Notes under the pieces: generated by a model
Database searches by the model: none
What the model saw: only the letters and a program-made list of their open reading frames with translations
What the model was told of the DNA's origin: nothing
DNA from: Asanoa ishikariensis
GTDB lineage: Bacteria; Actinomycetota; Actinomycetes; Mycobacteriales; Micromonosporaceae
Reading direction: 5' to 3'
Length of the DNA stretch: 64,000 nt
Assembly: GCF_900107455.1 (NCBI RefSeq)
Contig: NZ_FNQB01000002.1
Span: 620,001-684,000 of the forward strand
Position numbers and translations under genes: made by a program
In this document: positions 1 through 64,000 of the stretch, one piece after another
How the letters are laid out: the number at the start of each line of letters is the position of its first letter
Numbering within the stretch: position 1 is the first letter of the stretch

Positions 1-58
1 GCCAGGTTTACGCCCGGATCCAGAAGGTGAAGGCACCCGCTTCGGAAGGAGCACCAGC

Positions 59-1516
59 ATGACGTTCTTCGACCCAGAGCTGTGGGACGGCAAGGTGTTC
101 ACGGGCGACTGGTCCACGCCGTCGGGCGGGTCGGCGCAGATCGTGGAGAAGGCGACCGGCGGCTCGCTCGGCCGCACCGGCGTGGCCGACGCCGGTGACG
201 TGGCCGGCTCCGCGGCCCAGGCTGCCGCCGCGCAACGGGCCTGGGCGGCCACCTCGTTCGAGGAGCGCGCGGCCGTGCTGCGCCGGGCCGGCGCGCTGAT
301 CGAGGCCAACGCGGCCGAGCTGCGGGACTGGGTGGTCCGGGAGACCGGTGCCGTGCCCGGCCTGGGCGACTTCGCGGTCGGCGTCGCGACCCAGGAGTGC
401 TACGAGGCGGCCGGGCTGGCCCATCGACCGGCCGGCGAGATCTTGCAGAGCAACCAGCCGCGGCTGAGCCTGATCAAGCGCGTACCCGTCGGCGTGGTCG
501 GGGTGATCTCGCCGTTCAACGTGCCGCTGATCCTGTCCATCCGCTCGGTGGCGCCGGCGCTCGCGCTGGGCAACGCCGTGGTGCTCAAGCCGGACCTACG
601 CACCCCGGTCAGCGGCGGGTTCGCGATCGCCCGGGTGTTCGCCGAAGCCGGCTTGCCGCCGGGTCTGCTGCACGTGCTCCCCGGCGGTGCCGAGGCGGGC
701 TCCGCGTTGGTCACCGAGCCCTTGGTGCGGGTGGTCTCGTTCACCGGGTCCAGCGCGACCGGCCGGCGGGTCGCCGAGCTCGCCGCGCGCCACCTCAAGC
801 GGGTCCACCTGGAGCTGGGCGGCAACTCGGCGCTGGTCGTGCTCGACGACGCCGACCTGGACCGGGCGGTCTCCGCCGGTGCCTGGGGTTCGTTCCTGCA
901 CCAGGGCCAGATCTGCATGACCGCGGGACGGCACCTGGTGCACGAGCGGATCGCCGACGACTACGTGGCCGCGCTCGCCGAGCACGCCGACCACCTGCCG
1001 GTCGGTGACCCGTTCACCGGCCAGGTCGCGCTCGGGCCGCTGGTCGACGAGGGCCAGCGCGACAAGGTGCACGCGCTGGTCAACGCGACCGTCGACGCCG
1101 GCGCGCGGCTGGTCGCGGGCGGCAAGTACGAAGGGCTCTTCTACCGGCCGACGGTGCTCGACCAGGTGCGCACGGACATGCCGGCGTACGCGGAAGAGGT
1201 CTTTGGCCCGGTCGCCCCCGTGGTCCGGTTCAGCACCGTCGACGAGGCGGCCGCGCTCGCCGCCGACTCGCCCTACGCCCTTTCGCTGAGCATCCTGACC
1301 GGCGACGCGATGCGCGGTCTGGCGCTCGCCGAGCGGATCCCGAGCGGGATCGTCCACATCAACGACCAGACCGTCAACGACGAGGCGGTGGCGCCGTTCG
1401 GCGGTGTCCTCGACTCGGGCACCGGCGCCAGGTTCGGCGGTGCCGGCAACCTCGACGCGTTCACCGAGCAGCGCTGGATCACGCTGCGCGGGGATATCCC
1501 GGCCTACCCGTTCTGA
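59..1516 (+). CDS. Aldehyde (benzaldehyde-type) dehydrogenase, NAD(P)-dependent
   Basis: A 485-residue cytosolic ALDH-superfamily enzyme that should oxidise an aromatic aldehyde to the acid. It shows the substrate/NAD channel motif SPFNVP, the LELGGNSALVVL block carrying the general-base Glu, the nucleophile region HQGQICMTAGR with the catalytic Cys, and the EEVFGPV block. Length is normal for the family. The ATG has a strong Shine-Dalgarno (GGAAGGAG) 8 bases upstream. It is the first gene of a four-gene run ending in 4-hydroxybenzoate hydroxylase, so a hydroxybenzaldehyde or vanillin-like aldehyde is a likely substrate (inference). Best match in kind is benzaldehyde dehydrogenase of the XylC type. 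Confidence 0.88.
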   Translation: MTFFDPELWDGKVFTGDWSTPSGGSAQIVEKATGGSLGRTGVADAGDVAGSAAQAAAAQRAWAATSFEERAAVLRRAGALIEANAAELRDWVVRETGAVPGLGDFAVGVATQECYEAAGLAHRPAGEILQSNQPRLSLIKRVPVGVVGVISPFNVPLILSIRSVAPALALGNAVVLKPDLRTPVSGGFAIARVFAEAGLPPGLLHVLPGGAEAGSALVTEPLVRVVSFTGSSATGRRVAELAARHLKRVHLELGGNSALVVLDDADLDRAVSAGAWGSFLHQGQICMTAGRHLVHERIADDYVAALAEHADHLPVGDPFTGQVALGPLVDEGQRDKVHALVNATVDAGARLVAGGKYEGLFYRPTVLDQVRTDMPAYAEEVFGPVAPVVRFSTVDEAAALAADSPYALSLSILTGDAMRGLALAERIPSGIVHINDQTVNDEAVAPFGGVLDSGTGARFGGAGNLDAFTEQRWITLRGDIPAYPF

Positions 1517-1531
1517 TCGAGAGGTGCAGAA

Positions 1532-2653
1532 ATGACCTTGCGCGACACGCCGCCGTTCCGGGCCGACCACGTGGGCAGCCTGCTGCGCCCCGAACGTCTG
1601 CTGAAGGCGCGTGCCGACCGGGCGGCCGGCACGATCTCGGCCGAGGAGTTGCGGGCCGTGGAGGACGACGCGATCCGCGACGTGGTGCGGATGCAGCGCG
1701 ACGTCGGGCTCAGCTCCGCCACGGACGGCGAGTTCCGGCGTACGTCCTGGCACATGGACTTCATCTACCAGCTCGGGGGCATCCACTCCACCGACGAGAA
1801 GATCCGGGTGCACTTCCACAACAAGGCGGGCGACCTCGACTTCACCTCGGCGGCGCTGGCCGTCGACGGCCCGGTCAAGCTGGAGAAGACCATCTTCGGC
1901 GACGACTTCGCCTTCCTGAACGCCACCGTGGAAGAGCCGGTCACCGCCAAGCTGACCATTCCGTCGCCGAGCATGGTGCATTACCGGGGCGGCAAGGCGT
2001 CCATCGACCCGGCGGTCTACCCCGACGAGGAGCAGTTCTGGGCCGACCTGTCGGCGGCCTACGCCGCACAAGTCAACGCAGTCGCGGAGCTCGGTTGCCG
2101 CTACCTCCAGCTCGACGACACCAGCCTGGCCTATCTGAACGACCCCGAGCAGCGCAAGCAGCTCACGGAGCGGGGTGACGACGCCGAGCACCAGCACCTG
2201 CGCTACATCAAGCAGATCAACGCGGCGATCCAGGACCGGCCGGCCGGGCTGTCGGTGACCACACACATGTGCCGGGGCAACTTCCGGTCGTCGTGGGCGG
2301 CCGAGGGTGGCTACGACTTCGTGGCCGAGGCGCTCTTCTCGGAGCTCGCGGTCGACGGCTTCTTCCTGGAGTTCGACGACGAGCGCTCCGGCGGCTTCGC
2401 GCCGCTGCGCTTCGTACCGCCGGGCAAGATGGTGGTGCTCGGCCTGGTCACCACCAAGAACGGCGCACTGGAGTCCAAGGACGCGCTGAAGCGGCGCATC
2501 GACGAGGCGAGCAAATATGTGCCGCTGGAGCAGCTCTGCCTGTCGCCGCAGTGCGGTTTCTCCTCGACGGTCGAGGGCAACGTGCTGAGCTACGACGACG
2601 AGGTCGCCAAGCTGAGCCTGATCGTCGAGACCGCGCAAGAGGTGTGGGGCTGA
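1532..2653 (+). CDS. Cobalamin-independent methionine synthase-like (MetE C-terminal family) methyltransferase
   Basis: A 373-residue protein equivalent to only the C-terminal catalytic half of MetE (YxjG/YxjH-type). The N-terminus RADHVGSLLRP is typical of this family. Zinc-ligand motifs are visible: THMCRGNF (His and Cys) and LSPQCGFSS (the second Cys). The family moves a methyl group to a thiol, usually homocysteine, at zinc. It lies 15 bases after the aldehyde dehydrogenase and two bases before pobA, so it is in one operon. In an aromatic-acid operon it may accept methyl groups released from methoxylated aromatics, or simply make methionine; that role is inference. Confidence 0.85.
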   Translation: MTLRDTPPFRADHVGSLLRPERLLKARADRAAGTISAEELRAVEDDAIRDVVRMQRDVGLSSATDGEFRRTSWHMDFIYQLGGIHSTDEKIRVHFHNKAGDLDFTSAALAVDGPVKLEKTIFGDDFAFLNATVEEPVTAKLTIPSPSMVHYRGGKASIDPAVYPDEEQFWADLSAAYAAQVNAVAELGCRYLQLDDTSLAYLNDPEQRKQLTERGDDAEHQHLRYIKQINAAIQDRPAGLSVTTHMCRGNFRSSWAAEGGYDFVAEALFSELAVDGFFLEFDDERSGGFAPLRFVPPGKMVVLGLVTTKNGALESKDALKRRIDEASKYVPLEQLCLSPQCGFSSTVEGNVLSYDDEVAKLSLIVETAQEVWG

Positions 2654-2655
2654 CC

Positions 2656-3834
2656 GTGGTCGTGGAGACGCGCACGCAGGTGGGCATCGTCGGCGCCGGC
2701 CCGGCCGGCCTCGTGCTCGCCCACCTGCTGCGGTCCCGCGGCATCGACTGTGTCGTGCTCGAACGCCAGTCCCGGTCCTATGTGGAAGCCAGGATCCGGG
2801 CCGGTGTGCTCGAGCACGGCACGGTCGACCTGCTCACCTCGCTGGGGCTGGCCGACCGGCTGCACCGTGAACGGATGGTGCACCACGGCATCGAGCTGCT
2901 CTTCGAGCGCGAGGCGCATCGGATCCCGCTTTCCGAGTTGGCCGGGCGGGAGATCACCATCTACGGGCAGCACGAGGTGGTCAAGGACCTGATCGCCGCG
3001 TGGGACGGCCCGCTGCATTTCTCGGTGTCGTCCGTCTCGTTGTCTTCGCTCGACTCCGCCTCGCCGGTCATCTCCTATGTGGACTCAGTCGGGGTGCCGC
3101 AGCGCGTGCGGTGCGACGTGATCGCCGGGTGCGACGGGTTCCACGGCGTGTCCCGGGCCTCCGCGCCCGACGGGGTGCTCACCGTGCACCAGCGCGACTA
3201 TCCGCACGCCTGGTTGGGGATTCTGGCGGAGGCACCGCCCTCGTCGGAGGAGCTGATCTACGCGCATTCCGCGCGCGGCTTCGCCCTGCACAGCATGCGC
3301 TCGCCCACGGTGACCCGGATGTACCTCCAGGTCCGGCCCGACGAGGACCTGGAGGAGTGGCCCGACGAGCGGATCTGGAGTGAGCTGCGGGCGCGGCTGG
3401 ACCGCTCCGACCCGGCGTGGAAGCTGACCGACGGGCCGATCCTGGAACGCTCGGTCGCCGCGATGCGCAGCTTCGTCGTATCGCCGATGCAATACGGCCG
3501 GCTGTTCCTGGCCGGCGACGCCGCGCACATCGTGCCGCCGACCGGTGCCAAGGGCCTCAACCTGGCGGTGGCCGACGTCAAGGTGCTCGCGGACGCGCTG
3601 ACCTCCTGGTACGCCACCGGCGACCGGGCCGGGCTCGACGCGTACTCGGAAACCTGCCTGCGCCGGGTCTGGCGGGTCCAGCACTTCTCCTGGTGGATGA
3701 CGTCGATGCTGCACCCGACCGGCGACGACCCATTCGACCTGGCGCTCCAACTCTCCCAACTGCGGTACGTGACCTCGTCGCGCGCGGCGGCGACGTCGCT
3801 GGCGGAGAACTACGTCGGCTTCCCGTTCCCGTGA
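2656..3834 (+). CDS. pobA: 4-hydroxybenzoate 3-monooxygenase
   Basis: A 392-residue class A flavoprotein hydroxylase converting 4-hydroxybenzoate to protocatechuate with NADPH and O2. The Rossmann FAD motif GAGPAGLVLAHLL is at the N-terminus, followed by the PobA signature RIRAGVLEHGTVDLL, the CDGFHGVSR motif, and the second FAD motif LAGDAAHIVPPTGAKGLN. Length matches PobA (about 394). The start is a GTG two bases after the upstream TGA; another in-frame GTG lies at 2662. The gene is coupled to the next one by a GTGA overlap. The adjacent aldehyde dehydrogenase and MFS carrier fit funnelling of aromatics into the beta-ketoadipate pathway, whose later genes are not in the window. Confidence 0.93.
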   Translation: MVVETRTQVGIVGAGPAGLVLAHLLRSRGIDCVVLERQSRSYVEARIRAGVLEHGTVDLLTSLGLADRLHRERMVHHGIELLFEREAHRIPLSELAGREITIYGQHEVVKDLIAAWDGPLHFSVSSVSLSSLDSASPVISYVDSVGVPQRVRCDVIAGCDGFHGVSRASAPDGVLTVHQRDYPHAWLGILAEAPPSSEELIYAHSARGFALHSMRSPTVTRMYLQVRPDEDLEEWPDERIWSELRARLDRSDPAWKLTDGPILERSVAAMRSFVVSPMQYGRLFLAGDAAHIVPPTGAKGLNLAVADVKVLADALTSWYATGDRAGLDAYSETCLRRVWRVQHFSWWMTSMLHPTGDDPFDLALQLSQLRYVTSSRAAATSLAENYVGFPFP

Positions 3835-4997
3835 GGGGCCGGTTCACCACCGTCGCCTGGCTGGCGGCGGTCCTGCTCGCCGCGGTCAACCTGCGCCCCG
3901 CCATCGCGTCCGTGCCGCCGATCATCGACGCGGTCCGCGGGACGTTCGGGCTGTCCGCCTCGGCGGCCGGCGTCCTGACCGCGGTGCCGGTCGTCTGCAT
4001 GGGCCTGTTCGCGCCGGCCGCGGCGTGGGCGGCGGCCCGCTGGGGGACCAGCCGCACGATGGCGCTCGCGCTGGCCCTGCTCACGGTGGCGACGGCGGTC
4101 CGACCACTGGCCGGGATCGGGCTGCTCTATACGGCGACGGTGCTGGTCGGTGTGGCGATCGCGGTCGGCGGCGCGCTGATGCCCGCGCTGGTCCGCGACC
4201 GTTTCCCGGACCGGGTCGGCCCGATCACCGGGCTCTACACGACGGCGCTGATCTCCGGCGCGCTGATCGGCTCCGGTGGCACCGAGCCGTTGCGCGCTGC
4301 GCTGGGCGGGTCCTGGCAGGCCGCGCTGGCTCTCTGGGCGGTGCCGGCGGCCCTGGCGTTGGTGGTCTGGCTGGTGGTGCGGCCGGCCGCGGCGCCCCGT
4401 CGCCCAGTGGTCGCTGCTAGTGGGGGCTGGTCGCCGTGGCGGGACCGGGACGCGTGGATGGTCACCCTCTACATGGGCGGACAGTCGCTGCTCTACTACG
4501 CGCCGCTGGCCTGGCTGGCCGCGCGCTACACGGAACTGGGCTGGTCGGCCGCCCGGGCGGGTGGGCTGCTCGCGCTGTTCAGCGCGACCCAGGTGGTGGC
4601 GGCGCTGGTCGCACCGGCGCTGGCCCGGCGTGATCCGCGGCCCGCGATCGTGGTCGGACTGCTGCTCGCCATCGGCTGCCTCGCGCTGATCGGGGTGTCA
4701 CCGCTGAGCGCGCCGGCGCTCTGGGCGGGGCTGCTGGGCATCGGGGTGGGCGCCAACTTCTCGCTCGCCCTCACCGTGGTCGGGCAGATCGCGCCGACGC
4801 CGGCGGACACCCCGCGGGCGTCCGGGATGGCGTTCTTCGTCGGCTACCTGCTGGCCTCGCTTGGGCCGGTCGCGGTCGGTTTCCTGCACGACCTGACCGG
4901 CGGCTTCCGGGTGCCGTACCTGGTGTTGGTCCCCGTCGGCCTGGCCACGCTGGCGGCCGGGCTGGCGGCGGGCGGCGTGGTCAACGCCAGACGGTGA
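3831..4997 (+). CDS. MFS transporter, CynX/NimT-like
   Basis: A 388-residue polytopic membrane protein with about 12 hydrophobic segments. The first helix contains AAVNLRPAIASVPPI, the conserved NLRPA element of the CynX/NimT (cyanate/nitroimidazole-type) branch of the major facilitator superfamily. The GTG start overlaps the pobA stop (GTGA), so it is translated with the aromatic operon and probably imports or exports an aromatic acid or related anion (inference). Its 3' end overlaps the convergent crcB gene by 17 bases. Confidence 0.82.
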   Translation: MRGRFTTVAWLAAVLLAAVNLRPAIASVPPIIDAVRGTFGLSASAAGVLTAVPVVCMGLFAPAAAWAAARWGTSRTMALALALLTVATAVRPLAGIGLLYTATVLVGVAIAVGGALMPALVRDRFPDRVGPITGLYTTALISGALIGSGGTEPLRAALGGSWQAALALWAVPAALALVVWLVVRPAAAPRRPVVAASGGWSPWRDRDAWMVTLYMGGQSLLYYAPLAWLAARYTELGWSAARAGGLLALFSATQVVAALVAPALARRDPRPAIVVGLLLAIGCLALIGVSPLSAPALWAGLLGIGVGANFSLALTVVGQIAPTPADTPRASGMAFFVGYLLASLGPVAVGFLHDLTGGFRVPYLVLVPVGLATLAAGLAAGGVVNARR

Positions 4998-5346
4998 GGC
5001 CGATGGCGACGCCGGCTGCCGCGGCGCCCAGGCCTGCTGCGACGCTGACGGCGGCGTACGCGATCGCCGTGCGGGTAAGGCGCTGCTCCAGCAGCCGGAC
5101 GGTCTCGTAGCCGAACGTTGAATAGGTGCTCAGAGCGCCGCAGAAGCCGGTGCCGACCAGCGCGAACACGCCGGTGGTCGGGGCGGTGCCGCCGGCGGCC
5201 AGGCCGAGGACGAAGGAGCCGACGACGTTGACGATCAGCGTCCCGGCCGGGAAGTGGCCGCGATAGAGGCGCTGGACCGCGCGGCCGGTCAAGTAGCGCA
5301 GGGGCGCGCCGACGGCCGCGCCGAGCGCCACGAACAGCACGGTCAC
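4981..5346 (-). CDS. crcB: Fluoride ion channel CrcB/FluC (second of a pair)
   Basis: A 121-residue four-helix membrane protein of the CrcB/FluC family, which exports fluoride as a dual-topology or paired-subunit dimer. Visible family motifs are GAAVGAPLRYL, the GTLIVNVVGSFVLG helix with the pore Asn, and GTGFCGALSTYSTFGYET with the conserved ALSTYSTF element. The GTG start overlaps the stop of the upstream crcB (GTGA), so the two subunits are probably made together and form a heterodimer. No fluoride riboswitch was recognised upstream of the pair. Confidence 0.92.
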   Translation of the reverse strand: MTVLFVALGAAVGAPLRYLTGRAVQRLYRGHFPAGTLIVNVVGSFVLGLAAGGTAPTTGVFALVGTGFCGALSTYSTFGYETVRLLEQRLTRTAIAYAAVSVAAGLGAAAAGVAIGLTVWR

Positions 5347-5777
5347 GAGGCCATCCAGCGGCGAACGGCCCGGACCGCCGCCATGCCGGCGAACACCGCC
5401 ACCAGAGCGGCGGCCAACGTCGCGAACAGGTAGAGCACGGCGGTTCCGGTGGCACCGGCCGCGATCAGGCCGCGGATCTCGACCGAGTACGTGGAGAACG
5501 TCGTGTAGCCGCCGAGCACGCCGACGCCGAGGAAGGGCTGGAGCAGGTGGTGCCGCGTGAAGACGTCGTGGACCAGCATCATGAGGGCGCCCATCAGCAG
5601 GCAGCCTGTGACGTTGATTACGAAGGTGGCCCACGGGAACCCTGAGGCCGGTGTGGGCCAGGCGTGCCCGATGCCGTAGCGGGCCAGCGCGCCCAACACG
5701 CCACCTGCCGAGACCACGGCCAGTGCGGACCACGGCGGCCGGGCCCGCTCGGCCGGTCCCGGCATCACGAACCGCAT
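5343..5777 (-). CDS. crcB: Fluoride ion channel CrcB/FluC (first of a pair)
   Basis: A 144-residue CrcB/FluC subunit. It shows GGVLGALARYGIG, the FPWATFVINVTGCLLMG helix with the conserved Asn, and GVLGGYTTFSTYSVE, matching the fluoride-channel TTFSTY signature. The ATG at 5777 is preferred over an upstream GTG at 5792 because a GGGGGAG ribosome-binding site sits the right distance before the ATG. It leads the two-gene crcB operon and diverges from the FAD oxidoreductase at 5875. Confidence 0.92.
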   Translation of the reverse strand: MRFVMPGPAERARPPWSALAVVSAGGVLGALARYGIGHAWPTPASGFPWATFVINVTGCLLMGALMMLVHDVFTRHHLLQPFLGVGVLGGYTTFSTYSVEIRGLIAAGATGTAVLYLFATLAAALVAVFAGMAAVRAVRRWMAS

Positions 5778-5874
5778 GACGACTCCCCCCACCGCTGACC
5801 ATGATCGTAGGTGGAATGTCGTACCCGGCGGCTAGAACGGATAGGACACACGTAACCGCCAACGGAGGAGTGCC

Positions 5875-7218
5875 ATGACTTCCACCCTGTCGGCACAGGT
5901 AACGGGCCCGGTGCTGGCCGCTTACGACGAGGGCTACGCCGACGAGGTCGCCGCGTGGAACACCGGCGCCACGCACACCCCGGAGCTCGTCGTCGGTGCG
6001 ACGTCGGCCTCCGACGTCGCCGCGGCCATTCGCTATGCCGGCGACCATGGGCTGCACGTGCATGTCCAGGGCACCGGGCACGGCGCCGAGCGGCCGATCA
6101 CCTCTGGGCTGCTCATCACCACGCGTCGGCTTGACGGCCTCGTCGTCGACCCGCAGACCCGCACCGCGACCATCGGCGCGGGCCAGCAGTGGGGTGCGGT
6201 GGTCGCGGCCGCCGCCGAGCACGGGCTGCTGCCGATCGCCGGCGCGGCGTCCACCGTCGGCGTGATCGGTCTGTTGACCGGTGGCGGCCTCGGCCCACTG
6301 GCCCGCAGCCACGGCTACGCGTCCGACTACGTTCTCGACTTCACCGTGGTGACCGGGGCCGGCGAGATCGTCACGGCCTCGGCGACCGATCACGCCGACC
6401 TGTTCTGGGCGTTGCGCGGCGGCAAGTTCGGGCTGGGCGTCGTCACCGAGGTGCGGGTCCGGCTCGTCGAGCTCGACCGCCTCTACGGCGGTGCGCTGAT
6501 GTTCGACGCGGCCGACATCGAGCCGGCGCTGCGGGCCTGGGTCGACTACACGGCCACGGCCGACGACCAGGTGTCGACCAGCGCCGCGATCATCCGGATG
6601 CCGCCGATCGAGCAGGTTCCTGAGGCGTTGCGCGGGCGCACGTTGCTGTCCGTGCGGTTCGCCTATCCTGGCTCGGTCGAGCAGGGTGCGAGCCTGGCCG
6701 CGCCGTTGCGGGAGGCGGCGCCGGTCTACCTCGACGTGCTGGGTGAGCTGCCCGCCGGTCAGATCGCGCGGATCCACAACGACCCGACCGAGCCTGGCCC
6801 GAGCCAGGTCTACGGCATGCTGCTCGACCCTGTCGACCAGGACTTCGCGACCGCGTTCCTGGCCGCGTTCGGGCCGTCGGCCGACTCGCCGTTCGTGGCG
6901 GTCGAGCTTCGTCACCTCGGTGGCGCGGCGGCGCGTGACGTCGAGGGCGGTTCGGCGGTCGCGGGTCGCGGCGGGGCGTTCGCGTGCGCGTTGGTCGGCG
7001 TGCGGCCCGACTTCTTCGAGAAGGTGCTGCCCGAGGCCGCCGCCGAGTGGCGCGAGACGGCCGGGCCGTGGCTACGCGGCGACTGCAACGCCAACCTGAT
7101 GGGCCTGCCGATCACGGCCGAGCGGCTGGCGACGATGTGGACCGAGGGCGCCAACACGCGGCTCGGCGAGATCCGCTGGCGCTACGACCCCGACTCGGTG
7201 CTGGCCAAGCCGGCCTGA
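5875..7218 (+). CDS. FAD-binding (BBE-like) oxidoreductase
   Basis: A 447-residue FAD-linked oxidase of the PCMH/berberine-bridge type. The N-terminal FAD domain has HVQGTGHGAE, where the His precedes the usual flavin attachment region, and the block AGAASTVGVIGLLTGGGLGPLARSHG, in which the usual Cys attachment site is absent. The C-terminus LGEIRWRYDP corresponds to the BBE tail (usual form NY.RL..IK..YDP). Substrate cannot be told; relatives oxidise sugars, alcohols or secondary metabolites. The start has a GGAGGAG site 4 bases upstream. A strong hairpin follows the stop, so it is probably monocistronic. Confidence 0.85.
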   Translation: MTSTLSAQVTGPVLAAYDEGYADEVAAWNTGATHTPELVVGATSASDVAAAIRYAGDHGLHVHVQGTGHGAERPITSGLLITTRRLDGLVVDPQTRTATIGAGQQWGAVVAAAAEHGLLPIAGAASTVGVIGLLTGGGLGPLARSHGYASDYVLDFTVVTGAGEIVTASATDHADLFWALRGGKFGLGVVTEVRVRLVELDRLYGGALMFDAADIEPALRAWVDYTATADDQVSTSAAIIRMPPIEQVPEALRGRTLLSVRFAYPGSVEQGASLAAPLREAAPVYLDVLGELPAGQIARIHNDPTEPGPSQVYGMLLDPVDQDFATAFLAAFGPSADSPFVAVELRHLGGAAARDVEGGSAVAGRGGAFACALVGVRPDFFEKVLPEAAAEWRETAGPWLRGDCNANLMGLPITAERLATMWTEGANTRLGEIRWRYDPDSVLAKPA

Positions 7219-7225
7219 CGGGCGG

Positions 7226-7257
7226 TGGGCGGTCCGGCCGTGAGGCCGGACCGCCCA
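7226..7257 (+). terminator. Strong hairpin terminator after the FAD oxidoreductase
   Basis: A perfect 14-bp GC-rich stem (TGGGCGGTCCGGCC at 7226-7239 and its complement at 7244-7257) with a GTGA loop, starting 8 bases after the stop. There is no T-run, as is usual for high-GC actinobacteria. The right arm sequence recurs in the tandem array that follows. Confidence 0.6.
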
Positions 7258-7440
7258 TGGCCCTTGGCGGCGTCGGGTAAGCCGTTCGTTGGGCCGGACC
7301 GCCCACTGCCCTTGGCTGGGCCGGGTGGGCCGTGGTCTGGTCGTTGGGCCGGACCGCCCACGGCCCTTGGCTGGGCCGGGTGGGCCGTGGGCTGGTCGTT
7401 GGGCCGGACCGCCCACGGCCCTTGGCCGGGGCTGGGTAGG
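7246..7440. repeat. 55-bp tandem repeat array between convergent genes
   Basis: Three near-identical units with a 55-bp period begin at about 7289, 7344 and 7399, each starting TTGGGCCGGACCGCCCAC. A shorter diverged copy of the core (CCGGACCGCCCA) lies at 7246. Units contain GGGCCGTGG and CCACGGCCC, which are complementary, so each junction can fold. It fills the 228-bp gap between the FAD oxidoreductase and the SRPBCC gene. No gene is supported here. Confidence 0.8.
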
Positions 7441-7446
7441 CCGCGG

Positions 7447-8280
7447 TCAGGCCGGCAGGAAGATCTGCGGTTGGCCGGGCAGCTCGTGGAAGCGGCGCAG
7501 CCCGGCGGTGCCGGAGAGGATGCCGCCCCAGGCCGCGTAGGGCGGGTTGGCCGTGTCGAAGCCGCTCTGCACGAGGGTGAGCCGGGTCTTGCCCTCCGAG
7601 CCCGCGAGCTCCCAGGTGCTGACACCGGCGGGTCCGAAGTCGATGGAGAACCGGGCGTCCGGCACCAGCTCGAGGACCTTCGCCGGGTTCGGGTTGGCGT
7701 CCAGGCCGCCCATCGCGAACCGGCCGCCCTCCCACGGCTCGATGCCGACGGGGAAGCCGAACCACTCGCTGGCCTGCGCGGAGTCGGTCAGCGAAGTAAA
7801 GACGCGGTCGACCGGTGCGGCGACCTCGAACTCGGCACGGAAGTCGGGCGTCGTGAAGTCGACCTTGGGGGTCAGGGCGCGACCCTCCACATGGTCCACG
7901 AGGTTGGCGACCGACAGCGCCCAGAAGGTCTGTAGCACGCCGCGGATGCTGCTGCCGCTCATCATCTCGGCGAAGTCGAAGTGGCTCTGGTCGACGACGA
8001 TGACGGTGCTGTCGTCGCCCTCGGCCTCGAGTGCGATGTCGGTGGTGGTGTCGACCCCGTCGAGGCGCCAGGTGAACGCCACGCCGCTGTCGTCGGCCCT
8101 GGTCGGGCTCTGATGCGGCGCGTCGCCCTCGGGCGTGTAGCGGCCCCAGAACGCGTAGCGGCCGGGCAGGTCGACGTCGGCATGCTCGGCGAGCCACACG
8201 CGCAGCTCGCCGGCGTCGGTGAGCGCGTGCCGCACCTGCTTGATCGGGGCGTTGACGCGGGCCTTGGCGATCACGGTCAT
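7447..8280 (-). CDS. Tandem SRPBCC (AHSA1-type) domain protein
   Basis: A 277-residue cytosolic protein with two START/SRPBCC-like domains. The first is roughly residues 1-130 (VNAPIKQVRHALTD, LPGRYAFWGRY). The second is roughly 145-270 (FEVAAPVDRVFTSLTD, WEGGRFAMGG, TRLTLVQSGFD). The fold makes a hydrophobic cavity; single-domain relatives respond to ligands or act with Hsp90 (Aha1). Its ATG overlaps the stop of the regulator upstream (ATGA), an arrangement common for AHSA1/ArsR pairs. Ligand and role are unknown. Confidence 0.82.
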   Translation of the reverse strand: MTVIAKARVNAPIKQVRHALTDAGELRVWLAEHADVDLPGRYAFWGRYTPEGDAPHQSPTRADDSGVAFTWRLDGVDTTTDIALEAEGDDSTVIVVDQSHFDFAEMMSGSSIRGVLQTFWALSVANLVDHVEGRALTPKVDFTTPDFRAEFEVAAPVDRVFTSLTDSAQASEWFGFPVGIEPWEGGRFAMGGLDANPNPAKVLELVPDARFSIDFGPAGVSTWELAGSEGKTRLTLVQSGFDTANPPYAAWGGILSGTAGLRRFHELPGQPQIFLPA

Positions 8281-8831
8281 CGTTCTTCTCCCTTGGGATA
8301 GCAGGCCACGGCGAGTTTGAAGGCGTCGCCTTCGGCACCGCCGTAGCGGGTGAACAGCTCTTGCAGCGTCGACTGGAGGTCGTCGAGGAACTCCTGACGC
8401 CGCTCGGGTCGGATGTGAATCTCGCCGGAGACGCCGATCGACGGCAGCTCCGGTGCGGTGCGGTCGAGCGCGCCGATGTCGGCCTGCACTTCTTCCATCA
8501 GGTCGAGCAGGTAGCCCAGGCTCAGCTCGTCCTGCGCCTTGCGCAGGCCGATCCGGCCGACCAGCCGCGGCGACAGCCAGTAGGACCGGGCCTGCGCCTG
8601 GTAGATCCCCTCGCTGATGCCGCGGACCTTGCGCTCGGCCACCTGCGTGGCCAGGCCGGCGTCGACCAGCCGCTTGACGTGGTAGTAGACGCGCTGCGGC
8701 GTCTGGCCGAGCGTCGCGGCGACCTCGGTGCACGACCGGGGCTCGGCTAGCTGCCGCAGCACCTCGATGCGCTGCGGCTTGAGCAGTGCCTCGGCCTGCT
8801 CGATCTGCTCCAGGTACAGGACGTCTCTCAT
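8277..8831 (-). CDS. ArsR-type winged-helix transcriptional regulator
   Basis: A 184-residue DNA-binding protein. The winged helix-turn-helix covers about residues 15-75 (LLKPQRIEVLRQLAEPRSCTE, then TLGQTPQRVYYHVKRLVDAGL, then a wing with VRGISEGIYQA). The C-terminal half is a helical, probably dimerising or ligand-sensing domain. It heads the two-gene operon with the SRPBCC protein. A near-palindrome centred in its own promoter region suggests autoregulation. Confidence 0.83.
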   Translation of the reverse strand: MRDVLYLEQIEQAEALLKPQRIEVLRQLAEPRSCTEVAATLGQTPQRVYYHVKRLVDAGLATQVAERKVRGISEGIYQAQARSYWLSPRLVGRIGLRKAQDELSLGYLLDLMEEVQADIGALDRTAPELPSIGVSGEIHIRPERRQEFLDDLQSTLQELFTRYGGAEGDAFKLAVACYPKGEER

Positions 8832-8842
8832 AACGAAAACAA

Positions 8843-8870
8843 GTCTTTACGTAAAAACAGATTTTGTCAA
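8843..8870 (-). promoter_or_regulatory. Promoter and candidate operator of the ArsR-SRPBCC operon
   Basis: On the minus strand a consensus -35 TTGACA (8865-8870 on plus as TGTCAA) lies upstream of a near-palindrome GTCTTTACGTAAAAAC at 8843-8858, whose core TTTACGTAAA is a perfect 10-bp palindrome. The stretch is AT-rich against a GC-rich background. The palindrome lies where the -10 should be, so bound regulator would block RNA polymerase. The exact -10 is unclear. Confidence 0.5.
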
Positions 8871-9009
8871 TCGGATCCGATGGATCGACACGCGTCTGAC
8901 CTGCGGGTTTTTTGGTGATTAGTCGGATTGGTGATGTGAAGAGTTCTTATGGTGAATCCGCACCTTCCAACGTGACGCCCGTGCAGGGCGTGGTTCGTGA
9001 GGAGTAGCC

Positions 9010-9546
9010 ATGTACAGACGCGTCACCCTGGCAGCCATCGCTGCGGTCGCCGCAGTGGTGGGGATCGGAGCCGCGCCCGCTGTGGCGGCTCCCGGCCCGA
9101 CCGCCACGACCGGCATCACCTTCCAGATCACCGCCGGCGGCCTGACCATCACGGCGCCCGCCAGCGTCAACCTCGGCAACGGGGTGTCCGGCGGCACCGT
9201 CGCCGGATCCATCGGTCCTGTCCAGGTCGTCGACCAGCGCGGCCTGCTGGTCGCCGCGTGGACCGCCACGGTCTCGTCGACCGCCTACACCACCGGCGGC
9301 GGCACACCGGCCGAGACGATCCCGAACTCGGCGGCCACCTACACCCCTGGTCTCCAGACGGCGGTCACCGGCGTGCCGGTCCCCTTGCCCGGAGTGGCCG
9401 GCACGTTGGGCGCGGCCCGCACGGCGTTCTCCGCGACGGCCGTCGGCTCGAACTCGGTGACCTGGAACCCGAACCTGTCGATCGCCATCCCGGCGGCGGC
9501 GGTGGTCGGTACCTACACGGGAACGGTGACCCATTCGGTCGCGTAA
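9010..9546 (+). CDS. Exported WxL-like surface protein
   Basis: A 178-residue exported protein: a Sec signal peptide (about residues 1-27, ending AVAA) followed by one beta-rich domain. The segment VQVVDQRGLLVAAWTATVSS with Trp84, and the ending LSIAIPAAAVVGTYTGTVTHSVA, match the pattern of WxL domains (VtDtRG..aGW.l.a ... I....agtYtgtit). The second half of WxL, YxxxL, is not obvious, so 'WxL-like' is safer. The next gene is a DUF916-type membrane protein, the known partner family of WxL proteins in Firmicutes. The ATG has a GAGGAG ribosome-binding site. It is related to the C-terminal domain of the protein at 27653. Confidence 0.7.
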   Translation: MYRRVTLAAIAAVAAVVGIGAAPAVAAPGPTATTGITFQITAGGLTITAPASVNLGNGVSGGTVAGSIGPVQVVDQRGLLVAAWTATVSSTAYTTGGGTPAETIPNSAATYTPGLQTAVTGVPVPLPGVAGTLGAARTAFSATAVGSNSVTWNPNLSIAIPAAAVVGTYTGTVTHSVA

Positions 9547-9550
9547 CCGG

Positions 9551-10558
9551 ATGACGCACCTGGTGATGGCGATCGCGGCCCTGGGGGCCGCGGTCGTCAT
9601 TCCGTCGCCCCCGGCCGCCGCGGCGGCCGAGGACGGGCAGGTGGGCATCCGGTTGCTCGAAGCACCCGTGGCGCGGCGAGACGACCCGCGGGCGCACATG
9701 TACATCGTGGACCACCTCGCGCCCGGCATGCGGATCAGCCGGCTCTTCGAGGTCATCAACCGGACCGACGAGCGGCGGGAGTTCGACATCTACGCCGGCG
9801 CGGCGAGCCTCGAGAACGACGAGTTCGTCTACGGCAAGGATCGCGAGACCAACGAGCTGAGCTCGTGGGTGACGCTCTCCAAGACCAAGGACACGCTGGA
9901 CCCCGGTGAGACCGTCCAGGTCGAGGCGACCATCGTGGTGCCCAAGCAGGCGTCGCGGGGCGAGCGCTACGCGGTGATCTGGGCGGAGACCCGGGCGGCG
10001 CCGGACAAGAAAGGCAACATCGGCGCGATCCGGCGCGCGGGGATCCGGGTGTACCTGAGCGTCGGCCCGGGCGGTGAGCCAATCTCCAGCTTCGACATCG
10101 GCCAGGTCACCGTCTCCCGGGGCGACGACGGCGTGCCGAGGATCTCGACCCTGGTCCACAACACCGGTGAGCGCGCGCTGGACATCAACGGCACGCTCAA
10201 CCTGGAGGACGGGCCGGGCAGCATGCGGGCGGGCCCGTACCGGTTGGCCACGGTGACCACCCTCGCGCCCGGCGCCAGCGGCATCGTGGTGGCCGCCCTC
10301 GACGCCAAGCTGCCCGACGGCGCCTGGCGGCTCGACCTGGACCTGGCCAGCGGCACGGTCAAACGCCACCTCGACCTGGCGGTGACGCTCCAGCCGCCGG
10401 GCCTGAGCATGGTCGGCACGGTGATCGAGAACTGGTGGGGGTGGTTCGGGGCCGGCGGCGCGCTGCTCGTGGCCCTCGCCTTCGCGGCCCTGCTGCTCGT
10501 GCGTCGCCGTCGCCGTCAGCCGGCCGCCGCCGTCACCTATCGGCCGCGACACCTCTGA
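9551..10558 (+). CDS. DUF916-type (WxL-interacting) membrane-anchored protein
   Basis: A 335-residue protein with a signal peptide (ending PPAAAAA), about 250 extracytoplasmic residues, one transmembrane helix (about 300-320, AGGALLVALAFAALLLV) and a basic tail RRRRRQ. The extracellular part has the DUF916 style: RLFEVINRTDERREFDIYAGAASL, then SSWVTLSKTKDTLDPGETVQVEATIVVP and GERYAVIWAETR. In Firmicutes such WxLIP proteins hold WxL proteins at the cell wall. Four bases separate it from the WxL-like gene, so the two form an operon. It is a paralogue in kind of the protein at 28932. Confidence 0.75.
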   Translation: MTHLVMAIAALGAAVVIPSPPAAAAAEDGQVGIRLLEAPVARRDDPRAHMYIVDHLAPGMRISRLFEVINRTDERREFDIYAGAASLENDEFVYGKDRETNELSSWVTLSKTKDTLDPGETVQVEATIVVPKQASRGERYAVIWAETRAAPDKKGNIGAIRRAGIRVYLSVGPGGEPISSFDIGQVTVSRGDDGVPRISTLVHNTGERALDINGTLNLEDGPGSMRAGPYRLATVTTLAPGASGIVVAALDAKLPDGAWRLDLDLASGTVKRHLDLAVTLQPPGLSMVGTVIENWWGWFGAGGALLVALAFAALLLVRRRRRQPAAAVTYRPRHL

Positions 10559-10701
10559 CTCGGAAGCCCGGGGCCCGTCACAAGGCCTCGGGCAGGGTCC
10601 GCTCCATTCAGTCGGCCGCCGCCGTCACCTGCCGGCCGCGATGCCTCTAGCCGGAAGCCCGGGGCCTGTCACTGGGCCCCGGGCAGGCTCCGCTCCATCA
10701 G
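10517..10701. repeat. 92-bp tandem duplication across the ends of two convergent genes
   Basis: Copy 1 starts at 10517 (CAGCCGGCCGCCGCCG) and copy 2 at 10609 (CAGTCGGCCGCCGCCG). They align over about 92 bp at roughly 85% identity by eye. Copy 1 holds the last codons and stop of the DUF916 gene. Copy 2 holds the last codons and stop of the convergent GNAT gene. Each copy also carries a CCCGGGGCC...GGGC hairpin-like core, so the unit may be a duplicated terminator. Confidence 0.7.
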
Positions 10702-11145
10702 GATCTCGGCGGGATCCTCCTCGTTCGGCCCCGTGTGGCGGAAGCCGGCGCGTTCGTAGAGGTGGCGAGCCGGGGCGTTGTCTGTCCGCACCGCCAGCTT
10801 CAGCGACGTCACGCCGGACTCCGACGCCCAGGCGGCGATCGCCGCGACAAGTGCGTCGCCCACGCCGCGGCCGCGCCCGGCCGGACTCACCCAGACCGAG
10901 ATGATCTCGACGGTGTCCGGCCCGGTCGGTAGCCCCGTGGCCATCCCGACGGGTTCGTCGCCGAGATAGGCGACCAGGTCCCGGGCGCCTGGCAGGCGCA
11001 GCCGGTCGCGCCAGCGGTCCTCCTCCGCGTCCTGCCAGCCGGCGAGCGTGGAGCCGAACGCGTGGGGCGCCTCGGCCAACGCCGCGAGCCGTAGGTCCCG
11101 CCAGAGCTTCCAGTCGTCGTCGGACAACACCCGAAGATCCACCAT
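10669..11145 (-). CDS. GNAT family N-acetyltransferase
   Basis: A 158-residue GNAT acyltransferase. The acetyl-CoA pyrophosphate-binding motif is VSPAGRGRGVGDALVAA, preceded by the VEIISVWV strand and followed by LAVRTDNAPARHLYERAGF, the usual C-terminal GNAT block. The substrate (an amine on a small molecule or protein N-terminus) cannot be told. Its last codons fall inside the 92-bp duplication. It stands alone between two convergent or co-directional neighbours. Confidence 0.87.
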   Translation of the reverse strand: MVDLRVLSDDDWKLWRDLRLAALAEAPHAFGSTLAGWQDAEEDRWRDRLRLPGARDLVAYLGDEPVGMATGLPTGPDTVEIISVWVSPAGRGRGVGDALVAAIAAWASESGVTSLKLAVRTDNAPARHLYERAGFRHTGPNEEDPAEILMERSLPGAQ

Positions 11146-11187
11146 GGCCAGCAGGATGCCGGACCGCCGTGGGCCGCCGCCACCGAG

Positions 11188-11739
11188 TTAACGGCGGCCC
11201 TGATTCACCGTGTAGAGGTGGTGGGTGACGCCGGAGCGGAGGACGTCGCACTTCTCCAGGGTCAGGTGCACCTGCGGTCCGTCGCCCGGGAAAAGGCGCT
11301 GGCCCGCGCCGACGACGATCGGGTGGATCAGCAGGCTGAGCCGGTCGACCAGGCCCGCGGACAGCAGCGCGCGGACCACGGAGATGCTGCCGACCACCGA
11401 GATCGGCCCGCCCGGACCGGCCTTGAGCTCGGCGACCCGCTCGGCCAGGTCGCCGGCCGGCAGCAGGTGCGAGTTGCGCCAGGCCAAGGCGGGCCGGGTG
11501 CGCGACACGACGACCTTCGACGGCCGGTTCATCGGCCCGCCGACCGGGTCGTCGTCGGGCAACGTGGCGAACGCGCCGGCGAAGCTGTCGTAGGTGACGC
11601 GGCCCAGCAGCAGGGTGTCGGCCGGCTCGGACCAGATGGCCGCCATCATCTCCTGGTCGACGTACGGCATGTGCCACTTCTCCGGCGACTCGACGACGCC
11701 GTCCAACGAGCTGAACTGACCCACCGTGATCGTGCGCAT
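11188..11739 (-). CDS. Dihydrofolate reductase-like (RibD C-terminal domain) protein
   Basis: A 183-residue protein of the RibD-C/DHFR-like family common in actinobacteria (YwjB/YyaP type). It begins VGQFSSLDGVVESPEKW, with TLLLGRVTYDSF as the nucleotide-binding block and ISVVGSISVVRALLSAGLVDRL later. The family is NADPH-binding with mostly unknown substrates; membership does not imply folate reduction. The ATG at 11739 is preferred to longer upstream starts because GGGAG precedes it at the right distance. It diverges from the YCII/ECF42 pair. Confidence 0.83.
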   Translation of the reverse strand: MRTITVGQFSSLDGVVESPEKWHMPYVDQEMMAAIWSEPADTLLLGRVTYDSFAGAFATLPDDDPVGGPMNRPSKVVVSRTRPALAWRNSHLLPAGDLAERVAELKAGPGGPISVVGSISVVRALLSAGLVDRLSLLIHPIVVGAGQRLFPGDGPQVHLTLEKCDVLRSGVTHHLYTVNQGRR

Positions 11740-11823
11740 GGTTGCTCCCAGCGAACCGCGGGCGGCCGTTCCGCCCGACACCCACTCCGCGATCGGCGGG
11801 ACCGGATTTCGACACGGACCGGC

Positions 11824-11837
11824 TAGATTTCTCGGAA
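11824..11837 (+). promoter_or_regulatory. Leaderless promoter -10 of the YCII gene
   Basis: TAGATT at 11824-11829 fits the actinobacterial -10 (TAnnnT) and ends 7 bases before the ATG at 11837, which would put the transcription start on or next to the A of the ATG. No Shine-Dalgarno is present. Confidence 0.45.
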
Positions 11838-12163
11838 TGCGCTTCCTGATGACGTTGAACGCCCCTGTGCGACCGCCCGACCAGGAGCTTTTCGCCGAGA
11901 TGGGCAAGTTCGTCGACGATCTCGCCCAGGCCGGCGTGCTGATCGCCACCGGCGGCCTGGCCATGGAGGGCACCCACGTCTCGTCCAGTGGCGGCAAGGT
12001 GACGGTGGTCGACGGTCCCTATCCGGAGACCAAGGAGACGATCGTCAGCTTCGCGTTGGTCGAGGTGGCATCGAAGGACGAGGCGGTCGCGCTGTCGCAG
12101 CGGTTCTTCGGGATCGTCGGCGACGGCGAGGGTGACCTGCGCCAGGTGTTCGGTCCGGAGTAG
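11837..12163 (+). CDS. YCII/DGPF-domain protein
   Basis: A 108-residue single-domain YCII-related protein (MRFLMTLNAP start; core motif VVDGPYPETKE, the DGPF-type signature). The fold is ferredoxin-like with a His-Asp pair in enzyme relatives; no activity is established for most. Two bases separate it from the ECF42 sigma factor, matching the known conserved linkage of DGPF proteins and ECF42 sigma factors in which the DGPF protein is a likely regulon member. A second such pair lies at 59.3-60.8 kb. Confidence 0.88.
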   Translation: MRFLMTLNAPVRPPDQELFAEMGKFVDDLAQAGVLIATGGLAMEGTHVSSSGGKVTVVDGPYPETKETIVSFALVEVASKDEAVALSQRFFGIVGDGEGDLRQVFGPE

Positions 12164-12165
12164 CC

Positions 12166-13386
12166 GTGGACGCACGGGCCACCGTCGAGTCGGTCTGGAA
12201 GCTCGAGTCGGCCCGGATCGTCGCGGCGCTGACCCGGCTGGTCCGCGACGTCGGTCTGGCCGAGGACCTGGCACAGGACGCGCTGCTCGCCGCCCTGGAG
12301 GAGTGGCCGGCCAAGGGTGTGCCGGCCAACCCCGGAGGCTGGCTCATGCTCACCGCCAAGCACCGGGCGATCGACCGGCTCCGCCGCGACGACCGGCTCC
12401 GGGCCAACCTGGCGGAGCTCGGCCGGGCCGCCGAGCACGAGCAGCAGGCCGGTCCCGAGGAGCTCGACGACGGGGACATCGGCGACGACGTACTCCGGTT
12501 GATCTTCATCGCCTGTCATCCGGTGCTGTCCCGGGAGGCCAGCGTCGCGCTCACGCTACGGATGATCGGCGGGCTCACCACGGCGGAGATCGCGCGCGCG
12601 TTCCTGGTGCCCGAGCCGACCATCGGGCAGCGGATCTCGCGGGCCAAGCGGACGCTCGGCGAGCGGAAGATCCCGTTCGAGGTGCCACCGCCCGACGAGC
12701 GCGCCGGCCGGCTGTCCGCCGTACTCGAAACCGTCTATCTGATCTTCAACGAGGGGTACGCCGCGACGGCGGGCGACGACTGGATGCGTCCGGCCCTGGC
12801 CAGCGAGGCGATCCGACTCGGTCGGATGCTGGCCGGGCTGGCGCCCGCGGAGCCCGAGGTGCACGGCCTGGTCGCGCTGATGGAGCTGCACGCGTCGCGG
12901 ATGGCGGCCCGGCTCGGTCCCGGCGGTGAGCCGGTGCCGCTGCTGGAGCAGGACCGCGAACGGTGGGACCACGAGCTGATCCGCAGCGGCTTCGCCGCCC
13001 TGCTGCGGGCACAGCATTCCGACGGCCCGTACGTCCTCCAGGCCGCGATCGCCGCCAGCCACGCGCGGGCGCGGACCGCCGGCGACACCGACTGGGTACG
13101 CATCGCCGGCCTCTACGAACTGCTGGTGCGTCGCACGCCGACCCCGGTGGTCGAGCTGAACCGGGCCGTGGCGGTGGCGATGGCGTTCGGGCCGGAACGC
13201 GGGCTGGCCATCGTCGACGGGCTGGCCGGCGAGCTACGCGACTACCACCTGCTCCCGGCGGTCCGCGGTGACCTGCTGCGCCGCCTCGGTCGGGACGCGG
13301 AGGCCCGGGCCGAGTTCGCCCGCGCGGCGGACCTCGCCCGCAACGCCAAGGAGCGCGACGTGCTCCTGGCGCGCGCCGCGATGTAG
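12166..13386 (+). CDS. ECF42-type RNA polymerase sigma factor
   Basis: A 406-residue sigma factor. Region 2 includes EDLAQDALLAALEEWP and GGWLMLTAKHRAIDRLRRDDR; region 4 includes [35 protein letters not shown] long C-terminal extension of about 200 residues has helical, TPR-like repeats ([51 protein letters not shown]), which is the hallmark of ECF42 and replaces a separate anti-sigma factor. The GTG start is two bases after the YCII stop. Intact, unlike the related gene at 59262-60472. Confidence 0.9.
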   Translation: MDARATVESVWKLESARIVAALTRLVRDVGLAEDLAQDALLAALEEWPAKGVPANPGGWLMLTAKHRAIDRLRRDDRLRANLAELGRAAEHEQQAGPEELDDGDIGDDVLRLIFIACHPVLSREASVALTLRMIGGLTTAEIARAFLVPEPTIGQRISRAKRTLGERKIPFEVPPPDERAGRLSAVLETVYLIFNEGYAATAGDDWMRPALASEAIRLGRMLAGLAPAEPEVHGLVALMELHASRMAARLGPGGEPVPLLEQDRERWDHELIRSGFAALLRAQHSDGPYVLQAAIAASHARARTAGDTDWVRIAGLYELLVRRTPTPVVELNRAVAVAMAFGPERGLAIVDGLAGELRDYHLLPAVRGDLLRRLGRDAEARAEFARAADLARNAKERDVLLARAAM

Positions 13387-13453
13387 CCGGAGTTTCCCAT
13401 CAGTACATCCATATGTGTCGACATGTTGGGAGCGGTCGGGTCGACTGTTCCTC

Positions 13454-14674
13454 GTGAGCGGACACGAACACACCCACGAATCTGACCACCGCGGCAACCT
13501 CACCCGGCGTGGCCTGCTGGCCGGCGCCGGCGGCCTGGTCGTGCTCGGTGCGGCGCCGGGCAGCGCACAGGCGGCCCGCGTCCAGGTCGCGCCCGGCCTG
13601 GCCGCCGGCGCCGACCGGGCCTCCCGGATCACCCAGGGCACCACCCTGGTGCACGGCGACCTGCACAACCACACCCTGATGTCCGACGGCGACGGCAACC
13701 CCGACCTCGTCTTCGGCTCGATGCGCGACGCCGGCCTCGACGTCGCGGCCCTGACCGACCACGCCACGCTCTTCGCCATCGAGGGGCTGAGCAAGTCCGA
13801 GTGGAACCGGGCCGGCGCGCTCGCCGACGCCGCCAACGTGCCGGGCACGTACACGGCGCTGCGCGGCTTCGAGTGGAGCCACCCGCTGCTCGGGCACGCC
13901 AACGTCTGGTTCACCAACAACTACGTCGACCTGGGCGGCGCCAGCAGCATGGGCCGGTTCTTCAACTGGCTCGCGGGCTCCGGCGGCATCGCGGGCTTCA
14001 ACCACCCGGGCCGGGAGATCCTGCGGTTCGACAACTTCAACTTCAACAGCGGCGCGCGCGACCAGTTGGTCAGCATGGAGATCTTCAACCGGGGCGACGA
14101 CTACCTCTTCGACGGCTGGTCCAGCACCGGCTCGTCGCCGCTGGTCGCCTGCCTGAACGCGGGCTGGCGGACCGGCCTGGTCGGCGTCACCGACGAGCAC
14201 GGCACCAACTGGGGCTTCCAGGAGGGGCTGGGCCGGGCGGGGCTCTGGGTCACCGGCAACACCCGCAACGAGGTGCTCAACGCGATGCGGGCCCGGCGGT
14301 TCTTCGCCACCCGGGTCAGCGGCTTCCGGCTCGACGCCACCGCGTCCGGCGTGCGGATGGGCGGCGTGCTCGGCATCACCTCGGGCGACGTGCGGTTCGC
14401 GGTCGACCTGGACCGCGGCCCGGAGTGGCTCGGCAAGCCGCTGCACATCCAGGTGCTGCGCCCCGACACCCGGGCACCGAAGGTGGTCGACGTGATCGAG
14501 ACGACCGCCGGTGCGGTCGCCGAGTTCACCGTGCCGTTGAACGTGGCCGACGGCAACTGGGTGGTCCTGCGGGTCTCCGACCCGAGTCAGCCGAACCCGT
14601 CGCCGGGCCCGGCCAACCACCCGTGCAACGACTTCGGGGTCGCGTACTCGAGCCCGTGGTGGCTCCAGCCGTAG
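13454..14674 (+). CDS. Tat-exported CehA/McbA-family PHP metallohydrolase
   Basis: A 406-residue secreted hydrolase. The N-terminus carries a twin-arginine signal (LTRRGLLAGAGGLVVLG, ending AQAA). The PHP-type metal site is visible as HGDLHNHTLMSDG, ALTDHATLF, AGFNHPGRE and GVTDEHGTN, which supply His and Asp ligands for two or three metals. Relatives hydrolyse phosphoesters or carbamates (CehA is a carbaryl hydrolase); the substrate here is unknown. GTG at 13454 is chosen because it gives a normal Tat n-region. A hairpin terminator follows at 14685. Confidence 0.83.
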   Translation: MSGHEHTHESDHRGNLTRRGLLAGAGGLVVLGAAPGSAQAARVQVAPGLAAGADRASRITQGTTLVHGDLHNHTLMSDGDGNPDLVFGSMRDAGLDVAALTDHATLFAIEGLSKSEWNRAGALADAANVPGTYTALRGFEWSHPLLGHANVWFTNNYVDLGGASSMGRFFNWLAGSGGIAGFNHPGREILRFDNFNFNSGARDQLVSMEIFNRGDDYLFDGWSSTGSSPLVACLNAGWRTGLVGVTDEHGTNWGFQEGLGRAGLWVTGNTRNEVLNAMRARRFFATRVSGFRLDATASGVRMGGVLGITSGDVRFAVDLDRGPEWLGKPLHIQVLRPDTRAPKVVDVIETTAGAVAEFTVPLNVADGNWVVLRVSDPSQPNPSPGPANHPCNDFGVAYSSPWWLQP

Positions 14675-14684
14675 GTGTTCCCGG

Positions 14685-14715
14685 ACGGAGCGCCCGTCGG
14701 GCCTGGGCGCTCCGT
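14685..14715 (+). terminator. Hairpin terminator after the PHP hydrolase
   Basis: An 11-bp perfect stem, ACGGAGCGCCC (14685-14695) with GGGCGCTCCGT (14705-14715), around a 9-base loop, 11 bases after the stop. No T-run. Confidence 0.6.
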
Positions 14716-14736
14716 TCACCCGCTCGCCGTCTGGCG
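14714..14736 (+). promoter_or_regulatory. Shared upstream motif, copy 1 (before the surface protein at 14786)
   Basis: GTTCACC, 8 bases, then GTCTGGCG. The same layout occurs at 15572 and, with one extra base, at 22697. The first half resembles a PHO-box half-site (GTTCACC), but there is no second unit at an 11-base period, so the binding protein is unknown. Confidence 0.35.
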
Positions 14737-14785
14737 CGCGCCTGCGCGAGAGCCGCGGGTCGTCGGCGCTGACTAGACCGAGCGT

Positions 14786-15496
14786 GTGAACCCACTCATC
14801 CGCCGCTTCTCCGCTGCCGCCGGGGCCGTCCTCGCCCTCGCCGTGGCCGTTCTGGTCCTTCCCGCGCCGGCCGTCGCGGCGCCGTTGGGGCAGGTGACGC
14901 TCGATCGGACCGCCGGATCGGTCGACGACAACCCGATCTTCAGCACCGCCGCCGCCAGCGCGCCCTGCCCGACCGGGTTCGGCGCCGACGCGATGGTCCG
15001 GATCGGCCCGCCCGGTGGCCCGTACGCGAACGTCGCCAAACCGCTGACCGCCGGCGGGTACGACCGGAAGGCGGTCTCGGTGAAGCCGAACCGCTCGTTC
15101 GTGATGGCGCTGGGCAACGTCAAGCCGGCCGACGGCGAGTGGCAGGTCGTGGTCGAGTGCTACAGCGTCACCGAAGGCATGCACAAGGAGCGGTTCGTCA
15201 CGCCGATCACGGTGTCCGGGGGACGTTGGCGCACCGGCCGGCCGGCGGGCGGCAACCCGACGCCGACGACGTCCGCCGGTGCCGACGACCAGCCGCCGGC
15301 CACGCCGACGGCGTCCGCGCCGCCGGACGTCAGTGGCTCGGACCAGGCAGCCATCGACGCGCGACTGGCCGCGAACAATCGAACCGGGAAGGCCTCGTTC
15401 GGCAATGCCTGGTGGATCGCCGGACTCGGCGGAGTTCTTTGCGTATTCGGATTGGTTTTCCTGTTGACCCGTCCGCGTCCCGGAAAATCCCGCTGA
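14786..15496 (+). CDS. Membrane-anchored surface protein with an unrecognised two-Cys domain
   Basis: A 236-residue protein: signal peptide (about 1-31, ending AVAA), a domain of about 120 residues, a Pro/Thr/Ala linker, one C-terminal transmembrane helix (WWIAGLGGVLCVFGLVFLL) and a short basic tail. The domain has landmarks CPTGFG, GPPGGPYANVA, NRSFVMALG and VVECYSVTEG, and is shared with the proteins at 24096 and 27653. The two Cys are conserved in all three and could form a disulfide. I do not recognise the domain. The GTG start has TAGACC six bases upstream, a possible leaderless promoter. Confidence 0.75.
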   Translation: MNPLIRRFSAAAGAVLALAVAVLVLPAPAVAAPLGQVTLDRTAGSVDDNPIFSTAAASAPCPTGFGADAMVRIGPPGGPYANVAKPLTAGGYDRKAVSVKPNRSFVMALGNVKPADGEWQVVVECYSVTEGMHKERFVTPITVSGGRWRTGRPAGGNPTPTTSAGADDQPPATPTASAPPDVSGSDQAAIDARLAANNRTGKASFGNAWWIAGLGGVLCVFGLVFLLTRPRPGKSR

Positions 15497-15571
15497 ATTG
15501 GGACGCCAATTCGTCGCCTCATACCACTAGTGCCGCACGGTAGCTGAACGGTGGATACGTCAATACGGGCT

Positions 15572-15594
15572 GTTCATCTTCCGCATGTCTGGCG
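15572..15594 (+). promoter_or_regulatory. Shared upstream motif, copy 2 (before the importer operon)
   Basis: GTTCATC, 8 bases, then GTCTGGCG, about 75 bases before the first gene of the importer operon. All 15 fixed or semi-fixed positions match copy 1 at 14714. Confidence 0.35.
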
Positions 15595-15669
15595 TGTGCA
15601 CGACGCGTCGCGCCGAGTCATGGGCCATGCGGAATCTGGTGCCGCACGCGGACAACGAAGGGACCGACG

Positions 15670-16131
15670 ATGCAGCGTTCCCGATTCGTCTTTCTGGCCC
15701 TGCCGATGCCGGACGGCAATGCGACAACCGCCGACCGGACGCCGGCCGAAGGGATCCTGTGGATGCTGGTCTCGCCTAACAATCGGCCGCTTGGGCGCGG
15801 TACGACCTATCACGAGTCGTACGCGGAATGCCTGGGTTCGGTAGAGCTCATGAAGGCCAACGCGCATCGCGTCGTGCCGGTCGAGACGACCGTGGAACGC
15901 ACCGGCCAGTGGAGTTGGCGGATCGAGCTCGACGGCACGGCGGTGGCGGCGTCCAGCCGCTCGTACCTGCGCACCCGGGAATGCGCCTACAACCTGGCCA
16001 AGTTCATGGAGGCGCTCCCGACGGCCGACATCGTGGCCGGCACGCGCAGCGCGCGGCGCGGCCGCCAGCGGCCCGAGCCGTCGCCGGTCTGGCGACGCGG
16101 TGAGCGACTACGCGGCGGGTTGGCCGGCTGA
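15670..16131 (+). CDS. Small protein with a YegP/DUF1508-like region
   Basis: A 153-residue soluble protein with no signal peptide. Residues about 30-120 (ILWMLVSPNNRPLGRG ... WSWRIELDGTAVAASSRSY) follow the pattern of the YegP/DUF1508 fold (an exposed strand pair ending in an 'A.S..Y' turn, then a helix with a Cys). The function of that fold is unknown. The C-terminus is basic. The stop overlaps the PstC ATG (TGATG), so it is translationally coupled to the importer genes. ATG chosen with AAGGGA upstream. Confidence 0.65.
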   Translation: MQRSRFVFLALPMPDGNATTADRTPAEGILWMLVSPNNRPLGRGTTYHESYAECLGSVELMKANAHRVVPVETTVERTGQWSWRIELDGTAVAASSRSYLRTRECAYNLAKFMEALPTADIVAGTRSARRGRQRPEPSPVWRRGERLRGGLAG

Positions 16132-17186
16132 TGGTGCTCCTCGAGGACTCCCGGGCGACCGTGACACCGTCCACTCCGGATGGACCGGATGACGAGCCGC
16201 GGGCGGTGGTCACCCGGCTGCCCACCAGCGACCGGGTGTTCCGGGGCGTGGCCCGGGTGGCGGGCTCCGCCGTGCTGGGCATCATGCTGCTGGTCGGGCT
16301 GTTCCTGAGCGTGCAGGCCTGGCCCGCGGTGCGCAAGGCCGGCTGGGGCTTTCTCACGACGCAGGACTGGGACACCGAGGGAAACCACTTCGGCGTCGCC
16401 GGCGTGCTCGTCGGCACGATCCTGATCGCCCTCGTCGCCATCACCATCGCACTGCCGCTGGCGATCGGCACCGCGCTCTACATCTCCGAGTACGCGCCGC
16501 GCCGGATCGCGCCGCTCCTCGTCAACCTGGTCGACCTGATGGCCGCGGTGCCCAGCGTCGTCTACGGCATCTGGGGCTTCTTCCTGCTCCAGCCGCACCT
16601 GCTGGTCGTCGGCAACCAGGGTGAGGGGCTGCCGCGCTGGCTCACCACGTACTTCGGCTGGATCCCGCTGCTCTCGGTCGACGAGTACCAGCCCCGGGAC
16701 CCCGAGGCGAGTGCCAGCCGGTTGACCTCCTCGACGTTCATCGCCGGGATCGTGGTGGCGATGATGGTGACCCCGATCATCGCCTCGGTGATGCGCGAGG
16801 TGTTCGCGCAGGCGCCACCGGGGGAGCGGGAAGGCGCGTACGCGCTGGGCGCCACGAAGTGGGGCATGATCCGCTCGGTCGTCCTGCCGTTCGGCCGGGG
16901 CGGCATGATCGGCGCGACCATGCTCGGCCTCGGTCGCGCGCTCGGCGAGACCATCGGCGTCGTCCTGATCATCTCGATCGGCTTCGTCATCCAGCCGCAC
17001 ATCCTGCAGAACGGCGGCGGCTCGATCTCCGCCCTGATCGCCTCGCGCTACCAGGAGTCCACCGCCATCGGCGTCGCCGCTCTGATGGGCGCCGGGCTCG
17101 TCCTGTTCGCCATGACCCTGGTCGTGAACCTGCTGGCCGGCGTGATCATCAGCCGCAGCCGGTCGGGCGCGTCGAGCGAGGCCTGA
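16131..17186 (+). CDS. pstC: Phosphate-type ABC importer permease PstC
   Basis: A 351-residue permease with six predicted helices. The EAA loop, which docks on the ATPase, is EGAYALGATKWGMIRSVVLP, followed by GLGRALGETIGVVLIIS, both diagnostic for PstC. IYISEYAPRR and LVDLMAAVPSVVYGIWG are also PstC signatures. It forms the membrane channel with PstA. The gene lies in a coupled chain pstC-pstA-pstS whose members overlap or nearly touch; the ATPase gene is 9.5 kb downstream, interrupted by surface-protein genes, which is unusual for a pst locus. Confidence 0.93.
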   Translation: MVLLEDSRATVTPSTPDGPDDEPRAVVTRLPTSDRVFRGVARVAGSAVLGIMLLVGLFLSVQAWPAVRKAGWGFLTTQDWDTEGNHFGVAGVLVGTILIALVAITIALPLAIGTALYISEYAPRRIAPLLVNLVDLMAAVPSVVYGIWGFFLLQPHLLVVGNQGEGLPRWLTTYFGWIPLLSVDEYQPRDPEASASRLTSSTFIAGIVVAMMVTPIIASVMREVFAQAPPGEREGAYALGATKWGMIRSVVLPFGRGGMIGATMLGLGRALGETIGVVLIISIGFVIQPHILQNGGGSISALIASRYQESTAIGVAALMGAGLVLFAMTLVVNLLAGVIISRSRSGASSEA

Positions 17187-17187
17187 G

Positions 17188-18438
17188 ATGACGACGACCA
17201 TAGAACCTCGCACCACGCTCCCGGAGCGCGCCGCGGACGCCGGCCACGAGGTGCGCCGCTCGACCGGGTCGACCCGCAAGGCCGACCTGTACGTCGCCCT
17301 CGGCGCCGCCTGGGGCTCGCTCGCGCTGACCGCGCTGCTGTTCACCCGCCTCGCGCCGTTCGACGGCACGCTCGGCTTCGTCGTGCTCGCGTTCGTCTTC
17401 TTCGTCGCGTTCTACGGGCTGCTGGTCGGGCTCGACGAGCGCGGGCCGACGGTGCGCGACCGGATCGCGGCGGTCCTCGTGCACGGCCTCGCCGTGCTCA
17501 TGCTGATCGCGCTCGTCGTGGTGGTGGTGTTCACCGTCTATCGCGGTCTCGACGCCCTGGGCCACCGCAACTTCTACACCCAGGACATGCGCGACGCGGG
17601 ACCGCTTCAGCCGCTGTCGATCGGCGGCATCCGGCACGCCATCCTCGGCACGCTGGAGCAGATCTCGATCGCACTGGCGGTCACCGTGCCGCTCGGCGTC
17701 ACCGCCGCGGTCTTCCTGGCGGAGTTGCCCGGCCGGTTCAGCCGGTTCGTGCGCACGATCGTCGAGGCGATGACCGCCCTGCCCTCGGTGGTCGCCGGCC
17801 TGTTCGTCTACTCGTCGGTCATCCTGCTGCTCAACCAGGCCAAGGACCGGCTCCCGGAGGAACTGCGCTGGCTCGCGGTCGGCAAGTCCGGCTTCGCCGC
17901 GTCCCTCGCGATCAGCGTGATGATGCTGCCGATCGTGATCCGCGCGGCCGACGTGGTGATCCGGCTGGTGCCCGGAACGCTGCGCGAGGCGTCGCTGGCG
18001 CTGGGCGGCTCGCAGTGGCGCACGGTCTGGTACGTGGTGCTGCCGACCGCCCGGTCCGGCCTGATGACCGCGATCATCCTGGGCACCGCGCGCGGCATCG
18101 GCGAGACCTCGCCGGTGCTGCTCACCTCCGGCGTCACCGCGTACACGAACGCGAACCCGATGCGGGAACCGCAGATCTCGTTGCCGTTGTTCGTCTTCAA
18201 CTCCGTCACCCGGCCCGACGCGGGAATGATCTCGCGCGGGTTCGGCGCGGCGGCCGTCCTGATGTTCCTCGTGCTCTTTCTCTTCGCGGTGGCCCGCATC
18301 ATCGGCGGCCGCCCAGCGGGGCAGTTGGGCCGGGGCCAGCGGCGGCGCCGGGCCGGGCGGTCCTATCGCGACGCGGTGCGGTTCGCCGGCCGCGAACGAG
18401 CCAGAGTCACCAACCGCGACGATGAGGTCAGCACATGA
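17188..18438 (+). CDS. pstA: Phosphate-type ABC importer permease PstA, N-terminally extended
   Basis: A 416-residue permease, about 100 residues longer than typical PstA. The core has LPGRFSRFVRTIVEAMTALPSVVAGLFVY, the EAA loop REASLALGGSQWRTVWYVVLP and LGTARGIGETSPVLLTSG, all PstA hallmarks. The extra N-terminus carries two additional hydrophobic segments (about residues 30-55 and 58-80), separated from the normal first helix by a short charged loop. One base separates it from pstC, and it overlaps pstS by ATGA. Confidence 0.92.
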   Translation: MTTTIEPRTTLPERAADAGHEVRRSTGSTRKADLYVALGAAWGSLALTALLFTRLAPFDGTLGFVVLAFVFFVAFYGLLVGLDERGPTVRDRIAAVLVHGLAVLMLIALVVVVVFTVYRGLDALGHRNFYTQDMRDAGPLQPLSIGGIRHAILGTLEQISIALAVTVPLGVTAAVFLAELPGRFSRFVRTIVEAMTALPSVVAGLFVYSSVILLLNQAKDRLPEELRWLAVGKSGFAASLAISVMMLPIVIRAADVVIRLVPGTLREASLALGGSQWRTVWYVVLPTARSGLMTAIILGTARGIGETSPVLLTSGVTAYTNANPMREPQISLPLFVFNSVTRPDAGMISRGFGAAAVLMFLVLFLFAVARIIGGRPAGQLGRGQRRRRAGRSYRDAVRFAGRERARVTNRDDEVST

Positions 18439-20033
18439 ACGTCAGAGCCCTGGTCGCCGCCGCGGTCGCGGTCGCCGTCACGGCGCTCGTTCCCGCACAG
18501 GCGGCAGTCGCCGCCGCGCCCCGGCGCGTGCCGATCAACGGTGCGGGATCCACGTGGAGCTCCAACGCCATCGACAACTGGCGGCGCAACGTGTTGCAGC
18601 GCCAGTTGTACGTCAACTTCCAGCCGACCGGTTCGACGGACGGCCGCAACCAGTTCCGTAATGCCACTGTGGACTTCGGTGTCTCCGAGATCCCCTACGG
18701 CCTGCGGGACGCCTTCGGCGGCGTGGACACCGCACCGCCGCGCAAGTTCGCCTACATGCCGATCGTGGCCGGCGGCACCGCGTTCATGTACAACCTGAAG
18801 ATCGCCGGCCGGCAGGTGACCAACCTGCGCCTGTCCGGCGACGTCGTGGCGAGCATCTTCACCGGTGCGATCAAGCGCTGGAACGACCCGAAGATCAAGG
18901 ACGACAACCCGGGGCTGGCATTGCCCAACCGGCGGATCGTGCCGGTGGTGCGGCAGGACGGTTCCGGCACCAGCGCGCAGTTCACGCTCTGGATGAGCAA
19001 GCAGTATCCGAGCATCTGGAACGCCTACTGCGCCAAGTTCGGCAAGAAGGCGCCGTGCGGCATCACGTCCGCCTACCCGTTCCGGTCGTCCGACGGGTTC
19101 GTCGGCCAGCAGGGCTCGACCGGCGTCACCGGCTACGTCCAGCAGGCCAACGCCGAGGGCGCGATCACCTACGTCGAGTACTCGTACGCGATCGGTGCCC
19201 GGTTCCCCGTCGTCAAGGTGCGCAACGCCGCCGACTACTACGTCGAGCCGACCGCGCAGAACGTGGCGGTGGCGCTGACCAAGGCGCGGATCAACACCAA
19301 CCAGGGCTCGCGCGAGTACCTCACCCAGATCCTCGACGACGTCTACCGCTTCACCGACCCGCGGGTCTATCCGCTGTCGTCGTACTCCTACATGATCGTG
19401 CCGACCGAGACCGGCCGCGGCATCAACACCGACAAGGGCTTCACGCTCGGGGAGTTCGCCAACTACTTCCTCTGCGAGGGCCAGCAACAGGCCGACGTGC
19501 TCGGCTACTCGCCGCTGCCGAAGAACCTGGTCGAGGCCGGCTTCGCGCAGGTGAGCAAGATCCCGGGAGCGGTCAAGCACGGCGGGTCGCTTTCGCAGTG
19601 CAACAACCCGACGTTCTCCAGCGACGGCTCCAACACCCTGGCCAAGACGGCGCCACAGCCGTCGCCGTGTGACAAGCGAGGCTCGAAGCAGACCTCCGCC
19701 GGCACGGCGGGTGCGAAGGTCGAGACTCCGGTGCTCGCCGCCGCGCGCTGCACCGGCAGTGGCGGCGGGGGCAGCCAGGGCAACACGCCGCAGAACGGCG
19801 CGACCGTGGGACCGTCGGCCTCGGCCAGCGCGGGCCCCGGCGGCGGGGCGACCGGCGGCGGCGGGAGCGGCGACGGCGAACTGATCGGGGCGGTGCCGGT
19901 CGACCTGACCGGCCGGCCCGGCTGGGGGCTCCAGCAGACCGCGATGCTGATCGCCGGGCTGGTCGTCCTCGGTCTCGTGCTGGTGCCCCCGCTGCTGGCG
20001 CAGCGGTGGCGGTCGCGTGGAGGACGGCGATGA
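18435..20033 (+). CDS. pstS: PstS-like substrate-binding protein with C-terminal membrane anchor
   Basis: A 532-residue extracytoplasmic binding protein. The signal peptide is about residues 1-31. Phosphate-binding-protein motifs are INGAGSTWSSNAI, FQPTGSTDGRNQF, DFGVSEIPYG, and PVVRQDGSGTSAQFTLWMS, whose DGSGT contacts phosphate in PstS. Unlike lipoprotein PstS, it has no lipobox. Instead a Gly/Ala/Ser linker (about 430-480) leads to a C-terminal transmembrane helix (TAMLIAGLVVLGLVLVPPLL) and RWRSRGGRR tail. Translationally coupled to pstA and to the next gene by ATGA overlaps. Confidence 0.85.
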   Translation: MNVRALVAAAVAVAVTALVPAQAAVAAAPRRVPINGAGSTWSSNAIDNWRRNVLQRQLYVNFQPTGSTDGRNQFRNATVDFGVSEIPYGLRDAFGGVDTAPPRKFAYMPIVAGGTAFMYNLKIAGRQVTNLRLSGDVVASIFTGAIKRWNDPKIKDDNPGLALPNRRIVPVVRQDGSGTSAQFTLWMSKQYPSIWNAYCAKFGKKAPCGITSAYPFRSSDGFVGQQGSTGVTGYVQQANAEGAITYVEYSYAIGARFPVVKVRNAADYYVEPTAQNVAVALTKARINTNQGSREYLTQILDDVYRFTDPRVYPLSSYSYMIVPTETGRGINTDKGFTLGEFANYFLCEGQQQADVLGYSPLPKNLVEAGFAQVSKIPGAVKHGGSLSQCNNPTFSSDGSNTLAKTAPQPSPCDKRGSKQTSAGTAGAKVETPVLAAARCTGSGGGGSQGNTPQNGATVGPSASASAGPGGGATGGGGSGDGELIGAVPVDLTGRPGWGLQQTAMLIAGLVVLGLVLVPPLLAQRWRSRGGRR

Positions 20034-22660
20034 ACCGCGTCAGTGCGGCCGGCCTGGTGCTGGCCCTGGCGGCCGGGCTCGCGCTGCTCGGCGTGGGCGA
20101 CCCGACACCGTCCCTGGCGTCGCAGGACGTCCAGTCCGGCGGGGCCGACACGGGCTCGGCGATGACCGTGCACGGGCGGAAAACAGCTATCGAAGACTTC
20201 TCCGGCCTCGCGGTCACGGTCTCGCAGACCCGCGACCTGACCAACCAGGCGGTCGAGGTGTCCTGGACCGGTGGCGTGCCGTCGCCCCGGACCCGGTCGC
20301 TCGGCTTCGACTACCTCCAGATCATGCAGTGCTGGGGCGATCCAGGGGATGACGAGAACGACCCCGACGGTTTGGCGTTCCGGGAGACCTGCCAGTTCGG
20401 CATGAACCTGCCGTCGCCGTTCACCGGGCGCTCCGGGGCCACGTCGCAGGCGGCCAACTCCCGCTCGATGACGTTGGGTCTCGCGAACTATCCGTCGCGG
20501 GACGAGAAGGAAGTCGCGCCAAAGGACGTGGACGATCCGGCGACCAAGGACGTCGACGAGCGGGACGCGCCGGGCACGCTGCGGACCGACGCGAAGATGA
20601 TCCCGTTCCGCACGGTGCAGGGCATCCGGTTCCGCGACGGCAGCCCCTACAAGCCGTACCGGATGATCATTAACCCGGCCACGGGCAATACCACCGAGGA
20701 AACCGACGTCGACGTGCTGCGCGAGTCGTTCGCCGAGCCGTCGACCAACGAGGTTCCGTGGGCGCTGACGTCGGGCGACGGCACCGGGCGTGCGGTCTTC
20801 GAGATCCAGGACGCCGGCCGGGCGCCGGACCTCGGGTGTGGCGCACCGACGGTGGAGCGCAACGGCAAGTCGGTCGCGGGACCGAAGTGCTCGCTGGTGA
20901 TCGTCCCGCGCGGGCGCAACAACCCGTACACGGGTGAACAGGTCAACCTGGCCGAGGGTGCCGTGCACGGCAGCCCGTTCCTGCCGGCCAACTGGGTCAA
21001 CCGCATCGTCGTGCCGCTGGACTTCCGACCGGTGACCGGCCTCTGCCCCCTCGGCCTCTCGGAGCGACGCACGGCCGGCACCGAGATGGTGGCCGAGGCG
21101 GTCACCGCCTGGCAGCCGGGAGTCTGCGCCAACAACGGCCCGCTCATCGGCTACTCGGCGATCGGCGACGGTGAGGCCGCCCGGCAGGTGCTGCTGACCG
21201 GCGCCGGCTCACCCGGACTGGTGTTCACCGCCGATCCGGTAGTGCCGGGGTTGGGGCAACCACCGGTGGTGCACGCGCCGGCGACGTTGAGCGGCATCGA
21301 GATCGCGATGAACGTCGACGCCAACATCGTCGACCCCAATCAGGCCGACGGGAAGGTGCCGCCCGAGGTGCTGGCGATGGCCGGCTCGGCGCTCAAGGAC
21401 GTCAAGCTGACGCCACGGCTGATCGCCAAGCTGCTGACGCAGACGTACCGCAACGACGCCAAGGACCCCGACGCGTTCCCGAACCTGCCCAACGGCCACA
21501 AGGCGGCGAACCCGGCGTCCATCAGGGACGATCCCGAGTTCCGCGTCATCAACCCGGTCTTCGACTGGTGGGACCGCACCCAGTCGTCGACCCTCGACGG
21601 CCTGATGGTCTCGCTCGGCAACTCGGCCGGGAGCCGTCAGGTGTGGCGGTGGCTGCTCGCCGACCCCGAGGCCGGGCCCTTCCTCGCGGGTAAGCCCGAC
21701 GAGAACGGCATCGTGATCAACAAGTGGTACAAGGGCCTCACCAACACCGGACTCGACACGTTCCCCAAGGCCGACCCGAAGTGCACCGAGGTCACGTTCG
21801 ACAAGATCGCCTATCCGCACTGTACGCAGAACCTGCGGCCGTACCTGGGAAGCATGTCCGAGGCGGCGTTGCAGACGCTGCGGGCCGACACCAAGGGCCG
21901 GCTGCCGGTGTTCAACGAGCTCACGCTGCCGCCGAACTACGACCCGGTGCCGCGGCGGGCGCCCGGATACCGGTTCGCCATGTCGATCACGGAGTCGGCG
22001 TCGGCGGCTCGCTACGGCCTCTTCCCCGCGCAGCTCTGCAAGCCGCTGCGTGACACCAAGAAGAAGCTGCTCGCGGGCGTCGACTGCCGCACGCCCACGG
22101 ACACGGCGCTGCAGAAGGCCGCGGGGACCGCGCAGAGCTCGACGGTGCCAGGGGTGAAGGTGATCGACCCGACGGTCGCCTGGAAGACGCCGGGCGCGTA
22201 CCCGCTGGCGATGATCAACTACGCGGTCGGCAACCTCTGGGAGCAGGCGGACGCACGCAAGGACTACGCCGCGCTGCTCCGGCAGATCGCCGGCGAGGGG
22301 CAACAGCCGGGCCTCGGGCGCGGTCAGCTACCTGAGGGCTACGCGCCGCTGCCGCAGGACCTCCGGTCGCAGACGATGAACGCGGCCGCCCTGCTCGAGT
22401 TCGGGTCGCCGACGCCACCTCCTCCCTCCTCGCTCACCCCGCCGCCGGGTGTGCCCGCCACCGGTCTGCCGCCCTCGCTCGGGCCCGTCGCGGCCTCGCC
22501 CGCGCCGCCGATCGCGCGGGCGTCCGCGACGACTCCGGGCGGCCCAATGGGGATGATGCGGAACCTGCTGATCATCGTGCTCGTGGTCGGGCTCGTCGGC
22601 GGGGTGATCGGACCGGTCCTCAAGCGCATGGGCGCCGGCCGGGGCGGTCCGAGCTCATGA
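20030..22660 (+). CDS. Giant membrane-anchored extracytoplasmic protein, PstS-like in part
   Basis: An 876-residue protein with a signal peptide (about 1-30) and a single C-terminal transmembrane helix (NLLIIVLVVGLVGGVIGPVL) after a Pro-rich linker (about 795-840). The N-terminal half (VTVSQTRDLTNQAVEVSWTGG) is beta-like and unrecognised. The middle has GYSAIGDGEAARQVL, ATLSGIEIAMNVD and VKLTPRLIAKLLTQTYRND, which resemble the strand-helix pattern of PstS proteins where 'LkLt...la.If.G' follows the substrate loop. I cannot assign a ligand. It overlaps pstS by ATGA and closes the first transcription unit of the cluster. Confidence 0.65.
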   Translation: MNRVSAAGLVLALAAGLALLGVGDPTPSLASQDVQSGGADTGSAMTVHGRKTAIEDFSGLAVTVSQTRDLTNQAVEVSWTGGVPSPRTRSLGFDYLQIMQCWGDPGDDENDPDGLAFRETCQFGMNLPSPFTGRSGATSQAANSRSMTLGLANYPSRDEKEVAPKDVDDPATKDVDERDAPGTLRTDAKMIPFRTVQGIRFRDGSPYKPYRMIINPATGNTTEETDVDVLRESFAEPSTNEVPWALTSGDGTGRAVFEIQDAGRAPDLGCGAPTVERNGKSVAGPKCSLVIVPRGRNNPYTGEQVNLAEGAVHGSPFLPANWVNRIVVPLDFRPVTGLCPLGLSERRTAGTEMVAEAVTAWQPGVCANNGPLIGYSAIGDGEAARQVLLTGAGSPGLVFTADPVVPGLGQPPVVHAPATLSGIEIAMNVDANIVDPNQADGKVPPEVLAMAGSALKDVKLTPRLIAKLLTQTYRNDAKDPDAFPNLPNGHKAANPASIRDDPEFRVINPVFDWWDRTQSSTLDGLMVSLGNSAGSRQVWRWLLADPEAGPFLAGKPDENGIVINKWYKGLTNTGLDTFPKADPKCTEVTFDKIAYPHCTQNLRPYLGSMSEAALQTLRADTKGRLPVFNELTLPPNYDPVPRRAPGYRFAMSITESASAARYGLFPAQLCKPLRDTKKKLLAGVDCRTPTDTALQKAAGTAQSSTVPGVKVIDPTVAWKTPGAYPLAMINYAVGNLWEQADARKDYAALLRQIAGEGQQPGLGRGQLPEGYAPLPQDLRSQTMNAAALLEFGSPTPPPPSSLTPPPGVPATGLPPSLGPVAASPAPPIARASATTPGGPMGMMRNLLIIVLVVGLVGGVIGPVLKRMGAGRGGPSS

Positions 22661-22696
22661 CCATCCATCGTGGAGTAAACGACCCCGCCTCCGCTC

Positions 22697-22720
22697 GTTC
22701 ATCCGGCCTACGTGTTGGCG
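22697..22720 (+). promoter_or_regulatory. Shared upstream motif, copy 3 (before the secreted binding protein)
   Basis: GTTCATC, 8 bases, then GTGTTGGCG: the layout of the copies at 14714 and 15572 with one inserted base in the second half. It sits 130 bases before the ATG at 22849 in a 188-bp non-coding stretch that holds nothing else recognisable. Confidence 0.3.
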
Positions 22721-22848
22721 GAACGCTTCACCCCGAAACGTTCGTCCGGTCGCGGTATCAGCGCACCGCCGGCGCTCGCGACGATGGCTTCGCCTCGTCC
22801 GTCAGCAGGGCGGCTACGAGCACCTTGCCCCGCAGAAAGGGAGCACAC

Positions 22849-24024
22849 ATGAAGGTCAAGAACGTCGGTCGGGTGGGCGCTGTCCTCCTGGCCGCCGCGC
22901 TTGGGGCCGCTGCCATGGCTGGACCGGCCATGGCCGACCCGAGCTCGGCGACCGATTTCCGGTCGCTGACCGGTGTCGGCTCGGACACCACGCAGGACGT
23001 CATGAACGGCTTCGGCAACGCGTACGCCCCGAACGGCACGAAGGTTGTCGCCTCCTGGGACGCCCGCGGCACCTCGCCGATCAAGACCAAGGCGACCAAC
23101 TGCGTGTTCCCGCGGCCGGACGGCTCGGGTGCGGGTCGTCAGGCGCTGCGCGCGTCGGAGGGTGAGAACCTGGGCGGCACGCACGGCGGCCCCGGCTTCT
23201 TCAACGGCGCCGCGGTGCAGGGTTGCGCCGACTTCGCCCGCTCGTCGTCCTACGGTGGCCCGACGCCGCCCGCGACGGCCGGCAACTACACCTACATCCC
23301 GTTCGGCGTCGACGCCGTGGGCCTGGCCCGCAACGTCAACGGCGACATCCCGGCGAACATCTCGTTCGCCCAGGTGCAGCGGGTCTACAAGTGCTTCGAC
23401 ACCGCGATCGCCGGCAACACGGTGACCCCGCGGATGATCCAGGCGGCCTCCGGCACCTGGCAGTTCTGGACCGGCAAGATGGGCATCACCGAGGCTGAGA
23501 TCAACCTCGGTGACTACAGCTGCCTGGCTCGCGACGCCGACAGCAACCCGGCCACCCCGGCGCAGCCCAACCTCGAGCGCGTCCAGGAGCACGACGGCAC
23601 CGTCCTCAACAACAACCTGAACCAGATCGTGCCGTTCTCGGCCGGTCAGTTCATCGCGCAGAGCAACGTCGCCACCATCGCGACCGCGACGGGCGTCACC
23701 GTGACCGACCGGCGTGGCCAGGCGGCCCTGACCGGCATGCGGATGCCCGGCCAGGCCATCCAGCAGCCGATCGTCGGCGGCGTGCTCAACACCGCGTTCC
23801 CGCTGCGTCGTGACGTCTACAACGTCGTGCCGACCAGCAAGCTCGCCAACGCCGCGATCGACGCCGCGTTCACCGGTGCCGACTCGGCGCTGTGCACCAG
23901 CACGGTCAACGTGGGCGGCACCAACCGCAGCCTGATCGAGCTCTTCGGCTTCGGCAAGCGCACCGCCAATGTCGACCTGCTCAACGCCGCCTGCGGCTCG
24001 ACCGACCTCAAGGCCAACAGCTAG
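22849..24024 (+). CDS. Secreted substrate-binding-like protein
   Basis: A 391-residue secreted protein with a 31-residue signal peptide (ending AMA, then DPSSATD) and no anchor. It opens LTGVGSDTTQDVMNGFGNAY, close to the 'GSDTTq..m' opening of phosphate-type periplasmic binding proteins, and has YTYIPFGVDAVGLARNVN, ISFAQVQRVYKCFDT and FSAGQFIAQSN, again in binding-protein order. The ligand is unknown. It has a strong GAAAGGGAG ribosome-binding site and its own upstream region, and a perfect hairpin follows it, so it may be made in greater amount than its neighbours. Confidence 0.75.
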   Translation: MKVKNVGRVGAVLLAAALGAAAMAGPAMADPSSATDFRSLTGVGSDTTQDVMNGFGNAYAPNGTKVVASWDARGTSPIKTKATNCVFPRPDGSGAGRQALRASEGENLGGTHGGPGFFNGAAVQGCADFARSSSYGGPTPPATAGNYTYIPFGVDAVGLARNVNGDIPANISFAQVQRVYKCFDTAIAGNTVTPRMIQAASGTWQFWTGKMGITEAEINLGDYSCLARDADSNPATPAQPNLERVQEHDGTVLNNNLNQIVPFSAGQFIAQSNVATIATATGVTVTDRRGQAALTGMRMPGQAIQQPIVGGVLNTAFPLRRDVYNVVPTSKLANAAIDAAFTGADSALCTSTVNVGGTNRSLIELFGFGKRTANVDLLNAACGSTDLKANS

Positions 24025-24039
24025 TCCGTCACACCCCGA

Positions 24040-24070
24040 GGTCCGGACGGCCAACCAGGCCGTCCGGACC
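24040..24070 (+). terminator. Perfect 13-bp hairpin between the binding protein and the LPXTG protein
   Basis: GGTCCGGACGGCC (24040-24052), loop AACCA, and its perfect complement (24058-24070), 16 bases after one stop and 26 bases before the next ATG. Likely a terminator or attenuator that lowers read-through into the downstream surface-protein genes, or a 3' stabiliser for the upstream mRNA. Confidence 0.55.
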
Positions 24071-24095
24071 CGTCGACTTGAAGGAGTCGCCAGCG

Positions 24096-25736
24096 ATGCA
24101 CAGGCGTCGTCTGACCCGGCTGGTCGCGCGAGCGGCTCTGCTCGCGGCCGCCATCACCAGCATCGCGGCCGGCACCCTGGTCATCGCGACCAGCGGCGCC
24201 AGCGCCGCCAGCCTCGGTGAGGTGAAGTTGTCGCAGCCGCAGGGCAACGTGAACGACACACCCATGTTCGCGTCAGCCACGTCCGGGCCATGCCCGACGG
24301 GATACGGCGAGAACGCCGGGTTGCGGGTCGGCCCCGCTCCCAGTGGTCCCTTCAACAACCTCGCGGTCGCGCTCGGCGGTGGCGGGTTCGACGAGGCGGA
24401 CGTCGAGTTCGCGGGCGAGACGGCGCCCAACCGGTCGTTCACCACGGCGATGGGTGGCGTGGCGCCGGCAGAGGGCGACTGGATCGTCATCATCGAGTGC
24501 TTCAGCCTCACCGAGGGCCGGAACACGGACGAGTTCCGCACCCCGATCAAGGTCTGCGGCGCCCGGTGGGCGGTCGGGAACGCCTGCCCCGGCAAGGACC
24601 TCACCTTCACCACGCTGACCGTCTCGCCGAGCTGGTCGGTGCTGGACGACGCCCCGGTGACCCTGACCGCGGCGGTGACGCCGGTGACGGTCGGCGGCGA
24701 GGTCGAGTTCTTCTACGACCCGCCGGGTGACGAGACGAAAGCGTCGATGGGCAAGGTCGCGGTGGCCGACGGCAAGGCGGTACTGACGACGAGCGACATC
24801 CCGGTCAACGAGACCGGCGAGTTCTTCGACCTCTCCGCGGTGTTCACCCCGATCGGTGAGTACCAGGCGTCGACCAGCAACGTCGTCAAGCTCAACGTGC
24901 GACAGCAGGCCGACCCGATGCCGACCACCGTCGCGATCGAGGTCACGCCGAAGAACCACGCCGACGTCGGCGCGAACGTGACCATCGCGGCGACGATCGA
25001 GCCGGCGAACGCGCTGGGCAAGGTGGCGTTCTCCTACCGGCGCGGTGCGGACCCGACGGACGTTCCGATCGGTGCCGAGGTGCCGGTCGACCAGCACGCG
25101 GCCGTCAAGGAGACCACTGAGCTGCCGGGCGGCAAACTGACGATCACCGCGACGTTCGTACCCGGCGAGGGCTTCGGACCGTCGACCGTGTCGCTGCCGG
25201 ACTATCAGGTCGGCGAGGCGGTGAAACAGGCGACCACGGTCTCCCTGAGCCCGAGCAAGCAGAGCCCGCAACCGGCGAACGCCCCCATCACGCTGACGGC
25301 GACCGTCACGCCGGGCGGCACGGCCGGTGCCGTCCAGTTCAAGAACGAGACGGCCACCCTCGGCGCGGCGGTCACGGTCGTCAACAACGTGGCCAAGCTG
25401 GACCTCGTCAACATCCCGGTCGGCACGTACGTGTTCACGGCCGAGTTTCAGCCGACGGACACGGCCACCTTCGCCAACTCCACGTCGGCGCCCGTGAACT
25501 TCGTGATCACCGATGCGGCGGGCGGCGACGACCCCGACGGTGACGATCCCGACGGCGACGACCCGGGTGGTGACGACGACGGTGGCAACCTGCCCACGAC
25601 CGGTGCCCCGATCGTCGCTGTCGCGATGGTCGGCGCCGGTCTGGTCGGCGTCGGTGCGCTCGCGATGACCACCGGTCGTCGGCGCCGGCTGTTCCCGTCG
25701 GTGCCCTGGTTGGACCGCCACGATGACGACAACTGA
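24096..25736 (+). CDS. LPXTG-anchored surface protein with two-Cys domain and Ig-like repeats
   Basis: A 546-residue surface protein. After a signal peptide (about 1-37) comes the same two-Cys domain as at 14786 (SLGEVKLSQPQGNVNDTPMF, CPTGYG, NRSFTTAMG, IIECFSLTEG). Three Ig-like domains of the bacterial Big_3_5 type follow (for example TTVSLSPSKQSPQPANAPIT and GGTAGAVQFKN). Then come an acidic DDPDGDD stalk and the sorting signal LPTTG (residues 499-503) with a hydrophobic helix and RRRR. The ATG has AAGGAG upstream. Its end overlaps the pseudosortase gene by 14 bases. Confidence 0.85.
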   Translation: MHRRRLTRLVARAALLAAAITSIAAGTLVIATSGASAASLGEVKLSQPQGNVNDTPMFASATSGPCPTGYGENAGLRVGPAPSGPFNNLAVALGGGGFDEADVEFAGETAPNRSFTTAMGGVAPAEGDWIVIIECFSLTEGRNTDEFRTPIKVCGARWAVGNACPGKDLTFTTLTVSPSWSVLDDAPVTLTAAVTPVTVGGEVEFFYDPPGDETKASMGKVAVADGKAVLTTSDIPVNETGEFFDLSAVFTPIGEYQASTSNVVKLNVRQQADPMPTTVAIEVTPKNHADVGANVTIAATIEPANALGKVAFSYRRGADPTDVPIGAEVPVDQHAAVKETTELPGGKLTITATFVPGEGFGPSTVSLPDYQVGEAVKQATTVSLSPSKQSPQPANAPITLTATVTPGGTAGAVQFKNETATLGAAVTVVNNVAKLDLVNIPVGTYVFTAEFQPTDTATFANSTSAPVNFVITDAAGGDDPDGDDPDGDDPGGDDDGGNLPTTGAPIVAVAMVGAGLVGVGALAMTTGRRRRLFPSVPWLDRHDDDN

Positions 25737-26685
25737 CGTTCAGGCATCGGCACCGCCGGCACCTAGCGTGCCGGCGGTGCCGCCGCCGTCCCCGCCCCCG
25801 TCCCGGCCGCCGAACCTCGGGCTGCAGGTCGTCGGCACCGCGTTCACCATCGTCGCGGTGCTCGCCATCGGGCTGATCGCGCACCTGACCGCGGTCTCGT
25901 GGCTCCAGTACCAGCGTGACCAGCAGACGCTGTTCGCCGACTTCCGCGCCGAGCTCAAGCTGGGCACCGCGCCGGTCGGCCAGTACCGGGTGACGTACGA
26001 GCCCGACGGCTCGCCGCGGCCGGAGGAACTGGTCGAGCCGGGCAGCCCCGTGACGTGGCTGGAGATTCCGAGCATCGGCCTGAGCGCGGTGGTCGTGGAG
26101 GGCACCAGCGGCGACGTGCTGCGCGCGGGACCGGGGCACCGGCGGGACACCGTGCTGCCCGGGCAATCCGGTGCGAGTGTCCTCATGGGACGGCAGGCGG
26201 CGTACGGCGCGCCGTTCCGGGACCTCGAAATGCTGATGAAGGGTGACCCGATCCACGCCACCACCGGCCAGGGACGCGCCGAGTACAAGGTGACCGGCAT
26301 CCGCCGGCCGGGTGAGCCGGAGCCGCCGGAGCTCGTGCCGGGTGCCGGTCGGCTGACGCTGATCACCGCGCACGGCAAGGCGTTCGACCCCGAGGGCACC
26401 GTCTACGTCGACGCCGAACTGCTCTCGCCCGCGCAACCCACCCCGGCACGCAAGTTCGGCGAGGGCTCGCTGCCCACGGCCGACCGGGTGATGGCGACCG
26501 ACTCGTCCGGCTGGCTCTGGGCGATGTTGTGGGGCCAGGCGTTGCTGCTCGCCGCGATCGCGGTCACCTGGCTGCGCACGAGATTGAGCGGCTGGCACGC
26601 CTGGATCATCGGCGCGCCGGTGCTCGCCTTCCTCGGTCTCGCCGTCGCCGACCAGGCCGCGCGCCTGTTGCCCAACCTGCTCTGA
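25723..26685 (+). CDS. Class E sortase relative lacking the catalytic triad
   Basis: A 320-residue membrane protein: Pro-rich cytoplasmic N-terminus, helix at about 35-57, sortase domain about 105-235, and two C-terminal helices (about 263-283 and 292-310). The sortase fold is clear: WLEIPSIGLSAVVVEG, AGPGHRRDTVLPGQSG, YGAPFRDLEML and LTLIT. Active class E enzymes have AGHR and TTC; here the segments read MGRQ (Arg157 for His) and LITA (Ala216 for Cys), and the downstream Arg (usual form RLIV) is replaced in GTVYVD. It should be unable to transpeptidate. It sits directly after an LPTTG protein, so it may bind sorting signals without cleaving them (inference). Confidence 0.85.
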   Translation: MTTTDVQASAPPAPSVPAVPPPSPPPSRPPNLGLQVVGTAFTIVAVLAIGLIAHLTAVSWLQYQRDQQTLFADFRAELKLGTAPVGQYRVTYEPDGSPRPEELVEPGSPVTWLEIPSIGLSAVVVEGTSGDVLRAGPGHRRDTVLPGQSGASVLMGRQAAYGAPFRDLEMLMKGDPIHATTGQGRAEYKVTGIRRPGEPEPPELVPGAGRLTLITAHGKAFDPEGTVYVDAELLSPAQPTPARKFGEGSLPTADRVMATDSSGWLWAMLWGQALLLAAIAVTWLRTRLSGWHAWIIGAPVLAFLGLAVADQAARLLPNLL

Positions 26686-26701
26686 GAGAAAGAGATACGA
26701 C

Positions 26702-27505
26702 GTGACCCAGACGCTGACCGCCCCGCCGATCGGCGGAACCTTGGACGCCAGGGCGATCTCGGCCTGGTTCGGCGACCACAAGGTGCTCGACCGGGTCTCG
26801 CTGGTGATGCCGGCCGGCAAGGTGACCGCGCTGATCGGCCCGTCCGGCTGCGGCAAGTCGACCTTCCTGCGAATCCTCAACCGGATGCACGAGCTCGTGC
26901 CGAGCGCGTCGCTGGCCGGCGAGGTGCTGCTCGACGACACCGACCTGTACTCGTCCGAGCGCCGCGTCACCGACGTACGCCGCCAGGTCGGGATGGTGTT
27001 CCAGAAGCCGAACCCGTTCCCGGCGATGTCCATCTTCGACAACGTGCTGGCCGGCCTGAAGCTGACCGGCACGCGGGCCTCCCGCTCGACCCGGGACGAC
27101 ATCGTCGAGGAGACGCTGACCCGGGCCGGACTCTGGAAGGAGGTGCGCGACCGGCTGCGTTCGCCCGGCGGCGCGCTCTCCGGCGGCCAGCAGCAACGGC
27201 TCTGCATCGCGCGCTCGCTGGCCGTACGCCCGCGGGTCTTGCTGATGGACGAGCCCTGCTCGGCCCTGGACCCGACCTCCACCCGGCGGATCGAGGAGAC
27301 CATCGCCGAGCTCGCGGGCGAGGTGACCATCGTGATCGTCACGCACAACATGCAGCAGGCGGCCCGCGTCTCGGACCTCTGCGCGTTCTTCCTCGCCTCG
27401 CACGGAACCCCTGGCGCGATCGTCGAGCACGGGCCGACCGACGTCATGTTCGACTCGCCGCGCGACGAACGGACCAACGACTACGTCAACGGTCGCTTCG
27501 GGTAG
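26702..27505 (+). CDS. pstB: Phosphate-type ABC importer ATPase PstB
   Basis: A 267-residue ABC ATPase. Walker A GPSGCGKST (residues 46-54), PstB-type NRMHELVPSASL and QVGMVFQKPNPFPAMSIFDNV, signature LSGGQQQRLCIARSLA, Walker B VLLMDEPCSALDP, and switch His in VTHNMQQAARVSD are all intact. The C-terminus NDYVNGRFG matches PstB (usual form EDYISGRFG). GTG start, 16 bases after the pseudosortase. It should power PstC/PstA, whose genes lie 8-10 kb upstream in the same orientation. No phoU gene is nearby. Confidence 0.94.
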   Translation: MTQTLTAPPIGGTLDARAISAWFGDHKVLDRVSLVMPAGKVTALIGPSGCGKSTFLRILNRMHELVPSASLAGEVLLDDTDLYSSERRVTDVRRQVGMVFQKPNPFPAMSIFDNVLAGLKLTGTRASRSTRDDIVEETLTRAGLWKEVRDRLRSPGGALSGGQQQRLCIARSLAVRPRVLLMDEPCSALDPTSTRRIEETIAELAGEVTIVIVTHNMQQAARVSDLCAFFLASHGTPGAIVEHGPTDVMFDSPRDERTNDYVNGRFG

Positions 27506-27652
27506 CCGAAACGGATGAGCCCTTGGCACCAACTGTTTCCCTAGCGCACGTCCGGCGGAGAGATCGGCCTGATGACCGGGACACAGCCGCTGTAAAGCCT
27601 GATCGCGGCCGGTTCACCGGACCCGGCTTGAACTTCTGAGAGGAAGTGATCC

Positions 27653-28849
27653 ATGAGCAAGCGTGTGTTCGCTCGCGCGGCCGCGCTGCTGGGTGCGGCG
27701 ACCATCACGGCCGGCGTCCTGGCGGGTATCGCCAGCCCGGCCCAGGCCGCCTCGCTGGGCGAGGTCACGCTGTCGCAGCAGAGCGGCAGTGTGAACGACA
27801 CCCCGATGTTCGCCACGGCCACCAGCCCGGCGTGCCCGACCGGCTTCGGCGAGAACGCGTCGCTGCGCATCGGCCGCCCCGGCGGTCCCTACAGCAACCT
27901 CGCGGTCGCCCTCGGCGGCGGCGGGTTCGACGAGGCGCCGATCTCGGTCAACTCGAACCGGTCCTTCACCACCGCGCTGGGCGGCACCGCGCCGGCCGCC
28001 GGTGAGTGGTGGGTCATCGTCGAGTGCTACTCCCTCACCGAGGGCCGGCACGTCGACGAGTTCCGCACCTCCATCGTCGTCAACGGCACCACGTGGCGGA
28101 TCCCCGTCGCCGAGGCGACCACGACCGCCCTGTCGGTCGGGCCGGCCGGTGGCATCGAGCGTGGCCAGGAGGCCACCTTCACCGCCAACGTCACCCCGAA
28201 CACCGCCACGGGCACCGTGGAGTTCAAGCGGGGCACCACGGTAATCGGCTCGGCGTCCGTGACCAACGGCGTCGCGACCTTCGCCACCACCGCGCTGCCG
28301 GTGGGCACCTACCAGTTCACCGCGGCCTTCACGCCGGCGGACGCCACCGCGTTCAAGTCGTCCGTGTCGACCGCGGCGGCGTTCACCATCGCGCCGGGCC
28401 AGACCACCGGCCCGTCGGCCGACGTCGAGATCCTCGCCCCGATCGACCCGGGCGCGTTCAGCCTGGCCGTCGCGGCGCCGACCACCTCGCTGTCCGGTGG
28501 CGTCGTCGGTGGCACCGCCAGCGGCACCCTGCCGAAGGCGACCGTGACCGACCTCCGCGGCACCAACGTCGGCTGGTCGCTCACCGGTCAGCTCGAGGAC
28601 TTCGCCCAGGGCACCAGCACCATCGCCAACAGCAAGCTCGCCTGGACCCCGTCGGCCGCCAAGGTCTCGGGCTCGGGCGCGGTTACCGCTGGCGCCGCTG
28701 CTGACCTCGGCGACACCCGCACCCTCTGCTCGGCCGCCTCGGGCGCCAGCGCCGGCACGTTCACCTGCGACGCCGGCCTGACGCTGTCCATCCCGGACGA
28801 CGTGGCACCGGGTGAGTACGCGGCGACCCTGACCCTGACGCTGGCCTGA
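27653..28849 (+). CDS. Surface protein: two-Cys domain, Ig-like repeat and WxL-like domain
   Basis: A 398-residue exported protein without a membrane anchor. After the signal peptide (about 1-33, ending AQA) comes the two-Cys domain (SLGEVTLSQQSGSVNDTPMF, CPTGFG, NRSFTTALG, VIVECYSLTEG), then one Ig-like Big_3_5 repeat (ATFTANVTPNTATGTVEFK). The C-terminal domain, about residues 260-398, is WxL-like: KATVTDLRGTNVGWSLTG, with WSL at 308-310, and ends LSIPDDVAPGEYAATLTLTLA. The next gene encodes a DUF916-type partner. It has an AGAGGAAG ribosome-binding site. The 147-bp upstream gap holds a GTTCA...TGAAC inverted repeat at 27612-27633. Confidence 0.8.
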   Translation: MSKRVFARAAALLGAATITAGVLAGIASPAQAASLGEVTLSQQSGSVNDTPMFATATSPACPTGFGENASLRIGRPGGPYSNLAVALGGGGFDEAPISVNSNRSFTTALGGTAPAAGEWWVIVECYSLTEGRHVDEFRTSIVVNGTTWRIPVAEATTTALSVGPAGGIERGQEATFTANVTPNTATGTVEFKRGTTVIGSASVTNGVATFATTALPVGTYQFTAAFTPADATAFKSSVSTAAAFTIAPGQTTGPSADVEILAPIDPGAFSLAVAAPTTSLSGGVVGGTASGTLPKATVTDLRGTNVGWSLTGQLEDFAQGTSTIANSKLAWTPSAAKVSGSGAVTAGAAADLGDTRTLCSAASGASAGTFTCDAGLTLSIPDDVAPGEYAATLTLTLA

Positions 28850-28860
28850 TCGGTGTCAAC

Positions 28861-28893
28861 GGCGGAGGTGTCGCAGCCTGCGGCACCTCCGCC
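28861..28893 (+). terminator. Hairpin between the WxL-like and DUF916 genes
   Basis: GGCGGAGGTG (28861-28870) pairs with CACCTCCGCC (28884-28893); inner bases CGCAG/CTGCG extend it. Located 12 bases after the stop, 39 bases before the next ATG. Probably an attenuator giving more WxL-like protein than its membrane partner. Confidence 0.5.
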
Positions 28894-28931
28894 ACCCCAC
28901 GTACCACCGTCCTCTAACCGGAGCCGCCCAG

Positions 28932-29981
28932 ATGAACACCAGAACTGTCAACGGACCCCGACGCGCCTGGCGTGCCGGGGTGTTCGTCGCTGTGGCGGCG
29001 ATGCTGCTCACCTCCGGGCCGATGCCGTTCGCCTCCGCCGCACCGGCCGCCCGGCGTGCCGAACGTCCTACCTGGACGGTCGTGCCGGGAAGCCCCACCG
29101 GACCCAAGGGGCGTAAGCAGTTCGACTACGAGCTCAACACCAAGGAAGCGATCACCGACTGGATCTCGGTGAGCAACCTGGGCACCAAGCCGCTCACCGT
29201 GGACCTCTACGCGACGGACGCGTTCACAGCGGCGGACGGCGGCTTCGCGCTGCTGCCCCGCAACCGGAAGCCCGACGGCGTCGGCACCTGGATCAAGCTG
29301 CCCAAGGCGTCCACCACGCTGCCGGTCGGCAAGCGCTCGGACATGCCGTTCACGCTGTCGGTGCCCGCCGGAGCGACGCCGGGTGACCACATCGGCGGCA
29401 TCATCGCGTCGATCACCGAGCAGCAGGTCAACGAGAAGGGTCAGCGGGTCGACGTCGAGCGGCGGGTCGCCGCCCGGGTCTACCTGCGGGTCACGGGACC
29501 GCTCACGCCGGTGGCCGCGGTCACCGCCGTCGACGTCGACTACGAGAACCCGATCATCCCGCTGCCCGGCGGCAAGATGGCGGTCACCTACCGCGTCGCG
29601 AACCACGGCAACGTGCGCCTGTCCGGCACCGTGCGCGTGCGGGTCGACGGTCCGTTGGGCGTACGGCTGGCCAGCAGTGACCCGATCACGGTCGCGGAAC
29701 TGCTGCCCGACTCGGAGCTTCGGCTGCGGCAGGAGTTCTCCTCGGTGTTCCCGGCCGGCCGGCTGACCACCGCCGTCGACTTCAACCCGACGACCAACCG
29801 CGAGACGCTTCCCTCGGTGTCCGGACAGGCCGGCACGACCGCCGTACCCTGGCTGATCCTCGCCCTGCTGGTCGTCGTCCTCGCCCTGGTGGTGTACCGG
29901 ATCTTCCTGCTCCGCGCCCGCCGGCGTCCCGCGCCCACCTTCCTCGACGGCGCCGGCCAGGCCGTCCCGACGGCGCCGTGA
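28932..29981 (+). CDS. DUF916-type (WxL-interacting) membrane-anchored protein
   Basis: A 349-residue protein with signal peptide (about 1-38), DUF916-like extracytoplasmic domains and one C-terminal helix (VPWLILALLVVVLALVVYRIFLL) with a basic tail. Typical segments are FDYELNTKEAITDWISVSNLG, TWIKLPKASTTLPVGKRSDMPFTLSVP, PGDHIGGIIASI, VAARVYLRVTGP and YRVANHGNVRLSGTV. Family knowledge: such proteins tether WxL proteins to the envelope. It overlaps the next gene by GTGA. Same type as the protein at 9551. Confidence 0.8.
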   Translation: MNTRTVNGPRRAWRAGVFVAVAAMLLTSGPMPFASAAPAARRAERPTWTVVPGSPTGPKGRKQFDYELNTKEAITDWISVSNLGTKPLTVDLYATDAFTAADGGFALLPRNRKPDGVGTWIKLPKASTTLPVGKRSDMPFTLSVPAGATPGDHIGGIIASITEQQVNEKGQRVDVERRVAARVYLRVTGPLTPVAAVTAVDVDYENPIIPLPGGKMAVTYRVANHGNVRLSGTVRVRVDGPLGVRLASSDPITVAELLPDSELRLRQEFSSVFPAGRLTTAVDFNPTTNRETLPSVSGQAGTTAVPWLILALLVVVLALVVYRIFLLRARRRPAPTFLDGAGQAVPTAP

Positions 29982-30337
29982 AGCGGGCCGCGTTCGTCCT
30001 GCTGGTCGCTCTAGGTGTTCCGGCGGTGGCCGCCGTGCCCGGACCTCCGGCGCAGGCCGCGGTGATCGCCCCGACGCCGGGTCCGAGCGGTGCCCGGGTC
30101 GACCTGACCGTGCGCATCGCACCGAACCCGAGCACCACGCCGACCACGCCGCCACCCACCACCGCACCGCCGACGACCGAGCCGCCGGACGAGGATCCGG
30201 GCGGTGGCGACCTGCCGAGGACCGGCGCCGCGATCATGATGATCGCCCTGGTCGGCGGCCTGTTCGTCGCCGGCGGTGTGTTGCTGCGGGTGCTGGCGCG
30301 GCGCCGCGCCGACGCGGAACGCTGGATGGCCCGCTGA
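29978..30337 (+). CDS. Minimal LPXTG protein (Pro/Thr stalk only)
   Basis: A 119-residue protein made almost only of a signal peptide (about 1-25), a short segment (ARVDLTVRIAPNPS), a Pro/Thr/Glu-rich stalk, and an LPRTG sorting signal at residues 79-83 with a hydrophobic helix and RRRADAERW tail. There is no room for a folded domain of usual size. GTG start overlapping the DUF916 stop. It may act as a wall-attached plug or spacer, or as a subunit held by the pseudosortase; both are inference. Confidence 0.75.
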   Translation: MKRAAFVLLVALGVPAVAAVPGPPAQAAVIAPTPGPSGARVDLTVRIAPNPSTTPTTPPPTTAPPTTEPPDEDPGGGDLPRTGAAIMMIALVGGLFVAGGVLLRVLARRRADAERWMAR

Positions 30338-30434
30338 TCTGGCCGAACTCCGCCCACGGCGGCTGCCTGAGGTCGAGAATGGGAACGGTGAATTAGTTTC
30401 ACGCTTGGGTCGTGTCATGCCGTCCTGATGCGGG

Positions 30435-30456
30435 GTTCGCCGAAGGGTCACCTCAT
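30435..30456 (+). promoter_or_regulatory. Candidate PHO box before the PiT gene
   Basis: Two direct 11-base units, GTTCGCCGAAG and GGTCACCTCAT, abut exactly. The pattern resembles the actinobacterial PhoP box, whose 11-base units follow G(G/T)TCAYYYR(G/C)G; the first five to seven bases of each unit fit best. It lies 63 bases before the ATG. An inverted repeat GTGAA-N5-TTCAC lies at 30388-30402 in the same gap. Confidence 0.35.
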
Positions 30457-30518
30457 GGGCCGATCCACGGTGCCTCGGCAGGGGACCTCATTGACCAGGG
30501 TTCCCCTGGGAGGCATCG

Positions 30519-31667
30519 ATGGACACTCTGGTCATCGTCGTCATCATCACGGCACTGGCCTTTGATTTCACCAATGGCTTTCACGACACCGCCAACGCGA
30601 TGGCGACCTCGATCGCGACGAAGGCGTTGCGGCCCAGGGTCGCGGTCGCCATCTCGGCGGTGCTCAACCTCGCGGGCGCGTTCCTCTCGGTGCAGGTCGC
30701 CAAGACGATCTCCAGTGGTCTGGTCGACGACGCGAAGATCACTCCAGCGGTGATCTTCGGTGGGCTGGTCGGCGCGATCCTGTGGAACCTGCTCACCTGG
30801 CTGGTCGGCCTGCCGTCGAGCTCGTCGCATGCGTTGTTCGGCGGCCTGATCGGCGCCACCTGGATCGCCGCGGGTGGTGATGCGGTGAACTTCGCGACGG
30901 TCGTGACCAAGGTGATCATTCCGGCGATCGCCTCGCCGCTCATCGCCGGCGTGGTGGCCGCGACGGGCACGTTCCTCCTCTACAACATCACCAGGCGGGC
31001 GGCCAAAGGCAAGGTCCGCGCGGGCTTCCGCCACGGGCAGGTGGTCTCGGCGTCACTGGTGTCGCTGGCGCACGGTGCCAACGACGCGCAGAAGACGATG
31101 GGCGTGATCACGCTGGTGCTGATCACCGCCGGCGTGCTGGGTGCGGACAGCGGGCCGCCGCTCTGGGTGATCTTCACCTCCGGCCTCGCCATCGCCCTGG
31201 GCACCTACTTCGGTGGCTGGCGGATCATCCGTACCGTCGGGCACCGGCTCACAAAGATCGAGCCGCAGCAGGGCTTCGCCGCGGAGACCAGCGCGGCGAC
31301 GGTCATCCTGGCCTCGTCGAACCTCGGCTACCCGCTCTCGACCACTCAGGTCACGTCCGGCGCGGTGATCGGCTCCGGCGTCGGCAAGAAGCTCTCCGAG
31401 GTCAAGTGGGGCGTTGCCGGCCGGATCGCGATCGCCTGGGGTCTCACCCTGCCGGCAGCGGCCGCGATCGGTGCGCTGGCGGGCCGGGTCGCGATCAGCG
31501 GAACGGCCGGCGTGATCATCGTGGCGGCGGTGCTGGTCGCGTTGGCCGCGACGTTCTACCTGCTGTCGCGGCGCAACAAGGTCGACCGGCACAACGTCAA
31601 CGACGAGCCCGTCGCGTCGCCCAAGTCCAAGTCCAAGCCCTCGGTGGCATCGAGGTACGCGCGATGA
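30519..31667 (+). CDS. pit: Inorganic phosphate transporter, PiT family
   Basis: A 382-residue polytopic carrier. The duplicated PiT signature is present as DFTNGFHDTANAMAT near the N-terminus and SLAHGANDAQKTMGV in the second half, with GLPSSSSHALFGGLIGA and YPLSTTQVTSGAVIGSG as the matching paired loops. It imports phosphate (as metal phosphate) with protons or sodium. A strong GGGAGG site precedes the ATG. It overlaps the next gene by ATGA and follows the Pst-like cluster, making two phosphate import routes side by side. Confidence 0.93.
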   Translation: MDTLVIVVIITALAFDFTNGFHDTANAMATSIATKALRPRVAVAISAVLNLAGAFLSVQVAKTISSGLVDDAKITPAVIFGGLVGAILWNLLTWLVGLPSSSSHALFGGLIGATWIAAGGDAVNFATVVTKVIIPAIASPLIAGVVAATGTFLLYNITRRAAKGKVRAGFRHGQVVSASLVSLAHGANDAQKTMGVITLVLITAGVLGADSGPPLWVIFTSGLAIALGTYFGGWRIIRTVGHRLTKIEPQQGFAAETSAATVILASSNLGYPLSTTQVTSGAVIGSGVGKKLSEVKWGVAGRIAIAWGLTLPAAAAIGALAGRVAISGTAGVIIVAAVLVALAATFYLLSRRNKVDRHNVNDEPVASPKSKSKPSVASRYAR

Positions 31668-31885
31668 ACGTTCCCTGGGGAGACCTCGGCACGGTGCTGA
31701 TGGCCGCGCTGTTCCTGGGCGGAGGCGTGATCGTCCTCTACGCGGTCGGGATCCGAGTGCTCAGCCCGGCCAGCGCCGACGGCGAGTCCGCGGGCCGGCC
31801 AACCCCGTTACGGATCGCGATCACCAGCCTCTGCTTCGCCATCTGCGCCGCGGCCGTCGGATATGGGATCTATACCTTGCTCTAG
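31664..31885 (+). CDS. Small two-helix membrane protein coupled to PiT
   Basis: A 73-residue protein with two hydrophobic segments (about residues 9-29 and 49-71) and a charged loop (SPASADGESAGRPTPLR). Its ATG overlaps the pit stop, so it is made with the carrier. I know of no function; an accessory or stability subunit of the carrier is the simplest guess. Its stop codon lies within a long inverted repeat. Confidence 0.75.
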   Translation: MNVPWGDLGTVLMAALFLGGGVIVLYAVGIRVLSPASADGESAGRPTPLRIAITSLCFAICAAAVGYGIYTLL

Positions 31886-31942
31886 GCCCTGTCTCATGAC
31901 TGAGGCCGGGCTGCGGCGGGCCCAGTCATGAAACAGGGCCTA
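31883..31942. repeat. 20-bp inverted repeat (terminator or MITE-like)
   Basis: TAGGCCCTGTCTCATGACTG (31883-31902) pairs with 31923-31942 at 19 of 20 positions, around a 20-base GC-rich loop. The left arm contains the stop codon of the preceding gene. It is unusually long for a terminator, and the arm resembles transposon-end sequence (GGCCCTGTCTCA style), so a MITE-like origin is possible. It likely works as the terminator of the pit operon either way. Confidence 0.6.
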
Positions 31943-32028
31943 ACGGCTAGCTAACAGTGGGTGGTGCGAGCCTGCTGGCACGGATACCGTGAAGGCGCCG
32001 AAAACGCGGCCGACCCGGAGGTATCCCC

Positions 32029-32355
32029 GTGGGTACGGTGCTCGTCACCGAGCGCGACCAACTCGGCGTCGTCGTTGTCGAAGTACGCGGCGACGTGGGT
32101 GCCACAGACGCAGCCGACCTACGGGCGGCTTTGGTGCGTGCGATCCGCCACACCGACTCGACCCAGGTGATCGTGGACCTGCGTGGTGCCGGGCACATCG
32201 AGCCCGAGGGCATCGGTGCCGTGGTCGCCGGGGCCGACGTGGCCAGCGACAGCGGCATATCGATGACCGTGCGCGAGGCCGCTCCCGACGTGGCCGAGCA
32301 GCTACTGGTCGCGGGGCTGCCGCGCGCCCAGGTCAGCCCAGCCGCGCGGGTCTGA
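32029..32355 (+). CDS. STAS-domain protein (anti-sigma factor antagonist-like)
   Basis: A 108-residue STAS domain: GVVVVEVRGDVGATDAADLRAALVRAI, then IVDLRGAGHIEPEGIGAVVAG. Anti-anti-sigma factors carry a phosphorylated Ser in 'iDSSGl'; here the loop reads IEPEG, with Glu/Pro in place of Asp/Ser, so phosphorylation-switching is unlikely and a constitutive or structural role is more probable. The GTG has GGAGG 7 bases upstream. No anti-sigma kinase lies beside it. Confidence 0.8.
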   Translation: MGTVLVTERDQLGVVVVEVRGDVGATDAADLRAALVRAIRHTDSTQVIVDLRGAGHIEPEGIGAVVAGADVASDSGISMTVREAAPDVAEQLLVAGLPRAQVSPAARV

Positions 32356-32392
32356 TCCGCATACCAACCCGGCGGCGGGGTAGGAACAGGTC

Positions 32393-33880
32393 ATGCGGAC
32401 CGTGGTGGAGCGTGAGCGCAAGTTCGAGAGCCCCGACGGCTTCCGGATGCCGGACCTCTCCCACGACGGCATCGCCGCACTCGACGAGCCGGCCCTGTTC
32501 AAGCTCGACGCGACCTACTACGACACGCCTGAGCTGCGGCTGACCCGCGGTGCCCTGGCGCTGCGCCGGCGCACCGGCGGGGCCGACGCGGGCTGGCACC
32601 TCAAGGTCGGCGCCGCGGGTGGTGCCCGCACCGAGCACCAACGCGCGCTGACCAAGAGCACCAGCCCGCCGCGTGACCTCATGGGGCTCGTCCAGGCGGC
32701 GACCCGGGGCGCGACGGTCGAACCGGTGGCCCGGATCGAGACCCGGCGCCGGGAGTGGCGGCTGCTCGGTGCCGATGGTGCCGTGTTGGCCACGCTCGCC
32801 GACGACGCCGTGGTCGGGCACGACCTGGTCGACGACCGCCGCGTCGCGTGGCACGAGATCGAGGTGGAGCTGGTCGAGGGCGACGAGGATCTGCTCGACG
32901 CCGTCGAGCGCCGGCTGCGCAGGGCCGGCGCACGGCCGGGGTCGCCGGCGAAGATCCACCGGGTGCTGGGGGAGCGGCTCGACGTGCTCACCGCGATCGA
33001 CGCCGGAGCGGCCACACCGGTCCTCGCCTACGCCGCCGCCCACCGCGACGACCTGGTCGCGCACGAACCGGCGGCCCGGGCCGGCGACGTCGACGGCGTG
33101 CACGACATGCGGGTGGCGGTGCGCCGGCTGCGCAGCACGTTCCGCAGCTTCCGCGAGCTCTGGGACGCCGGTCGCGTCGACGGTGTCCGCGCCGAGCTCA
33201 AGTGGCTCGGCGAGCAGCTCGGCGGCGTGCGGGACGCCCAGGTGATGGGGCCGCGGCTGGCCAAGGCGGTGCGCCGCGAGCCCGCGGAGCTGGTGCTCGG
33301 CCCGGTCGCCGCGGACCTGAGCGAGCGGTTCGCCGCAGACGAGGCCGCCGCACTCCTCGCGCTGCGGCGGGCGCTGACCTCGCGCCGCTACGCCACTCTG
33401 TTGTCCACACTGGATGAGTTGGTCGAGACGCCGCCGGCGATGCGGGTCAGCCCGCGCTGGGTGAACCGGCGGATCCACAAGGCGGTGCGCCGGGCCGACA
33501 GCCTGCTCGACACCGCACTTGAGCGGCAGGCCGAACGCGACACCGGCGACGACGATCCCGCGCTGCACGAGGCGCGCAAGGCGTACAAGCGCGGTCGTTA
33601 TGCGGTCGAGGTGCGCAAGCTGGCCGGCGACAAGAATGCCCGCAAGCTGGTCCGGGGCCTCAGGGGTCTCCAGGACCTGCTCGGGGACCACCAGGATTCC
33701 GTCATCACCCGACAGGTGTTGCGCGAGACCGCCGTCCAAGCCTTCGGCCGCAAGGCCAACACCTTCACCTACGGCCTGTTGTACGCGGAGCAGGTCGCGC
33801 ACGGCCGCGCGCTGGTCCGTGCCCTACCCGCCGCCCAGGCCAAATCCCGACGCCGCAAACTGCGGCGCTGGCTTCGGTAG
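32393..33880 (+). CDS. CYTH-CHAD domain protein (triphosphatase/polyphosphate-binding type)
   Basis: A 495-residue fusion. The N-terminal CYTH domain (about 1-200) starts with ERERKFE, the ExExK motif that binds metal and triphosphate, and has FKLDATYYDTPELRLTRGALALRRR and WHEIEVELVEG. The CHAD domain (about 215-495) is helical with conserved His and basic residues (GVHDMRVAVRRLRSTFRSFR, LHEARKAYKRGRYAVE), expected to bind polyphosphate. Family knowledge: CYTH enzymes cleave inorganic triphosphate or cyclise ATP; CHAD localises to polyP granules. Close to two phosphate import systems, which fits a polyphosphate link. Confidence 0.9.
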   Translation: MRTVVERERKFESPDGFRMPDLSHDGIAALDEPALFKLDATYYDTPELRLTRGALALRRRTGGADAGWHLKVGAAGGARTEHQRALTKSTSPPRDLMGLVQAATRGATVEPVARIETRRREWRLLGADGAVLATLADDAVVGHDLVDDRRVAWHEIEVELVEGDEDLLDAVERRLRRAGARPGSPAKIHRVLGERLDVLTAIDAGAATPVLAYAAAHRDDLVAHEPAARAGDVDGVHDMRVAVRRLRSTFRSFRELWDAGRVDGVRAELKWLGEQLGGVRDAQVMGPRLAKAVRREPAELVLGPVAADLSERFAADEAAALLALRRALTSRRYATLLSTLDELVETPPAMRVSPRWVNRRIHKAVRRADSLLDTALERQAERDTGDDDPALHEARKAYKRGRYAVEVRKLAGDKNARKLVRGLRGLQDLLGDHQDSVITRQVLRETAVQAFGRKANTFTYGLLYAEQVAHGRALVRALPAAQAKSRRRKLRRWLR

Positions 33881-33902
33881 GCGCTCTTCCTAGCCCGCGG
33901 TC

Positions 33903-34162
33903 GCGGTTTGCCGGCGCGGCCCGTGTTCGCGGTTTGCTGGCGTGGCCAGGGGCGGCGGTTTGCCGACACTGCCCGCGGTCGCGGCTTGCCGGCGTGGCCT
34001 GCGGCCGTGGTTTGCCGGCGCGGCCCGGGTTCGCGGTTTGCTGGCGTGGCCAGGGGTGGCGGTTTGCCGGCGTGGCCCGCGGTCGTGGTTTGCTGGCGTG
34101 GCCTGCGGTCGCGGTTTGCTGGCGTGGCCTGCGGCCGTGGTTTGCCGGCGTGGCCTCGGTCA
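33903..34162. repeat. 26-bp tandem repeat, ten copies
   Basis: Ten exact-length 26-bp units from 33903 to 34162, with consensus near GCGGTTTGCYGGCGTGGCC followed by a variable seven-base tail. Units alternate between a few subtypes, so the array has grown by block duplication. It fills the gap between convergent genes and runs to the methyltransferase stop codon. Because 26 is not a multiple of three, long open frames through it are artefacts; I call no gene. Confidence 0.9.
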
Positions 34163-35074
34163 GGAAACCGGACCAGCCTGGCGCATCCGGGTGGCCACGG
34201 CCAGGAACCGGTGCTCTGGGTCGTCGTAGCGGTCCAGGCGCCAGCCGGCGGCCGCGGTGGACGCGGCCAGTGGGCCTGGTGACAGCGGTTCGTCAGCGCG
34301 GACCGGGCGGCCGTGCCGGGCGGCGAGCGCGGCCCGCCCCGACGGGTGGAAGATCACCAGTCGCCCGCCGGGCCGGGTCACCCGGGCCAGCTCGCGCAGG
34401 CCGTCGGTCGGGTCGGGGAGATGGGCGACCAGGCCGGCCGCGAAGATCCCGTCGACCACGGCGTCGCCCAGTGGCAGGCGGCGGGCGTCGGCCAGCAGCA
34501 GCGTCGCGGCCCGTTCCTTCGCCACGGCCAGCATCTCCGGCGTGATGTCGACGCCGAGCACCAGCCCGGCCGGGCCGACCGCGGCGCGCAGCGCGGGCAG
34601 CGCCCGGCCGGTGCCGCAACCGACGTCGACCGCGGTGCCACCGGCCGGCAGGGCTGCCTCGGCCACGGCCGCCGCGTAGGCGGGCAGGTCATCGCCGAAC
34701 TTGGCGTCCCAGGTCGCCGCCCGGACAGCGAAGAAGGCCCGGCTCTCCGGCAGGTACCACCGGGTGCGGTCGGCCAGCCGCTGGTCGACGTGCCGGATCA
34801 CCGGCCACTCCGGGTCGTGCAGGTCGATCACCACGTCGGCCTGGTGCTCGGGGCCGTCCGCCTTGCCCGGCAGGAGGCGCAGCCACACCAGCGCGTCGGG
34901 GCGGGACTCCCGCCAGCCTGGACCTGCGGTCACCAGGACCTGCGGGTCGAGGGCCTGGGTCAGCCGGTCGGCCACCAGCGCGTTCCGCTCGCCGGCCCCG
35001 TCGACCACGACCGTCGCCGGTGCTGCCGGGAGCAGATCGACGAGGTTGTCGATCATCTCTTGCCACCTGGTCAC
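34160..35074 (-). CDS. SAM-dependent methyltransferase with degenerate kinase-like N-terminus
   Basis: A 304-residue protein. Residues about 125-300 are a class I methyltransferase: motif I AVDVGCGTGRALPALRA, VLGVDITPEMLAVAKERA, LADARRLPLGDAVVDGIFAAG and RVTRPGGRLVIF. Residues 1-125 resemble actinobacterial uridine kinase-like proteins: VVVDGAGERNALVADRL stands where a P-loop would be but lacks GKS/T, and VIDLHDPEWPVIRHVDQRLADRTRWYLPE follows. The kinase half is therefore probably inactive. GTG start at 35074; an ATG at 35056 is the alternative. The last codon touches the 26-bp array. Confidence 0.78.
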   Translation of the reverse strand: MTRWQEMIDNLVDLLPAAPATVVVDGAGERNALVADRLTQALDPQVLVTAGPGWRESRPDALVWLRLLPGKADGPEHQADVVIDLHDPEWPVIRHVDQRLADRTRWYLPESRAFFAVRAATWDAKFGDDLPAYAAAVAEAALPAGGTAVDVGCGTGRALPALRAAVGPAGLVLGVDITPEMLAVAKERAATLLLADARRLPLGDAVVDGIFAAGLVAHLPDPTDGLRELARVTRPGGRLVIFHPSGRAALAARHGRPVRADEPLSPGPLAASTAAAGWRLDRYDDPEHRFLAVATRMRQAGPVS

Positions 35075-35146
35075 TGTTCTATCTTGCAGTTGCTGGCTTA
35101 TTCTGACCAGTGGCTAGGGAGAATGCCAACCTCAAGCCTGGTTTGC

Positions 35147-35162
35147 CATCGCATCTGCGATG
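35147..35162. promoter_or_regulatory. Palindrome upstream of modA
   Basis: CATCGCA-TC-TGCGATG, 7-bp arms, 22 bases before the preferred modA start. It may be an operator. An in-frame ATG at 35160 lies within it, which argues for the later GTG as the true start. Confidence 0.4.
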
Positions 35163-35183
35163 CCTGAGACAAGGGATGTGTCC

Positions 35184-35978
35184 GTGCGAGCACGTTGGAC
35201 CAGCATCGTCCTGGCCGCCGTCACCGTCGCGAGCCTGACCGCGTGCGGCAGCGACAGTGCCAACACCGCCGCGACCGGCGCCAGCGCCAGTCCCAACGCC
35301 GTGTCGGGCCCGATCACCGTGTTCGCCGCCGCGTCGCTGACCGGGTCGTTCACGCAGATCGGCAAGGACTTCGAGGCCGCCAACCCGGGCACGACGGTGA
35401 CGTTCAGCTTCGCCGGCAGCTCGGCCCTGGCCACCCAGATCAACCAGGGCGCGCCGGCCGACGTGTTCGCGTCCGCCGCCCCGGCCAACATGAAGACGGT
35501 CACCGACGCCGGCAACGCCGATGGCACGCCGGAGACCTTCGTCAAGAACCAGCTCGTCATCGTGGTGCCGAAGGGCAACCCGAAGAACATCACCACGCTC
35601 GCCGGGTTGGCCCAGCCGGGCGTGAAGGTCGCGCTGTGCGCGCCGCAGGTGCCGTGTGGCGCCGCCGCGCAGAAGGCGCTGCAGGCCGCCAACGTCACCG
35701 TCACCCCCGTCACCCAGGAGCAGGACGTCAAGGCCGCACTGTCCAAGGTGACCCTAGGCGAGGTCGACGCGGCGCTGGTCTACCGCACCGACGCCAAGGC
35801 CGCGGCGAGCGACGTCGAAGGGGTCGAGTTTCCCGAGTCGGCCAGCGCGATCAACGAGTACCCGATCGTCGTGGTCAAGAACGCTCCCAACAAGGCGGGT
35901 GCCCAGGCGTTCGTCGCGTACGTGCTGTCCGAGCCGGCCAAGAAGGTTCTGACGGACGCCGGCTTCCAGGCACCGTGA
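35184..35978 (+). CDS. modA: Molybdate ABC transporter substrate-binding lipoprotein ModA
   Basis: A 264-residue lipoprotein with a lipobox (SLTAC, Cys about residue 21) and a ModA core: ITVFAAASLTGSFTQIGKDFE, TFSFAGSSALATQINQGAPADVFASA, FVKNQLVIVVPKGNP, VDAALVYRTDAKAA. These give the two Ser and backbone contacts for molybdate or tungstate. GTG at 35184 is preferred (AAGGGA 7 bases upstream); GTG 35178 or ATG 35160 are possible. First of a coupled modABC operon. Confidence 0.9.
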   Translation: MRARWTSIVLAAVTVASLTACGSDSANTAATGASASPNAVSGPITVFAAASLTGSFTQIGKDFEAANPGTTVTFSFAGSSALATQINQGAPADVFASAAPANMKTVTDAGNADGTPETFVKNQLVIVVPKGNPKNITTLAGLAQPGVKVALCAPQVPCGAAAQKALQAANVTVTPVTQEQDVKAALSKVTLGEVDAALVYRTDAKAAASDVEGVEFPESASAINEYPIVVVKNAPNKAGAQAFVAYVLSEPAKKVLTDAGFQAP

Positions 35979-36760
35979 GGCGCCGTCGGGCGCCCTTGGC
36001 GCTGGCCGTACCGGCGGTGCTCGGGCTGCTCTTCCTGGTGCTGCCGCTGGTCGGCCTGCTCTACCGGGCGCCGTGGAGCACGCTGCCCGAGCGGCTGACC
36101 GAGCCCGGCATTCTGAGCGCGCTGCGGCTCTCGTTGCTGACGGCGACCATCGCGACGCTGGTCTGCCTGGTGCTGGGCGTGCCGCTGGCCTGGCTGCTGG
36201 CCCGGGTGTCGTTTCCGGGCCGGCGGCTGGTGCGGGCGCTGGTGACCGTGCCGCTGGTGCTGCCGCCGGTGGTCGGCGGTGTCGCCCTGCTGCTGGTGTT
36301 CGGCCGGCGGGGGCTGATCGGCGAGTGGCTCGACAGCACGTTCGGGATCACCCTGCCCTTCACGACGGCCGGCGTGGTGATCGCGGAGGCGTTCGTCGCG
36401 ATGCCATTCCTGATCATCGCGGTCGAGGGTGCGCTGCGTGGTGCCGACGCCCGCTACGAGGAGGCGGCGGCGACCCTCGGTGCTGGGCGCTGGACGACGT
36501 TCACCCACGTCACGCTCCCTCTCGTGGCGCCCGGTGTCGCCGCCGGCGCGGTGCTCTGCTGGGCCCGTGCGCTCGGTGAGTTCGGCGCGACGATCACCTT
36601 CGCCGGCAACTTCCCCGGCAAGACGCAGACCATGCCGCTCGCGGTCTACCTGGCCCTGGAGACCGATCTGGAAGCGGCCATCGTGCTGAGCCTGCTGCTG
36701 TTGATCGTGTCCGTGGCGATCCTGGCCAGCCTGCGCGACAAATGGATCTCGAGCGCATGA
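35975..36760 (+). CDS. modB: Molybdate ABC transporter permease ModB
   Basis: A 261-residue permease with about five or six helices. Family motifs are LPPVVGGVALLLVFGRRGLIGEWL, the EAA loop EEAAATLGAGRWTTFTHVTLP, and ARALGEFGATITFAGNFPGKTQTMPLAVY, all diagnostic for ModB. The GTG overlaps the modA stop (GTGA), and the end overlaps modC. Confidence 0.94.
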   Translation: MRRRRAPLALAVPAVLGLLFLVLPLVGLLYRAPWSTLPERLTEPGILSALRLSLLTATIATLVCLVLGVPLAWLLARVSFPGRRLVRALVTVPLVLPPVVGGVALLLVFGRRGLIGEWLDSTFGITLPFTTAGVVIAEAFVAMPFLIIAVEGALRGADARYEEAAATLGAGRWTTFTHVTLPLVAPGVAAGAVLCWARALGEFGATITFAGNFPGKTQTMPLAVYLALETDLEAAIVLSLLLLIVSVAILASLRDKWISSA

Positions 36761-37818
36761 CCGGCGGACTGCTCGACGCCCGGCTCGTCGTCGACCGCGG
36801 CGCCTTCCGGCTCGACGCGCACCTGCGGATCGCGGCCGGCGAGGTGCTCGCCCTGCTGGGTCCCAACGGCGCCGGCAAGACCACGGCGTTGCGGGCACTG
36901 GCCGGGTTGGAGCCGCTGACCGCCGGGCACGTCACGCTCGGCGAGCGGGTGCTCGACCGCCCCGACGCCCGGGTGTGGACACCGCCGGAACGCCGCCCGA
37001 TCGGCGTGGTGTTCCAGGACTACCTGCTCTTCCCGCACCTGTCCGCGCTCGACAACATCGCGTTCGGCCCGCGACGGCACGGCGTCGACCGGCGTCGGGC
37101 ACGGGCCGAGGCGGGTGACTGGCTGGCCCGGGTGGGCCTCGCGGAGCTCGGCAAACGCAAGCCACGGCAGCTTTCCGGCGGGCAGGCCCAACGCGTGGCG
37201 CTGGCTCGGGCCCTGGCCACCCACCCGGAGCTGCTGCTGCTCGACGAGCCGCTGGCCGCGCTGGACGCGCGTACCCGGCTGGACACCCGGGTCGAGCTGC
37301 AGCGCCACCTGGCCGAGCACCCCGGTGCGACCCTGTTGGTCACCCACGACCCGTTGGACGCGCTGGTGCTCGCCGACCGGTTGGTGGTCATCGAGGACGG
37401 CGCCGTGGTGCAGGAGGGCGACGCGGCGGCGGTGACCGCCCGGCCGCGCACCGACTACGTCGCCCGGTTGGTCGGGCTCAACCTCTACCGGGGCAACGCG
37501 TCCGACCACGGGGTCCGGCTCGCCGACGGGTTCACCCTGGCGGTCACCGACCGGGTCAGCGGCGAGGCCTTCGTCGCGTTCCGGCCGTCGGCCGTGGCGA
37601 TCTACAGCGACCGCCCGGCCGGCAGCCCGCGCAACGTATGGGCGGCGACGGTCGGTGGCATCCAACGGCACGGCGACAACCTGCGGGTGGTGCTGCACGG
37701 CCCGGTCGAGGCAGCGGCCGACGTCACGCCGCCGGCCGCCGCCGAGCTCGGTCTGCGGCCGGGACAGCAGGTCTGGGCGGCAGTCAAGGCGACGGAGACG
37801 CACGCCTATCCGGCGTGA
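36757..37818 (+). CDS. modC: Molybdate ABC transporter ATPase ModC
   Basis: A 353-residue ABC ATPase with C-terminal TOBE domain (about 285-350). Walker A LLGPNGAGKTTALRAL, Q-loop VVFQDYLLFPHLSALDN, signature LSGGQAQRVALARALA, Walker B LLLLDEPLAALDA and switch VTHDPLDAL are intact. ATG at 36757 overlaps the modB stop; an ATG at 36742 would add five residues. The 3' end overlaps the convergent MFS gene by 13 bases. Confidence 0.93.
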   Translation: MTGGLLDARLVVDRGAFRLDAHLRIAAGEVLALLGPNGAGKTTALRALAGLEPLTAGHVTLGERVLDRPDARVWTPPERRPIGVVFQDYLLFPHLSALDNIAFGPRRHGVDRRRARAEAGDWLARVGLAELGKRKPRQLSGGQAQRVALARALATHPELLLLDEPLAALDARTRLDTRVELQRHLAEHPGATLLVTHDPLDALVLADRLVVIEDGAVVQEGDAAAVTARPRTDYVARLVGLNLYRGNASDHGVRLADGFTLAVTDRVSGEAFVAFRPSAVAIYSDRPAGSPRNVWAATVGGIQRHGDNLRVVLHGPVEAAADVTPPAAAELGLRPGQQVWAAVKATETHAYPA

Positions 37819-39071
37819 ACCAGCTCGCGTGGCGTGCTTCGCGGCGTGCTGGGGAGGTCGCGCGCGGTGCGGATCGGTCCGATCAGGAGGATCAGGCCGG
37901 AGGCGACGGCCGCGACCATGCTGAGCCAGATCGTCGGCCGCAACCCGATGCTGGCGCCGAGCACGCCGCCGATCAGCGCGCCGAGCGGGATCGTTCCGTA
38001 GTTGAGCAGTTGCATGCTCACCGTGACCCGGCCGAGCAGCTCGTGCGGCACGTACGTCTGCCGGAAGCTGCCCTTGACCACGTTGCCGGCGCTGACCCCG
38101 GCGATCAGCACGGCGACACCGGCGACCGCCAGCGCGAGCCGCGGTCCCCGCTCGGCCAGCGGGAGCAACAGGCCGAACGGCGTCGCGAGCACGTTGCTGG
38201 CCAGCAGAGCGCGGGCGGTGCCGAGGCGGCGGCCCAGCGCGCTGCCCGCCGCCGCGCCGAGCACGCCGCCGAGGCTGGTCGCGGCGATCAGGCCGCCCAC
38301 GACGCCGGGCGCCACGCCCACCTCGCGGACCAGGAAGACCACCAGCACGGACTGGTAGCCGATCAGCGCGAGGTTGCTGACCGCGCCCCAGATCGTGAGC
38401 ACCCGCAGGTACGGGTCGCGCGCGACGAACCGCAATCCTTCGGCCACCTCGGCCTTGAGCGATCGACGGGGTCCACGATGGAGGCGTTCCGGCACGCGGA
38501 TGCGCCACAGGCAGATGGCGGAGACCAGGAAGCTGACCGCGTCGACGAGCAGGCCGGCGACCGCGCCGGCGAGCTGGGTGAGCAGACCGGCGACGCCCGG
38601 GCCGGCGACGTGTGCCGCCTGCTCGGTGCTCTGCAGTCTTGTGTTGCCGCCGGGCAGGTCGCCCGGGCTTAGCAGGGTGGGCAGGAAGACCTGGTCCGCG
38701 GTCTGGAAGAAGACGCCGGCGGTGCCGCTGACCAGCGCCGCGATGAACAGGTGGGTCAACGTCAGGGTGCCGAGCCACCAGGCCAGCGGCACGCTGAGGA
38801 AGACGACGAGGCAGAGCAGGTCGCAGCCGATCATCAAGGGGCGGCGGGGCAGGCGGTCGACCCAGGCGCCGGCTGGCAGGCCGATCAGCAGCCAGGGCAG
38901 CCAGGTGAACGCGGCCAACAAGGCAACCTGCAACGTGCCGGCGTCGAGGGTCGCCACCGCGACCAGCGGCAGTGCCACCGAGCTGACGCTGCTGCCCAGC
39001 TTGGACGTGGCCTGGCCGAGCCAGAAAAGCCGGAAGTCCCGGCCGGCCACGGTGCCGCCGCCGGCGGTCAC
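37806..39071 (-). CDS. MFS exporter (EntS/macrolide-efflux-like)
   Basis: A 421-residue MFS carrier of the enterobactin-exporter/macrolide-efflux branch. It opens AGRDFRLFWLGQATSKLGSSVSSVALPLVAV, typical of that branch, with WVDRLPRRPLMIGCDLL as the loop 2-3 motif and about twelve helices. Substrate unknown. GTG at 39071 overlaps the stop of the ArsR-type regulator gene (GTGA), an arrangement usual for regulator-controlled efflux pumps. Confidence 0.87.
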   Translation of the reverse strand: MTAGGGTVAGRDFRLFWLGQATSKLGSSVSSVALPLVAVATLDAGTLQVALLAAFTWLPWLLIGLPAGAWVDRLPRRPLMIGCDLLCLVVFLSVPLAWWLGTLTLTHLFIAALVSGTAGVFFQTADQVFLPTLLSPGDLPGGNTRLQSTEQAAHVAGPGVAGLLTQLAGAVAGLLVDAVSFLVSAICLWRIRVPERLHRGPRRSLKAEVAEGLRFVARDPYLRVLTIWGAVSNLALIGYQSVLVVFLVREVGVAPGVVGGLIAATSLGGVLGAAAGSALGRRLGTARALLASNVLATPFGLLLPLAERGPRLALAVAGVAVLIAGVSAGNVVKGSFRQTYVPHELLGRVTVSMQLLNYGTIPLGALIGGVLGASIGLRPTIWLSMVAAVASGLILLIGPIRTARDLPSTPRSTPRELVHAG

Positions 39072-39655
39072 GGTGTTGCCGGGATGCCGTGCGCGAACAC
39101 GAACACGGGGCGGCGGGTCTCGTCGCCGGGCTCCGCGGCGGCTTCGGCTGAGCGGGCCGACCAGCGGTCGAGGAGGGCGACCAGGTCGCGGCTCAGCTCG
39201 AGTAGTTCCGCGGGCGTGAGGTGCAGCCAACGGTCGGCCGCGAACGTACTCTCGCCCCAGACCGCCTGCTCTTCGTCGGGCGCGGCGTACCACTCGCGGA
39301 CCAGGCCCACCTGGTGGTCGAGGTTGAGTGACTCGGCGGCCCGCAGCACGGCGGCCTCGCCGGGGTCGTCGTCGAAGTCCCGGCCGGACCAGCGCAGCCC
39401 GGCGCTGACCGGGCGCCACCAGCGCTCGCGGCGGTCGCGGGCCAGCTCGGGCGCCTCTTCGACCAGGTCGCACTCGCGCATCACCTTCATGTGATGGCTG
39501 ATGTTGGCCGGGGCCTGGCCGGTCCGCTCGGCGAGCGCGCCGACCGGCTGCGGGCCGTAGACCGTGAGCACGTCCAGCAGCCGCCGGCGCAGCGGGTGGG
39601 ACATCGCGGCAAGCACGCGCGAGTCGGTGACCTGTCGGACGTGACGTTCTGCCAT
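39068..39655 (-). CDS. ArsR-family transcriptional regulator with helical C-terminal domain
   Basis: A 195-residue regulator. The winged helix is at about 12-75: VLAAMSHPLRRRLLDVLTVYGPQPVGALAERTGQAPANISHHMKVMRECDLV, an ArsR-type arrangement with LSHHL-like recognition helix. The rest (EEQAVWGESTFAADRWLHLTPAELLELSRDLVALLDRW) is a helical effector or dimerisation domain seen in actinobacterial efflux regulators. ATG 39655 is chosen because the longer start (39676) would fall inside the 28-bp palindrome. Coupled to the MFS gene. Confidence 0.85.
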   Translation of the reverse strand: MAERHVRQVTDSRVLAAMSHPLRRRLLDVLTVYGPQPVGALAERTGQAPANISHHMKVMRECDLVEEAPELARDRRERWWRPVSAGLRWSGRDFDDDPGEAAVLRAAESLNLDHQVGLVREWYAAPDEEQAVWGESTFAADRWLHLTPAELLELSRDLVALLDRWSARSAEAAAEPGDETRRPVFVFAHGIPATP

Positions 39656-39672
39656 GCCGATAGCGTGGCATG

Positions 39673-39700
39673 GCAAGAGCTGTTGCGCAACAGCTCTTGC
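39673..39700. promoter_or_regulatory. Perfect 28-bp palindrome before the ArsR-MFS operon
   Basis: GCAAGAGCTGTTGC (39673-39686) followed directly by its exact reverse complement (39687-39700). It lies 18 bases upstream of the regulator start and 12 bases after the SDR stop. Zero spacing between arms favours a dimer operator for the ArsR-type regulator; a dual use as SDR terminator is possible. Confidence 0.65.
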
Positions 39701-39712
39701 GAAAGAGTTCTT

Positions 39713-40540
39713 TCAGAAGTCGGTCGAGCGGGAGACGTCCGCCCAGGTCGCGAGCTCGTCGGCCAGTGCGTGGTTGTGGCGCTCCGCGAGGCCCAGGGCG
39801 TCCGAACCGAGCGGCAGGCGCTTCGGCGGTTCGTCGAGGTCGACCACGTCCACCAGCACCTGCGCCGCCTTGGCCGGGTCGCCGGGCTCGTTGCCGCCGG
39901 CCTGCTCGCGGTAGCGGGCCATGCGGCCGACCGACTCGGCGTACTCGGGACCGCCGTCCTCGATCCGCATCGAAGATCCGGCCCAGTCGGTGCGGAAGCC
40001 GCCGGGCTCGACGATCGTCACCTTGACTCCGAAGGGCTCGAGCTCGGCGGCGAGGACCAGCGAGAAGCCCTCCACACCGAACTTCGCGGCCTGGTACGGC
40101 CCGATGCCCGGTGTGCCGCCGACGCGCCCGCCGATCGACGAGAACTGGAGGTAGTGGCCGGACCGCTGGGCGCGGAAGTGGGGCAGCGCCGCCTTCGAGA
40201 CGTACACGACGCCCAGCAGGTTGGTCTCGATCTGTTGGCGGAACTCGTCGAGCGACGTGTGCTCGATCGGTGCGCTGTTGGCATTTCCGGCGTTGTTGGC
40301 GACCACGTCGATCCGGCCGAAGGTGTCGACCGCCGCGCCGACCGCCGCCTCCGCCGCGGCCGGGTCGCTGACGTCCAGCGCCACCGCGCTCACCTGGTCG
40401 CCGTAGGTATCCACCAGGTCACTCAGGTCGGCCGGTCGGCGCGCAGTGGCCACGACGTTGTCACCCCGGTCGAGCGCGGCGGTGCAGAGCGCCCGCCCGA
40501 GGCCGCGCGAACTTCCCGTGACCAGCCAGGTTTTCGCCAT
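39713..40540 (-). CDS. Short-chain dehydrogenase/reductase
   Basis: A 275-residue classical SDR. Cofactor motif TGSSRGLGRALC (usual TGxxxGxG) with Arg at the following strand end (ATARRP) suggests NADP(H). NNAG is present as VANNAGNA, the catalytic Ser in QFSSIGGRVG, and the YxxxK in YQAAKFGVEG. The segment IVEPGGFRTDW matches the common SDR subgroup of ketoreductase-like enzymes. Substrate unknown. The ATG has an AAGGGGG site upstream. It is upstream of and co-directional with the ArsR gene but separated by the palindrome. Confidence 0.9.
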   Translation of the reverse strand: MAKTWLVTGSSRGLGRALCTAALDRGDNVVATARRPADLSDLVDTYGDQVSAVALDVSDPAAAEAAVGAAVDTFGRIDVVANNAGNANSAPIEHTSLDEFRQQIETNLLGVVYVSKAALPHFRAQRSGHYLQFSSIGGRVGGTPGIGPYQAAKFGVEGFSLVLAAELEPFGVKVTIVEPGGFRTDWAGSSMRIEDGGPEYAESVGRMARYREQAGGNEPGDPAKAAQVLVDVVDLDEPPKRLPLGSDALGLAERHNHALADELATWADVSRSTDF

Positions 40541-40573
40541 GGTGGCACCCCCTTGTGCCAACCGTAGGCACGC

Positions 40574-40579
40574 TAACGT
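40574..40579 (+). promoter_or_regulatory. Leaderless promoter -10 of the serine hydrolase gene
   Basis: TAACGT ends 6 bases before the ATG at 40586, and there is no ribosome-binding site. The extended string CGCTAACGTC is identical to that at 42850-42859, before another gene. Confidence 0.45.
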
Positions 40580-40585
40580 CGGGAC

Positions 40586-41752
40586 ATGTTGTCGACGATG
40601 CGGTTGCGACGGATGCGCGACGTACTCACCGGATATGTCGAACGGGGCGACGTGCCAGGCGTGGTGGCGTTGGTGAGCCGGCGCGGGCAGACCCACGTCG
40701 AGACACTCGGCACGACGGCGTACGGCGGCGGGCGTCCGATGAGCGCCGACACCATCTTCCGGGTCAGCTCGATGAGCAAGCCGGTCACCGCGGCCGCGGC
40801 GATGATGCTGGTCGAGGAGTGCCGGATCCGGCTGGACGACCCGATCGACGCGCTGCTGCCCGAGCTCGCCGACCGTCAGGTGCTGCGCAGCATGGGCGCG
40901 GCCCTGCACGACACCGTGCCCGCCTTCCGCCCGGTGACCGTGCGCGACCTGCTGACGTTCACGTGGGGCTTCGGGCAGGTGTACGCGCCTGCCGACGCGT
41001 ACCCGGTGCTGAAAGCGGCCTGGGATCTGGGTATCGGCATGGGTGAGCCTCGGCCGCGTGAGATGCCCGACCAGGACGAGTGGCTGAAGCGGCTCGGCTC
41101 GCTGCCGTTGATGGCGCAGCCGGGGGAGAAGTGGTTCTACAACACGGGTTCCGACGTGCTCGGTGTGCTGCTGTCACGGGCGTCTGGACTGTCCTATGCG
41201 GACCTCTTGCGGGAGCGGGTGTTCGAGCCGTTGGGCATGCACGACACCGGGTTCTGGGTGGGCTCGCTCGACCGGCTGGCCCATGGCTACTGGGGTGATC
41301 CGGCGGAACCGCTGGACACGCAGGAGGAGTGGACCAGCGTGCCGCCGTTCTTCTCCGGTGCCGGCGGGCTGGTGTCCACAGTAGAGGATTTCTTCGCGTT
41401 CGGGCGGATGATGCTGCGCACGGGGGAGCATCGGCTGCTGTCCCGGCCTTCGCTGGCGACCATGACGGCCGACCACCTGACGCGAGCGCAGAAGGTGCTG
41501 CCGCACTGGGTGGCCGACGAGTTCGAGGCGTCCGGGTGGGGCTTCGGCGGCAAGGTGACCACCCGCCGACACACGATCGCCGACACACCCGGCCGGTACG
41601 GATGGGACGGCGGCCTAGGCACCTCGTGGCGGATCGACCCCGCGGAAGAGATGATCACCATCTTGATGACCCAACGGGCCTGGTCCTCTCCGGAGCCGCC
41701 GCCGATCCTGCGCGACTTCTGGACCCTGGCCTACCAGGCGATCGACGACTGA
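40586..41752 (+). CDS. Serine hydrolase, beta-lactamase class C/esterase family
   Basis: A 388-residue cytosolic member (no signal peptide) of the EstB/class C beta-lactamase-like family. The nucleophile motif SxxK is SMSK within FRVSSMSKPVTAAAAMML, and the YxN motif is YNTGSD. The third motif (HxG/KTG) may be GFGGKVTT or the GWDGGLGTSWR region near the C-terminus. Relatives are esterases, D-aminopeptidases and lactonases; a true penicillinase is unlikely without an export signal. Convergent with the amidohydrolase, 5 bases apart. Confidence 0.87.
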   Translation: MLSTMRLRRMRDVLTGYVERGDVPGVVALVSRRGQTHVETLGTTAYGGGRPMSADTIFRVSSMSKPVTAAAAMMLVEECRIRLDDPIDALLPELADRQVLRSMGAALHDTVPAFRPVTVRDLLTFTWGFGQVYAPADAYPVLKAAWDLGIGMGEPRPREMPDQDEWLKRLGSLPLMAQPGEKWFYNTGSDVLGVLLSRASGLSYADLLRERVFEPLGMHDTGFWVGSLDRLAHGYWGDPAEPLDTQEEWTSVPPFFSGAGGLVSTVEDFFAFGRMMLRTGEHRLLSRPSLATMTADHLTRAQKVLPHWVADEFEASGWGFGGKVTTRRHTIADTPGRYGWDGGLGTSWRIDPAEEMITILMTQRAWSSPEPPPILRDFWTLAYQAIDD

Positions 41753-41757
41753 TTCGG

Positions 41758-42801
41758 TCAGCGCACCCGGCGGCCGCGCAGGATCACCGCGAGGGGCTGT
41801 TCCAACTGGTCGAGGTCTTCGCGCGGGTCCTGCGCGTAGACGACGGCATCGGCGGGTGCGCCAGGTTGCAGGCCCTGGAGGCCCAGGTACTCACGGGCTG
41901 ACCAGGATCCCGCCGCGAGCGCGTCGTGTGCCGGCACGCCGGCCTTGACCAGTGCGCGGATCTCGTCGGCGACTCGCCCGTGTGGGCGTGAGTCGGTGCC
42001 GGCCAGCAGGGTCACTCCGGCCTCCGCCGCCGCGGCGACCAGCGCGGGGTGTGCGCTCGCCCCACCGACGTACCACCGCTTGCCCGGGCTGTCGGGTTGG
42101 TCCCGTCTCTTTTCCAGCGAGCCGCTCAGGGCGGCCAGCGTCGGGGTCAGCGCGGTGCCTTGTGCGGCCATCTGGGTCAGCAGGGCGGGGTCGAGCCACA
42201 TGCCGTGTTCGAGCGAGTCGACGCCGGCCGCGACGGCAACCGCGCAGCCCTCGGCGTTCTGCGCGTGCACCGCGACCCGGCCGCCCACCGCGTGCACCGC
42301 GTCGACCACGTCCCGCACGACGGCTTCGGGGAACGGCGGGTCGCCAGGCTTCCAGTCGCCGATCAGCTTGACCCAGCCGGTCGACGCCGCCTGGCTCGCG
42401 GCCAGCCCGGGCAGGTCGGTATGGCTCGGGCGGCGGCCCCAGGCGTCGAAGAACTGGCCCTGCTGCGCGAACCAGGGACCGGCGTGTACGGCGCGGGGCA
42501 GGTCCGGTTCCTCACCGAACCATTTCGGCGGGTGGCCGGCCAGGCCGGGTGCGCGGATCAGCGTGACGCCGCTGTCGGCGTGGCGGCGCAGGTCCGCTCG
42601 GAGGGTGTCGTCGTCGAGCGGCGCGCCCACCTCTTCCGCACCGGGATGGGTGTGCGCGTCGACGAGTCCGGGCAGCAGCCAACCCTCGGCCACCAGGTCG
42701 GCGCCGGCCACCGGGTCGGTGGTCCAGCGGTCGCCGTCCGCGTACAGGTCGACCGCTTCGCCGCTGGGCAGGGCACGACCGCGGATCCGCAGAACGCTCA
42801 T
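41758..42801 (-). CDS. Amidohydrolase-family metal-dependent hydrolase
   Basis: A 347-residue TIM-barrel amidohydrolase. Metal-site motifs are LVDAHTHPG (HxH), a probable carboxylated Lys in GWVKLIGDW, VAVHAQN, DSLEHGMWL and the final Asp in LLAGTDSRPHG. The C-terminus returns to the beta sandwich (GAPADAVVYAQDPREDL). Substrate is unknown; imidazolonepropionase/prolidase-like relatives share the layout. ATG at 42801 is chosen because a minus-strand TAGCCT lies 7 bases upstream (leaderless). Confidence 0.88.
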   Translation of the reverse strand: MSVLRIRGRALPSGEAVDLYADGDRWTTDPVAGADLVAEGWLLPGLVDAHTHPGAEEVGAPLDDDTLRADLRRHADSGVTLIRAPGLAGHPPKWFGEEPDLPRAVHAGPWFAQQGQFFDAWGRRPSHTDLPGLAASQAASTGWVKLIGDWKPGDPPFPEAVVRDVVDAVHAVGGRVAVHAQNAEGCAVAVAAGVDSLEHGMWLDPALLTQMAAQGTALTPTLAALSGSLEKRRDQPDSPGKRWYVGGASAHPALVAAAAEAGVTLLAGTDSRPHGRVADEIRALVKAGVPAHDALAAGSWSAREYLGLQGLQPGAPADAVVYAQDPREDLDQLEQPLAVILRGRRVR

Positions 42802-42808
42802 CGTCGGG

Positions 42809-42857
42809 AGGCTACGCCGGTCGCCGGCCAACAATTGTCGTAGGGGCGCGCTAACGT
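42809..42857. promoter_or_regulatory. Two divergent leaderless promoters
   Basis: In the 62-bp gap between the amidohydrolase (minus, start 42801) and the next gene (plus, start 42864) there is a minus-strand TAGCCT (plus 42809-42814), ending 7 bases from its ATG, and a plus-strand TAACGT (42852-42857), ending 6 bases from its ATG. Neither gene has a Shine-Dalgarno sequence. Confidence 0.5.
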
Positions 42858-42863
42858 CCTGCC

Positions 42864-43325
42864 ATGCGAAACGACTTCGATTTCCTGGTCGGCACCTGGA
42901 CGTCGCGACAGCGCCGGTTGCGTTCGATTCTGGCCGGCAGCACCGAGTGGTACGAGTTCGAGGGAACCAGTCGCGGCTGGAGCGTGTTCGACGGTGCCGG
43001 CAACATCGACGAGATCACCTTTCCGTCGCAGGGTTTCGGCGGGGTGACCCTGCGGCTCTACGACGCCGAGCGCGACGAGTGGTCGCTCTACTGGGCGAGC
43101 AGCGTCACCGGGTTGTCGGTGCCACCGGTGGTCGGCCGCTTCGACGAGAGCGGTGTCGGGGTGTTCACGGCCGACGAGGTCTACGAAGGACGCCCGATCA
43201 AGGTGCGGTTCATCTGGTCCGACATCAAGCCCGACTCGGCCCGGTGGGAGCAGGCCTTCTCGGCCGACCAGGGTGAGACCTGGGAGACCAACTGGGTCAT
43301 GGAGTTCACCCGGACCGAGGCATGA
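42864..43325 (+). CDS. DUF1579-like small protein
   Basis: A 153-residue soluble protein with the lipocalin-like pattern of DUF1579/YesU-type proteins: FDFLVGTWTSRQRRL near the start, STEWYEFEGTSRG, WSLYWASS and VRFIWSDIKPDSARWEQAFSADQGETWETNW, where Trp-rich strands form a barrel. Function unknown. It overlaps the next gene by ATGA, so they act together. Confidence 0.7.
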   Translation: MRNDFDFLVGTWTSRQRRLRSILAGSTEWYEFEGTSRGWSVFDGAGNIDEITFPSQGFGGVTLRLYDAERDEWSLYWASSVTGLSVPPVVGRFDESGVGVFTADEVYEGRPIKVRFIWSDIKPDSARWEQAFSADQGETWETNWVMEFTRTEA

Positions 43326-43696
43326 CCAGGGCCTCCGCGGCGGCCCTGGCCTTTTGGGCCGCCGCCGAGGCCCGCGACTGGTCCGGGTTCGGTGCGTTGC
43401 TCGCCGACGACGTGGTCTACGAGCTACCGCAGAGCCGGGAACGCATCCGGGGCAAGGCGGCCTACCTGCGGTTCAATGTGGAATATCCCGGTGAGTGGCA
43501 CCTGACCGTGCGCCGGGTGGTCGGCGAGCAGCGCCAGGCGACGACCTGGTGCCACTTCGTCACCGGTGGTGAGCCGGGTGAGGCGCTGACGTTCTTCGAG
43601 TTCGACGAAGCCGGCCTGATCACGACGATCACGGAGTTCTGGCCGGAGCCCTACGAGCCGCCGCCGGGCCGAGAGCATCTGGTCGAACGCTTCTAG
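43322..43696 (+). CDS. SnoaL/NTF2-like protein
   Basis: A 124-residue NTF2-like fold protein: ALAFWAAAEARDWSGFGALLADDVVYELPQSRERIRGKAAYLRF, the usual helix-strand opening of SnoaL-like proteins, ending FDEAGLITTITEFWPEPYEPPPGR. Such proteins are isomerases, hydrolases or ligand-binding accessory domains; the catalytic residues cannot be fixed here. Coupled by ATGA to the DUF1579-like gene. Confidence 0.82.
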   Translation: MTRASAAALAFWAAAEARDWSGFGALLADDVVYELPQSRERIRGKAAYLRFNVEYPGEWHLTVRRVVGEQRQATTWCHFVTGGEPGEALTFFEFDEAGLITTITEFWPEPYEPPPGREHLVERF

Positions 43697-43717
43697 GGAC
43701 CGCCACGCTGGCCTCCC

Positions 43718-43825
43718 TCACTCGTCGCACGAGGCCACTGCCACGACGGCCAAGGTCGCGGCTATCGACAGCATCAGCCGAGAGCCTTTGAGAGCCGTCA
43801 GTGCCGCAGCGGTCGTCCGACGCAC
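43718..43825 (-). CDS. Possible 35-residue hydrophobic peptide
   Basis: A short reading frame starting with GTG at 43825: a basic N-terminus (MRRTTAAALTALKGSR), then a hydrophobic run (LMLSIAATLAVVAVA) and the end SCDE. It looks like a signal or membrane peptide. A minus-strand TAAACT (plus 43852-43857) lies about 26 bases upstream as a -10, and a G-rich tract precedes the GTG. It would be transcribed divergently from the M28 peptidase gene. Evidence is only composition and layout, so it may be chance. Confidence 0.3.
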   Translation of the reverse strand: MRRTTAAALTALKGSRLMLSIAATLAVVAVASCDE

Positions 43826-43882
43826 GATGCCACCCCCATGCTCTCGGAACCGAGGCAGTTTACATGACATCGATCAACGACG

Positions 43883-45345
43883 ATGATTCGTGGAATGGGA
43901 GACAACCGTGAAAGCCAGGAGCGACCCACGGCTACCCGCCGGGCGTTCCTGTCCGCATCCGCAGTAACCGCCGCGGCGGCCGTTCCGTTGGTTGGCGCGG
44001 CACCCGCGCGGGCCGACGGGCGGTGGAGCGACCCACCGGTCAACGGGCCGGGTCGTCGGCTGAGCTCACAACGACCCAGTGCGGCGCTGCGCCGCGCACT
44101 GCGCGAGGTCGACGCCGACCGCATCGAGGCCGACGTGCGCCGGCTGGCCGCGTTCGGCACCCGGCACACGCTGTCGACGCAGACCGACCCGGTGCGCGGC
44201 ATCGGCGCGGCCCGCGACTGGCTGTTCGACCAGTTCTCGCGGATCGCCGCGAAGTCCGGCGGGCGGATGACTGTGGAGAAGCAGTCGTTCACCCAGCCGG
44301 TGTCGCCGCGCGTGCCGACCCCGACGGTGCTCACCAACGTGATCGCCACGCTGCGCGGCACCGTCACGCCGGAGCGGGTCTACGTGCTGACCGGGCACTA
44401 CGACTCACGGATCACCGACGTCATGAACTTCACCGACGACGCGCCAGGTGCCGACGACGACGCGTCCGGGGTGGCGATCCTGTTGGAGCTGGCACGCGTG
44501 CTGGCCGGCCGCCCGCTCGAGTCGACCCTGGTGCTGGGCGCGTGGCGGGGGAGGAGCAGGGCCTCTACGGCTCCATCTACATGGCCCAGGCGATGAAGGA
44601 CGCCAACACCGACATCCAGGGCATGTTCTCCAACGACATCGTGGGTTCGAGCCGGGCCGACGACGGCACCCGCGAGCCGCGCACGGTCCGGTTGTTCTCC
44701 GAGGGCGTACCGACCTCCGAAACGCCCGCCCAGGGCAACACCCGACGCTCGGTCGGCGGCGAGAACGACTCGGCGAGCCGGCAGTTGGCCCGCTTCGTCG
44801 ACGCGGTAGCCGACAACGACGAGACCGACATGCACGTGCGGGTGATCTGGCGCCGCGACCGCTACCTGCGCGGCAGCGACCACATCTCGTTCCTGGAGCG
44901 CGGCTACCCGGCGGGCCGGTTCACCGAGCCCAACGAGATCTTCGCCCACCAACACCAGGACGTCCGCGTCGAGAACGGCGTGCAATTCGGCGACCTGCCG
45001 GAGTTCTGCGACTTCGACTTCATCGCCCGGGTGGCCAAGGTAAACCTGGCCACGGTCTGGTCGCTGGCCCAGGGCCCCGGCACTCCCAAGGGCGTGGTCA
45101 TCGTGACGACCAACCTGACCAACGACACCCAACTGCGCTGGCAGGCAGGCACCGATCCCGACCTGGCGGGCTACGAGGTCGTATGGCGGGAGACCCGCGA
45201 AGACACCTGGACCCACGTCATCGACGCGGGCAACGTCACCGGCACGACCGTCGACCTGTCGAAGGACAACGTCTTCTTCGGCGTCCGCGCCTACGACAGC
45301 GACGGCCACCGCAGCCCGGTCGCCTTCCCGGTGCCCGGCACGTAG
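43883..45345 (+). pseudogene. M28 family peptidase, Tat-exported, interrupted by a one-base frameshift
   Basis: Repaired length is about 487 residues. A Tat signal (TRRAFLSASAVTAAAAVPLVG) is followed by an M28 zinc aminopeptidase domain: TGHYDSR, DDAPGADDDASGVAILLE, then the Glu motif, and after about 200 more residues a fibronectin type III-like C-terminal domain (LRWQAGTDPDLAGYEVVWR). At 44542/44543 the reading GCG-TGG-CGG needs one extra G to read AVAGEEQGLYGS, the conserved metal/catalytic Glu motif. Frame 43883-44596 therefore ends early, and the rest is in another frame to 45345. Either a true loss or a base-call error. Confidence 0.8.
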
Positions 45346-45357
45346 AACAACAGGGCA

Positions 45358-45386
45358 GGCCGCGCCGCCACCGCACCGGCGCGGCC
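45358..45386 (+). terminator. Hairpin terminator after the M28 gene
   Basis: GGCCGCGCC (45358-45366) and GGCGCGGCC (45378-45386) form a perfect 9-bp stem with an 11-base loop, 13 bases after the stop. The rest of the 265-bp gap up to the ABC gene at 45611 shows no further supported feature. Confidence 0.55.
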
Positions 45387-45610
45387 CACCCACCGCCGCG
45401 CCTGGCCGTGTCCGCTCGTGATGATTGGCGGGGCGCGGTGGTCGAAGTTGGAGGAAAGCGGCTCTTCGGGCGGCCGGTGCGTGCGGTCGCGGTTGAGTAC
45501 ATTGCCGGCGGCGGCGAGGGGGTTTCGCCTTGCGCACGGGCTAAATGCGTTGAGGGATCGGCGATTCCGGCGCAGTCTGGAGGTTCGTCAAACCCGGGGG
45601 ACACACACCC

Positions 45611-48600
45611 ATGCCGCTGCTTCGTGACCTTTGGTCGACCGCACCGCTACGCACCGCCGTCGTAGCGGTTCTTGTGTTGGTCAACGCCATCGGGATGGCG
45701 CTGGCTGCGGCTCTGGCCGGGCCTGTGTTGGTCGATCATTCGACTACCGCGTTCGTGGCGCTGTCCATCGCCCTTACCGCCGCCGTGTTCAGTGACACCG
45801 CTACCGGGCTGCTGATGGCGCGGGTCAGCGCCGACTGGACCGCCGATGTGCGGCGGCGGCTGTGTCGGGTCGCGCTCGGGCAGGACATCCCGAAGCTGGA
45901 GTCGACGCCGGTCGGTGAGTTGCTCGACCGGATCGACAACGACGTCTACCAGATCGGCGGCGACCTGCGGGGCAGCGGCATCCGGGTCGTGCAGTCCGTC
46001 GCCATCGGCGTCATCTCGGTGGTCACCGCGCTCGTCGTCTGGTGGCCGGCGGGCGTCGGCATGGTCGTGCTCGCCGCGATCCTGGTGATCTGGCTGGCCA
46101 AGCCGACGCAACGGATCGCGCCGGCTCGGATGGCCGAGGAGGAAGCCTGGTCGGACCTGGCCGCCGTGATGGAGGAGTCCATCCACGGGCAGGACGACGT
46201 GCGCACCACCCTGGCCCGTCCTTACGTCCTTCGTCTGTTCGCCGCCCGCTCGCGCGAGGTGTTGCGGCTGGGCCGGGTCGTCTGGCGACTGTCCGCCAAG
46301 GTCACCACGATGGCCGTCAGCGTGATGCGGGTCGGCGTCGCGTTCGCCGTCGTCGGTGGGGTGTGGGCGCTGAACACCGGGCGCATCGACGGCGCGCGGC
46401 TCACCGCGATCTGGCTGCTGATCCTCGGCTTCGCCGGCGTGGTCGAGCACATGAGCCGGATGGTCCCGGAGCTCCAGAACGCGCTCGGCGCCTGGGGTCG
46501 GGTGCTCCTGCTCAAGGCCTCAGCGCAGGAGCCGGTCGGCGGCACCCCGCCGCCCGACGCGGACATCGCCGTGCGGGGGCTGACCTTCCGCTACCCGGCG
46601 GCGGAAGCGAGCGGGCGCCCGGCCGCGCTGCGCGACGTCAACCTGAGCTTCGTGCGCGGCCGCTCGTACGCCGTGGTCGGTCGCACCGGATCCGGCAAGT
46701 CGACGCTGGCCAAGGTGCTGACGCGATCGGTCGACGTGCCGCGGGGCACGGTCCGGCTCGGTGACACCGACCTGGTCGACATCGACCTCGAAGGGCTGCG
46801 CCGGTGGGTCGCGATCGTCCCGCAGCGCACCGAGATCCTGGCTGGCACGCTCGCCGAGAACGTGGCGCTCTTCGACCCCGAGCTGATCGGCCGGGCCGGC
46901 ACCGCGCTCGACGAGTTGGGCCTGTCGGCCTGGGTCGCCGAGCTGCCCGACGGGTTGGAGACCCGGCTCGGCGAGGGCGGCAACGTGCTCTCCGCGGGCC
47001 AGGAGCAGCTCGTCGCGTTCGCCCGGATCCTGGTGCGTGACCCGCACGTCGTGATCCTCGACGAGGCGACGGCGCGGCTCGACCCGGTTACCGAGGGGCG
47101 GGTCCAACAGGCCACCCAACGCCTGCTGCGCGACCGCATCGGCATCGTGATCGCGCACCGGCTCTCCTCGGTGCGCCGCTGCGACGAGGTGATCGTGCTG
47201 GCCGACGGCGAGGTGCTGGAGGCCGGTCCGCTGCGCGAGTCCGAGCGGTTCGCGACGCTGATGGCCCGCAGTCGTGGCGGCAGCACCGGCGGTGTGGCAC
47301 TCGCCGACCGGCCGGAAGCAGACGCCCACGACCTGGTGCTCGGCGACGTGCCGACCAGCCCCGCCCACGCCATCCCGCGTCCGGCGACCGCGATCACCGT
47401 GCCGCCGAAGGCCGATCCGCCGCCGGTCAGCGAGCCCTCGCGGCCCGGCACGCTGCGCGAGATTCTGCGGCTGATGACCAACGACCCGCGGTACGGCATC
47501 GCCGGCCTGGTCATCTTCTGCGGCATGACGCTGCTCGGGCTCGACGGCTCCGTGCTGCCGTTCCTCTGGGCCAGCCTGGTCGACGGCAGCGGCGGCGTGT
47601 TCTGGCCGACCGTCGGCATCATCGCCGGCCTGCTGATCTACCTGCCGATGCCCTACGTGAGCTCCGTCTGGTACCCGGAGTGGTGGGTCCGGCAGATGCT
47701 GCGGATCAGCCTGCGGCTGCTGCACGGCCAGACCGGCCCGCGCCGGGTCAGCAAGCACACGCCGGCCGAGGTGGTCGCGCAGGCCGGCGACACCGAGCGG
47801 GTTGTGTTGATGGCCGACCACCTGGTCGACCAGACGATCTGCGTGTTCCTGCTGGTCTCGATGACGCTGGTCTCGCAGTCGCTGGTGCCGGCCGCGTTCT
47901 TCCTGGCCACCGTGCTGATCTCGGGGCTCGTGGCGACCGCGTTCGGCGGCCGGCTGGAGAAGCTGGCGCGCAGCACCGTGGCCGCCCGGGCCGCGTTCGC
48001 CACCGCGTTGGTCTCCTCCCTCTCCGCGGCCCGCACGGTCAAGCTGGCCGGCGCCAGCGAGCCGGTGCTCGCCCACCTGGCCCGCCTCGACTTCCTGCGC
48101 AGCGACAAGCAGCGTCGGGAGATCTCGATGCAGGTGTTGGCCCGGTCGACGCCGTCGATGATCAGTGGCCTGCTGCCGATCGGCGCCTGGGCGCTCTACC
48201 TCGGCGGCGGCCTCACCGGCGGCGCCGCCCTGGTCACGGTGGCCACGCTCGGCGCGGCCCGCTGGTTCGCCTGGACCACCGCCTCGCTGGTCGCGCAGCT
48301 ACCGTCGGCGCGGGTCTGGACCTGGCGCACCGCGGCGATGGCCGGGCAGCCCGACTACTCGGCCGAGGTGCCCGGTGTCGACATCTCGCTCGGCATCGCG
48401 CCGGCGCCGGTGGCCGCACCCCGCACGCCGTTGCGCGAGCTGGAGCTGCGGGGCTTCTCGGCGGTGCACGAAGACGGCACGATCGGCGTCCGCGGAGTCG
48501 ACCTGACCCTGCGCCGCGGCCAGCTCGTGCTGGTGGTCGGCCCGGTCGGTGCCGGCAAGTCGTCACTGCTGCGGGCGATGGCCGGCATCGTGCACCACCG

Positions 48601-49114
48601 CGGCATGCTGCGCTGGAACGAGGAGCCGGTCACCGAACCCGAGCTGTTCCTGCGCCCCAACCAGGTGGGCTATGTCGGCCAGCTACCTCGGGTGCTGTCC
48701 GGAACGGTCGCCGACAACATCGAGCTCGGCCACCAGGTCGACGCGGAGAAGGCGGTGACCATCGCCCAGCTCTCGCACGATCTCGCGGCGGCCGGCGGCG
48801 GGCTCGGCCTGCTGATCGGGCACAAGGGCACCCGGCTCTCCGGCGGCCAGTTGCAAAGGCTGGCGCTGGCCCGGGCGTTGGCGCCACGCACCGAGTTGCT
48901 GATCGCCGACGACGTCTCGTCCGCGCTCGACGTGACGACCGAGCTCGACCTGTGGCGGGCGCTGCGGGCGACCGGCGTCACGGTGATCGGCTCGACGTCG
49001 AAACACGCCGCGCTGGCCCAGGCCGACCACGTCGTCGTGCTCACCGAGGGCACGGTCGCGGCCAGCGGCCCGTGGCAGGACCTGGCGCCGCGCTGGGGGC
49101 ATCTCGCGGGCTGA
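45611..49114 (+). CDS. Fused full-size ABC exporter (TMD-NBD-TMD-NBD)
   Basis: A 1167-residue single-chain exporter. TMD1 is about 1-300, NBD1 about 315-550 (Walker A GRTGSGKSTLA near 360, signature LSAGQ near 460, Walker B VVILDEATARLDP), a linker about 555-615, TMD2 about 620-905, NBD2 about 935-1165 (Walker A GPVGAGKSSLL, signature LSGGQLQRLALARALA, Walker B LLIADDVSSALD). NBD2 has Asp1101 where the catalytic Glu belongs, and NBD1 has LSAGQ for LSGGQ, so one ATP site is degenerate and one is competent, as in heterodimeric exporters. Substrate unknown; it does not look like CydDC. Confidence 0.9.
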   Translation: MPLLRDLWSTAPLRTAVVAVLVLVNAIGMALAAALAGPVLVDHSTTAFVALSIALTAAVFSDTATGLLMARVSADWTADVRRRLCRVALGQDIPKLESTPVGELLDRIDNDVYQIGGDLRGSGIRVVQSVAIGVISVVTALVVWWPAGVGMVVLAAILVIWLAKPTQRIAPARMAEEEAWSDLAAVMEESIHGQDDVRTTLARPYVLRLFAARSREVLRLGRVVWRLSAKVTTMAVSVMRVGVAFAVVGGVWALNTGRIDGARLTAIWLLILGFAGVVEHMSRMVPELQNALGAWGRVLLLKASAQEPVGGTPPPDADIAVRGLTFRYPAAEASGRPAALRDVNLSFVRGRSYAVVGRTGSGKSTLAKVLTRSVDVPRGTVRLGDTDLVDIDLEGLRRWVAIVPQRTEILAGTLAENVALFDPELIGRAGTALDELGLSAWVAELPDGLETRLGEGGNVLSAGQEQLVAFARILVRDPHVVILDEATARLDPVTEGRVQQATQRLLRDRIGIVIAHRLSSVRRCDEVIVLADGEVLEAGPLRESERFATLMARSRGGSTGGVALADRPEADAHDLVLGDVPTSPAHAIPRPATAITVPPKADPPPVSEPSRPGTLREILRLMTNDPRYGIAGLVIFCGMTLLGLDGSVLPFLWASLVDGSGGVFWPTVGIIAGLLIYLPMPYVSSVWYPEWWVRQMLRISLRLLHGQTGPRRVSKHTPAEVVAQAGDTERVVLMADHLVDQTICVFLLVSMTLVSQSLVPAAFFLATVLISGLVATAFGGRLEKLARSTVAARAAFATALVSSLSAARTVKLAGASEPVLAHLARLDFLRSDKQRREISMQVLARSTPSMISGLLPIGAWALYLGGGLTGGAALVTVATLGAARWFAWTTASLVAQLPSARVWTWRTAAMAGQPDYSAEVPGVDISLGIAPAPVAAPRTPLRELELRGFSAVHEDGTIGVRGVDLTLRRGQLVLVVGPVGAGKSSLLRAMAGIVHHRGMLRWNEEPVTEPELFLRPNQVGYVGQLPRVLSGTVADNIELGHQVDAEKAVTIAQLSHDLAAAGGGLGLLIGHKGTRLSGGQLQRLALARALAPRTELLIADDVSSALDVTTELDLWRALRATGVTVIGSTSKHAALAQADHVVVLTEGTVAASGPWQDLAPRWGHLAG

Positions 49115-49159
49115 CGTGGGCTATCTTCATGGCCGGCACGTAGGGCACGGGGGTGAACA

Positions 49160-49600
49160 ATGGCAGAACTGACGGCGACCGGGCGCGCTACTCGGCTCGT
49201 CGCCGCGGCCGTCGGTGTCGCACTGCTGCTGGCCGGCACCGTCTGGGGCCAGGACGACAAGTTCCCGTTCGGCCCGTTCAGCATGTACGCGGGCGTCAAC
49301 GGCCCCAACGAGCCGGCGCCGGACACTCGGGTCGAGGGCGTCGACCGCACCGGCCGCACGATCGTGCTCAACGAGCGCAACGCGGGCGTACGCCGGGCCG
49401 AGATCGAAGGCCAGGAAGGCTCCTACGTCGACGACCCGAGCCGGCTCGCCCGGATCGCGGACGGTTACCAGGGGCTCAATCCGGGCGCGCCCCCGCTCGA
49501 CAAGGTCGCGCTGATCGTCCGGCTGCACGAGATCCGGCGCAGCAGCGCGACCGGCAAATGGCACGACGACGTCCGGGCGGTCTGGGAGCGGCCGGCATGA
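49160..49600 (+). CDS. Small exported or membrane-tethered protein of the HTTM trio
   Basis: A 146-residue protein with an N-terminal hydrophobic segment (about 12-28, VAAAVGVALLLAGTVWG), uncleaved or a signal peptide, and a soluble domain beginning DDKFPFGPFSMYAG and including KVALIVRLHEIR. Not recognised, but proteins with this 'FPFGPFSMYA' opening travel with HTTM membrane proteins. It overlaps the HTTM gene by ATGA. Confidence 0.7.
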   Translation: MAELTATGRATRLVAAAVGVALLLAGTVWGQDDKFPFGPFSMYAGVNGPNEPAPDTRVEGVDRTGRTIVLNERNAGVRRAEIEGQEGSYVDDPSRLARIADGYQGLNPGAPPLDKVALIVRLHEIRRSSATGKWHDDVRAVWERPA

Positions 49601-50472
49601 GGGCCTGGTTGTTCGAGCGGGTCCCACGCGGCCGGGTCGCCGCCCTGCGCACGTTGACGTACCTCTTCATCGTCTTCGACCTGCTGCTCTACAGCTCCTG
49701 GGTGCGCACCAGGGGCGACGTACCGACCGACCTCTACCAACCACTGTGGATCGGCCGCGTGCTGCACCTGCCGGCGCCGACCGAGACGCTCGTCAACGTG
49801 GTGTTCTGGGCGTTGCTGGTGCTCGCGCCGCTCGCCGCGACCGGCCGCTTCCCGCGCCTGTTCGGCTGGCTCGTCTTCGGGTTCTACTTCGAGTGGCTGA
49901 TCATCGCGATGAGCTACGGCAAGGTCGACCACGACCGGTTCGCCTTCCTCGTCGCGCTGGCCGTGCTGCCCACCGTCGGGCGGGCCCGGCACGGCGACCG
50001 GGAGCGGAGCGAGGCGGCCGGCTGGGCACTGCGAATGATCCAGATCGCGGTGGTCGCCACGTACTTCCTCGCGGCCTGGGCGAAGATCCGTTTCGGTGGG
50101 CTCGGCTGGATGACCGGCTCCGTGCTGGCCCGCGCCTTCATCCGGCGCGGCTCCGAGTTCGCCGACCTCATCGCCAGCGTCCCGTACCTGATGATCGCGG
50201 CCCAGATCGGCATGGTCACCTTCGAGGCGCTCAGCCCGTTGGTGTTCGCGCTGCGGGGCCGCTACCGCTACGCCGCGATCGCCTTCTTCTACTCGTTCCA
50301 CGTGCTGTCGTTCGCCACCATCTCGATCTCGTTCGCTCCGCACCTGATCGCGATGACCTCGTTCCTGCCGCTGGAGCGGGTGCGCCCGATCGAATGGCTC
50401 CGCCGCCGGACGCGACCCCGGCCGGCCGTGGATACGCTTGATCCGGTGGGTGCCGAGGCGGGTGGAGGTTGA
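49597..50472 (+). CDS. HTTM-domain membrane protein (vitamin K-dependent gamma-carboxylase-like)
   Basis: A 291-residue polytopic protein with about six to seven helices. It opens VPRGRVAALRTLTYLFIVFDLLL, the horizontally-transferred-transmembrane (HTTM) domain pattern seen at the N-terminus of vitamin K gamma-glutamyl carboxylases; SYGKVDHDRFAFLVAL and YFLAAWAKIRFGG are further family blocks. The C-terminal soluble lyase half is absent. Role unknown; pairing with a thiol oxidoreductase suggests quinone- or thiol-linked redox work (inference). Confidence 0.82.
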   Translation: MRAWLFERVPRGRVAALRTLTYLFIVFDLLLYSSWVRTRGDVPTDLYQPLWIGRVLHLPAPTETLVNVVFWALLVLAPLAATGRFPRLFGWLVFGFYFEWLIIAMSYGKVDHDRFAFLVALAVLPTVGRARHGDRERSEAAGWALRMIQIAVVATYFLAAWAKIRFGGLGWMTGSVLARAFIRRGSEFADLIASVPYLMIAAQIGMVTFEALSPLVFALRGRYRYAAIAFFYSFHVLSFATISISFAPHLIAMTSFLPLERVRPIEWLRRRTRPRPAVDTLDPVGAEAGGG

Positions 50473-50476
50473 CGGC

Positions 50477-50869
50477 ATGAACGAGACGTTCGTGTACGAC
50501 GGTGACTGCGCGTTCTGCACCATGTGCGCGCGGTTCATCGAACGCCGGATCCACACCGGCGCCACGGTCATCCCGTGGCAGTTCGCCGACCTCGACGCCC
50601 TTGGGTTGACCCGCGCACAGTGCGTCGAGGCGGTGCAGTGGGTGCCGACGACCGGCCCGACGTCGGCCGGCCCGGTGGCGATCGCCGATCTGCTGCGCTC
50701 CAGCGGCCCGGTGTGGCGCCTCGCGGGCCGGGTCCTCGGCTTGCGGCCGGTGATCGCGCTCGCCTGGCCGGCCTACCGCTGGGTGGCCCGCAACCGCCAC
50801 CGGTTGCCCGGCGGCACTGCCGCCTGCGCCATCCCGGCCGACTCCCCGGCCCGCCGGCCCGCCGCCTGA
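50477..50869 (+). CDS. DCC1-like thiol-disulfide oxidoreductase (DUF393)
   Basis: A 130-residue thioredoxin-like protein of the DCC/DUF393 family. The signature DxxCxxC is YDGDCAFCTMC. LLRSSGPVWRLAGRVLGLRPVIALAWPAYRWVARNRHRL is the conserved second half. ATG 50477 is preceded by GGAGG; upstream starts would overlap the HTTM gene. Third member of the trio with 49160 and 49597. Confidence 0.9.
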   Translation: MNETFVYDGDCAFCTMCARFIERRIHTGATVIPWQFADLDALGLTRAQCVEAVQWVPTTGPTSAGPVAIADLLRSSGPVWRLAGRVLGLRPVIALAWPAYRWVARNRHRLPGGTAACAIPADSPARRPAA

Positions 50870-50971
50870 CCGGCTCACCGCGAGCGCGGCACCGGGCCGG
50901 TGCGCCGGCGTGGTGTGACGTCCGTGACAGGCCGTTGACCTTGGTTATTACGGGTTCGTGACATTCCGGGG

Positions 50972-52177
50972 ATGGGCCCCGGACATCGCGCTGGCACCGT
51001 GCTCCCGGTGATCAGCCACCCGACCACCTCGCCCGGCGCGGCGCCGCCCGCCGCCGGCGCGACCCGGGCGCTCGCCGAAGCCGAGATCGACCTCGATGCC
51101 ATCGCCGCCAACGTTCGGACCATCGCGTCGGTGACCGGAAACGACCTGATGGCCGTGGTCAAGGCCGACGGCTTCGGTCACGGTGCCGTCCCGGTCGCCC
51201 GGGCCGCGCTCGCCGGTGGCGCCACCTGGCTCGGGGTCACCTCGGCCGCCGAGGCGCTGGAGTTGCGGGCGGGTGGCATCAGCGCGCCGATCCTGAGCTG
51301 GCTGCATCACCCCGACGAGGACTTCGGTCCGCTGCTCGCGGCCGGCGTCGACATCGGCATCTCGACCATGTCACACCTGCGAACGGCAGCGGCGCACGCC
51401 GCACGCCGACGCACCACCGCGATGGTGCAGCTCAAGGTCGACACCGGGTTGTCGCGCAACGGCGCCCGCGGCACGGACTGGGCCGACCTGGTCGCGCTGG
51501 CCCGGGCGTACGAGCTAGCGGGCACGGTCAAGGTCCGCGGCATCTGGTCGCATCTCGCGGACGCCGACCAGCCGGGGTCGCCACTGGTCCGCCGCCAGGT
51601 GAGCGCGTTCCGGACCGCCGTCCGGGTGGCCCGCGCCGGCCGGCTCGACCCGGTGCTGCTGCACCTGGCCAACTCCGCCGCCGCGCTCACCGCGCCGGCC
51701 ACCCGGTTCGACATCTGCCGGATCGGGCTGGCGCTCTACGGTGTCGAGCCCGTCGCCGGGGCGGGCGCCGGCCTGCGTCCGGCCATGACGCTGCGGTCCT
51801 CCGTGGTCAACCTCAAGCAGGTTCCGGCCGGCACGGGCGTCTCCTACGGACCAGGCCATGTGACCGCCGAGCCGACCACGCTGGCCCTGGTGCCGGTCGG
51901 CTTCGCCGACGGGATCCCCCGCAGCGCGGAGGGACGCGCCTCGGTGTGGGTCGGCGGCGCGCGCTGCCCGATCGTCGGGCGGATCACGATGGACCAGTGC
52001 GTGGTCGACGTCGGCGACCGGCCCGTGCGGCTCGGCGATCCGGTCACCATCTTCGGCCCGGGGCCGGACGAGCCGACCGTGGCGCAGTGGGCGCACTGGG
52101 CCGGCACCAACCCGAACGACCTACTCACCGGGATCGGCCCTCGGGTCGCCCGCCGCTATCTGGGGGTGGCCGCATGA
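50972..52177 (+). CDS. alr: Alanine racemase
   Basis: A 401-residue PLP enzyme making D-alanine for peptidoglycan. The PLP Lys is in LMAVVKADGFGHGAVPVARA, where the usual Tyr of KA(D/N)AYGHG is Phe. The second catalytic Tyr is in GVSYGPGHV, and MDQCVVDVGD and RPAMTLRSSVVNLK are normal. The exact start is uncertain: ATG 50972 or GTG 50999/51008 give a short flexible N-terminus. It overlaps ddl by ATGA, so D-Ala is made and ligated by one operon. Confidence 0.92.
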   Translation: MGPGHRAGTVLPVISHPTTSPGAAPPAAGATRALAEAEIDLDAIAANVRTIASVTGNDLMAVVKADGFGHGAVPVARAALAGGATWLGVTSAAEALELRAGGISAPILSWLHHPDEDFGPLLAAGVDIGISTMSHLRTAAAHAARRRTTAMVQLKVDTGLSRNGARGTDWADLVALARAYELAGTVKVRGIWSHLADADQPGSPLVRRQVSAFRTAVRVARAGRLDPVLLHLANSAAALTAPATRFDICRIGLALYGVEPVAGAGAGLRPAMTLRSSVVNLKQVPAGTGVSYGPGHVTAEPTTLALVPVGFADGIPRSAEGRASVWVGGARCPIVGRITMDQCVVDVGDRPVRLGDPVTIFGPGPDEPTVAQWAHWAGTNPNDLLTGIGPRVARRYLGVAA

Positions 52178-53184
52178 GGATCGCCGTGCTGTTCGGTGGG
52201 CGCAGCGGGGAGCACGAGGTCTCCCGCAAGTCGGCCGCGAGCATCATCGCCAACCTGGGCGACGCGTACGCCGTGACCGAGGTGTTGATCGGCCGGGACG
52301 GGCAGTGGCACGTCGACCAGGTGCCGGTCACCTTCGCGAAGGCCCTCGACGTGCTCGGCGCCCAGGACGTCGTCTTTCCCGCCCTGCACGGCCCGTACGG
52401 CGAGGACGGCACCGTCCAGGCGATGCTCGAGTGGCTGGGCGTGCCCTACGTCGGCAACGGGGTCCTGGCCAGCGCCGCCGGCATGGACAAGGCGGTCACC
52501 AAGACGCTGCTCGCGGCCGACGGCCTGCGCGTCGCCGGTGGCGTCACGCTGCGCGCCGGCGAACACCTGACGGGCGACGACCAGGAGCGGCTGGGCCTGC
52601 CAGTGTTCGTCAAGCCGGCCCGGGCCGGTTCGAGCCTGGGCGTGTCCCGGGTGGCGGATTGGTGGCAACTGCCCGAGGCGCTCACCGCGGCGTGGATGTT
52701 CGACGAGAAGGTCGTGATCGAGCCCGCGGTGATCGGTCGCGAGGTCGACGTGGCCGTGCTGGAGTACCCGGACGGCCGGGTCGTCGCCGGCCCGCCGCTG
52801 GAGATCCTGGTGAGCGGTGCGGGCTTCTTCGACTACGACGCCAAGTACGCGGGTGGGGCGCGCTTCCAGATTCCGGCGGACCTGCACCCGACGACCACCG
52901 AGGTGCTCCAGGACCGGGCGATCCGGGCGTTCAACGCGCTCGGCTGCCGCGGCCTGATCCGCGTCGACTTCTTCCTGCCGGACGACGCGCGGGACGGCAG
53001 CCCGGGCGGTGAGCCGGTGGTCAACGAGGTCAACACGTTCCCGGGCTTCACCAGCGCGTCCCAGTACCCGCAGATCTGGCAGCGGGCCGGCATCGACTAT
53101 CCGGAGTTGCTCGACATCCTGATCGCGGGCGCGGTCAGAGATAAGCGGGGCATTTCAGTGGCCCCCGGCTCTGCTCGCCGTTGA
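52174..53184 (+). CDS. ddl: D-alanine--D-alanine ligase
   Basis: A 336-residue ATP-grasp ligase joining two D-Ala for cell wall synthesis. It opens RIAVLFGGRSGEHEVSRKSA, has ALHGPYGEDGTVQAMLEWLGVPYVGNGVLASA, FVKPARAGSSLGVSRV, and the omega-loop FDYDAKYAG, whose Tyr-Lys favours D-Ala-D-Ala over D-Ala-D-lactate. RVDFFL and VVNEVNTFPGFTSASQYPQ supply the metal ligands. The last 50 bases overlap the convergent lipoprotein gene. Confidence 0.93.
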   Translation: MRIAVLFGGRSGEHEVSRKSAASIIANLGDAYAVTEVLIGRDGQWHVDQVPVTFAKALDVLGAQDVVFPALHGPYGEDGTVQAMLEWLGVPYVGNGVLASAAGMDKAVTKTLLAADGLRVAGGVTLRAGEHLTGDDQERLGLPVFVKPARAGSSLGVSRVADWWQLPEALTAAWMFDEKVVIEPAVIGREVDVAVLEYPDGRVVAGPPLEILVSGAGFFDYDAKYAGGARFQIPADLHPTTTEVLQDRAIRAFNALGCRGLIRVDFFLPDDARDGSPGGEPVVNEVNTFPGFTSASQYPQIWQRAGIDYPELLDILIAGAVRDKRGISVAPGSARR

Positions 53185-53602
53185 CCAGCGTCACCGGCGC
53201 GTCGCCGGCGACCGCCTGCACGGTGCAGACGATCTGAACCACCGCCAGCACGGACAGCCCGCGCACCTCGGTCGCCAGCGACACCAGCACGCCGTCGCCG
53301 GCCACGCCGATCTTCGCCGGCGCGATGTCGGCCGGGACCTCACTGGTGAACCCGGCCTGCTGTTCGGTCGGGGTCGGCCCGGCGGCGAGCACGCTCAGCA
53401 TCTCGTCGAGCCGCATCGGCTTGAGCCCGCGCAGCACGACCGTGGGCTCGCCGTCCGAGAGCAGGTAGAACCGCACGCCCTCGACCGTGCCGGCCGGCGC
53501 CGGGCCGCCGCTGATCACGTCGCTGGGCCGGACGCCGCAACCGGCCAGCAGGAGGGCCAGCAGCGCGCCGGCGGCGAGCAGCAGGCGGGTCGGCCGGTTC
53601 AT
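53135..53602 (-). CDS. Lipoprotein with GerMN-like domain, partner of a two-component system
   Basis: A 155-residue lipoprotein with lipobox LLLAGCG (Cys about residue 22). The rest (VRFYLLSDGEPTVVLRGLKPM, LDEMLSVLAAGPTPTEQQAGFTSEVPADI, VLVSLATEVRGLSVLAVVQIVCTV) has the layout of GerMN/LpqB-type domains. It overlaps the histidine kinase gene by ATGA. Family parallels are CseA and LpqB, lipoproteins that modulate an envelope-stress sensor kinase (inference). Confidence 0.82.
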   Translation of the reverse strand: MNRPTRLLLAAGALLALLLAGCGVRPSDVISGGPAPAGTVEGVRFYLLSDGEPTVVLRGLKPMRLDEMLSVLAAGPTPTEQQAGFTSEVPADIAPAKIGVAGDGVLVSLATEVRGLSVLAVVQIVCTVQAVAGDAPVTLVNGEQSRGPLKCPAYL

Positions 53603-55008
53603 GCGGTGCCTCCTCGCGGGACGCGCAGGCTGAAGACCGCGCCGTGTGGCGAGCGGTTGCCGGCGACCAGGGTGCCGCCGTGGAGCCGGGCGTTCTCCAG
53701 CGCGATGGCCAGCCCGAGGCCCGCGCCCTCGGACCGGGACCGGGCGCTGTCGGCCTTGTAGAACCGGTCGAAGACGTGGTCCCGCACCTCGGGCGTGAGG
53801 CCGGGACCGTAGTCGCTGACGGTCACCTCGACCCAGCCGTCGACGGCCCGCAGGTCGACCGTCACCGGTGCGGCGCCGTGCCGCAGCGCGTTGCCGACCA
53901 GGTTGGCCACGATCACGTCGAGCCGGCGCGGGTCCAGCCAGGCCAGCACCCGGTCCGGCAACGCGATGGTCACCTGATCGGTCCAGCCCCGGGAGCGCAG
54001 GGTGGCCCGGATCGCCGCGCCGACGTCGATGTCGTCGCAGGCGAGCGCCGCCGTGCCCGCATCGAACCGGCTGATCTCGATCAGGTCCTCGACGAGCTGG
54101 GCCAGGTTCTGCGTCTCCTGGCTGACCAACCGGGCGGCCTTGCCCGCGTCGCCGGGCAGCCGCTCCGCCTCCTCGTCGAGGACGTCGGTCACTGCGGTCA
54201 TCGCGGCCAGCGGCGTACGCAACTCGTGCGAGACGTCGGCCACGAACCTTCGGGCGTCCGCCTCCATCCGGCGCAGCTCGCCGACCTGCCGCTCCAGCCG
54301 TTCGGCGGTCTGGTTGAAGATCAGTGCCACTCCGGCCAGCTCGTCGCTGCCGTGCACGGTCGCCCGGGTCTTCAGGTCGCCCTCGCCGAGCCGGCGGGCG
54401 GCGCGGCCGAGCTCGCTCACCGGTCGCAGCACGCCGCGGGCGGCCAGCAACGCGAGCAGCACCGCCAGCACCAGCGACGCGGCGCCCGTCGACCAGGCCA
54501 GCGCGGCGAGCTGGTCGATGCTGTGCTGCTCGTCGGCGAGCGGGTGCAGCCGGTACACCTCGATGCCGGTCGGCTCGGTGCTCCCGTCGGGCCGCTTGGT
54601 CCGAAGCTGCGTGCCGATGGCGAGCGTCGGTGTGCCGTCCCGGGAGAACCGTTGCCAGACCACCCTGCCATCGCGCACCTCCGCGCGCAGCGGCTGGGGG
54701 ATCTCGCTCGGATGGAGGCCGGACGAGGCGTACCCGTCCCGGTAGAGAACCGCAGCGGCGTCGGGCCCTTCGGCGAGGGCGGCCACGATCGCGTTGAGCT
54801 GCTCAGGGCTCGGCGGCAGCTCGCGCACCGGATCGAGCCGGGTCACCTCGTCGACCAGCGAGAGCACGGCGGCGTCCTGGGCCTTCTGGAGGACCACGGT
54901 GCGGGCCTGGCCGTAGCTGACCCCGGCCACCAGAGCGGTGGTGGTCAGCCCCAGCATCGCGAAGGCGAGCAGCAGCCGGCCACGCAGCCCGAGGCCCCAA
55001 CGGGTCAC
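53599..55008 (-). CDS. Sensor histidine kinase
   Basis: A 469-residue membrane kinase. Two helices (about 10-32 and 165-188) bracket an extracytoplasmic sensor region; a HAMP domain follows (about 190-245). The phospho-acceptor helix is FVADVSHELRTPLAAM. ATPase boxes are VGNALRHGA (N), DYGPGLT (G1) and GAGLGLAIALENARLHGG (G2). GTG at 55008 overlaps the response regulator stop (GTGA), which sets the start. Confidence 0.92.
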   Translation of the reverse strand: MTRWGLGLRGRLLLAFAMLGLTTTALVAGVSYGQARTVVLQKAQDAAVLSLVDEVTRLDPVRELPPSPEQLNAIVAALAEGPDAAAVLYRDGYASSGLHPSEIPQPLRAEVRDGRVVWQRFSRDGTPTLAIGTQLRTKRPDGSTEPTGIEVYRLHPLADEQHSIDQLAALAWSTGAASLVLAVLLALLAARGVLRPVSELGRAARRLGEGDLKTRATVHGSDELAGVALIFNQTAERLERQVGELRRMEADARRFVADVSHELRTPLAAMTAVTDVLDEEAERLPGDAGKAARLVSQETQNLAQLVEDLIEISRFDAGTAALACDDIDVGAAIRATLRSRGWTDQVTIALPDRVLAWLDPRRLDVIVANLVGNALRHGAAPVTVDLRAVDGWVEVTVSDYGPGLTPEVRDHVFDRFYKADSARSRSEGAGLGLAIALENARLHGGTLVAGNRSPHGAVFSLRVPRGGTA

Positions 55009-55694
55009 AGCGGGCCGAACCGGTATCCGAAGCCGCGGACCGTCTGCACGTACACCGGAGCGGTGGTGTCGTTCTCGATCTTCGCCCGGAGCCGCTGCAC
55101 GCACGCGTCGACCAGGCGCGAGTCGCCGAGGTAGCCCTGCTCCCAGACGGCCTCGAGGAGCTGTTGGCGGCTGTAGACGCGGCCGGGCGTCGCCGAGAGC
55201 TCCAGCAGCAGCCGGAGCTCGGTCGGTGCGAGGCCGACCGGCGCGCCGTCCTTGCGGACCACCAGCGCGGCCCGGTCGATGGTCAGCTCGCGGTGCCGTT
55301 CCTCGGCGAGCGCGACCGGATCGGCCGCGCGGGTGGTGCTGCGCCGGAGCACCGCGCGGATCCGGGCTTCGAGCACGCGGGCCTGCACGGGCTTGACCAC
55401 GTAGTCGTCGGCGCCGGCCTCGAGCCCGGCCACCACGTCCATGTCGTCGTCGCGGGCGGTGAGCATGATGATCGGCAGATCCTGGTTGGCCCGGATCCGC
55501 CGGCAGACCTCGAAACCGTCCATGCCCGGCAGCATCAGGTCGAGCACGACGACGTCGGCGGGCGCGGCCGACAGGTGCGCCAGAGCCTTCTCGCCGGTCT
55601 CGAAGGCCTCGACGGTGTGCCCCTGCCGCGTGAGCGCGATGCGCAGACCCTCTCGTACCGTGTGATGGTCTTCGATCAGCAGCACCCGTGACAT
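55005..55694 (-). CDS. OmpR-family response regulator
   Basis: A 229-residue regulator. The receiver has LLIEDHH (acidic pocket), phospho-acceptor Asp in VVVLDLMLPGMDG, Thr in IIMLTARDDD and Lys in DYVVKPVQ. The C-terminal winged helix has LTIDRAALVVRKDGAPVGLAPTELRLLLEL and VDACVQRLRAKIENDTTAPVYVQTVRGFGYRF. First gene of an operon with the kinase and lipoprotein, resembling the CseBC/AfsQ type of actinobacterial envelope-stress systems. Confidence 0.93.
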   Translation of the reverse strand: MSRVLLIEDHHTVREGLRIALTRQGHTVEAFETGEKALAHLSAAPADVVVLDLMLPGMDGFEVCRRIRANQDLPIIMLTARDDDMDVVAGLEAGADDYVVKPVQARVLEARIRAVLRRSTTRAADPVALAEERHRELTIDRAALVVRKDGAPVGLAPTELRLLLELSATPGRVYSRQQLLEAVWEQGYLGDSRLVDACVQRLRAKIENDTTAPVYVQTVRGFGYRFGPL

Positions 55695-55789
55695 GGCACC
55701 AACTATCGCATCAGCGGGGAACCCGACCGCCCTTCACGTTGTGCGTTTGGCCACGTGGAACGGTTACCAACGCGTAGCGTGACGTGGCG

Positions 55790-57151
55790 ATGACGGATAT
55801 CCTGGCTCAGGACTACCTGCTCGAAGCGCGTCAGATGCAGGCCCTCTCGTTCGTGGTGCACATCCCGCTGGTCTGCTTCGGCATCGCGTTCCCGGCACTA
55901 GTGCTCTTCGTCGAATGGCGTTACCTGCGCACGGGCGACGAGCTCTACCGGACGCTGGCGCGTCGCTGGTCGAAGGTGCTGGTCGCGCTGTTCGCCGCCG
56001 GGGTGGTGACCGGCACGATCCTCAGCTTCGAGCTCGGCCTGCTCTGGCCGAACTTCACCGCGACCTTCGGCGAGGTGTTCGGCCTCGGCTTCGCGATCGA
56101 GGGCTTCTCCTTCTTCCTGGAAGCCATCTTCATCGGGATCTACGTGTACGGGTGGGATCGGCTCTCGCCCCGCGCGCACTTCCTGTCGGGCCTGCCGATC
56201 GCGGTCGCGGGCGTGGTCGGCTCGTTCATGGTGATCGCGGTGAACGGGTGGATGAACCATCCGGAGGGCTTCACCTTCGAGAACGGCCGGGTGACCTCGT
56301 CCAACGCCGCCCGGGCGCTGTTCGGCAACTCCTACTTCTGGCACGAGTTCATCCACATGTACGTCGCGGGCTTCATCGTCACCGGCTTCGTGATCGCCGC
56401 TGCCTACGCGGTCTACGCGCTGCGCGGCCGATGGGGCCGGTACGAGCGGACCGCCTTCGCCGTGCCGATGACCGCCGCCGCCGTCGCCTCGCCCGTGCAG
56501 TTGCTGGTCGGCGACTGGGCCGCCCGCGAGGTGGCGAAGAACCAGCCGGTCAAGCTGGCCGCGATGGAAGGGCTGGGCCAGACCACCAAGGGCGCGGCGC
56601 TGCATGTCGTCGGCTGGTACCAGAACGGCGAGGTGGTCTGGGGCCTGGGCATACCCAAGCTGCTCTCGCTGCTGGCCTTCCACGACATCAACTCCACCGT
56701 GCAGGGCCTGGACACCGTGCCGCTGGAGGACCAGCCGCCCGTCAACGTGGTCCGCTACGCGTTCCAGAGCATGGTCGGCGCCGGGACCATCATGGCGCTG
56801 GTCGCGGTGCTCTTCCTCTATCTGCGCTGGCGCAAGGGGACCCTGCCGGCCAGCCCGTGGTTCTACCGGGCGGTGGTGCTCTGCGGCCCGCTCTCGATCG
56901 TCGCGCTGCTGGCCGGCTGGATCACCACCGAGGTCGGCCGGCAACCCTGGGTCGTGTACGGCTTCATGCGCACCGAGCAGGCGGTCACCGGGGCCTCCGG
57001 CATCCCCGTCGGCTACGGCGCGCTGGCCGCCGTCTACCTCGGGCTGGTGATCGCGGTCGGCTGGGTCCTGGTGCGGTTGTCGCGGGTGCCGATGGCCGAG
57101 CCGCCCGACGACCGGATCGACACCGTGCACCCACTCAGCCACGTCGAGTGA
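55790..57151 (+). CDS. cydA: Cytochrome bd oxidase subunit I
   Basis: A 453-residue haem-bearing quinol oxidase subunit with nine helices and a short Q loop. It starts LEARQMQALSFVVHIPLVCFGIAFP, with the haem b His in FVVHIP; further blocks are LGLLWPNFTATFGEVFGL, FMVIAVNGWMNHPEGF, FWHEFIHMY and the GRQPWVVYG quinol-site motif. It reduces O2 to water with high affinity. ATG 55790 is chosen over GTG 55784. Followed after 4 bases by cydB; no cydDC lies next to it. Confidence 0.94.
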   Translation: MTDILAQDYLLEARQMQALSFVVHIPLVCFGIAFPALVLFVEWRYLRTGDELYRTLARRWSKVLVALFAAGVVTGTILSFELGLLWPNFTATFGEVFGLGFAIEGFSFFLEAIFIGIYVYGWDRLSPRAHFLSGLPIAVAGVVGSFMVIAVNGWMNHPEGFTFENGRVTSSNAARALFGNSYFWHEFIHMYVAGFIVTGFVIAAAYAVYALRGRWGRYERTAFAVPMTAAAVASPVQLLVGDWAAREVAKNQPVKLAAMEGLGQTTKGAALHVVGWYQNGEVVWGLGIPKLLSLLAFHDINSTVQGLDTVPLEDQPPVNVVRYAFQSMVGAGTIMALVAVLFLYLRWRKGTLPASPWFYRAVVLCGPLSIVALLAGWITTEVGRQPWVVYGFMRTEQAVTGASGIPVGYGALAAVYLGLVIAVGWVLVRLSRVPMAEPPDDRIDTVHPLSHVE

Positions 57152-57155
57152 CGGC

Positions 57156-58424
57156 ATGGCCCTCCAGACCATCCCCGCGGCCGTCGTCGTCATCGGCCTG
57201 ATCCTCTACACGCTGCTGGCCGGTGCGGACTTCGGCGCCGGCGTCTGGCAACTCTCGGCGGGCGGCGGGGAACACGGGCGGCGGATCCGGGACCACGCGC
57301 ACCACGCGAACGCGCCGGTGTGGGAGGCCAACCACGTCTGGCTGATCCTGGTGATCACGGTGCTCTGGACGGCGTACCCGTCGGTGTTCGGGGCGATCTT
57401 CTCCACGCTGGCGATCCCGATCTTCCTCGCGGCGCTCGGCATCATCGGGCGGGGGACGTCCTACGCCCTGCAGAACGCGGCCAACGCCCGCCAGCGCCGC
57501 TACATCGACCTGTCCTTCGCGGCCGCGTCGATCGTGACGCCGTACATGCTCGGCAGCGTGATCGGTGCGATCGCCAGCGGTCGGGTGCCGCCGGGCAACG
57601 CGCTCGGCGCGGAGGTGGGTAGCTGGACCAGCGCGACCTCGATCCTGGCCGGCCTGCTGGCGGTGGCCACCGGCGCGTTCCTGGCCGCGGTGTTCCTGGC
57701 CGCCGACGCGGAGCGGCTGCGCGAGCCCGACCTGGTCGAGTCGTTCCGTGGCCGGGCGCTGCTCGCGGGCGTGGTGGCCGGCGGGCTCGCGGTGGGCGGC
57801 CTGTTCGTCGTGCGGGCCGACGCGCCCCGGCTGTTCGACGGGCTGACCTCCGGTTGGGGACTGGTCCCGGTGGTGGTCAGCGGAGTGGCCGGGCTCGTGT
57901 CGATGGCCCTGGTCGTGCTGCGCCGGTTCACGCAGGCCCGGCTGAGCGCGGCGCTGGCGGTGGCCGCGGTCATCATCGGCTGGGCGGTGGCGCAGCGGCC
58001 CTACCTGCTGCCGACCACGGTCACCATCGAGGACGCGGCGGCCAACGACACCACGATGATCGCGCTGATCGTCTCGCTCGCGGTCGGTGCTGTGGTGCTC
58101 TTCCCGAGCCTCGTGCTGCTGTTCCGGCTCACCCTGGCCGGCCGCTTCGACCCGACCTCCCAGGGTCCGGCGCCGGTGCCGGGTGGACCGGTCACTCGGG
58201 AGCGGCGCAAGCACGCGGCACAGACCGGCATCGGATTCCTGATCACCGGGGTCGTGCTGCTGACGATCGCGGAGCCGGCCGTCGCGCACATCTTCGGCCT
58301 GATCTTCCTCGGCATCGCGATGTTCGCGGGCTTCCGGGCGGTCGGCCCGGTGGAGCTCGCGTCCCGCCCGGCGCCGGAGGTCGCGGGCCGGTCGTTGCGG
58401 GAGCTCCTGCGCCGTCCCCGCTAA
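57156..58424 (+). CDS. cydB: Cytochrome bd oxidase subunit II
   Basis: A 422-residue membrane subunit, somewhat longer than the usual 335-380. It opens VVIGLILYTLLAGADFGAGVWQL and has PVWEANHVWLILVITVLWTAYPSVF and GRGTSYALQNAA, all CydB hallmarks. LPTTVTIEDAAANDTTMIALIVSLAVGAVVLFPSL is the late conserved block. The extra length is an additional C-terminal hydrophobic pair and soluble tail (VAGRSLRELLRRPR). Confidence 0.93.
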   Translation: MALQTIPAAVVVIGLILYTLLAGADFGAGVWQLSAGGGEHGRRIRDHAHHANAPVWEANHVWLILVITVLWTAYPSVFGAIFSTLAIPIFLAALGIIGRGTSYALQNAANARQRRYIDLSFAAASIVTPYMLGSVIGAIASGRVPPGNALGAEVGSWTSATSILAGLLAVATGAFLAAVFLAADAERLREPDLVESFRGRALLAGVVAGGLAVGGLFVVRADAPRLFDGLTSGWGLVPVVVSGVAGLVSMALVVLRRFTQARLSAALAVAAVIIGWAVAQRPYLLPTTVTIEDAAANDTTMIALIVSLAVGAVVLFPSLVLLFRLTLAGRFDPTSQGPAPVPGGPVTRERRKHAAQTGIGFLITGVVLLTIAEPAVAHIFGLIFLGIAMFAGFRAVGPVELASRPAPEVAGRSLRELLRRPR

Positions 58425-58508
58425 CACTTCGGATTTATCGGACTTGGGCGGTCTGTGCCTGGGGCGGAAGTCCGGCTCCTGCCAGCGAATTCCCAGCTCA
58501 AAGCCTTG

Positions 58509-58514
58509 TATTCT
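58509..58514 (+). promoter_or_regulatory. Leaderless promoter -10 of the 43-residue gene
   Basis: TATTCT ends 7 bases before the ATG at 58522; no ribosome-binding site. It lies in the 97-bp gap after cydB. Confidence 0.5.
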
Positions 58515-58521
58515 GCCCGTC

Positions 58522-58653
58522 ATGGACATTGGCAAGGAGACGCACGAATACGAGTTCGCGCCCCTGCACAGCGACCCGTTCGCGCCCCCGGTCGAACCCG
58601 CCATCCCCGCCCCGGTCGAACCGGCGCCCGTCAAGGAGCCAGCAACCACGTGA
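58522..58653 (+). CDS. 43-residue acidic, proline-rich small protein
   Basis: The sequence opens MDIGKETHEYEFAPLHSDPF and continues with repeated PVEPA motifs; no membrane segment. It is supported by a good leaderless -10, by ending in a GTGA overlap with the next gene, and by coherent composition. Function unknown; the paired small/large layout suggests a linked product. Confidence 0.6.
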   Translation: MDIGKETHEYEFAPLHSDPFAPPVEPAIPAPVEPAPVKEPATT

Positions 58654-59273
58654 CGCGGTCGCCTTTCCAGGACCAGTTCAGCGCGGACCGACCGGCGACC
58701 CTCGTCGCGGGTGCGCTTCGCGGCTACCGCCAGTGGGAGGTCACTCTCGACATGCGGCTCAAGGCGGTGACCCAGAACCACATCTGGCACTCGCCGATGC
58801 GCGCGATCTGCCGCCACCCCGAGACCGACCACGCCGCACCGCATGCCGACTGTGCCTGCGGCATCTATGCCTGCCACCGCCCGGACGACGACCAGTTGGC
58901 GACCCGTTCGGTGCTGCACCCCGGCTGCGTCGTCACCGGCGTGGTCGAGGCCTGGGGCCGGGTCGAGGTCGGCGCGCGGGGCTTCCGTGCGCAGCACAGC
59001 CAGATCGTCGCGCTGGAGTACGCCATGCCGACCCAGGCCAACCTGGTCCGGGCGCTGGGTGAGTCGCGCTACATCTTCGACGAGCGCCGCCGCACCGCGC
59101 TTCCGGACGGCCGCGTGGTGAAGACGGTGGAGCTCGTGCTCTATCTCGGGCACCCGCGCAAGTGGCAGGACCGGCTGAGCGAGAGCTATCCGTCGGTCCG
59201 GGTGTTCGGCGACCGTGCCTCGATGATCTCGGCCTACCCCCCGGTCGACGTCTCCGGCCTGCTACCCCGCTAG
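58650..59273 (+). CDS. Unrecognised 207-residue protein with a Cys/His cluster
   Basis: A soluble protein. The region RAICRHPETDHAAPHADCACGIYACHRP (about residues 51-80 in part) has four Cys and four His within 25 residues, which looks like a zinc- or metal-binding knuckle. Before it is a RGYRQWEVTLDMRLKAVTQNHIWHSP segment; after it a GVVEAWGRVEVGARGFRAQHSQIVALEYA strand-rich segment. No family name recalled. GTG start overlapping the stop of the 43-residue gene; its end overlaps the convergent ECF42 remnant by 12 bases. Confidence 0.65.
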   Translation: MTRSPFQDQFSADRPATLVAGALRGYRQWEVTLDMRLKAVTQNHIWHSPMRAICRHPETDHAAPHADCACGIYACHRPDDDQLATRSVLHPGCVVTGVVEAWGRVEVGARGFRAQHSQIVALEYAMPTQANLVRALGESRYIFDERRRTALPDGRVVKTVELVLYLGHPRKWQDRLSESYPSVRVFGDRASMISAYPPVDVSGLLPR

Positions 59274-60472
59274 AGCGGCGCGCCGCCGCTCCAGGAAACG
59301 GCGTTCGGCCGCGTTGTCCGTGCGGGCGATCGCCTCGTCGTACGCGGTGGCCGCCTCGGCGGTGCGACCCAACCGGCGGAGCAGGTCGGCGCGGACCGAC
59401 TGGTAGAGGTGGTACCGGTCGAGGTCCAGCGCCGCCACGATGGCCAGCGCCGGCTCGGGACCGTCCACCTCCGCGACGGCGACCGCTCGGTGCAGTTCCG
59501 CGACCGGGCTCGGCGCGACCGCCAGCAGTTGGTCGTACAGCAGCACGATCTGCCGCCAGTCGGTGTCGCCGTCGTCGGTGTGCACCGCGTTGATCGCGGC
59601 CTGGATCTGGTACGGACCCGGCCGGCCCCGCGCCAGGCAGGACCGGACGATCGCCCGGCCCTCGTGGATCAGCGACGCGTCCCAGCGGCTCCGGTCCTGG
59701 TCGGCGAGCAGCACCAGGTCGCCGTCGGCCGTGGTCGGGCGGCCCGGCGGGCGTCGGTGAGCAGCATGAGCGCGAGCAGCCCGGCCACCTCGGGCTCGTC
59801 CGGCAGCAGGCCCGCCAGGAGCCGGCCGAGCCGGATCGCCTCGGCGGTCAGCGGCTCGCGGGTGAGATCCTCGCCGGACGTCGCGGTGTAGCCCTCGTTG
59901 AAGATGAGGTAGACCACCGCGAGCACCGCCCGCAGGCGCTCGGGCAGGTCGGCCGCGGCCGGCACGCGGTAGGGGATCCCGGCGTCACGGATCTTGCCCT
60001 TGGCCCGGACCAGGCGCTGCGCCATGGTCGGCTCCGGCACGAGGAACGCGCGGGCGATCTCGGTGGTGGTCAGCCCGCCCAGCAGCCGCAGCGTGAGCGC
60101 CACCCGGGCCGGCAGGGCCAGCGCCGGGTGGCAACAGGTGAAGATCAGCCGCAGCGTGTCGTCACCGACCGGGTCCGGCTCGGCCGGCTCGGGCGTCGCG
60201 AACAGCCGTGCGGCCTCGGCCTGGCGGGAGTCGCGGGTCGACTCCCGGCGGGCGTGGTCGATGGCGCGGTTGCGGGCCGCGGTGATGATCCAGCCGGCGG
60301 GGCTGGGCGGCAGGCCGGTCTCCGGCCAGCGCCGGACCGCGGTGGCGAAGGCGTCCTGGACCGCGTCCTCGGCGGCGTCGATGTCGCCAAGGACGCGCAC
60401 TAGGACCGCTACGGCACGACCGTACTCAGTGCGGAAGACCTGTGCGATCTCGGCAGCGGACGTGGCGGTCAC
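59262..60472 (-). pseudogene. ECF42-type sigma factor, interrupted by a one-base frameshift
   Basis: Repaired length about 403 residues. The 5' part (60472 down to about 59735) has region 2 ([37 protein letters not shown]) and region 4 ([35 protein letters not shown]). The 3' part from about 59735 to 59262, in another frame, continues the C-terminal helical extension ([38 protein letters not shown]). One base is missing near 59735, where the frame should read [15 protein letters not shown]. The sigma regions are intact, but the ECF42 extension is cut. True decay or base-call error. Confidence 0.82.
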
Positions 60473-60479
60473 ACCGAGA

Positions 60480-60485
60480 ACGTTA
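60480..60485 (-). promoter_or_regulatory. Leaderless promoter -10 of the second ECF42 gene
   Basis: Minus-strand TAACGT (plus 60480-60485) ends 7 bases before the GTG at 60472. It overlaps the stop codon of the YCII gene, so the sigma gene can be expressed from within the end of its partner. Confidence 0.45.
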
Positions 60486-60848
60486 GGCCAGATGCTCGTC
60501 CGGCTCGCCTTGGAAGGGGCGGACCTCGATCGGCAGCCGGGTGGCGCGGGCGAGCTTGCGGCCCCACGCGAGCGCCTCGTCGAGGTCGGCGGCGGCCAGC
60601 ACGGTGAGCCCGCCGACGTGCTCCTTGCCCTCCACGTACGGCCCGTCGGTGATGACCACCTCGGCGCCGCCCGGCCGGAGCACGGTCGCGGTGCTCGGCG
60701 GGTGCAGCCCGCCCGCGAAGACCCACACGCCGGCCGCCCGCATCTCCTCGTTGACCACCGAGACGTCCTTGATGATCGGTGCGAGCTGCTCGGGCGGCAG
60801 TGGGCTGCCGTCGCCGGGCTGCTGGACCGTCAACAGGTAGTGCCTCAT
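60483..60848 (-). CDS. YCII/DGPF-domain protein (second copy)
   Basis: A 121-residue YCII-type protein: [11 protein letters not shown] start, [13 protein letters not shown] core, then an ending with a charged [14 protein letters not shown] tail. It partners the ECF42 gene just downstream, as at 11.8-13.4 kb but on the opposite strand. It overlaps the upstream membrane-protein stop (TGATG), so it is translationally coupled to that gene. Confidence 0.88.
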
Positions 60849-61531
60849 CAGGGTTGCCCTCCGTCTCGGGCCGGCGTGGCTGCCGGCTCGTCGACCCCTA
60901 CACGAACGGGGGTCCGACGGATCGACACCGCGCGGTACAGCAACACGATGCCGATGATCTGGGCCAGGTGGTAGAGGGAGTCACCGTCCAGGTAGACGGC
61001 GCCGGTGAGGTTATCGGAGATCGCCTTGGTGCCGGCCGCGGCCGCGCTCGCCACGATCGCGACCAGGACTGGCAACGCCAGCGGGTTGCGGCGGCGGGCC
61101 GCCCAGGCCCACAGCCCGATGATGCAGGCGAAGGTGATCGACTCGCAGAGGATCAGGGCGCCGATGCCGGCCCCGGTGGTGACGACCAGGCCGAGGTACG
61201 CACCGAGTCCGGCCGCCCGGAGCACCCAGAACACCCGTCGGTGGCCCGGGCCCAACACCTCCTCCACCGTGGCGGCCAGCAGGTAGGAGATGCCGAGCAC
61301 GACCAGGACGCTGATCACGGTCCAGCTCACCGTCGCCACCGCCGGCCACCGGACGAGGAAACCGTGATGGACGAAACCGGCCAGCGCGGACACAGCCAGA
61401 CAGCCGAGGGCGAACTCCCAGTAACGGTGGTTCGGTGCCACCGCGCGGCGCAGCAGGGCGATTGCCAGCCCGCACACGACCAGACCGAGCAACAGGTCGG
61501 TCAGGGCTTGCGCGGGCTGCGCCAACATCAC
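60848..61531 (-). CDS. Unrecognised seven-helix membrane protein
   Basis: A 227-residue integral membrane protein with about seven hydrophobic segments and no signal peptide. Notable pieces are ALLRRAVAPNHRYWEFALGC, FVHHGFLV and DNLTGAVYLDGDSLYHLAQIIGIVLLYRAV. The 'D.L.G..Y..GDsL.HlaQi' stretch recurs in a small actinobacterial membrane family. Function unknown. It leads the operon with YCII and the ECF42 remnant. Confidence 0.7.
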   Translation of the reverse strand: MMLAQPAQALTDLLLGLVVCGLAIALLRRAVAPNHRYWEFALGCLAVSALAGFVHHGFLVRWPAVATVSWTVISVLVVLGISYLLAATVEEVLGPGHRRVFWVLRAAGLGAYLGLVVTTGAGIGALILCESITFACIIGLWAWAARRRNPLALPVLVAIVASAAAAGTKAISDNLTGAVYLDGDSLYHLAQIIGIVLLYRAVSIRRTPVRVGVDEPAATPARDGGQP

Positions 61532-61602
61532 TCCACGCTACGCGTGCCCTACTGGCCGCTGCCCCGCCACCTGGACTTCACCTTCCCGTTGGCCGGCGTC
61601 GA

Positions 61603-61608
61603 TAGCTT
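61603..61608 (+). promoter_or_regulatory. Leaderless promoter -10 of the glycosyltransferase gene
   Basis: TAGCTT ends 7 bases before the ATG at 61616, with no ribosome-binding site. Confidence 0.45.
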
Positions 61609-61615
61609 CCGCTCC

Positions 61616-62581
61616 ATGTCGGCCATCCCGGAAGTCAGCGTCGTCATCCCCACCCGTTCGCGGCCGGCCCTGGTCACCCGCGCGGTGCGGAGCGTGCTGG
61701 CGCAGACCTTCGACAACATCGAGGTCATCGTGGTGGTCGACGGCCCCGACGACGAGACCGTCGCGACGCTGCAGGCCATCGACGACCCCCGCCTGCGGAC
61801 CGTCGTGCTGCCCCGACGCGGCGGCGCGCCGAACGCCCGCAACGCCGGCGTCGGCGCGGCGCAGGCGCCCTGGACCGCGATGCTCGACGACGACGACGAG
61901 TGGCTGCCGGACAAGTTGGCCGTCCAACTCGACGAGGCCAAGGCCGCGAACGTCCCGCTGCCGATCGTCACCTGCCGGTTGATCAACCGCACGCCGCGGG
62001 CCGACATCGTGATGCCCCGCCGGCTGCCCGACCACGGCGAGCCGCGCAGCGAATACCTCACGGTCCGGCGCGGCCTGACCCACGGCGACGGCTTCGTGCA
62101 GACCTCGATGATCCTGGCCCCGACCGAGCTGTTCCGGAAGGTGCCGTTCACCGTCGGGCTGCCCCGGCTCCAGGAGCTGGACTGGACCCTGCGCGCGCTC
62201 GCGCAGGACGGTGTCGACCTGTTCGTCGCACCCGAGCCGCTGCTCGTCTGGCACACCGACGAGAACCGGCCGAGGCTGAGCCTGGTGTCGCCGTGGGAGA
62301 AGATGTTCGTCTGGTCCCGCGCCAACCGCTCGTTGTTCACCCCGCGGGCGTACGCGGCGGTCACGCTGAGCGTGATCAGCTCGATGGCCGTGGCCAGCGG
62401 CAGCTTCACGGTGTTCCGTGCGGTCCTGAGCGAAGCCCGCCGGCACGGCCGGCCCGGTGTGCTCGACTACGTGACGTTCCTGCAGATCTGGCTGCTGCCA
62501 CCGGGGCTGCGGGCGAAGCTGCGCGACCTGGTGCTGCGCCGCCGGCCGGCGGCTAGCCCCGGCGGATCAGTCGCGCCCTGA
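61616..62581 (+). CDS. Family 2 glycosyltransferase
   Basis: A 321-residue GT-A fold transferase. The opening VSVVIPTRSRPALVTRAVRSVLAQTFDNIEVIVVVDGPDD, NARNAGVGAAQAPWTAMLDDDDEW (the DxD-type metal site) and ELDWTLRALAQDGVDLF are typical of GT2. Donor and acceptor are unknown; likely envelope or exopolysaccharide. ATG 61616 is chosen on the leaderless -10. It ends in a 29-base overlap with the convergent glycosyltransferase. Confidence 0.88.
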   Translation: MSAIPEVSVVIPTRSRPALVTRAVRSVLAQTFDNIEVIVVVDGPDDETVATLQAIDDPRLRTVVLPRRGGAPNARNAGVGAAQAPWTAMLDDDDEWLPDKLAVQLDEAKAANVPLPIVTCRLINRTPRADIVMPRRLPDHGEPRSEYLTVRRGLTHGDGFVQTSMILAPTELFRKVPFTVGLPRLQELDWTLRALAQDGVDLFVAPEPLLVWHTDENRPRLSLVSPWEKMFVWSRANRSLFTPRAYAAVTLSVISSMAVASGSFTVFRAVLSEARRHGRPGVLDYVTFLQIWLLPPGLRAKLRDLVLRRRPAASPGGSVAP

Positions 62582-64000
62582 GCTGGCGGCCGGTGAGCCG
62601 GCCGACCATCACCGTGGCCCGGGCCAGCGAGCGCACGCCGCCGACCTCGAGGGTGGACGGCATGGGCCGCTTGCGGCGGCCTGACGCCTCTTCTCCGTTC
62701 GCGGTGATGCCGACGGCGGCGGGCTCCTCCGCCCGGCTGCCGTGCACGGCGGTCACGGCGTCGCGCAAAGACTCGCCGGGCGCGCGCACCTGCTCCGCCC
62801 GCCGGACCGCGGCGGTCCGCCACAGCAGCGCCTCGCCGGCCTGGACGAGGCCGACCTGATGGTGGTCGGCCAGCTCGACGAGGTGGCGCAGGGTGTCCGC
62901 CGCGAGGAGGTGGGACGGCGGCAGTTCGAGCAGGTAGGGCGCCGGGAACGCGGCCACCGGCTCGGTGACCAGCCGGACCCGCGGCTCACCACGGTAGGTG
63001 GCGGCGATCAGCCGCAGGTCGAGGTGCGGGTCGGCGAGCGGCGCCACCCGGGCGTCGTCCACCTTGTCCCAGGAGCCGAGCAGGTTGACCCGCACGTCGA
63101 GGTCGGTGCCGTGGAGCACCGAGTCGGTCACCGCCCGGACCCGCTCCAACAGCTCGTCGCCGACCGGGATGACCACCTCGGCCAGGGGCACGGTCCACAT
63201 CGTGCCGCCGGCCCGCCGGGTGTGCCGGGGGTAGGGGATCCGGTCGGCGAAGAACGCCTGGTTGTAGCGGGCCACCTGCGCCCGGGCCTTCATCACCTGG
63301 GTCCGGCCGAGGTGCCACGCGCGGGCCGCCGGCTCGGGCACGAACACGGCGCCGGCCTGCGCGAGCCGGTAGCCGAACTCGGTGTCCTCGCCGAGCCGCA
63401 GGTCGGTGTCGAACCCGCCGGCCGCCTCGTAGAGCTCCCGGCGCAGCGCGGCGGTGGCGCCGACGTGGATCCGGAACGCCAGATGGTCGGCGGTGCGGAG
63501 CTGGTCGGTCTGCGTGATGTAGCGCTCGACGTAGCTGTGTGGCTCGCCGGCCGCGCCACCGAACAGGCCGTCCGGCGTGCCCCGGCGCCAGGCGTCGTCG
63601 ACGACGTCGGCGGCCGGCCACGGGCCGTGCGTCTCCGGGTCGACGAACCGCTTGTAGCCCAGCGTCACGGCGTACGGCAGGACGTGCTGCCAGCGGGCCT
63701 GCGCCGCGACGTGCTCCGGGTAGACCACCATGTCGGCGTCCAGCCAGTGCAGGATCTCGCCGGTGCTGTGCCGGACGCCCCACGCCAGCGCGTTGGCCCG
63801 GCCCCAGCCGCTCTCGACCCGCACCAGCGTGGTCCGCGCCGGCCGGATCGGCGGCAGCGTCAGCGCCGGCTCCGAACCGTCGTCGACGACGACCACCTCG
63901 AGCAGGTCCGCCGGGTAAGTCTGCCGGCTCAGGGAGGCCAGCGTGAGGTCGAGCGTCGCCTGGGCCCGGTAGGCCGGGATGATCACGCTGACCGACCGGG
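62553..64000 (-). CDS. Family 2 glycosyltransferase, 5' end beyond the window
   Basis: At least 482 residues, open to the window edge. VIIPAYRAQATLDLTLASLSRQTYPADLLEVVVVDDGS is the GT2 opening, normally preceded by a few residues, so the start lies outside 64000. The metal site is ILHWLDADMVVYPEH and a later acidic loop RLGEDTEFGYRLAQAGA gives the ED motif. The second half (about 290-480) has no clear match. Convergent with the glycosyltransferase at 61616. Confidence 0.85.
   Translation of the reverse strand, partial: RSVSVIIPAYRAQATLDLTLASLSRQTYPADLLEVVVVDDGSEPALTLPPIRPARTTLVRVESGWGRANALAWGVRHSTGEILHWLDADMVVYPEHVAAQARWQHVLPYAVTLGYKRFVDPETHGPWPAADVVDDAWRRGTPDGLFGGAAGEPHSYVERYITQTDQLRTADHLAFRIHVGATAALRRELYEAAGGFDTDLRLGEDTEFGYRLAQAGAVFVPEPAARAWHLGRTQVMKARAQVARYNQAFFADRIPYPRHTRRAGGTMWTVPLAEVVIPVGDELLERVRAVTDSVLHGTDLDVRVNLLGSWDKVDDARVAPLADPHLDLRLIAATYRGEPRVRLVTEPVAAFPAPYLLELPPSHLLAADTLRHLVELADHHQVGLVQAGEALLWRTAAVRRAEQVRAPGESLRDAVTAVHGSRAEEPAAVGITANGEEASGRRKRPMPSTLEVGGVRSLARATVMVGRLTGRQLRARLIRRG

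Follow-up and report, generated by a model that had tools for sequence, protein, structure and literature searches.

Why should the genes of a phosphate importer alternate with genes for anchored surface proteins, and do the two belong to one system? The question is raised by a gene block in Asanoa ishikariensis, lying within the stretch of 64,000 nucleotides analyzed here (the window).

A Pst importer interleaved with surface-protein genes

The genes named in the original prediction, pstC, pstA, pstB and the surface genes, are all present on the plus strand, and the stop-start overlaps occur as claimed (15670/16131, 17188/18435, 18435/20030, 24096/25723 and 28932/29978). Likely starts were re-chosen among the listed start codons at 20030 (bigSBP), 22849 (SBP3) and 24096 (Ig/LPXTG gene). 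The core set is composed of PstC, PstA, PstB, a tethered PstS, a secreted PstS relative, bigSBP, an Ig-like surface protein and a sortase relative. Three protein families of the block, bigSBP, the head domain and hyp153, have no Pfam family; hyp153 is a small conserved protein (15670..16131) whose homologues precede pstC in other loci.

The permeases PstC (16131..17186) and PstA (17188..18438) both exceed the curated cut-offs of their models (TIGR02138, 244 versus 196 bits; TIGR00974, 199 versus 193 bits). The ATPase PstB (26702..27505) reaches 338 bits with TIGR00972, slightly under the cut-off of 343, and the cluster copies of its relatives reach approximately 327-347 bits. A second PstB of at least 356 bits, above the cluster copies, is found in 19 out of 20 carrier genomes. 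In a PstB tree, for which a simple picker returned a usable row from 14 of the 30 census loci, 41 out of 43 cluster rows separate from canonical PstB. The labels on this tree need three changes rather than one; L179 and L180 fall among the cluster copies (L180 and L102 have identical PstB copies), and L157 is unplaced at the root together with cluster rows L052 and L058. Cluster PstB is mostly a separate lineage beside canonical PstB.

Receptors are usually drawn as membrane lipoproteins. Here, in agreement with the predicted anchoring, hydropathy places C-terminal membrane helices in two tethered binding proteins and none in the third. PstS1 (18435..20033) is connected to its helix by a long linker of about 80-200 residues, and scores 203 bits with TIGR00975, slightly under the cut-off of 205. 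The PstS ligand positions are S38, D56, R135, S139, G140 and T141, in E. coli numbering. PstS1 retains S38, R135, S139, G140 and T141 in most of 79 rows, and its D56 site holds Glu in 64 of 77 ungapped rows and Asp in 13, a replacement at a key site that could alter ligand or affinity. SBP3 (22849..24024), a secreted member of the PstS family whose anion-binding loops are conserved, retains its ligand residues (85 rows), with Ser at the Asp/Glu site of PstS1 and an extra Arg; the residue counts of both proteins include both copies of the same genomes (L045/L123 and L046/L129). Among solved structures, the top matches to PstS1 and the majority of those to SBP3 are titled phosphate-binding proteins. 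The conserved residues support the predicted phosphate binding for PstS1 and SBP3, but not for bigSBP (20030..22660), which has an N-terminal part of its own and a C-terminal membrane helix. A Foldseek structure search with bigSBP returned 30 matches at E ≤ 0.001, all of them titled as phosphate-binding proteins or as receptors for phosphate transport; no match among the 30 was seen to account for the N-terminal part. bigSBP folds like PstS yet has lost the phosphate ligands (65 rows; ligand loops placed by eye).

The cluster resembles the PstSCAB importer in PstC, PstA, PstB, PstS-family receptors and most anion-site residues. It differs in having three receptor-like proteins instead of one, a membrane-helix tether and interleaved surface genes, and in that a Pfam scan of the 26 proteins of window positions 9010-39071 returned no match to PhoU. 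PstS proteins off the membrane, with possible extra roles, are also described as Streptomyces extracellular PstS and Pseudomonas PstS appendages, but these are canonical PstS for which the available part of the source names no dedicated surface gene set (PMC7866108).

The surface proteins share a domain originally described as a two-Cys family. The domain is present, but is better read as an Ig-like head spread over several anchor types, being common to membrane-anchored, LPXTG/LAXTG and WxL proteins (one each of the duplicate genomes L045/L123 and L046/L129 was taken out of this comparison). It is found with a C-terminal membrane helix at 14786..15496, with three Big_3_5 Ig-like domains and an LPTTG sorting signal at 24096..25736, and with Big_3_5 and a WxL domain at 27653..28849. 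The structure model of the head/Ig/WxL protein has low overall confidence (pTM 0.38), so that the Ig-like reading rests on weak matches.

Both the WxL domain (Pfam, 25.2 bits versus a cut-off of 25.0) and its predicted DUF916 partner, a WxLIP protein with a C-terminal membrane helix (28932..29981; Pfam, 37.1 versus 27.3), were recovered, together with a small LPRTG surface protein (29978..30337; 19.9 bits, cut-off 20). The operon holds one WxL and one WxLIP protein, and there is a second WxL-like protein at 9010, some 18 kb distant. DUF916 is present in 32-34 of the 62 loci longer than 19 kb and missing from 28-30, and WxL/WxLIP genes also occur elsewhere; the pair is part of the system as an accessory only. 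In nine loci DUF916 and the head domain are fused in one frame. WxL/WxLIP (Csc) clusters have been placed in Firmicutes (PMC9772566, whose main text has no word beginning with actino). According to the available parts of PMC10599100 and PMC9772566, these clusters likewise combine a WxL protein, a helix-bearing DUF916 partner and an LPXTG protein. Unlike them, the present cluster is tied to a transporter, occurs in Actinomycetota, has a single operon WxL that is fused to an Ig-like head, and shows no Pfam match to DUF3324 beside DUF916 at E 0.1.

A strict [LM][AP]xTG signal occurs in the gene directly before the sortase relative in 42 out of 69 loci, versus 1 out of 271 genes further downstream, and is lacking from that gene in the other 27 of the 69. 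The signal-bearing product encoded ahead of the sortase relative is, in most loci, an Ig-like head protein. From the sorting signals, WxL/WxLIP and the lytic transglycosylase genes that adjoin the cluster in some loci we infer wall embedding, as was originally proposed.

Linkage across Actinomycetota

The set is not confined to one genome but is conserved across Actinomycetota. Because a wide sortase alignment had no stretch conserved enough for a scan, a closer eight-row alignment served, which gave 378 confirmed related places. The best 80 of the 378 loci were kept, and all 80 hold a Pst gene at strict scores. The sortase relative adjoins a strict pstB in 75 out of 77 loci, and strict matches in the 62 loci longer than 19 kb were found for bigSBP (61), SBP3 (61), pstB (60) and PstS1 (57). 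The first counts relied on a lenient threshold of 25 bits, which lets other ABC ATPases pass as pstB; the loci were therefore recounted with strict cut-offs, with little change. All locus counts come from a simple gene caller that misses genes in low-GC contigs (for which the calls were redone) and may misplace starts. Distant members retain the gene set and not the gene order.

Since the eight-row alignment biases the best 80 of 378 loci toward close relatives, the linkage analysis was repeated in 396 genomes sampled evenly across the phylum. bigSBP exceeds 64 bits in 10 of them, and in all 10 the sortase relative lies no more than 8 kb away on that contig. At E 1e-10, bigSBP matches 15 genomes of the 396; G007, G034, G095, G116 and G372 (45.9-52.2 bits) were taken as ordinary PstS on score and left out of the 10, and no sortase match is listed for them at 1e-10. 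The sortase profile at the same threshold matches 230 of the 396 genomes, mostly ordinary sortases by score, with 14 over 140 bits. Among the latter, bigSBP is not matched in G416, G518, G461 and G525, whose sortases proved on inspection to be intact and to lie away from any pst cluster (the G461 contig is just 5.4 kb). Beside the sortases of L204, L207 and L210 there is an ABC ATPase of 49-55 bits, far under the cluster pstB scores. On plasmids, query P0006 had no match in 72,556 records. As the set recurs in many genera, the association of Pst and surface genes is not due to chance. Homologues of the core surface genes were found mostly beside pstCAB rather than away from it, and the gene-neighbourhood counts strongly support the original prediction of one system.

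A sortase relative without catalytic residues

The product of 25723..26685, hereafter the pseudosortase, has N- and C-terminal membrane helices and a class-E-like sortase fold (PF04203, 60 bits versus a cut-off of 26.6). It matches solved sortases, with 5go5 and 5go6 as nearest relatives, and scores 64.7 bits with the class E NCBIfam model, far under the cut-off of 160. In all 92 distinct cluster sortases (identical sequences were taken out) the catalytic His is replaced by Arg or Lys, the Cys by Ala, Ser, Gly or Thr, and the catalytic Arg column has no Arg. His and Cys are also lost in three out of three distant pst-linked sortases; by eye, the distant L209 sortase retains Arg at the catalytic column. 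Related sortases outside the cluster retain His and Cys in seven out of seven cases, two of them in genomes where a dead, pst-linked sortase is found as well, and these intact sisters have terminal helices like those of the pseudosortase.

Since the catalytic His and Cys are replaced, the cluster sortase, judged from its residues, cannot work as a sortase: the predicted relationship holds for the fold but not for a working enzyme. Like the class E sortase SrtE, which recognizes LAXTG (PMC5148588), the pseudosortase has this fold and partner genes with LAXTG/LPXTG signals; unlike it, the catalytic His, Cys and Arg are replaced. The substrate-binding Tyr of class E may correspond to Arg in the pseudosortase, which argues against sorting-signal binding. 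We found no paper on a conserved physiological pseudoenzyme of this kind.

Regulation, neighbours and possible function

Ahead of hyp153 lies a conserved promoter-region element (15546..15596, no strand assigned) that carries a GTTCA[C/T] box and is complete in 7 of the 11 rows aligned. GTTCAC upstream of the operon has 16 coding-strand matches versus 3.75 expected, and 2 on the other strand, in a test of seven patterns on related loci. A PHO-box rank test gave a combined P-value of 1e-4 across 31 loci, with 6 loci below 0.05; the relatedness of the loci and the double counting of one genome make this a weak result. The window's own box is GTTCAT and does not score alone (P-value 0.11), and one of the two canonical pstS genes of the same genome has a clear double PHO box. 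The operon is probably induced by phosphate shortage.

Three neighbouring genes of the window also lie on the plus strand. The membership of a secreted-looking PHP/DUF3604 phosphoesterase-like protein (13454..14674; Pfam DUF3604 above its cut-off at 35.5 bits, PHP below its own at 22.1) is doubtful: BLAST gave no match in the 99 other cluster loci, which are frequently truncated upstream. In one further genome (L045/L123), pstB is followed by a different PHP protein. A PiT-type phosphate transporter gene (30519..31667; PHO4, 307 bits) adjoins, among the 99 other loci, only the Asanoa hainanensis cluster (L065). A CYTH-CHAD protein gene (32393..33880, Pfam) is found beside 6 of the 99, 2 in Asanoa and 4 in Cryobacterium; CHAD is linked to polyphosphate. 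A PhoD gene adjoins the cluster in some loci.

The best explanation, which we hold at about an even chance, is a second, specialised Pst importer within a wall-spanning capture assembly, with the pseudosortase as a docking part. It rests on the strict Pst linkage in 80 of 80 loci, the census linkage in 10 of 10, the loss of sortase His and Cys in pst context, the ligand residues retained in PstS1 and SBP3 but lost in bigSBP, the sorting signals ahead of the pseudosortase, the DUF916-head fusions, the higher-scoring PstB beside the cluster copy, the GTTCAC enrichment and the lytic transglycosylase, PhoD or CYTH-CHAD neighbours of some loci. Against it count the Asp to Glu replacement in PstS1, the weak PHO-box data, the 27 of 69 loci without a strict sorting signal, the possible Arg at the class E Tyr site and the gene order lost in distant members; a canonical Pst that is also present may leave no need for a second importer. 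Regulation alone could explain the promoter motif enrichment and the phosphatase and CYTH-CHAD neighbours of some loci if this were a phosphate-starvation operon whose importer and wall proteins are needed together, for example in wall rebuilding, with no physical link. We regard this as unlikely, because the gene set is retained outside the window's class although the order differs, the sortase His and Cys are lost only in pst context, and parts are fused (DUF916-head, nine loci).

A surface organelle for sensing, adhesion or attachment might instead use Pst parts as a phosphate reader or as a power source for remodelling, import being a secondary role. The window has more surface than transport genes, bigSBP has lost its ligands, and the available part of PMC10599100 connects Firmicutes WxL/WxLIP proteins with host binding and virulence; the anion-binding residues retained in two receptors, PstC and PstA above curated Pst cut-offs, and DUF916 missing from 28-30 of 62 loci make such an organelle improbable. 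We consider equally improbable an importer of another oxyanion or phospho-ligand (phosphite, arsenate, organophosphate). Glu in 64 of 77 PstS1 rows, the Ser and extra Arg of SBP3, and the canonical Pst already in the genome speak for it, whereas the remaining phosphate-site residues are retained and, by title, the best-matching solved structures for PstS1 and the majority of those for SBP3 are phosphate-binding proteins.

In the preferred wall-spanning importer, SBP3 would take up phosphate within or outside the wall and hand it to tethered PstS1, which would swing down to PstCA, with bigSBP as a structural dock without ligand. The pseudosortase would bind partners, perhaps through their sorting signals, uncut, keeping surface proteins at the transporter, and WxL and WxLIP, where present, would give extra hold on peptidoglycan. 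More tentatively, and with the balance tilted against it, the dead sortase may be a docking receptor in the membrane beside Pst that grips Ig-like wall proteins uncut, by their sorting signals or by another face, with a trans-wall relay in which free, tethered and ligand-free receptors would pass phosphate on to PstCAB. Gene colocation shows common use; a physical complex, like the assembly, transport and regulation of the cluster, is what we infer from sequence.

Many soil actinomycetes carry the set beside an ordinary phosphate pump, and it looks like an undescribed wall machine for catching phosphate. How scarce nutrients cross a thick wall to reach a transporter in the membrane is little understood, and the cluster offers a genetic handle on it in Streptomyces and kin, where phosphate controls antibiotic production. 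A conserved sortase whose catalytic residues are gone from the pst-linked branch yet intact in sister sortases would count as a pseudoenzyme with a physiological role.

Gene run and conservation

As originally predicted, Pst and surface genes alternate on one strand in this part of the 9.09 Mb A. ishikariensis genome. The run encodes a membrane-helix protein with the two-Cys, Ig-like 'head' domain (14786), the small conserved protein hyp153, which lacks a Pfam family (15670), PstC (16131), PstA (17188), the tethered phosphate-binding protein PstS1 (18435), the PstS-fold protein bigSBP (20030), the secreted PstS relative SBP3 (22849), a head-Ig-LPTTG protein (24096), a sortase relative, hereafter pseudosortase (25723), PstB (26702), a head-Ig-WxL protein (27653), the DUF916 protein WxLIP (28932) and, last, a small protein with an LPRTG signal (29978). 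Genes for a PiT transporter and a CYTH-CHAD protein come next. PstC and PstA pass the NCBI curated cut-offs; PstS1 and PstB lie 2 and 5 bits under theirs. Elsewhere in the window, 9010-10558 holds a second WxL-like protein (31% identity to the WxL part of the head-Ig-WxL protein) and then, by eye, a WxLIP-like protein, neither with a Pfam match at E 0.001. A Sigma-70-type factor with DUF6596 (12166-13386) lies slightly upstream of the cluster, and a further ABC importer (35178-37818; SBP_bac_11, permease, ATPase with TOBE domain) is possibly of the molybdate type.

Matches to bigSBP occur in 19 of 150 genomes of the order, own genome counted (15 of 56 genera). The same gene set surrounds the clear matches, and the two weakest are ordinary pstS-pstC loci. 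Scanning the collection with the pseudosortase, a non-Pst gene, returned 419 stretches, 378 of them confirmed; locus counts rest on the best 80 of these 378. Carriers among the 80 include Asanoa, Phytohabitans, Micromonospora, Plantactinospora, many Streptomyces, Actinoplanes, Dactylosporangium, Jiangella, Kineosporia, Cryobacterium, Promicromonospora, Amycolatopsis and an Acidimicrobiales MAG, and the closest relative of the window's pseudosortase among the matches listed is from Asanoa hainanensis (92% identity). The search from a surface gene bore out the predicted linkage: a Pst gene is present at strict scores in 80/80 loci, and pstB (> 250 bits) adjoins the pseudosortase in 75 of the 77 loci where the latter was called. 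In the 62 loci of over 19 kb, detection with loose and with strict scores gave bigSBP in 61 and 61, SBP3 in 61 and 61, pstB in 61 and 60, the pseudosortase in 60 and 60, PstS1 in 59 and 57, the head/Ig/WxL model in 53 and 48, pstA in 51 and 50, pstC in 40 and 40 (undercounted, as it often lies outside the 10 kb flank), DUF916 in 34 and 32, and hyp153 in 14 and 14. Ten genomes of a 396-genome phylum sample encode bigSBP (> 64 bits), each with the pseudosortase within 8 kb on the same contig. These counts define a core of eight genes (PstC, PstA, PstB, PstS1, SBP3, bigSBP, an Ig-like surface protein and the pseudosortase), with WxL and DUF916 as accessories. The cluster is a conserved system, and of the single surface set first proposed, the core genes are linked to Pst but the WxL/DUF916 pair is only accessory.

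Streptomyces shenzhenensis, S. brasiliensis and S. lushanensis carry two pseudosortase loci each; in the first two species, one locus is compact and the other has DUF916 and WxL. Opposite-strand neighbours resembling, by eye, phosphomannomutase and purine nucleoside phosphorylase are kept in 19 and 18 Streptomyces loci, which suggests a fixed chromosomal place.

A dead sortase among head proteins

The catalytic residues of SrtE1 are given as His251, Cys320 and Arg329 (PMC5148588). When compared with solved sortases of the class E type, the pseudosortase has GR for the GH motif and TA for the TC motif, and lacks the catalytic Arg of the last strand. Among 92 distinct cluster sortases, the His column holds Arg (91) or Lys (1), the Cys column Ala (81), Ser (7), Gly (2) or Thr (2), and the Arg column no Arg (0/92), with an Arg two residues further on in the same strand in 64/93. 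As controls we read by eye high-scoring matches without bigSBP, together with second copies. All three residues are kept in 7/7 related sortases outside pst clusters, while His and Cys are gone in 3/3 distant pst-linked ones, one of which (L209) still has Arg in the last strand. Two genomes (G503 and G165) each hold one intact non-pst sortase and one dead pst-linked sortase. The predicted sortase relative is thus present as a fold, but with its catalytic His, Cys and Arg replaced in 92/92 sequences; judged by these motifs, it is dead. Anchoring of the LPXTG proteins could fall to the seven other sortases in the window's genome.

Iterative searching with the two-Cys domain over 98 cluster loci, the window among them and two duplicate genomes left out, turned up 113 proteins, spread over 60 of the loci. 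They have a C-terminal sorting signal plus membrane helix (48), a WxL domain (32), only a C-terminal membrane helix (15) or none of these (18); the same head is therefore often shown on different anchors within one locus. The predicted two-Cys family is real, and is better described as one head shared by sorting-signal, WxL and membrane-helix proteins. Nine loci fuse it to the DUF916 protein, and the low-confidence model of the head-Ig-WxL protein resembles a row of Ig domains. A strict [LM][AP]xTG signal ends the gene just 5' of the pseudosortase in 42/69 loci (LASTG or MASTG in 25 of the 42), compared to 1/271 genes further downstream. The class E sortase signal is reported as LAXTG (PMC5148588).

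Binding proteins and a distinct Pst

PstS1 (best E 1e-45) and SBP3 (E 6.5e-14) both match solved phosphate-binding proteins. Of 79 PstS1 rows (E. coli numbering), 77 retain Ser in the S38 loop, 71 retain R135 (8 have His there), 74 S139, all 79 G140, and 75 have Thr or Ser for T141. Position D56 carries Glu in 64 rows and Asp in another 13. The SBP3 loops SDT, GS..G, RSS and SGT are nearly invariant over 85 rows. The predicted bigSBP structure (good confidence; pLDDT 85.5, pTM 0.84) matches PstS structures over ~450-500 columns (Foldseek E 6e-10), and none of the PstS ligand motifs is conserved at the four expected loops, placed by eye, in 65 rows. Two binding proteins had been predicted to be C-terminally membrane-anchored, and the helices are indeed found in 78/79 PstS1 and 64/65 bigSBP rows; the PstS1 linker before the helix has a median of 117 residues (range 77-203; 65 rows measured). 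In one locus (L100:2472-6221), bigSBP and SBP3 share a single 1250-residue open frame, either a fusion or an assembly effect.

A PstB of at least 356 bits occurs in 19 of 20 carrier genomes, above the cluster copies, which score ~327-347 bits against a cut-off of 343.2; in Asanoa iriomotensis, the remaining genome, only the cluster copy shows. In the PstB tree, 41/43 cluster rows group together (support 87), separate from 11 canonical rows (support 90), with three rows unplaced at the root. By score and tree position, the cluster Pst differs from ordinary Pst. In the window's genome, two canonical pstS genes (> 300 bits) lie close to contig ends (C7:2432-3379 and C8:2227-3177), and partial pstB genes at contig starts (C4:1-309 and C6:1-309); two canonical operons may be cut by contig ends in this assembly.

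Control, neighbours and a possible machine

The PHO box core is GTTCACC. In Streptomyces, the box is described as two 11-nucleotide repeats (PMC7866108). In the 300 bases 5' of the operon, GTTCAC, one of seven patterns tried, has 16 coding-strand hits against 3.75 expected and two hits on the opposite strand; 15/31 loci contain it. In Micromonosporaceae it lies inside a conserved element, complete in 7/11 rows and missing in two; the window copy (15546-15596) reads GTTCAT. A clear double PHO box precedes one of the genome's two canonical pstS genes. These motifs are only suggestive of PHO-box-like control of the operon.

An SLT_2 lytic-transglycosylase-like family lies one or two places 3' of cluster pstB in 11/77 loci (for example L074:11790-12500, L087:9488-10300, L136:11721-12698 and L143:2257-3582); five of five members scanned match, four over the cut-off. 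A lipoprotein family sits directly or nearly 3' of pstB in 15/77 loci (L083:11725-12465 and 14 other Streptomyces loci); of two members scanned, one has a PF04203 sortase match (21 bits, under the 26.6 cut-off) and, by eye, keeps a GH and a C motif. A PhoD-type phosphatase family (one member scanned) is close to pstB in 3/77 loci, which belong to two Kineosporia strains and one closely related MAG (L087:10341-11921, on the strand opposite to the cluster; also L092 and L095). None of these three families was seen in the window. CYTH-CHAD occurs in 6/99 cluster loci (two Asanoa, four Cryobacterium), PiT in 1/99, and the window's PHP protein had no match in the 99. Wall-opening and phosphate enzymes, each in part of the loci only, fit a wall-spanning phosphate machine.

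Among the matches listed in a full-text literature search by title and abstract start, covering few subscription journals, none had as its subject this combination of genes, a dead sortase or WxL together with Pst. The single parts are known families, and the composite is new to us. The sequences establish these parts and their conservation, from which we infer relay, docking and induction: the cluster would encode a second Pst importer that has one free and one tethered receptor and, as a dock, a PstS-fold protein lacking the ligand motifs, and in which the head proteins would hold the importer in the wall and the pseudosortase would serve as a docking part in the membrane.
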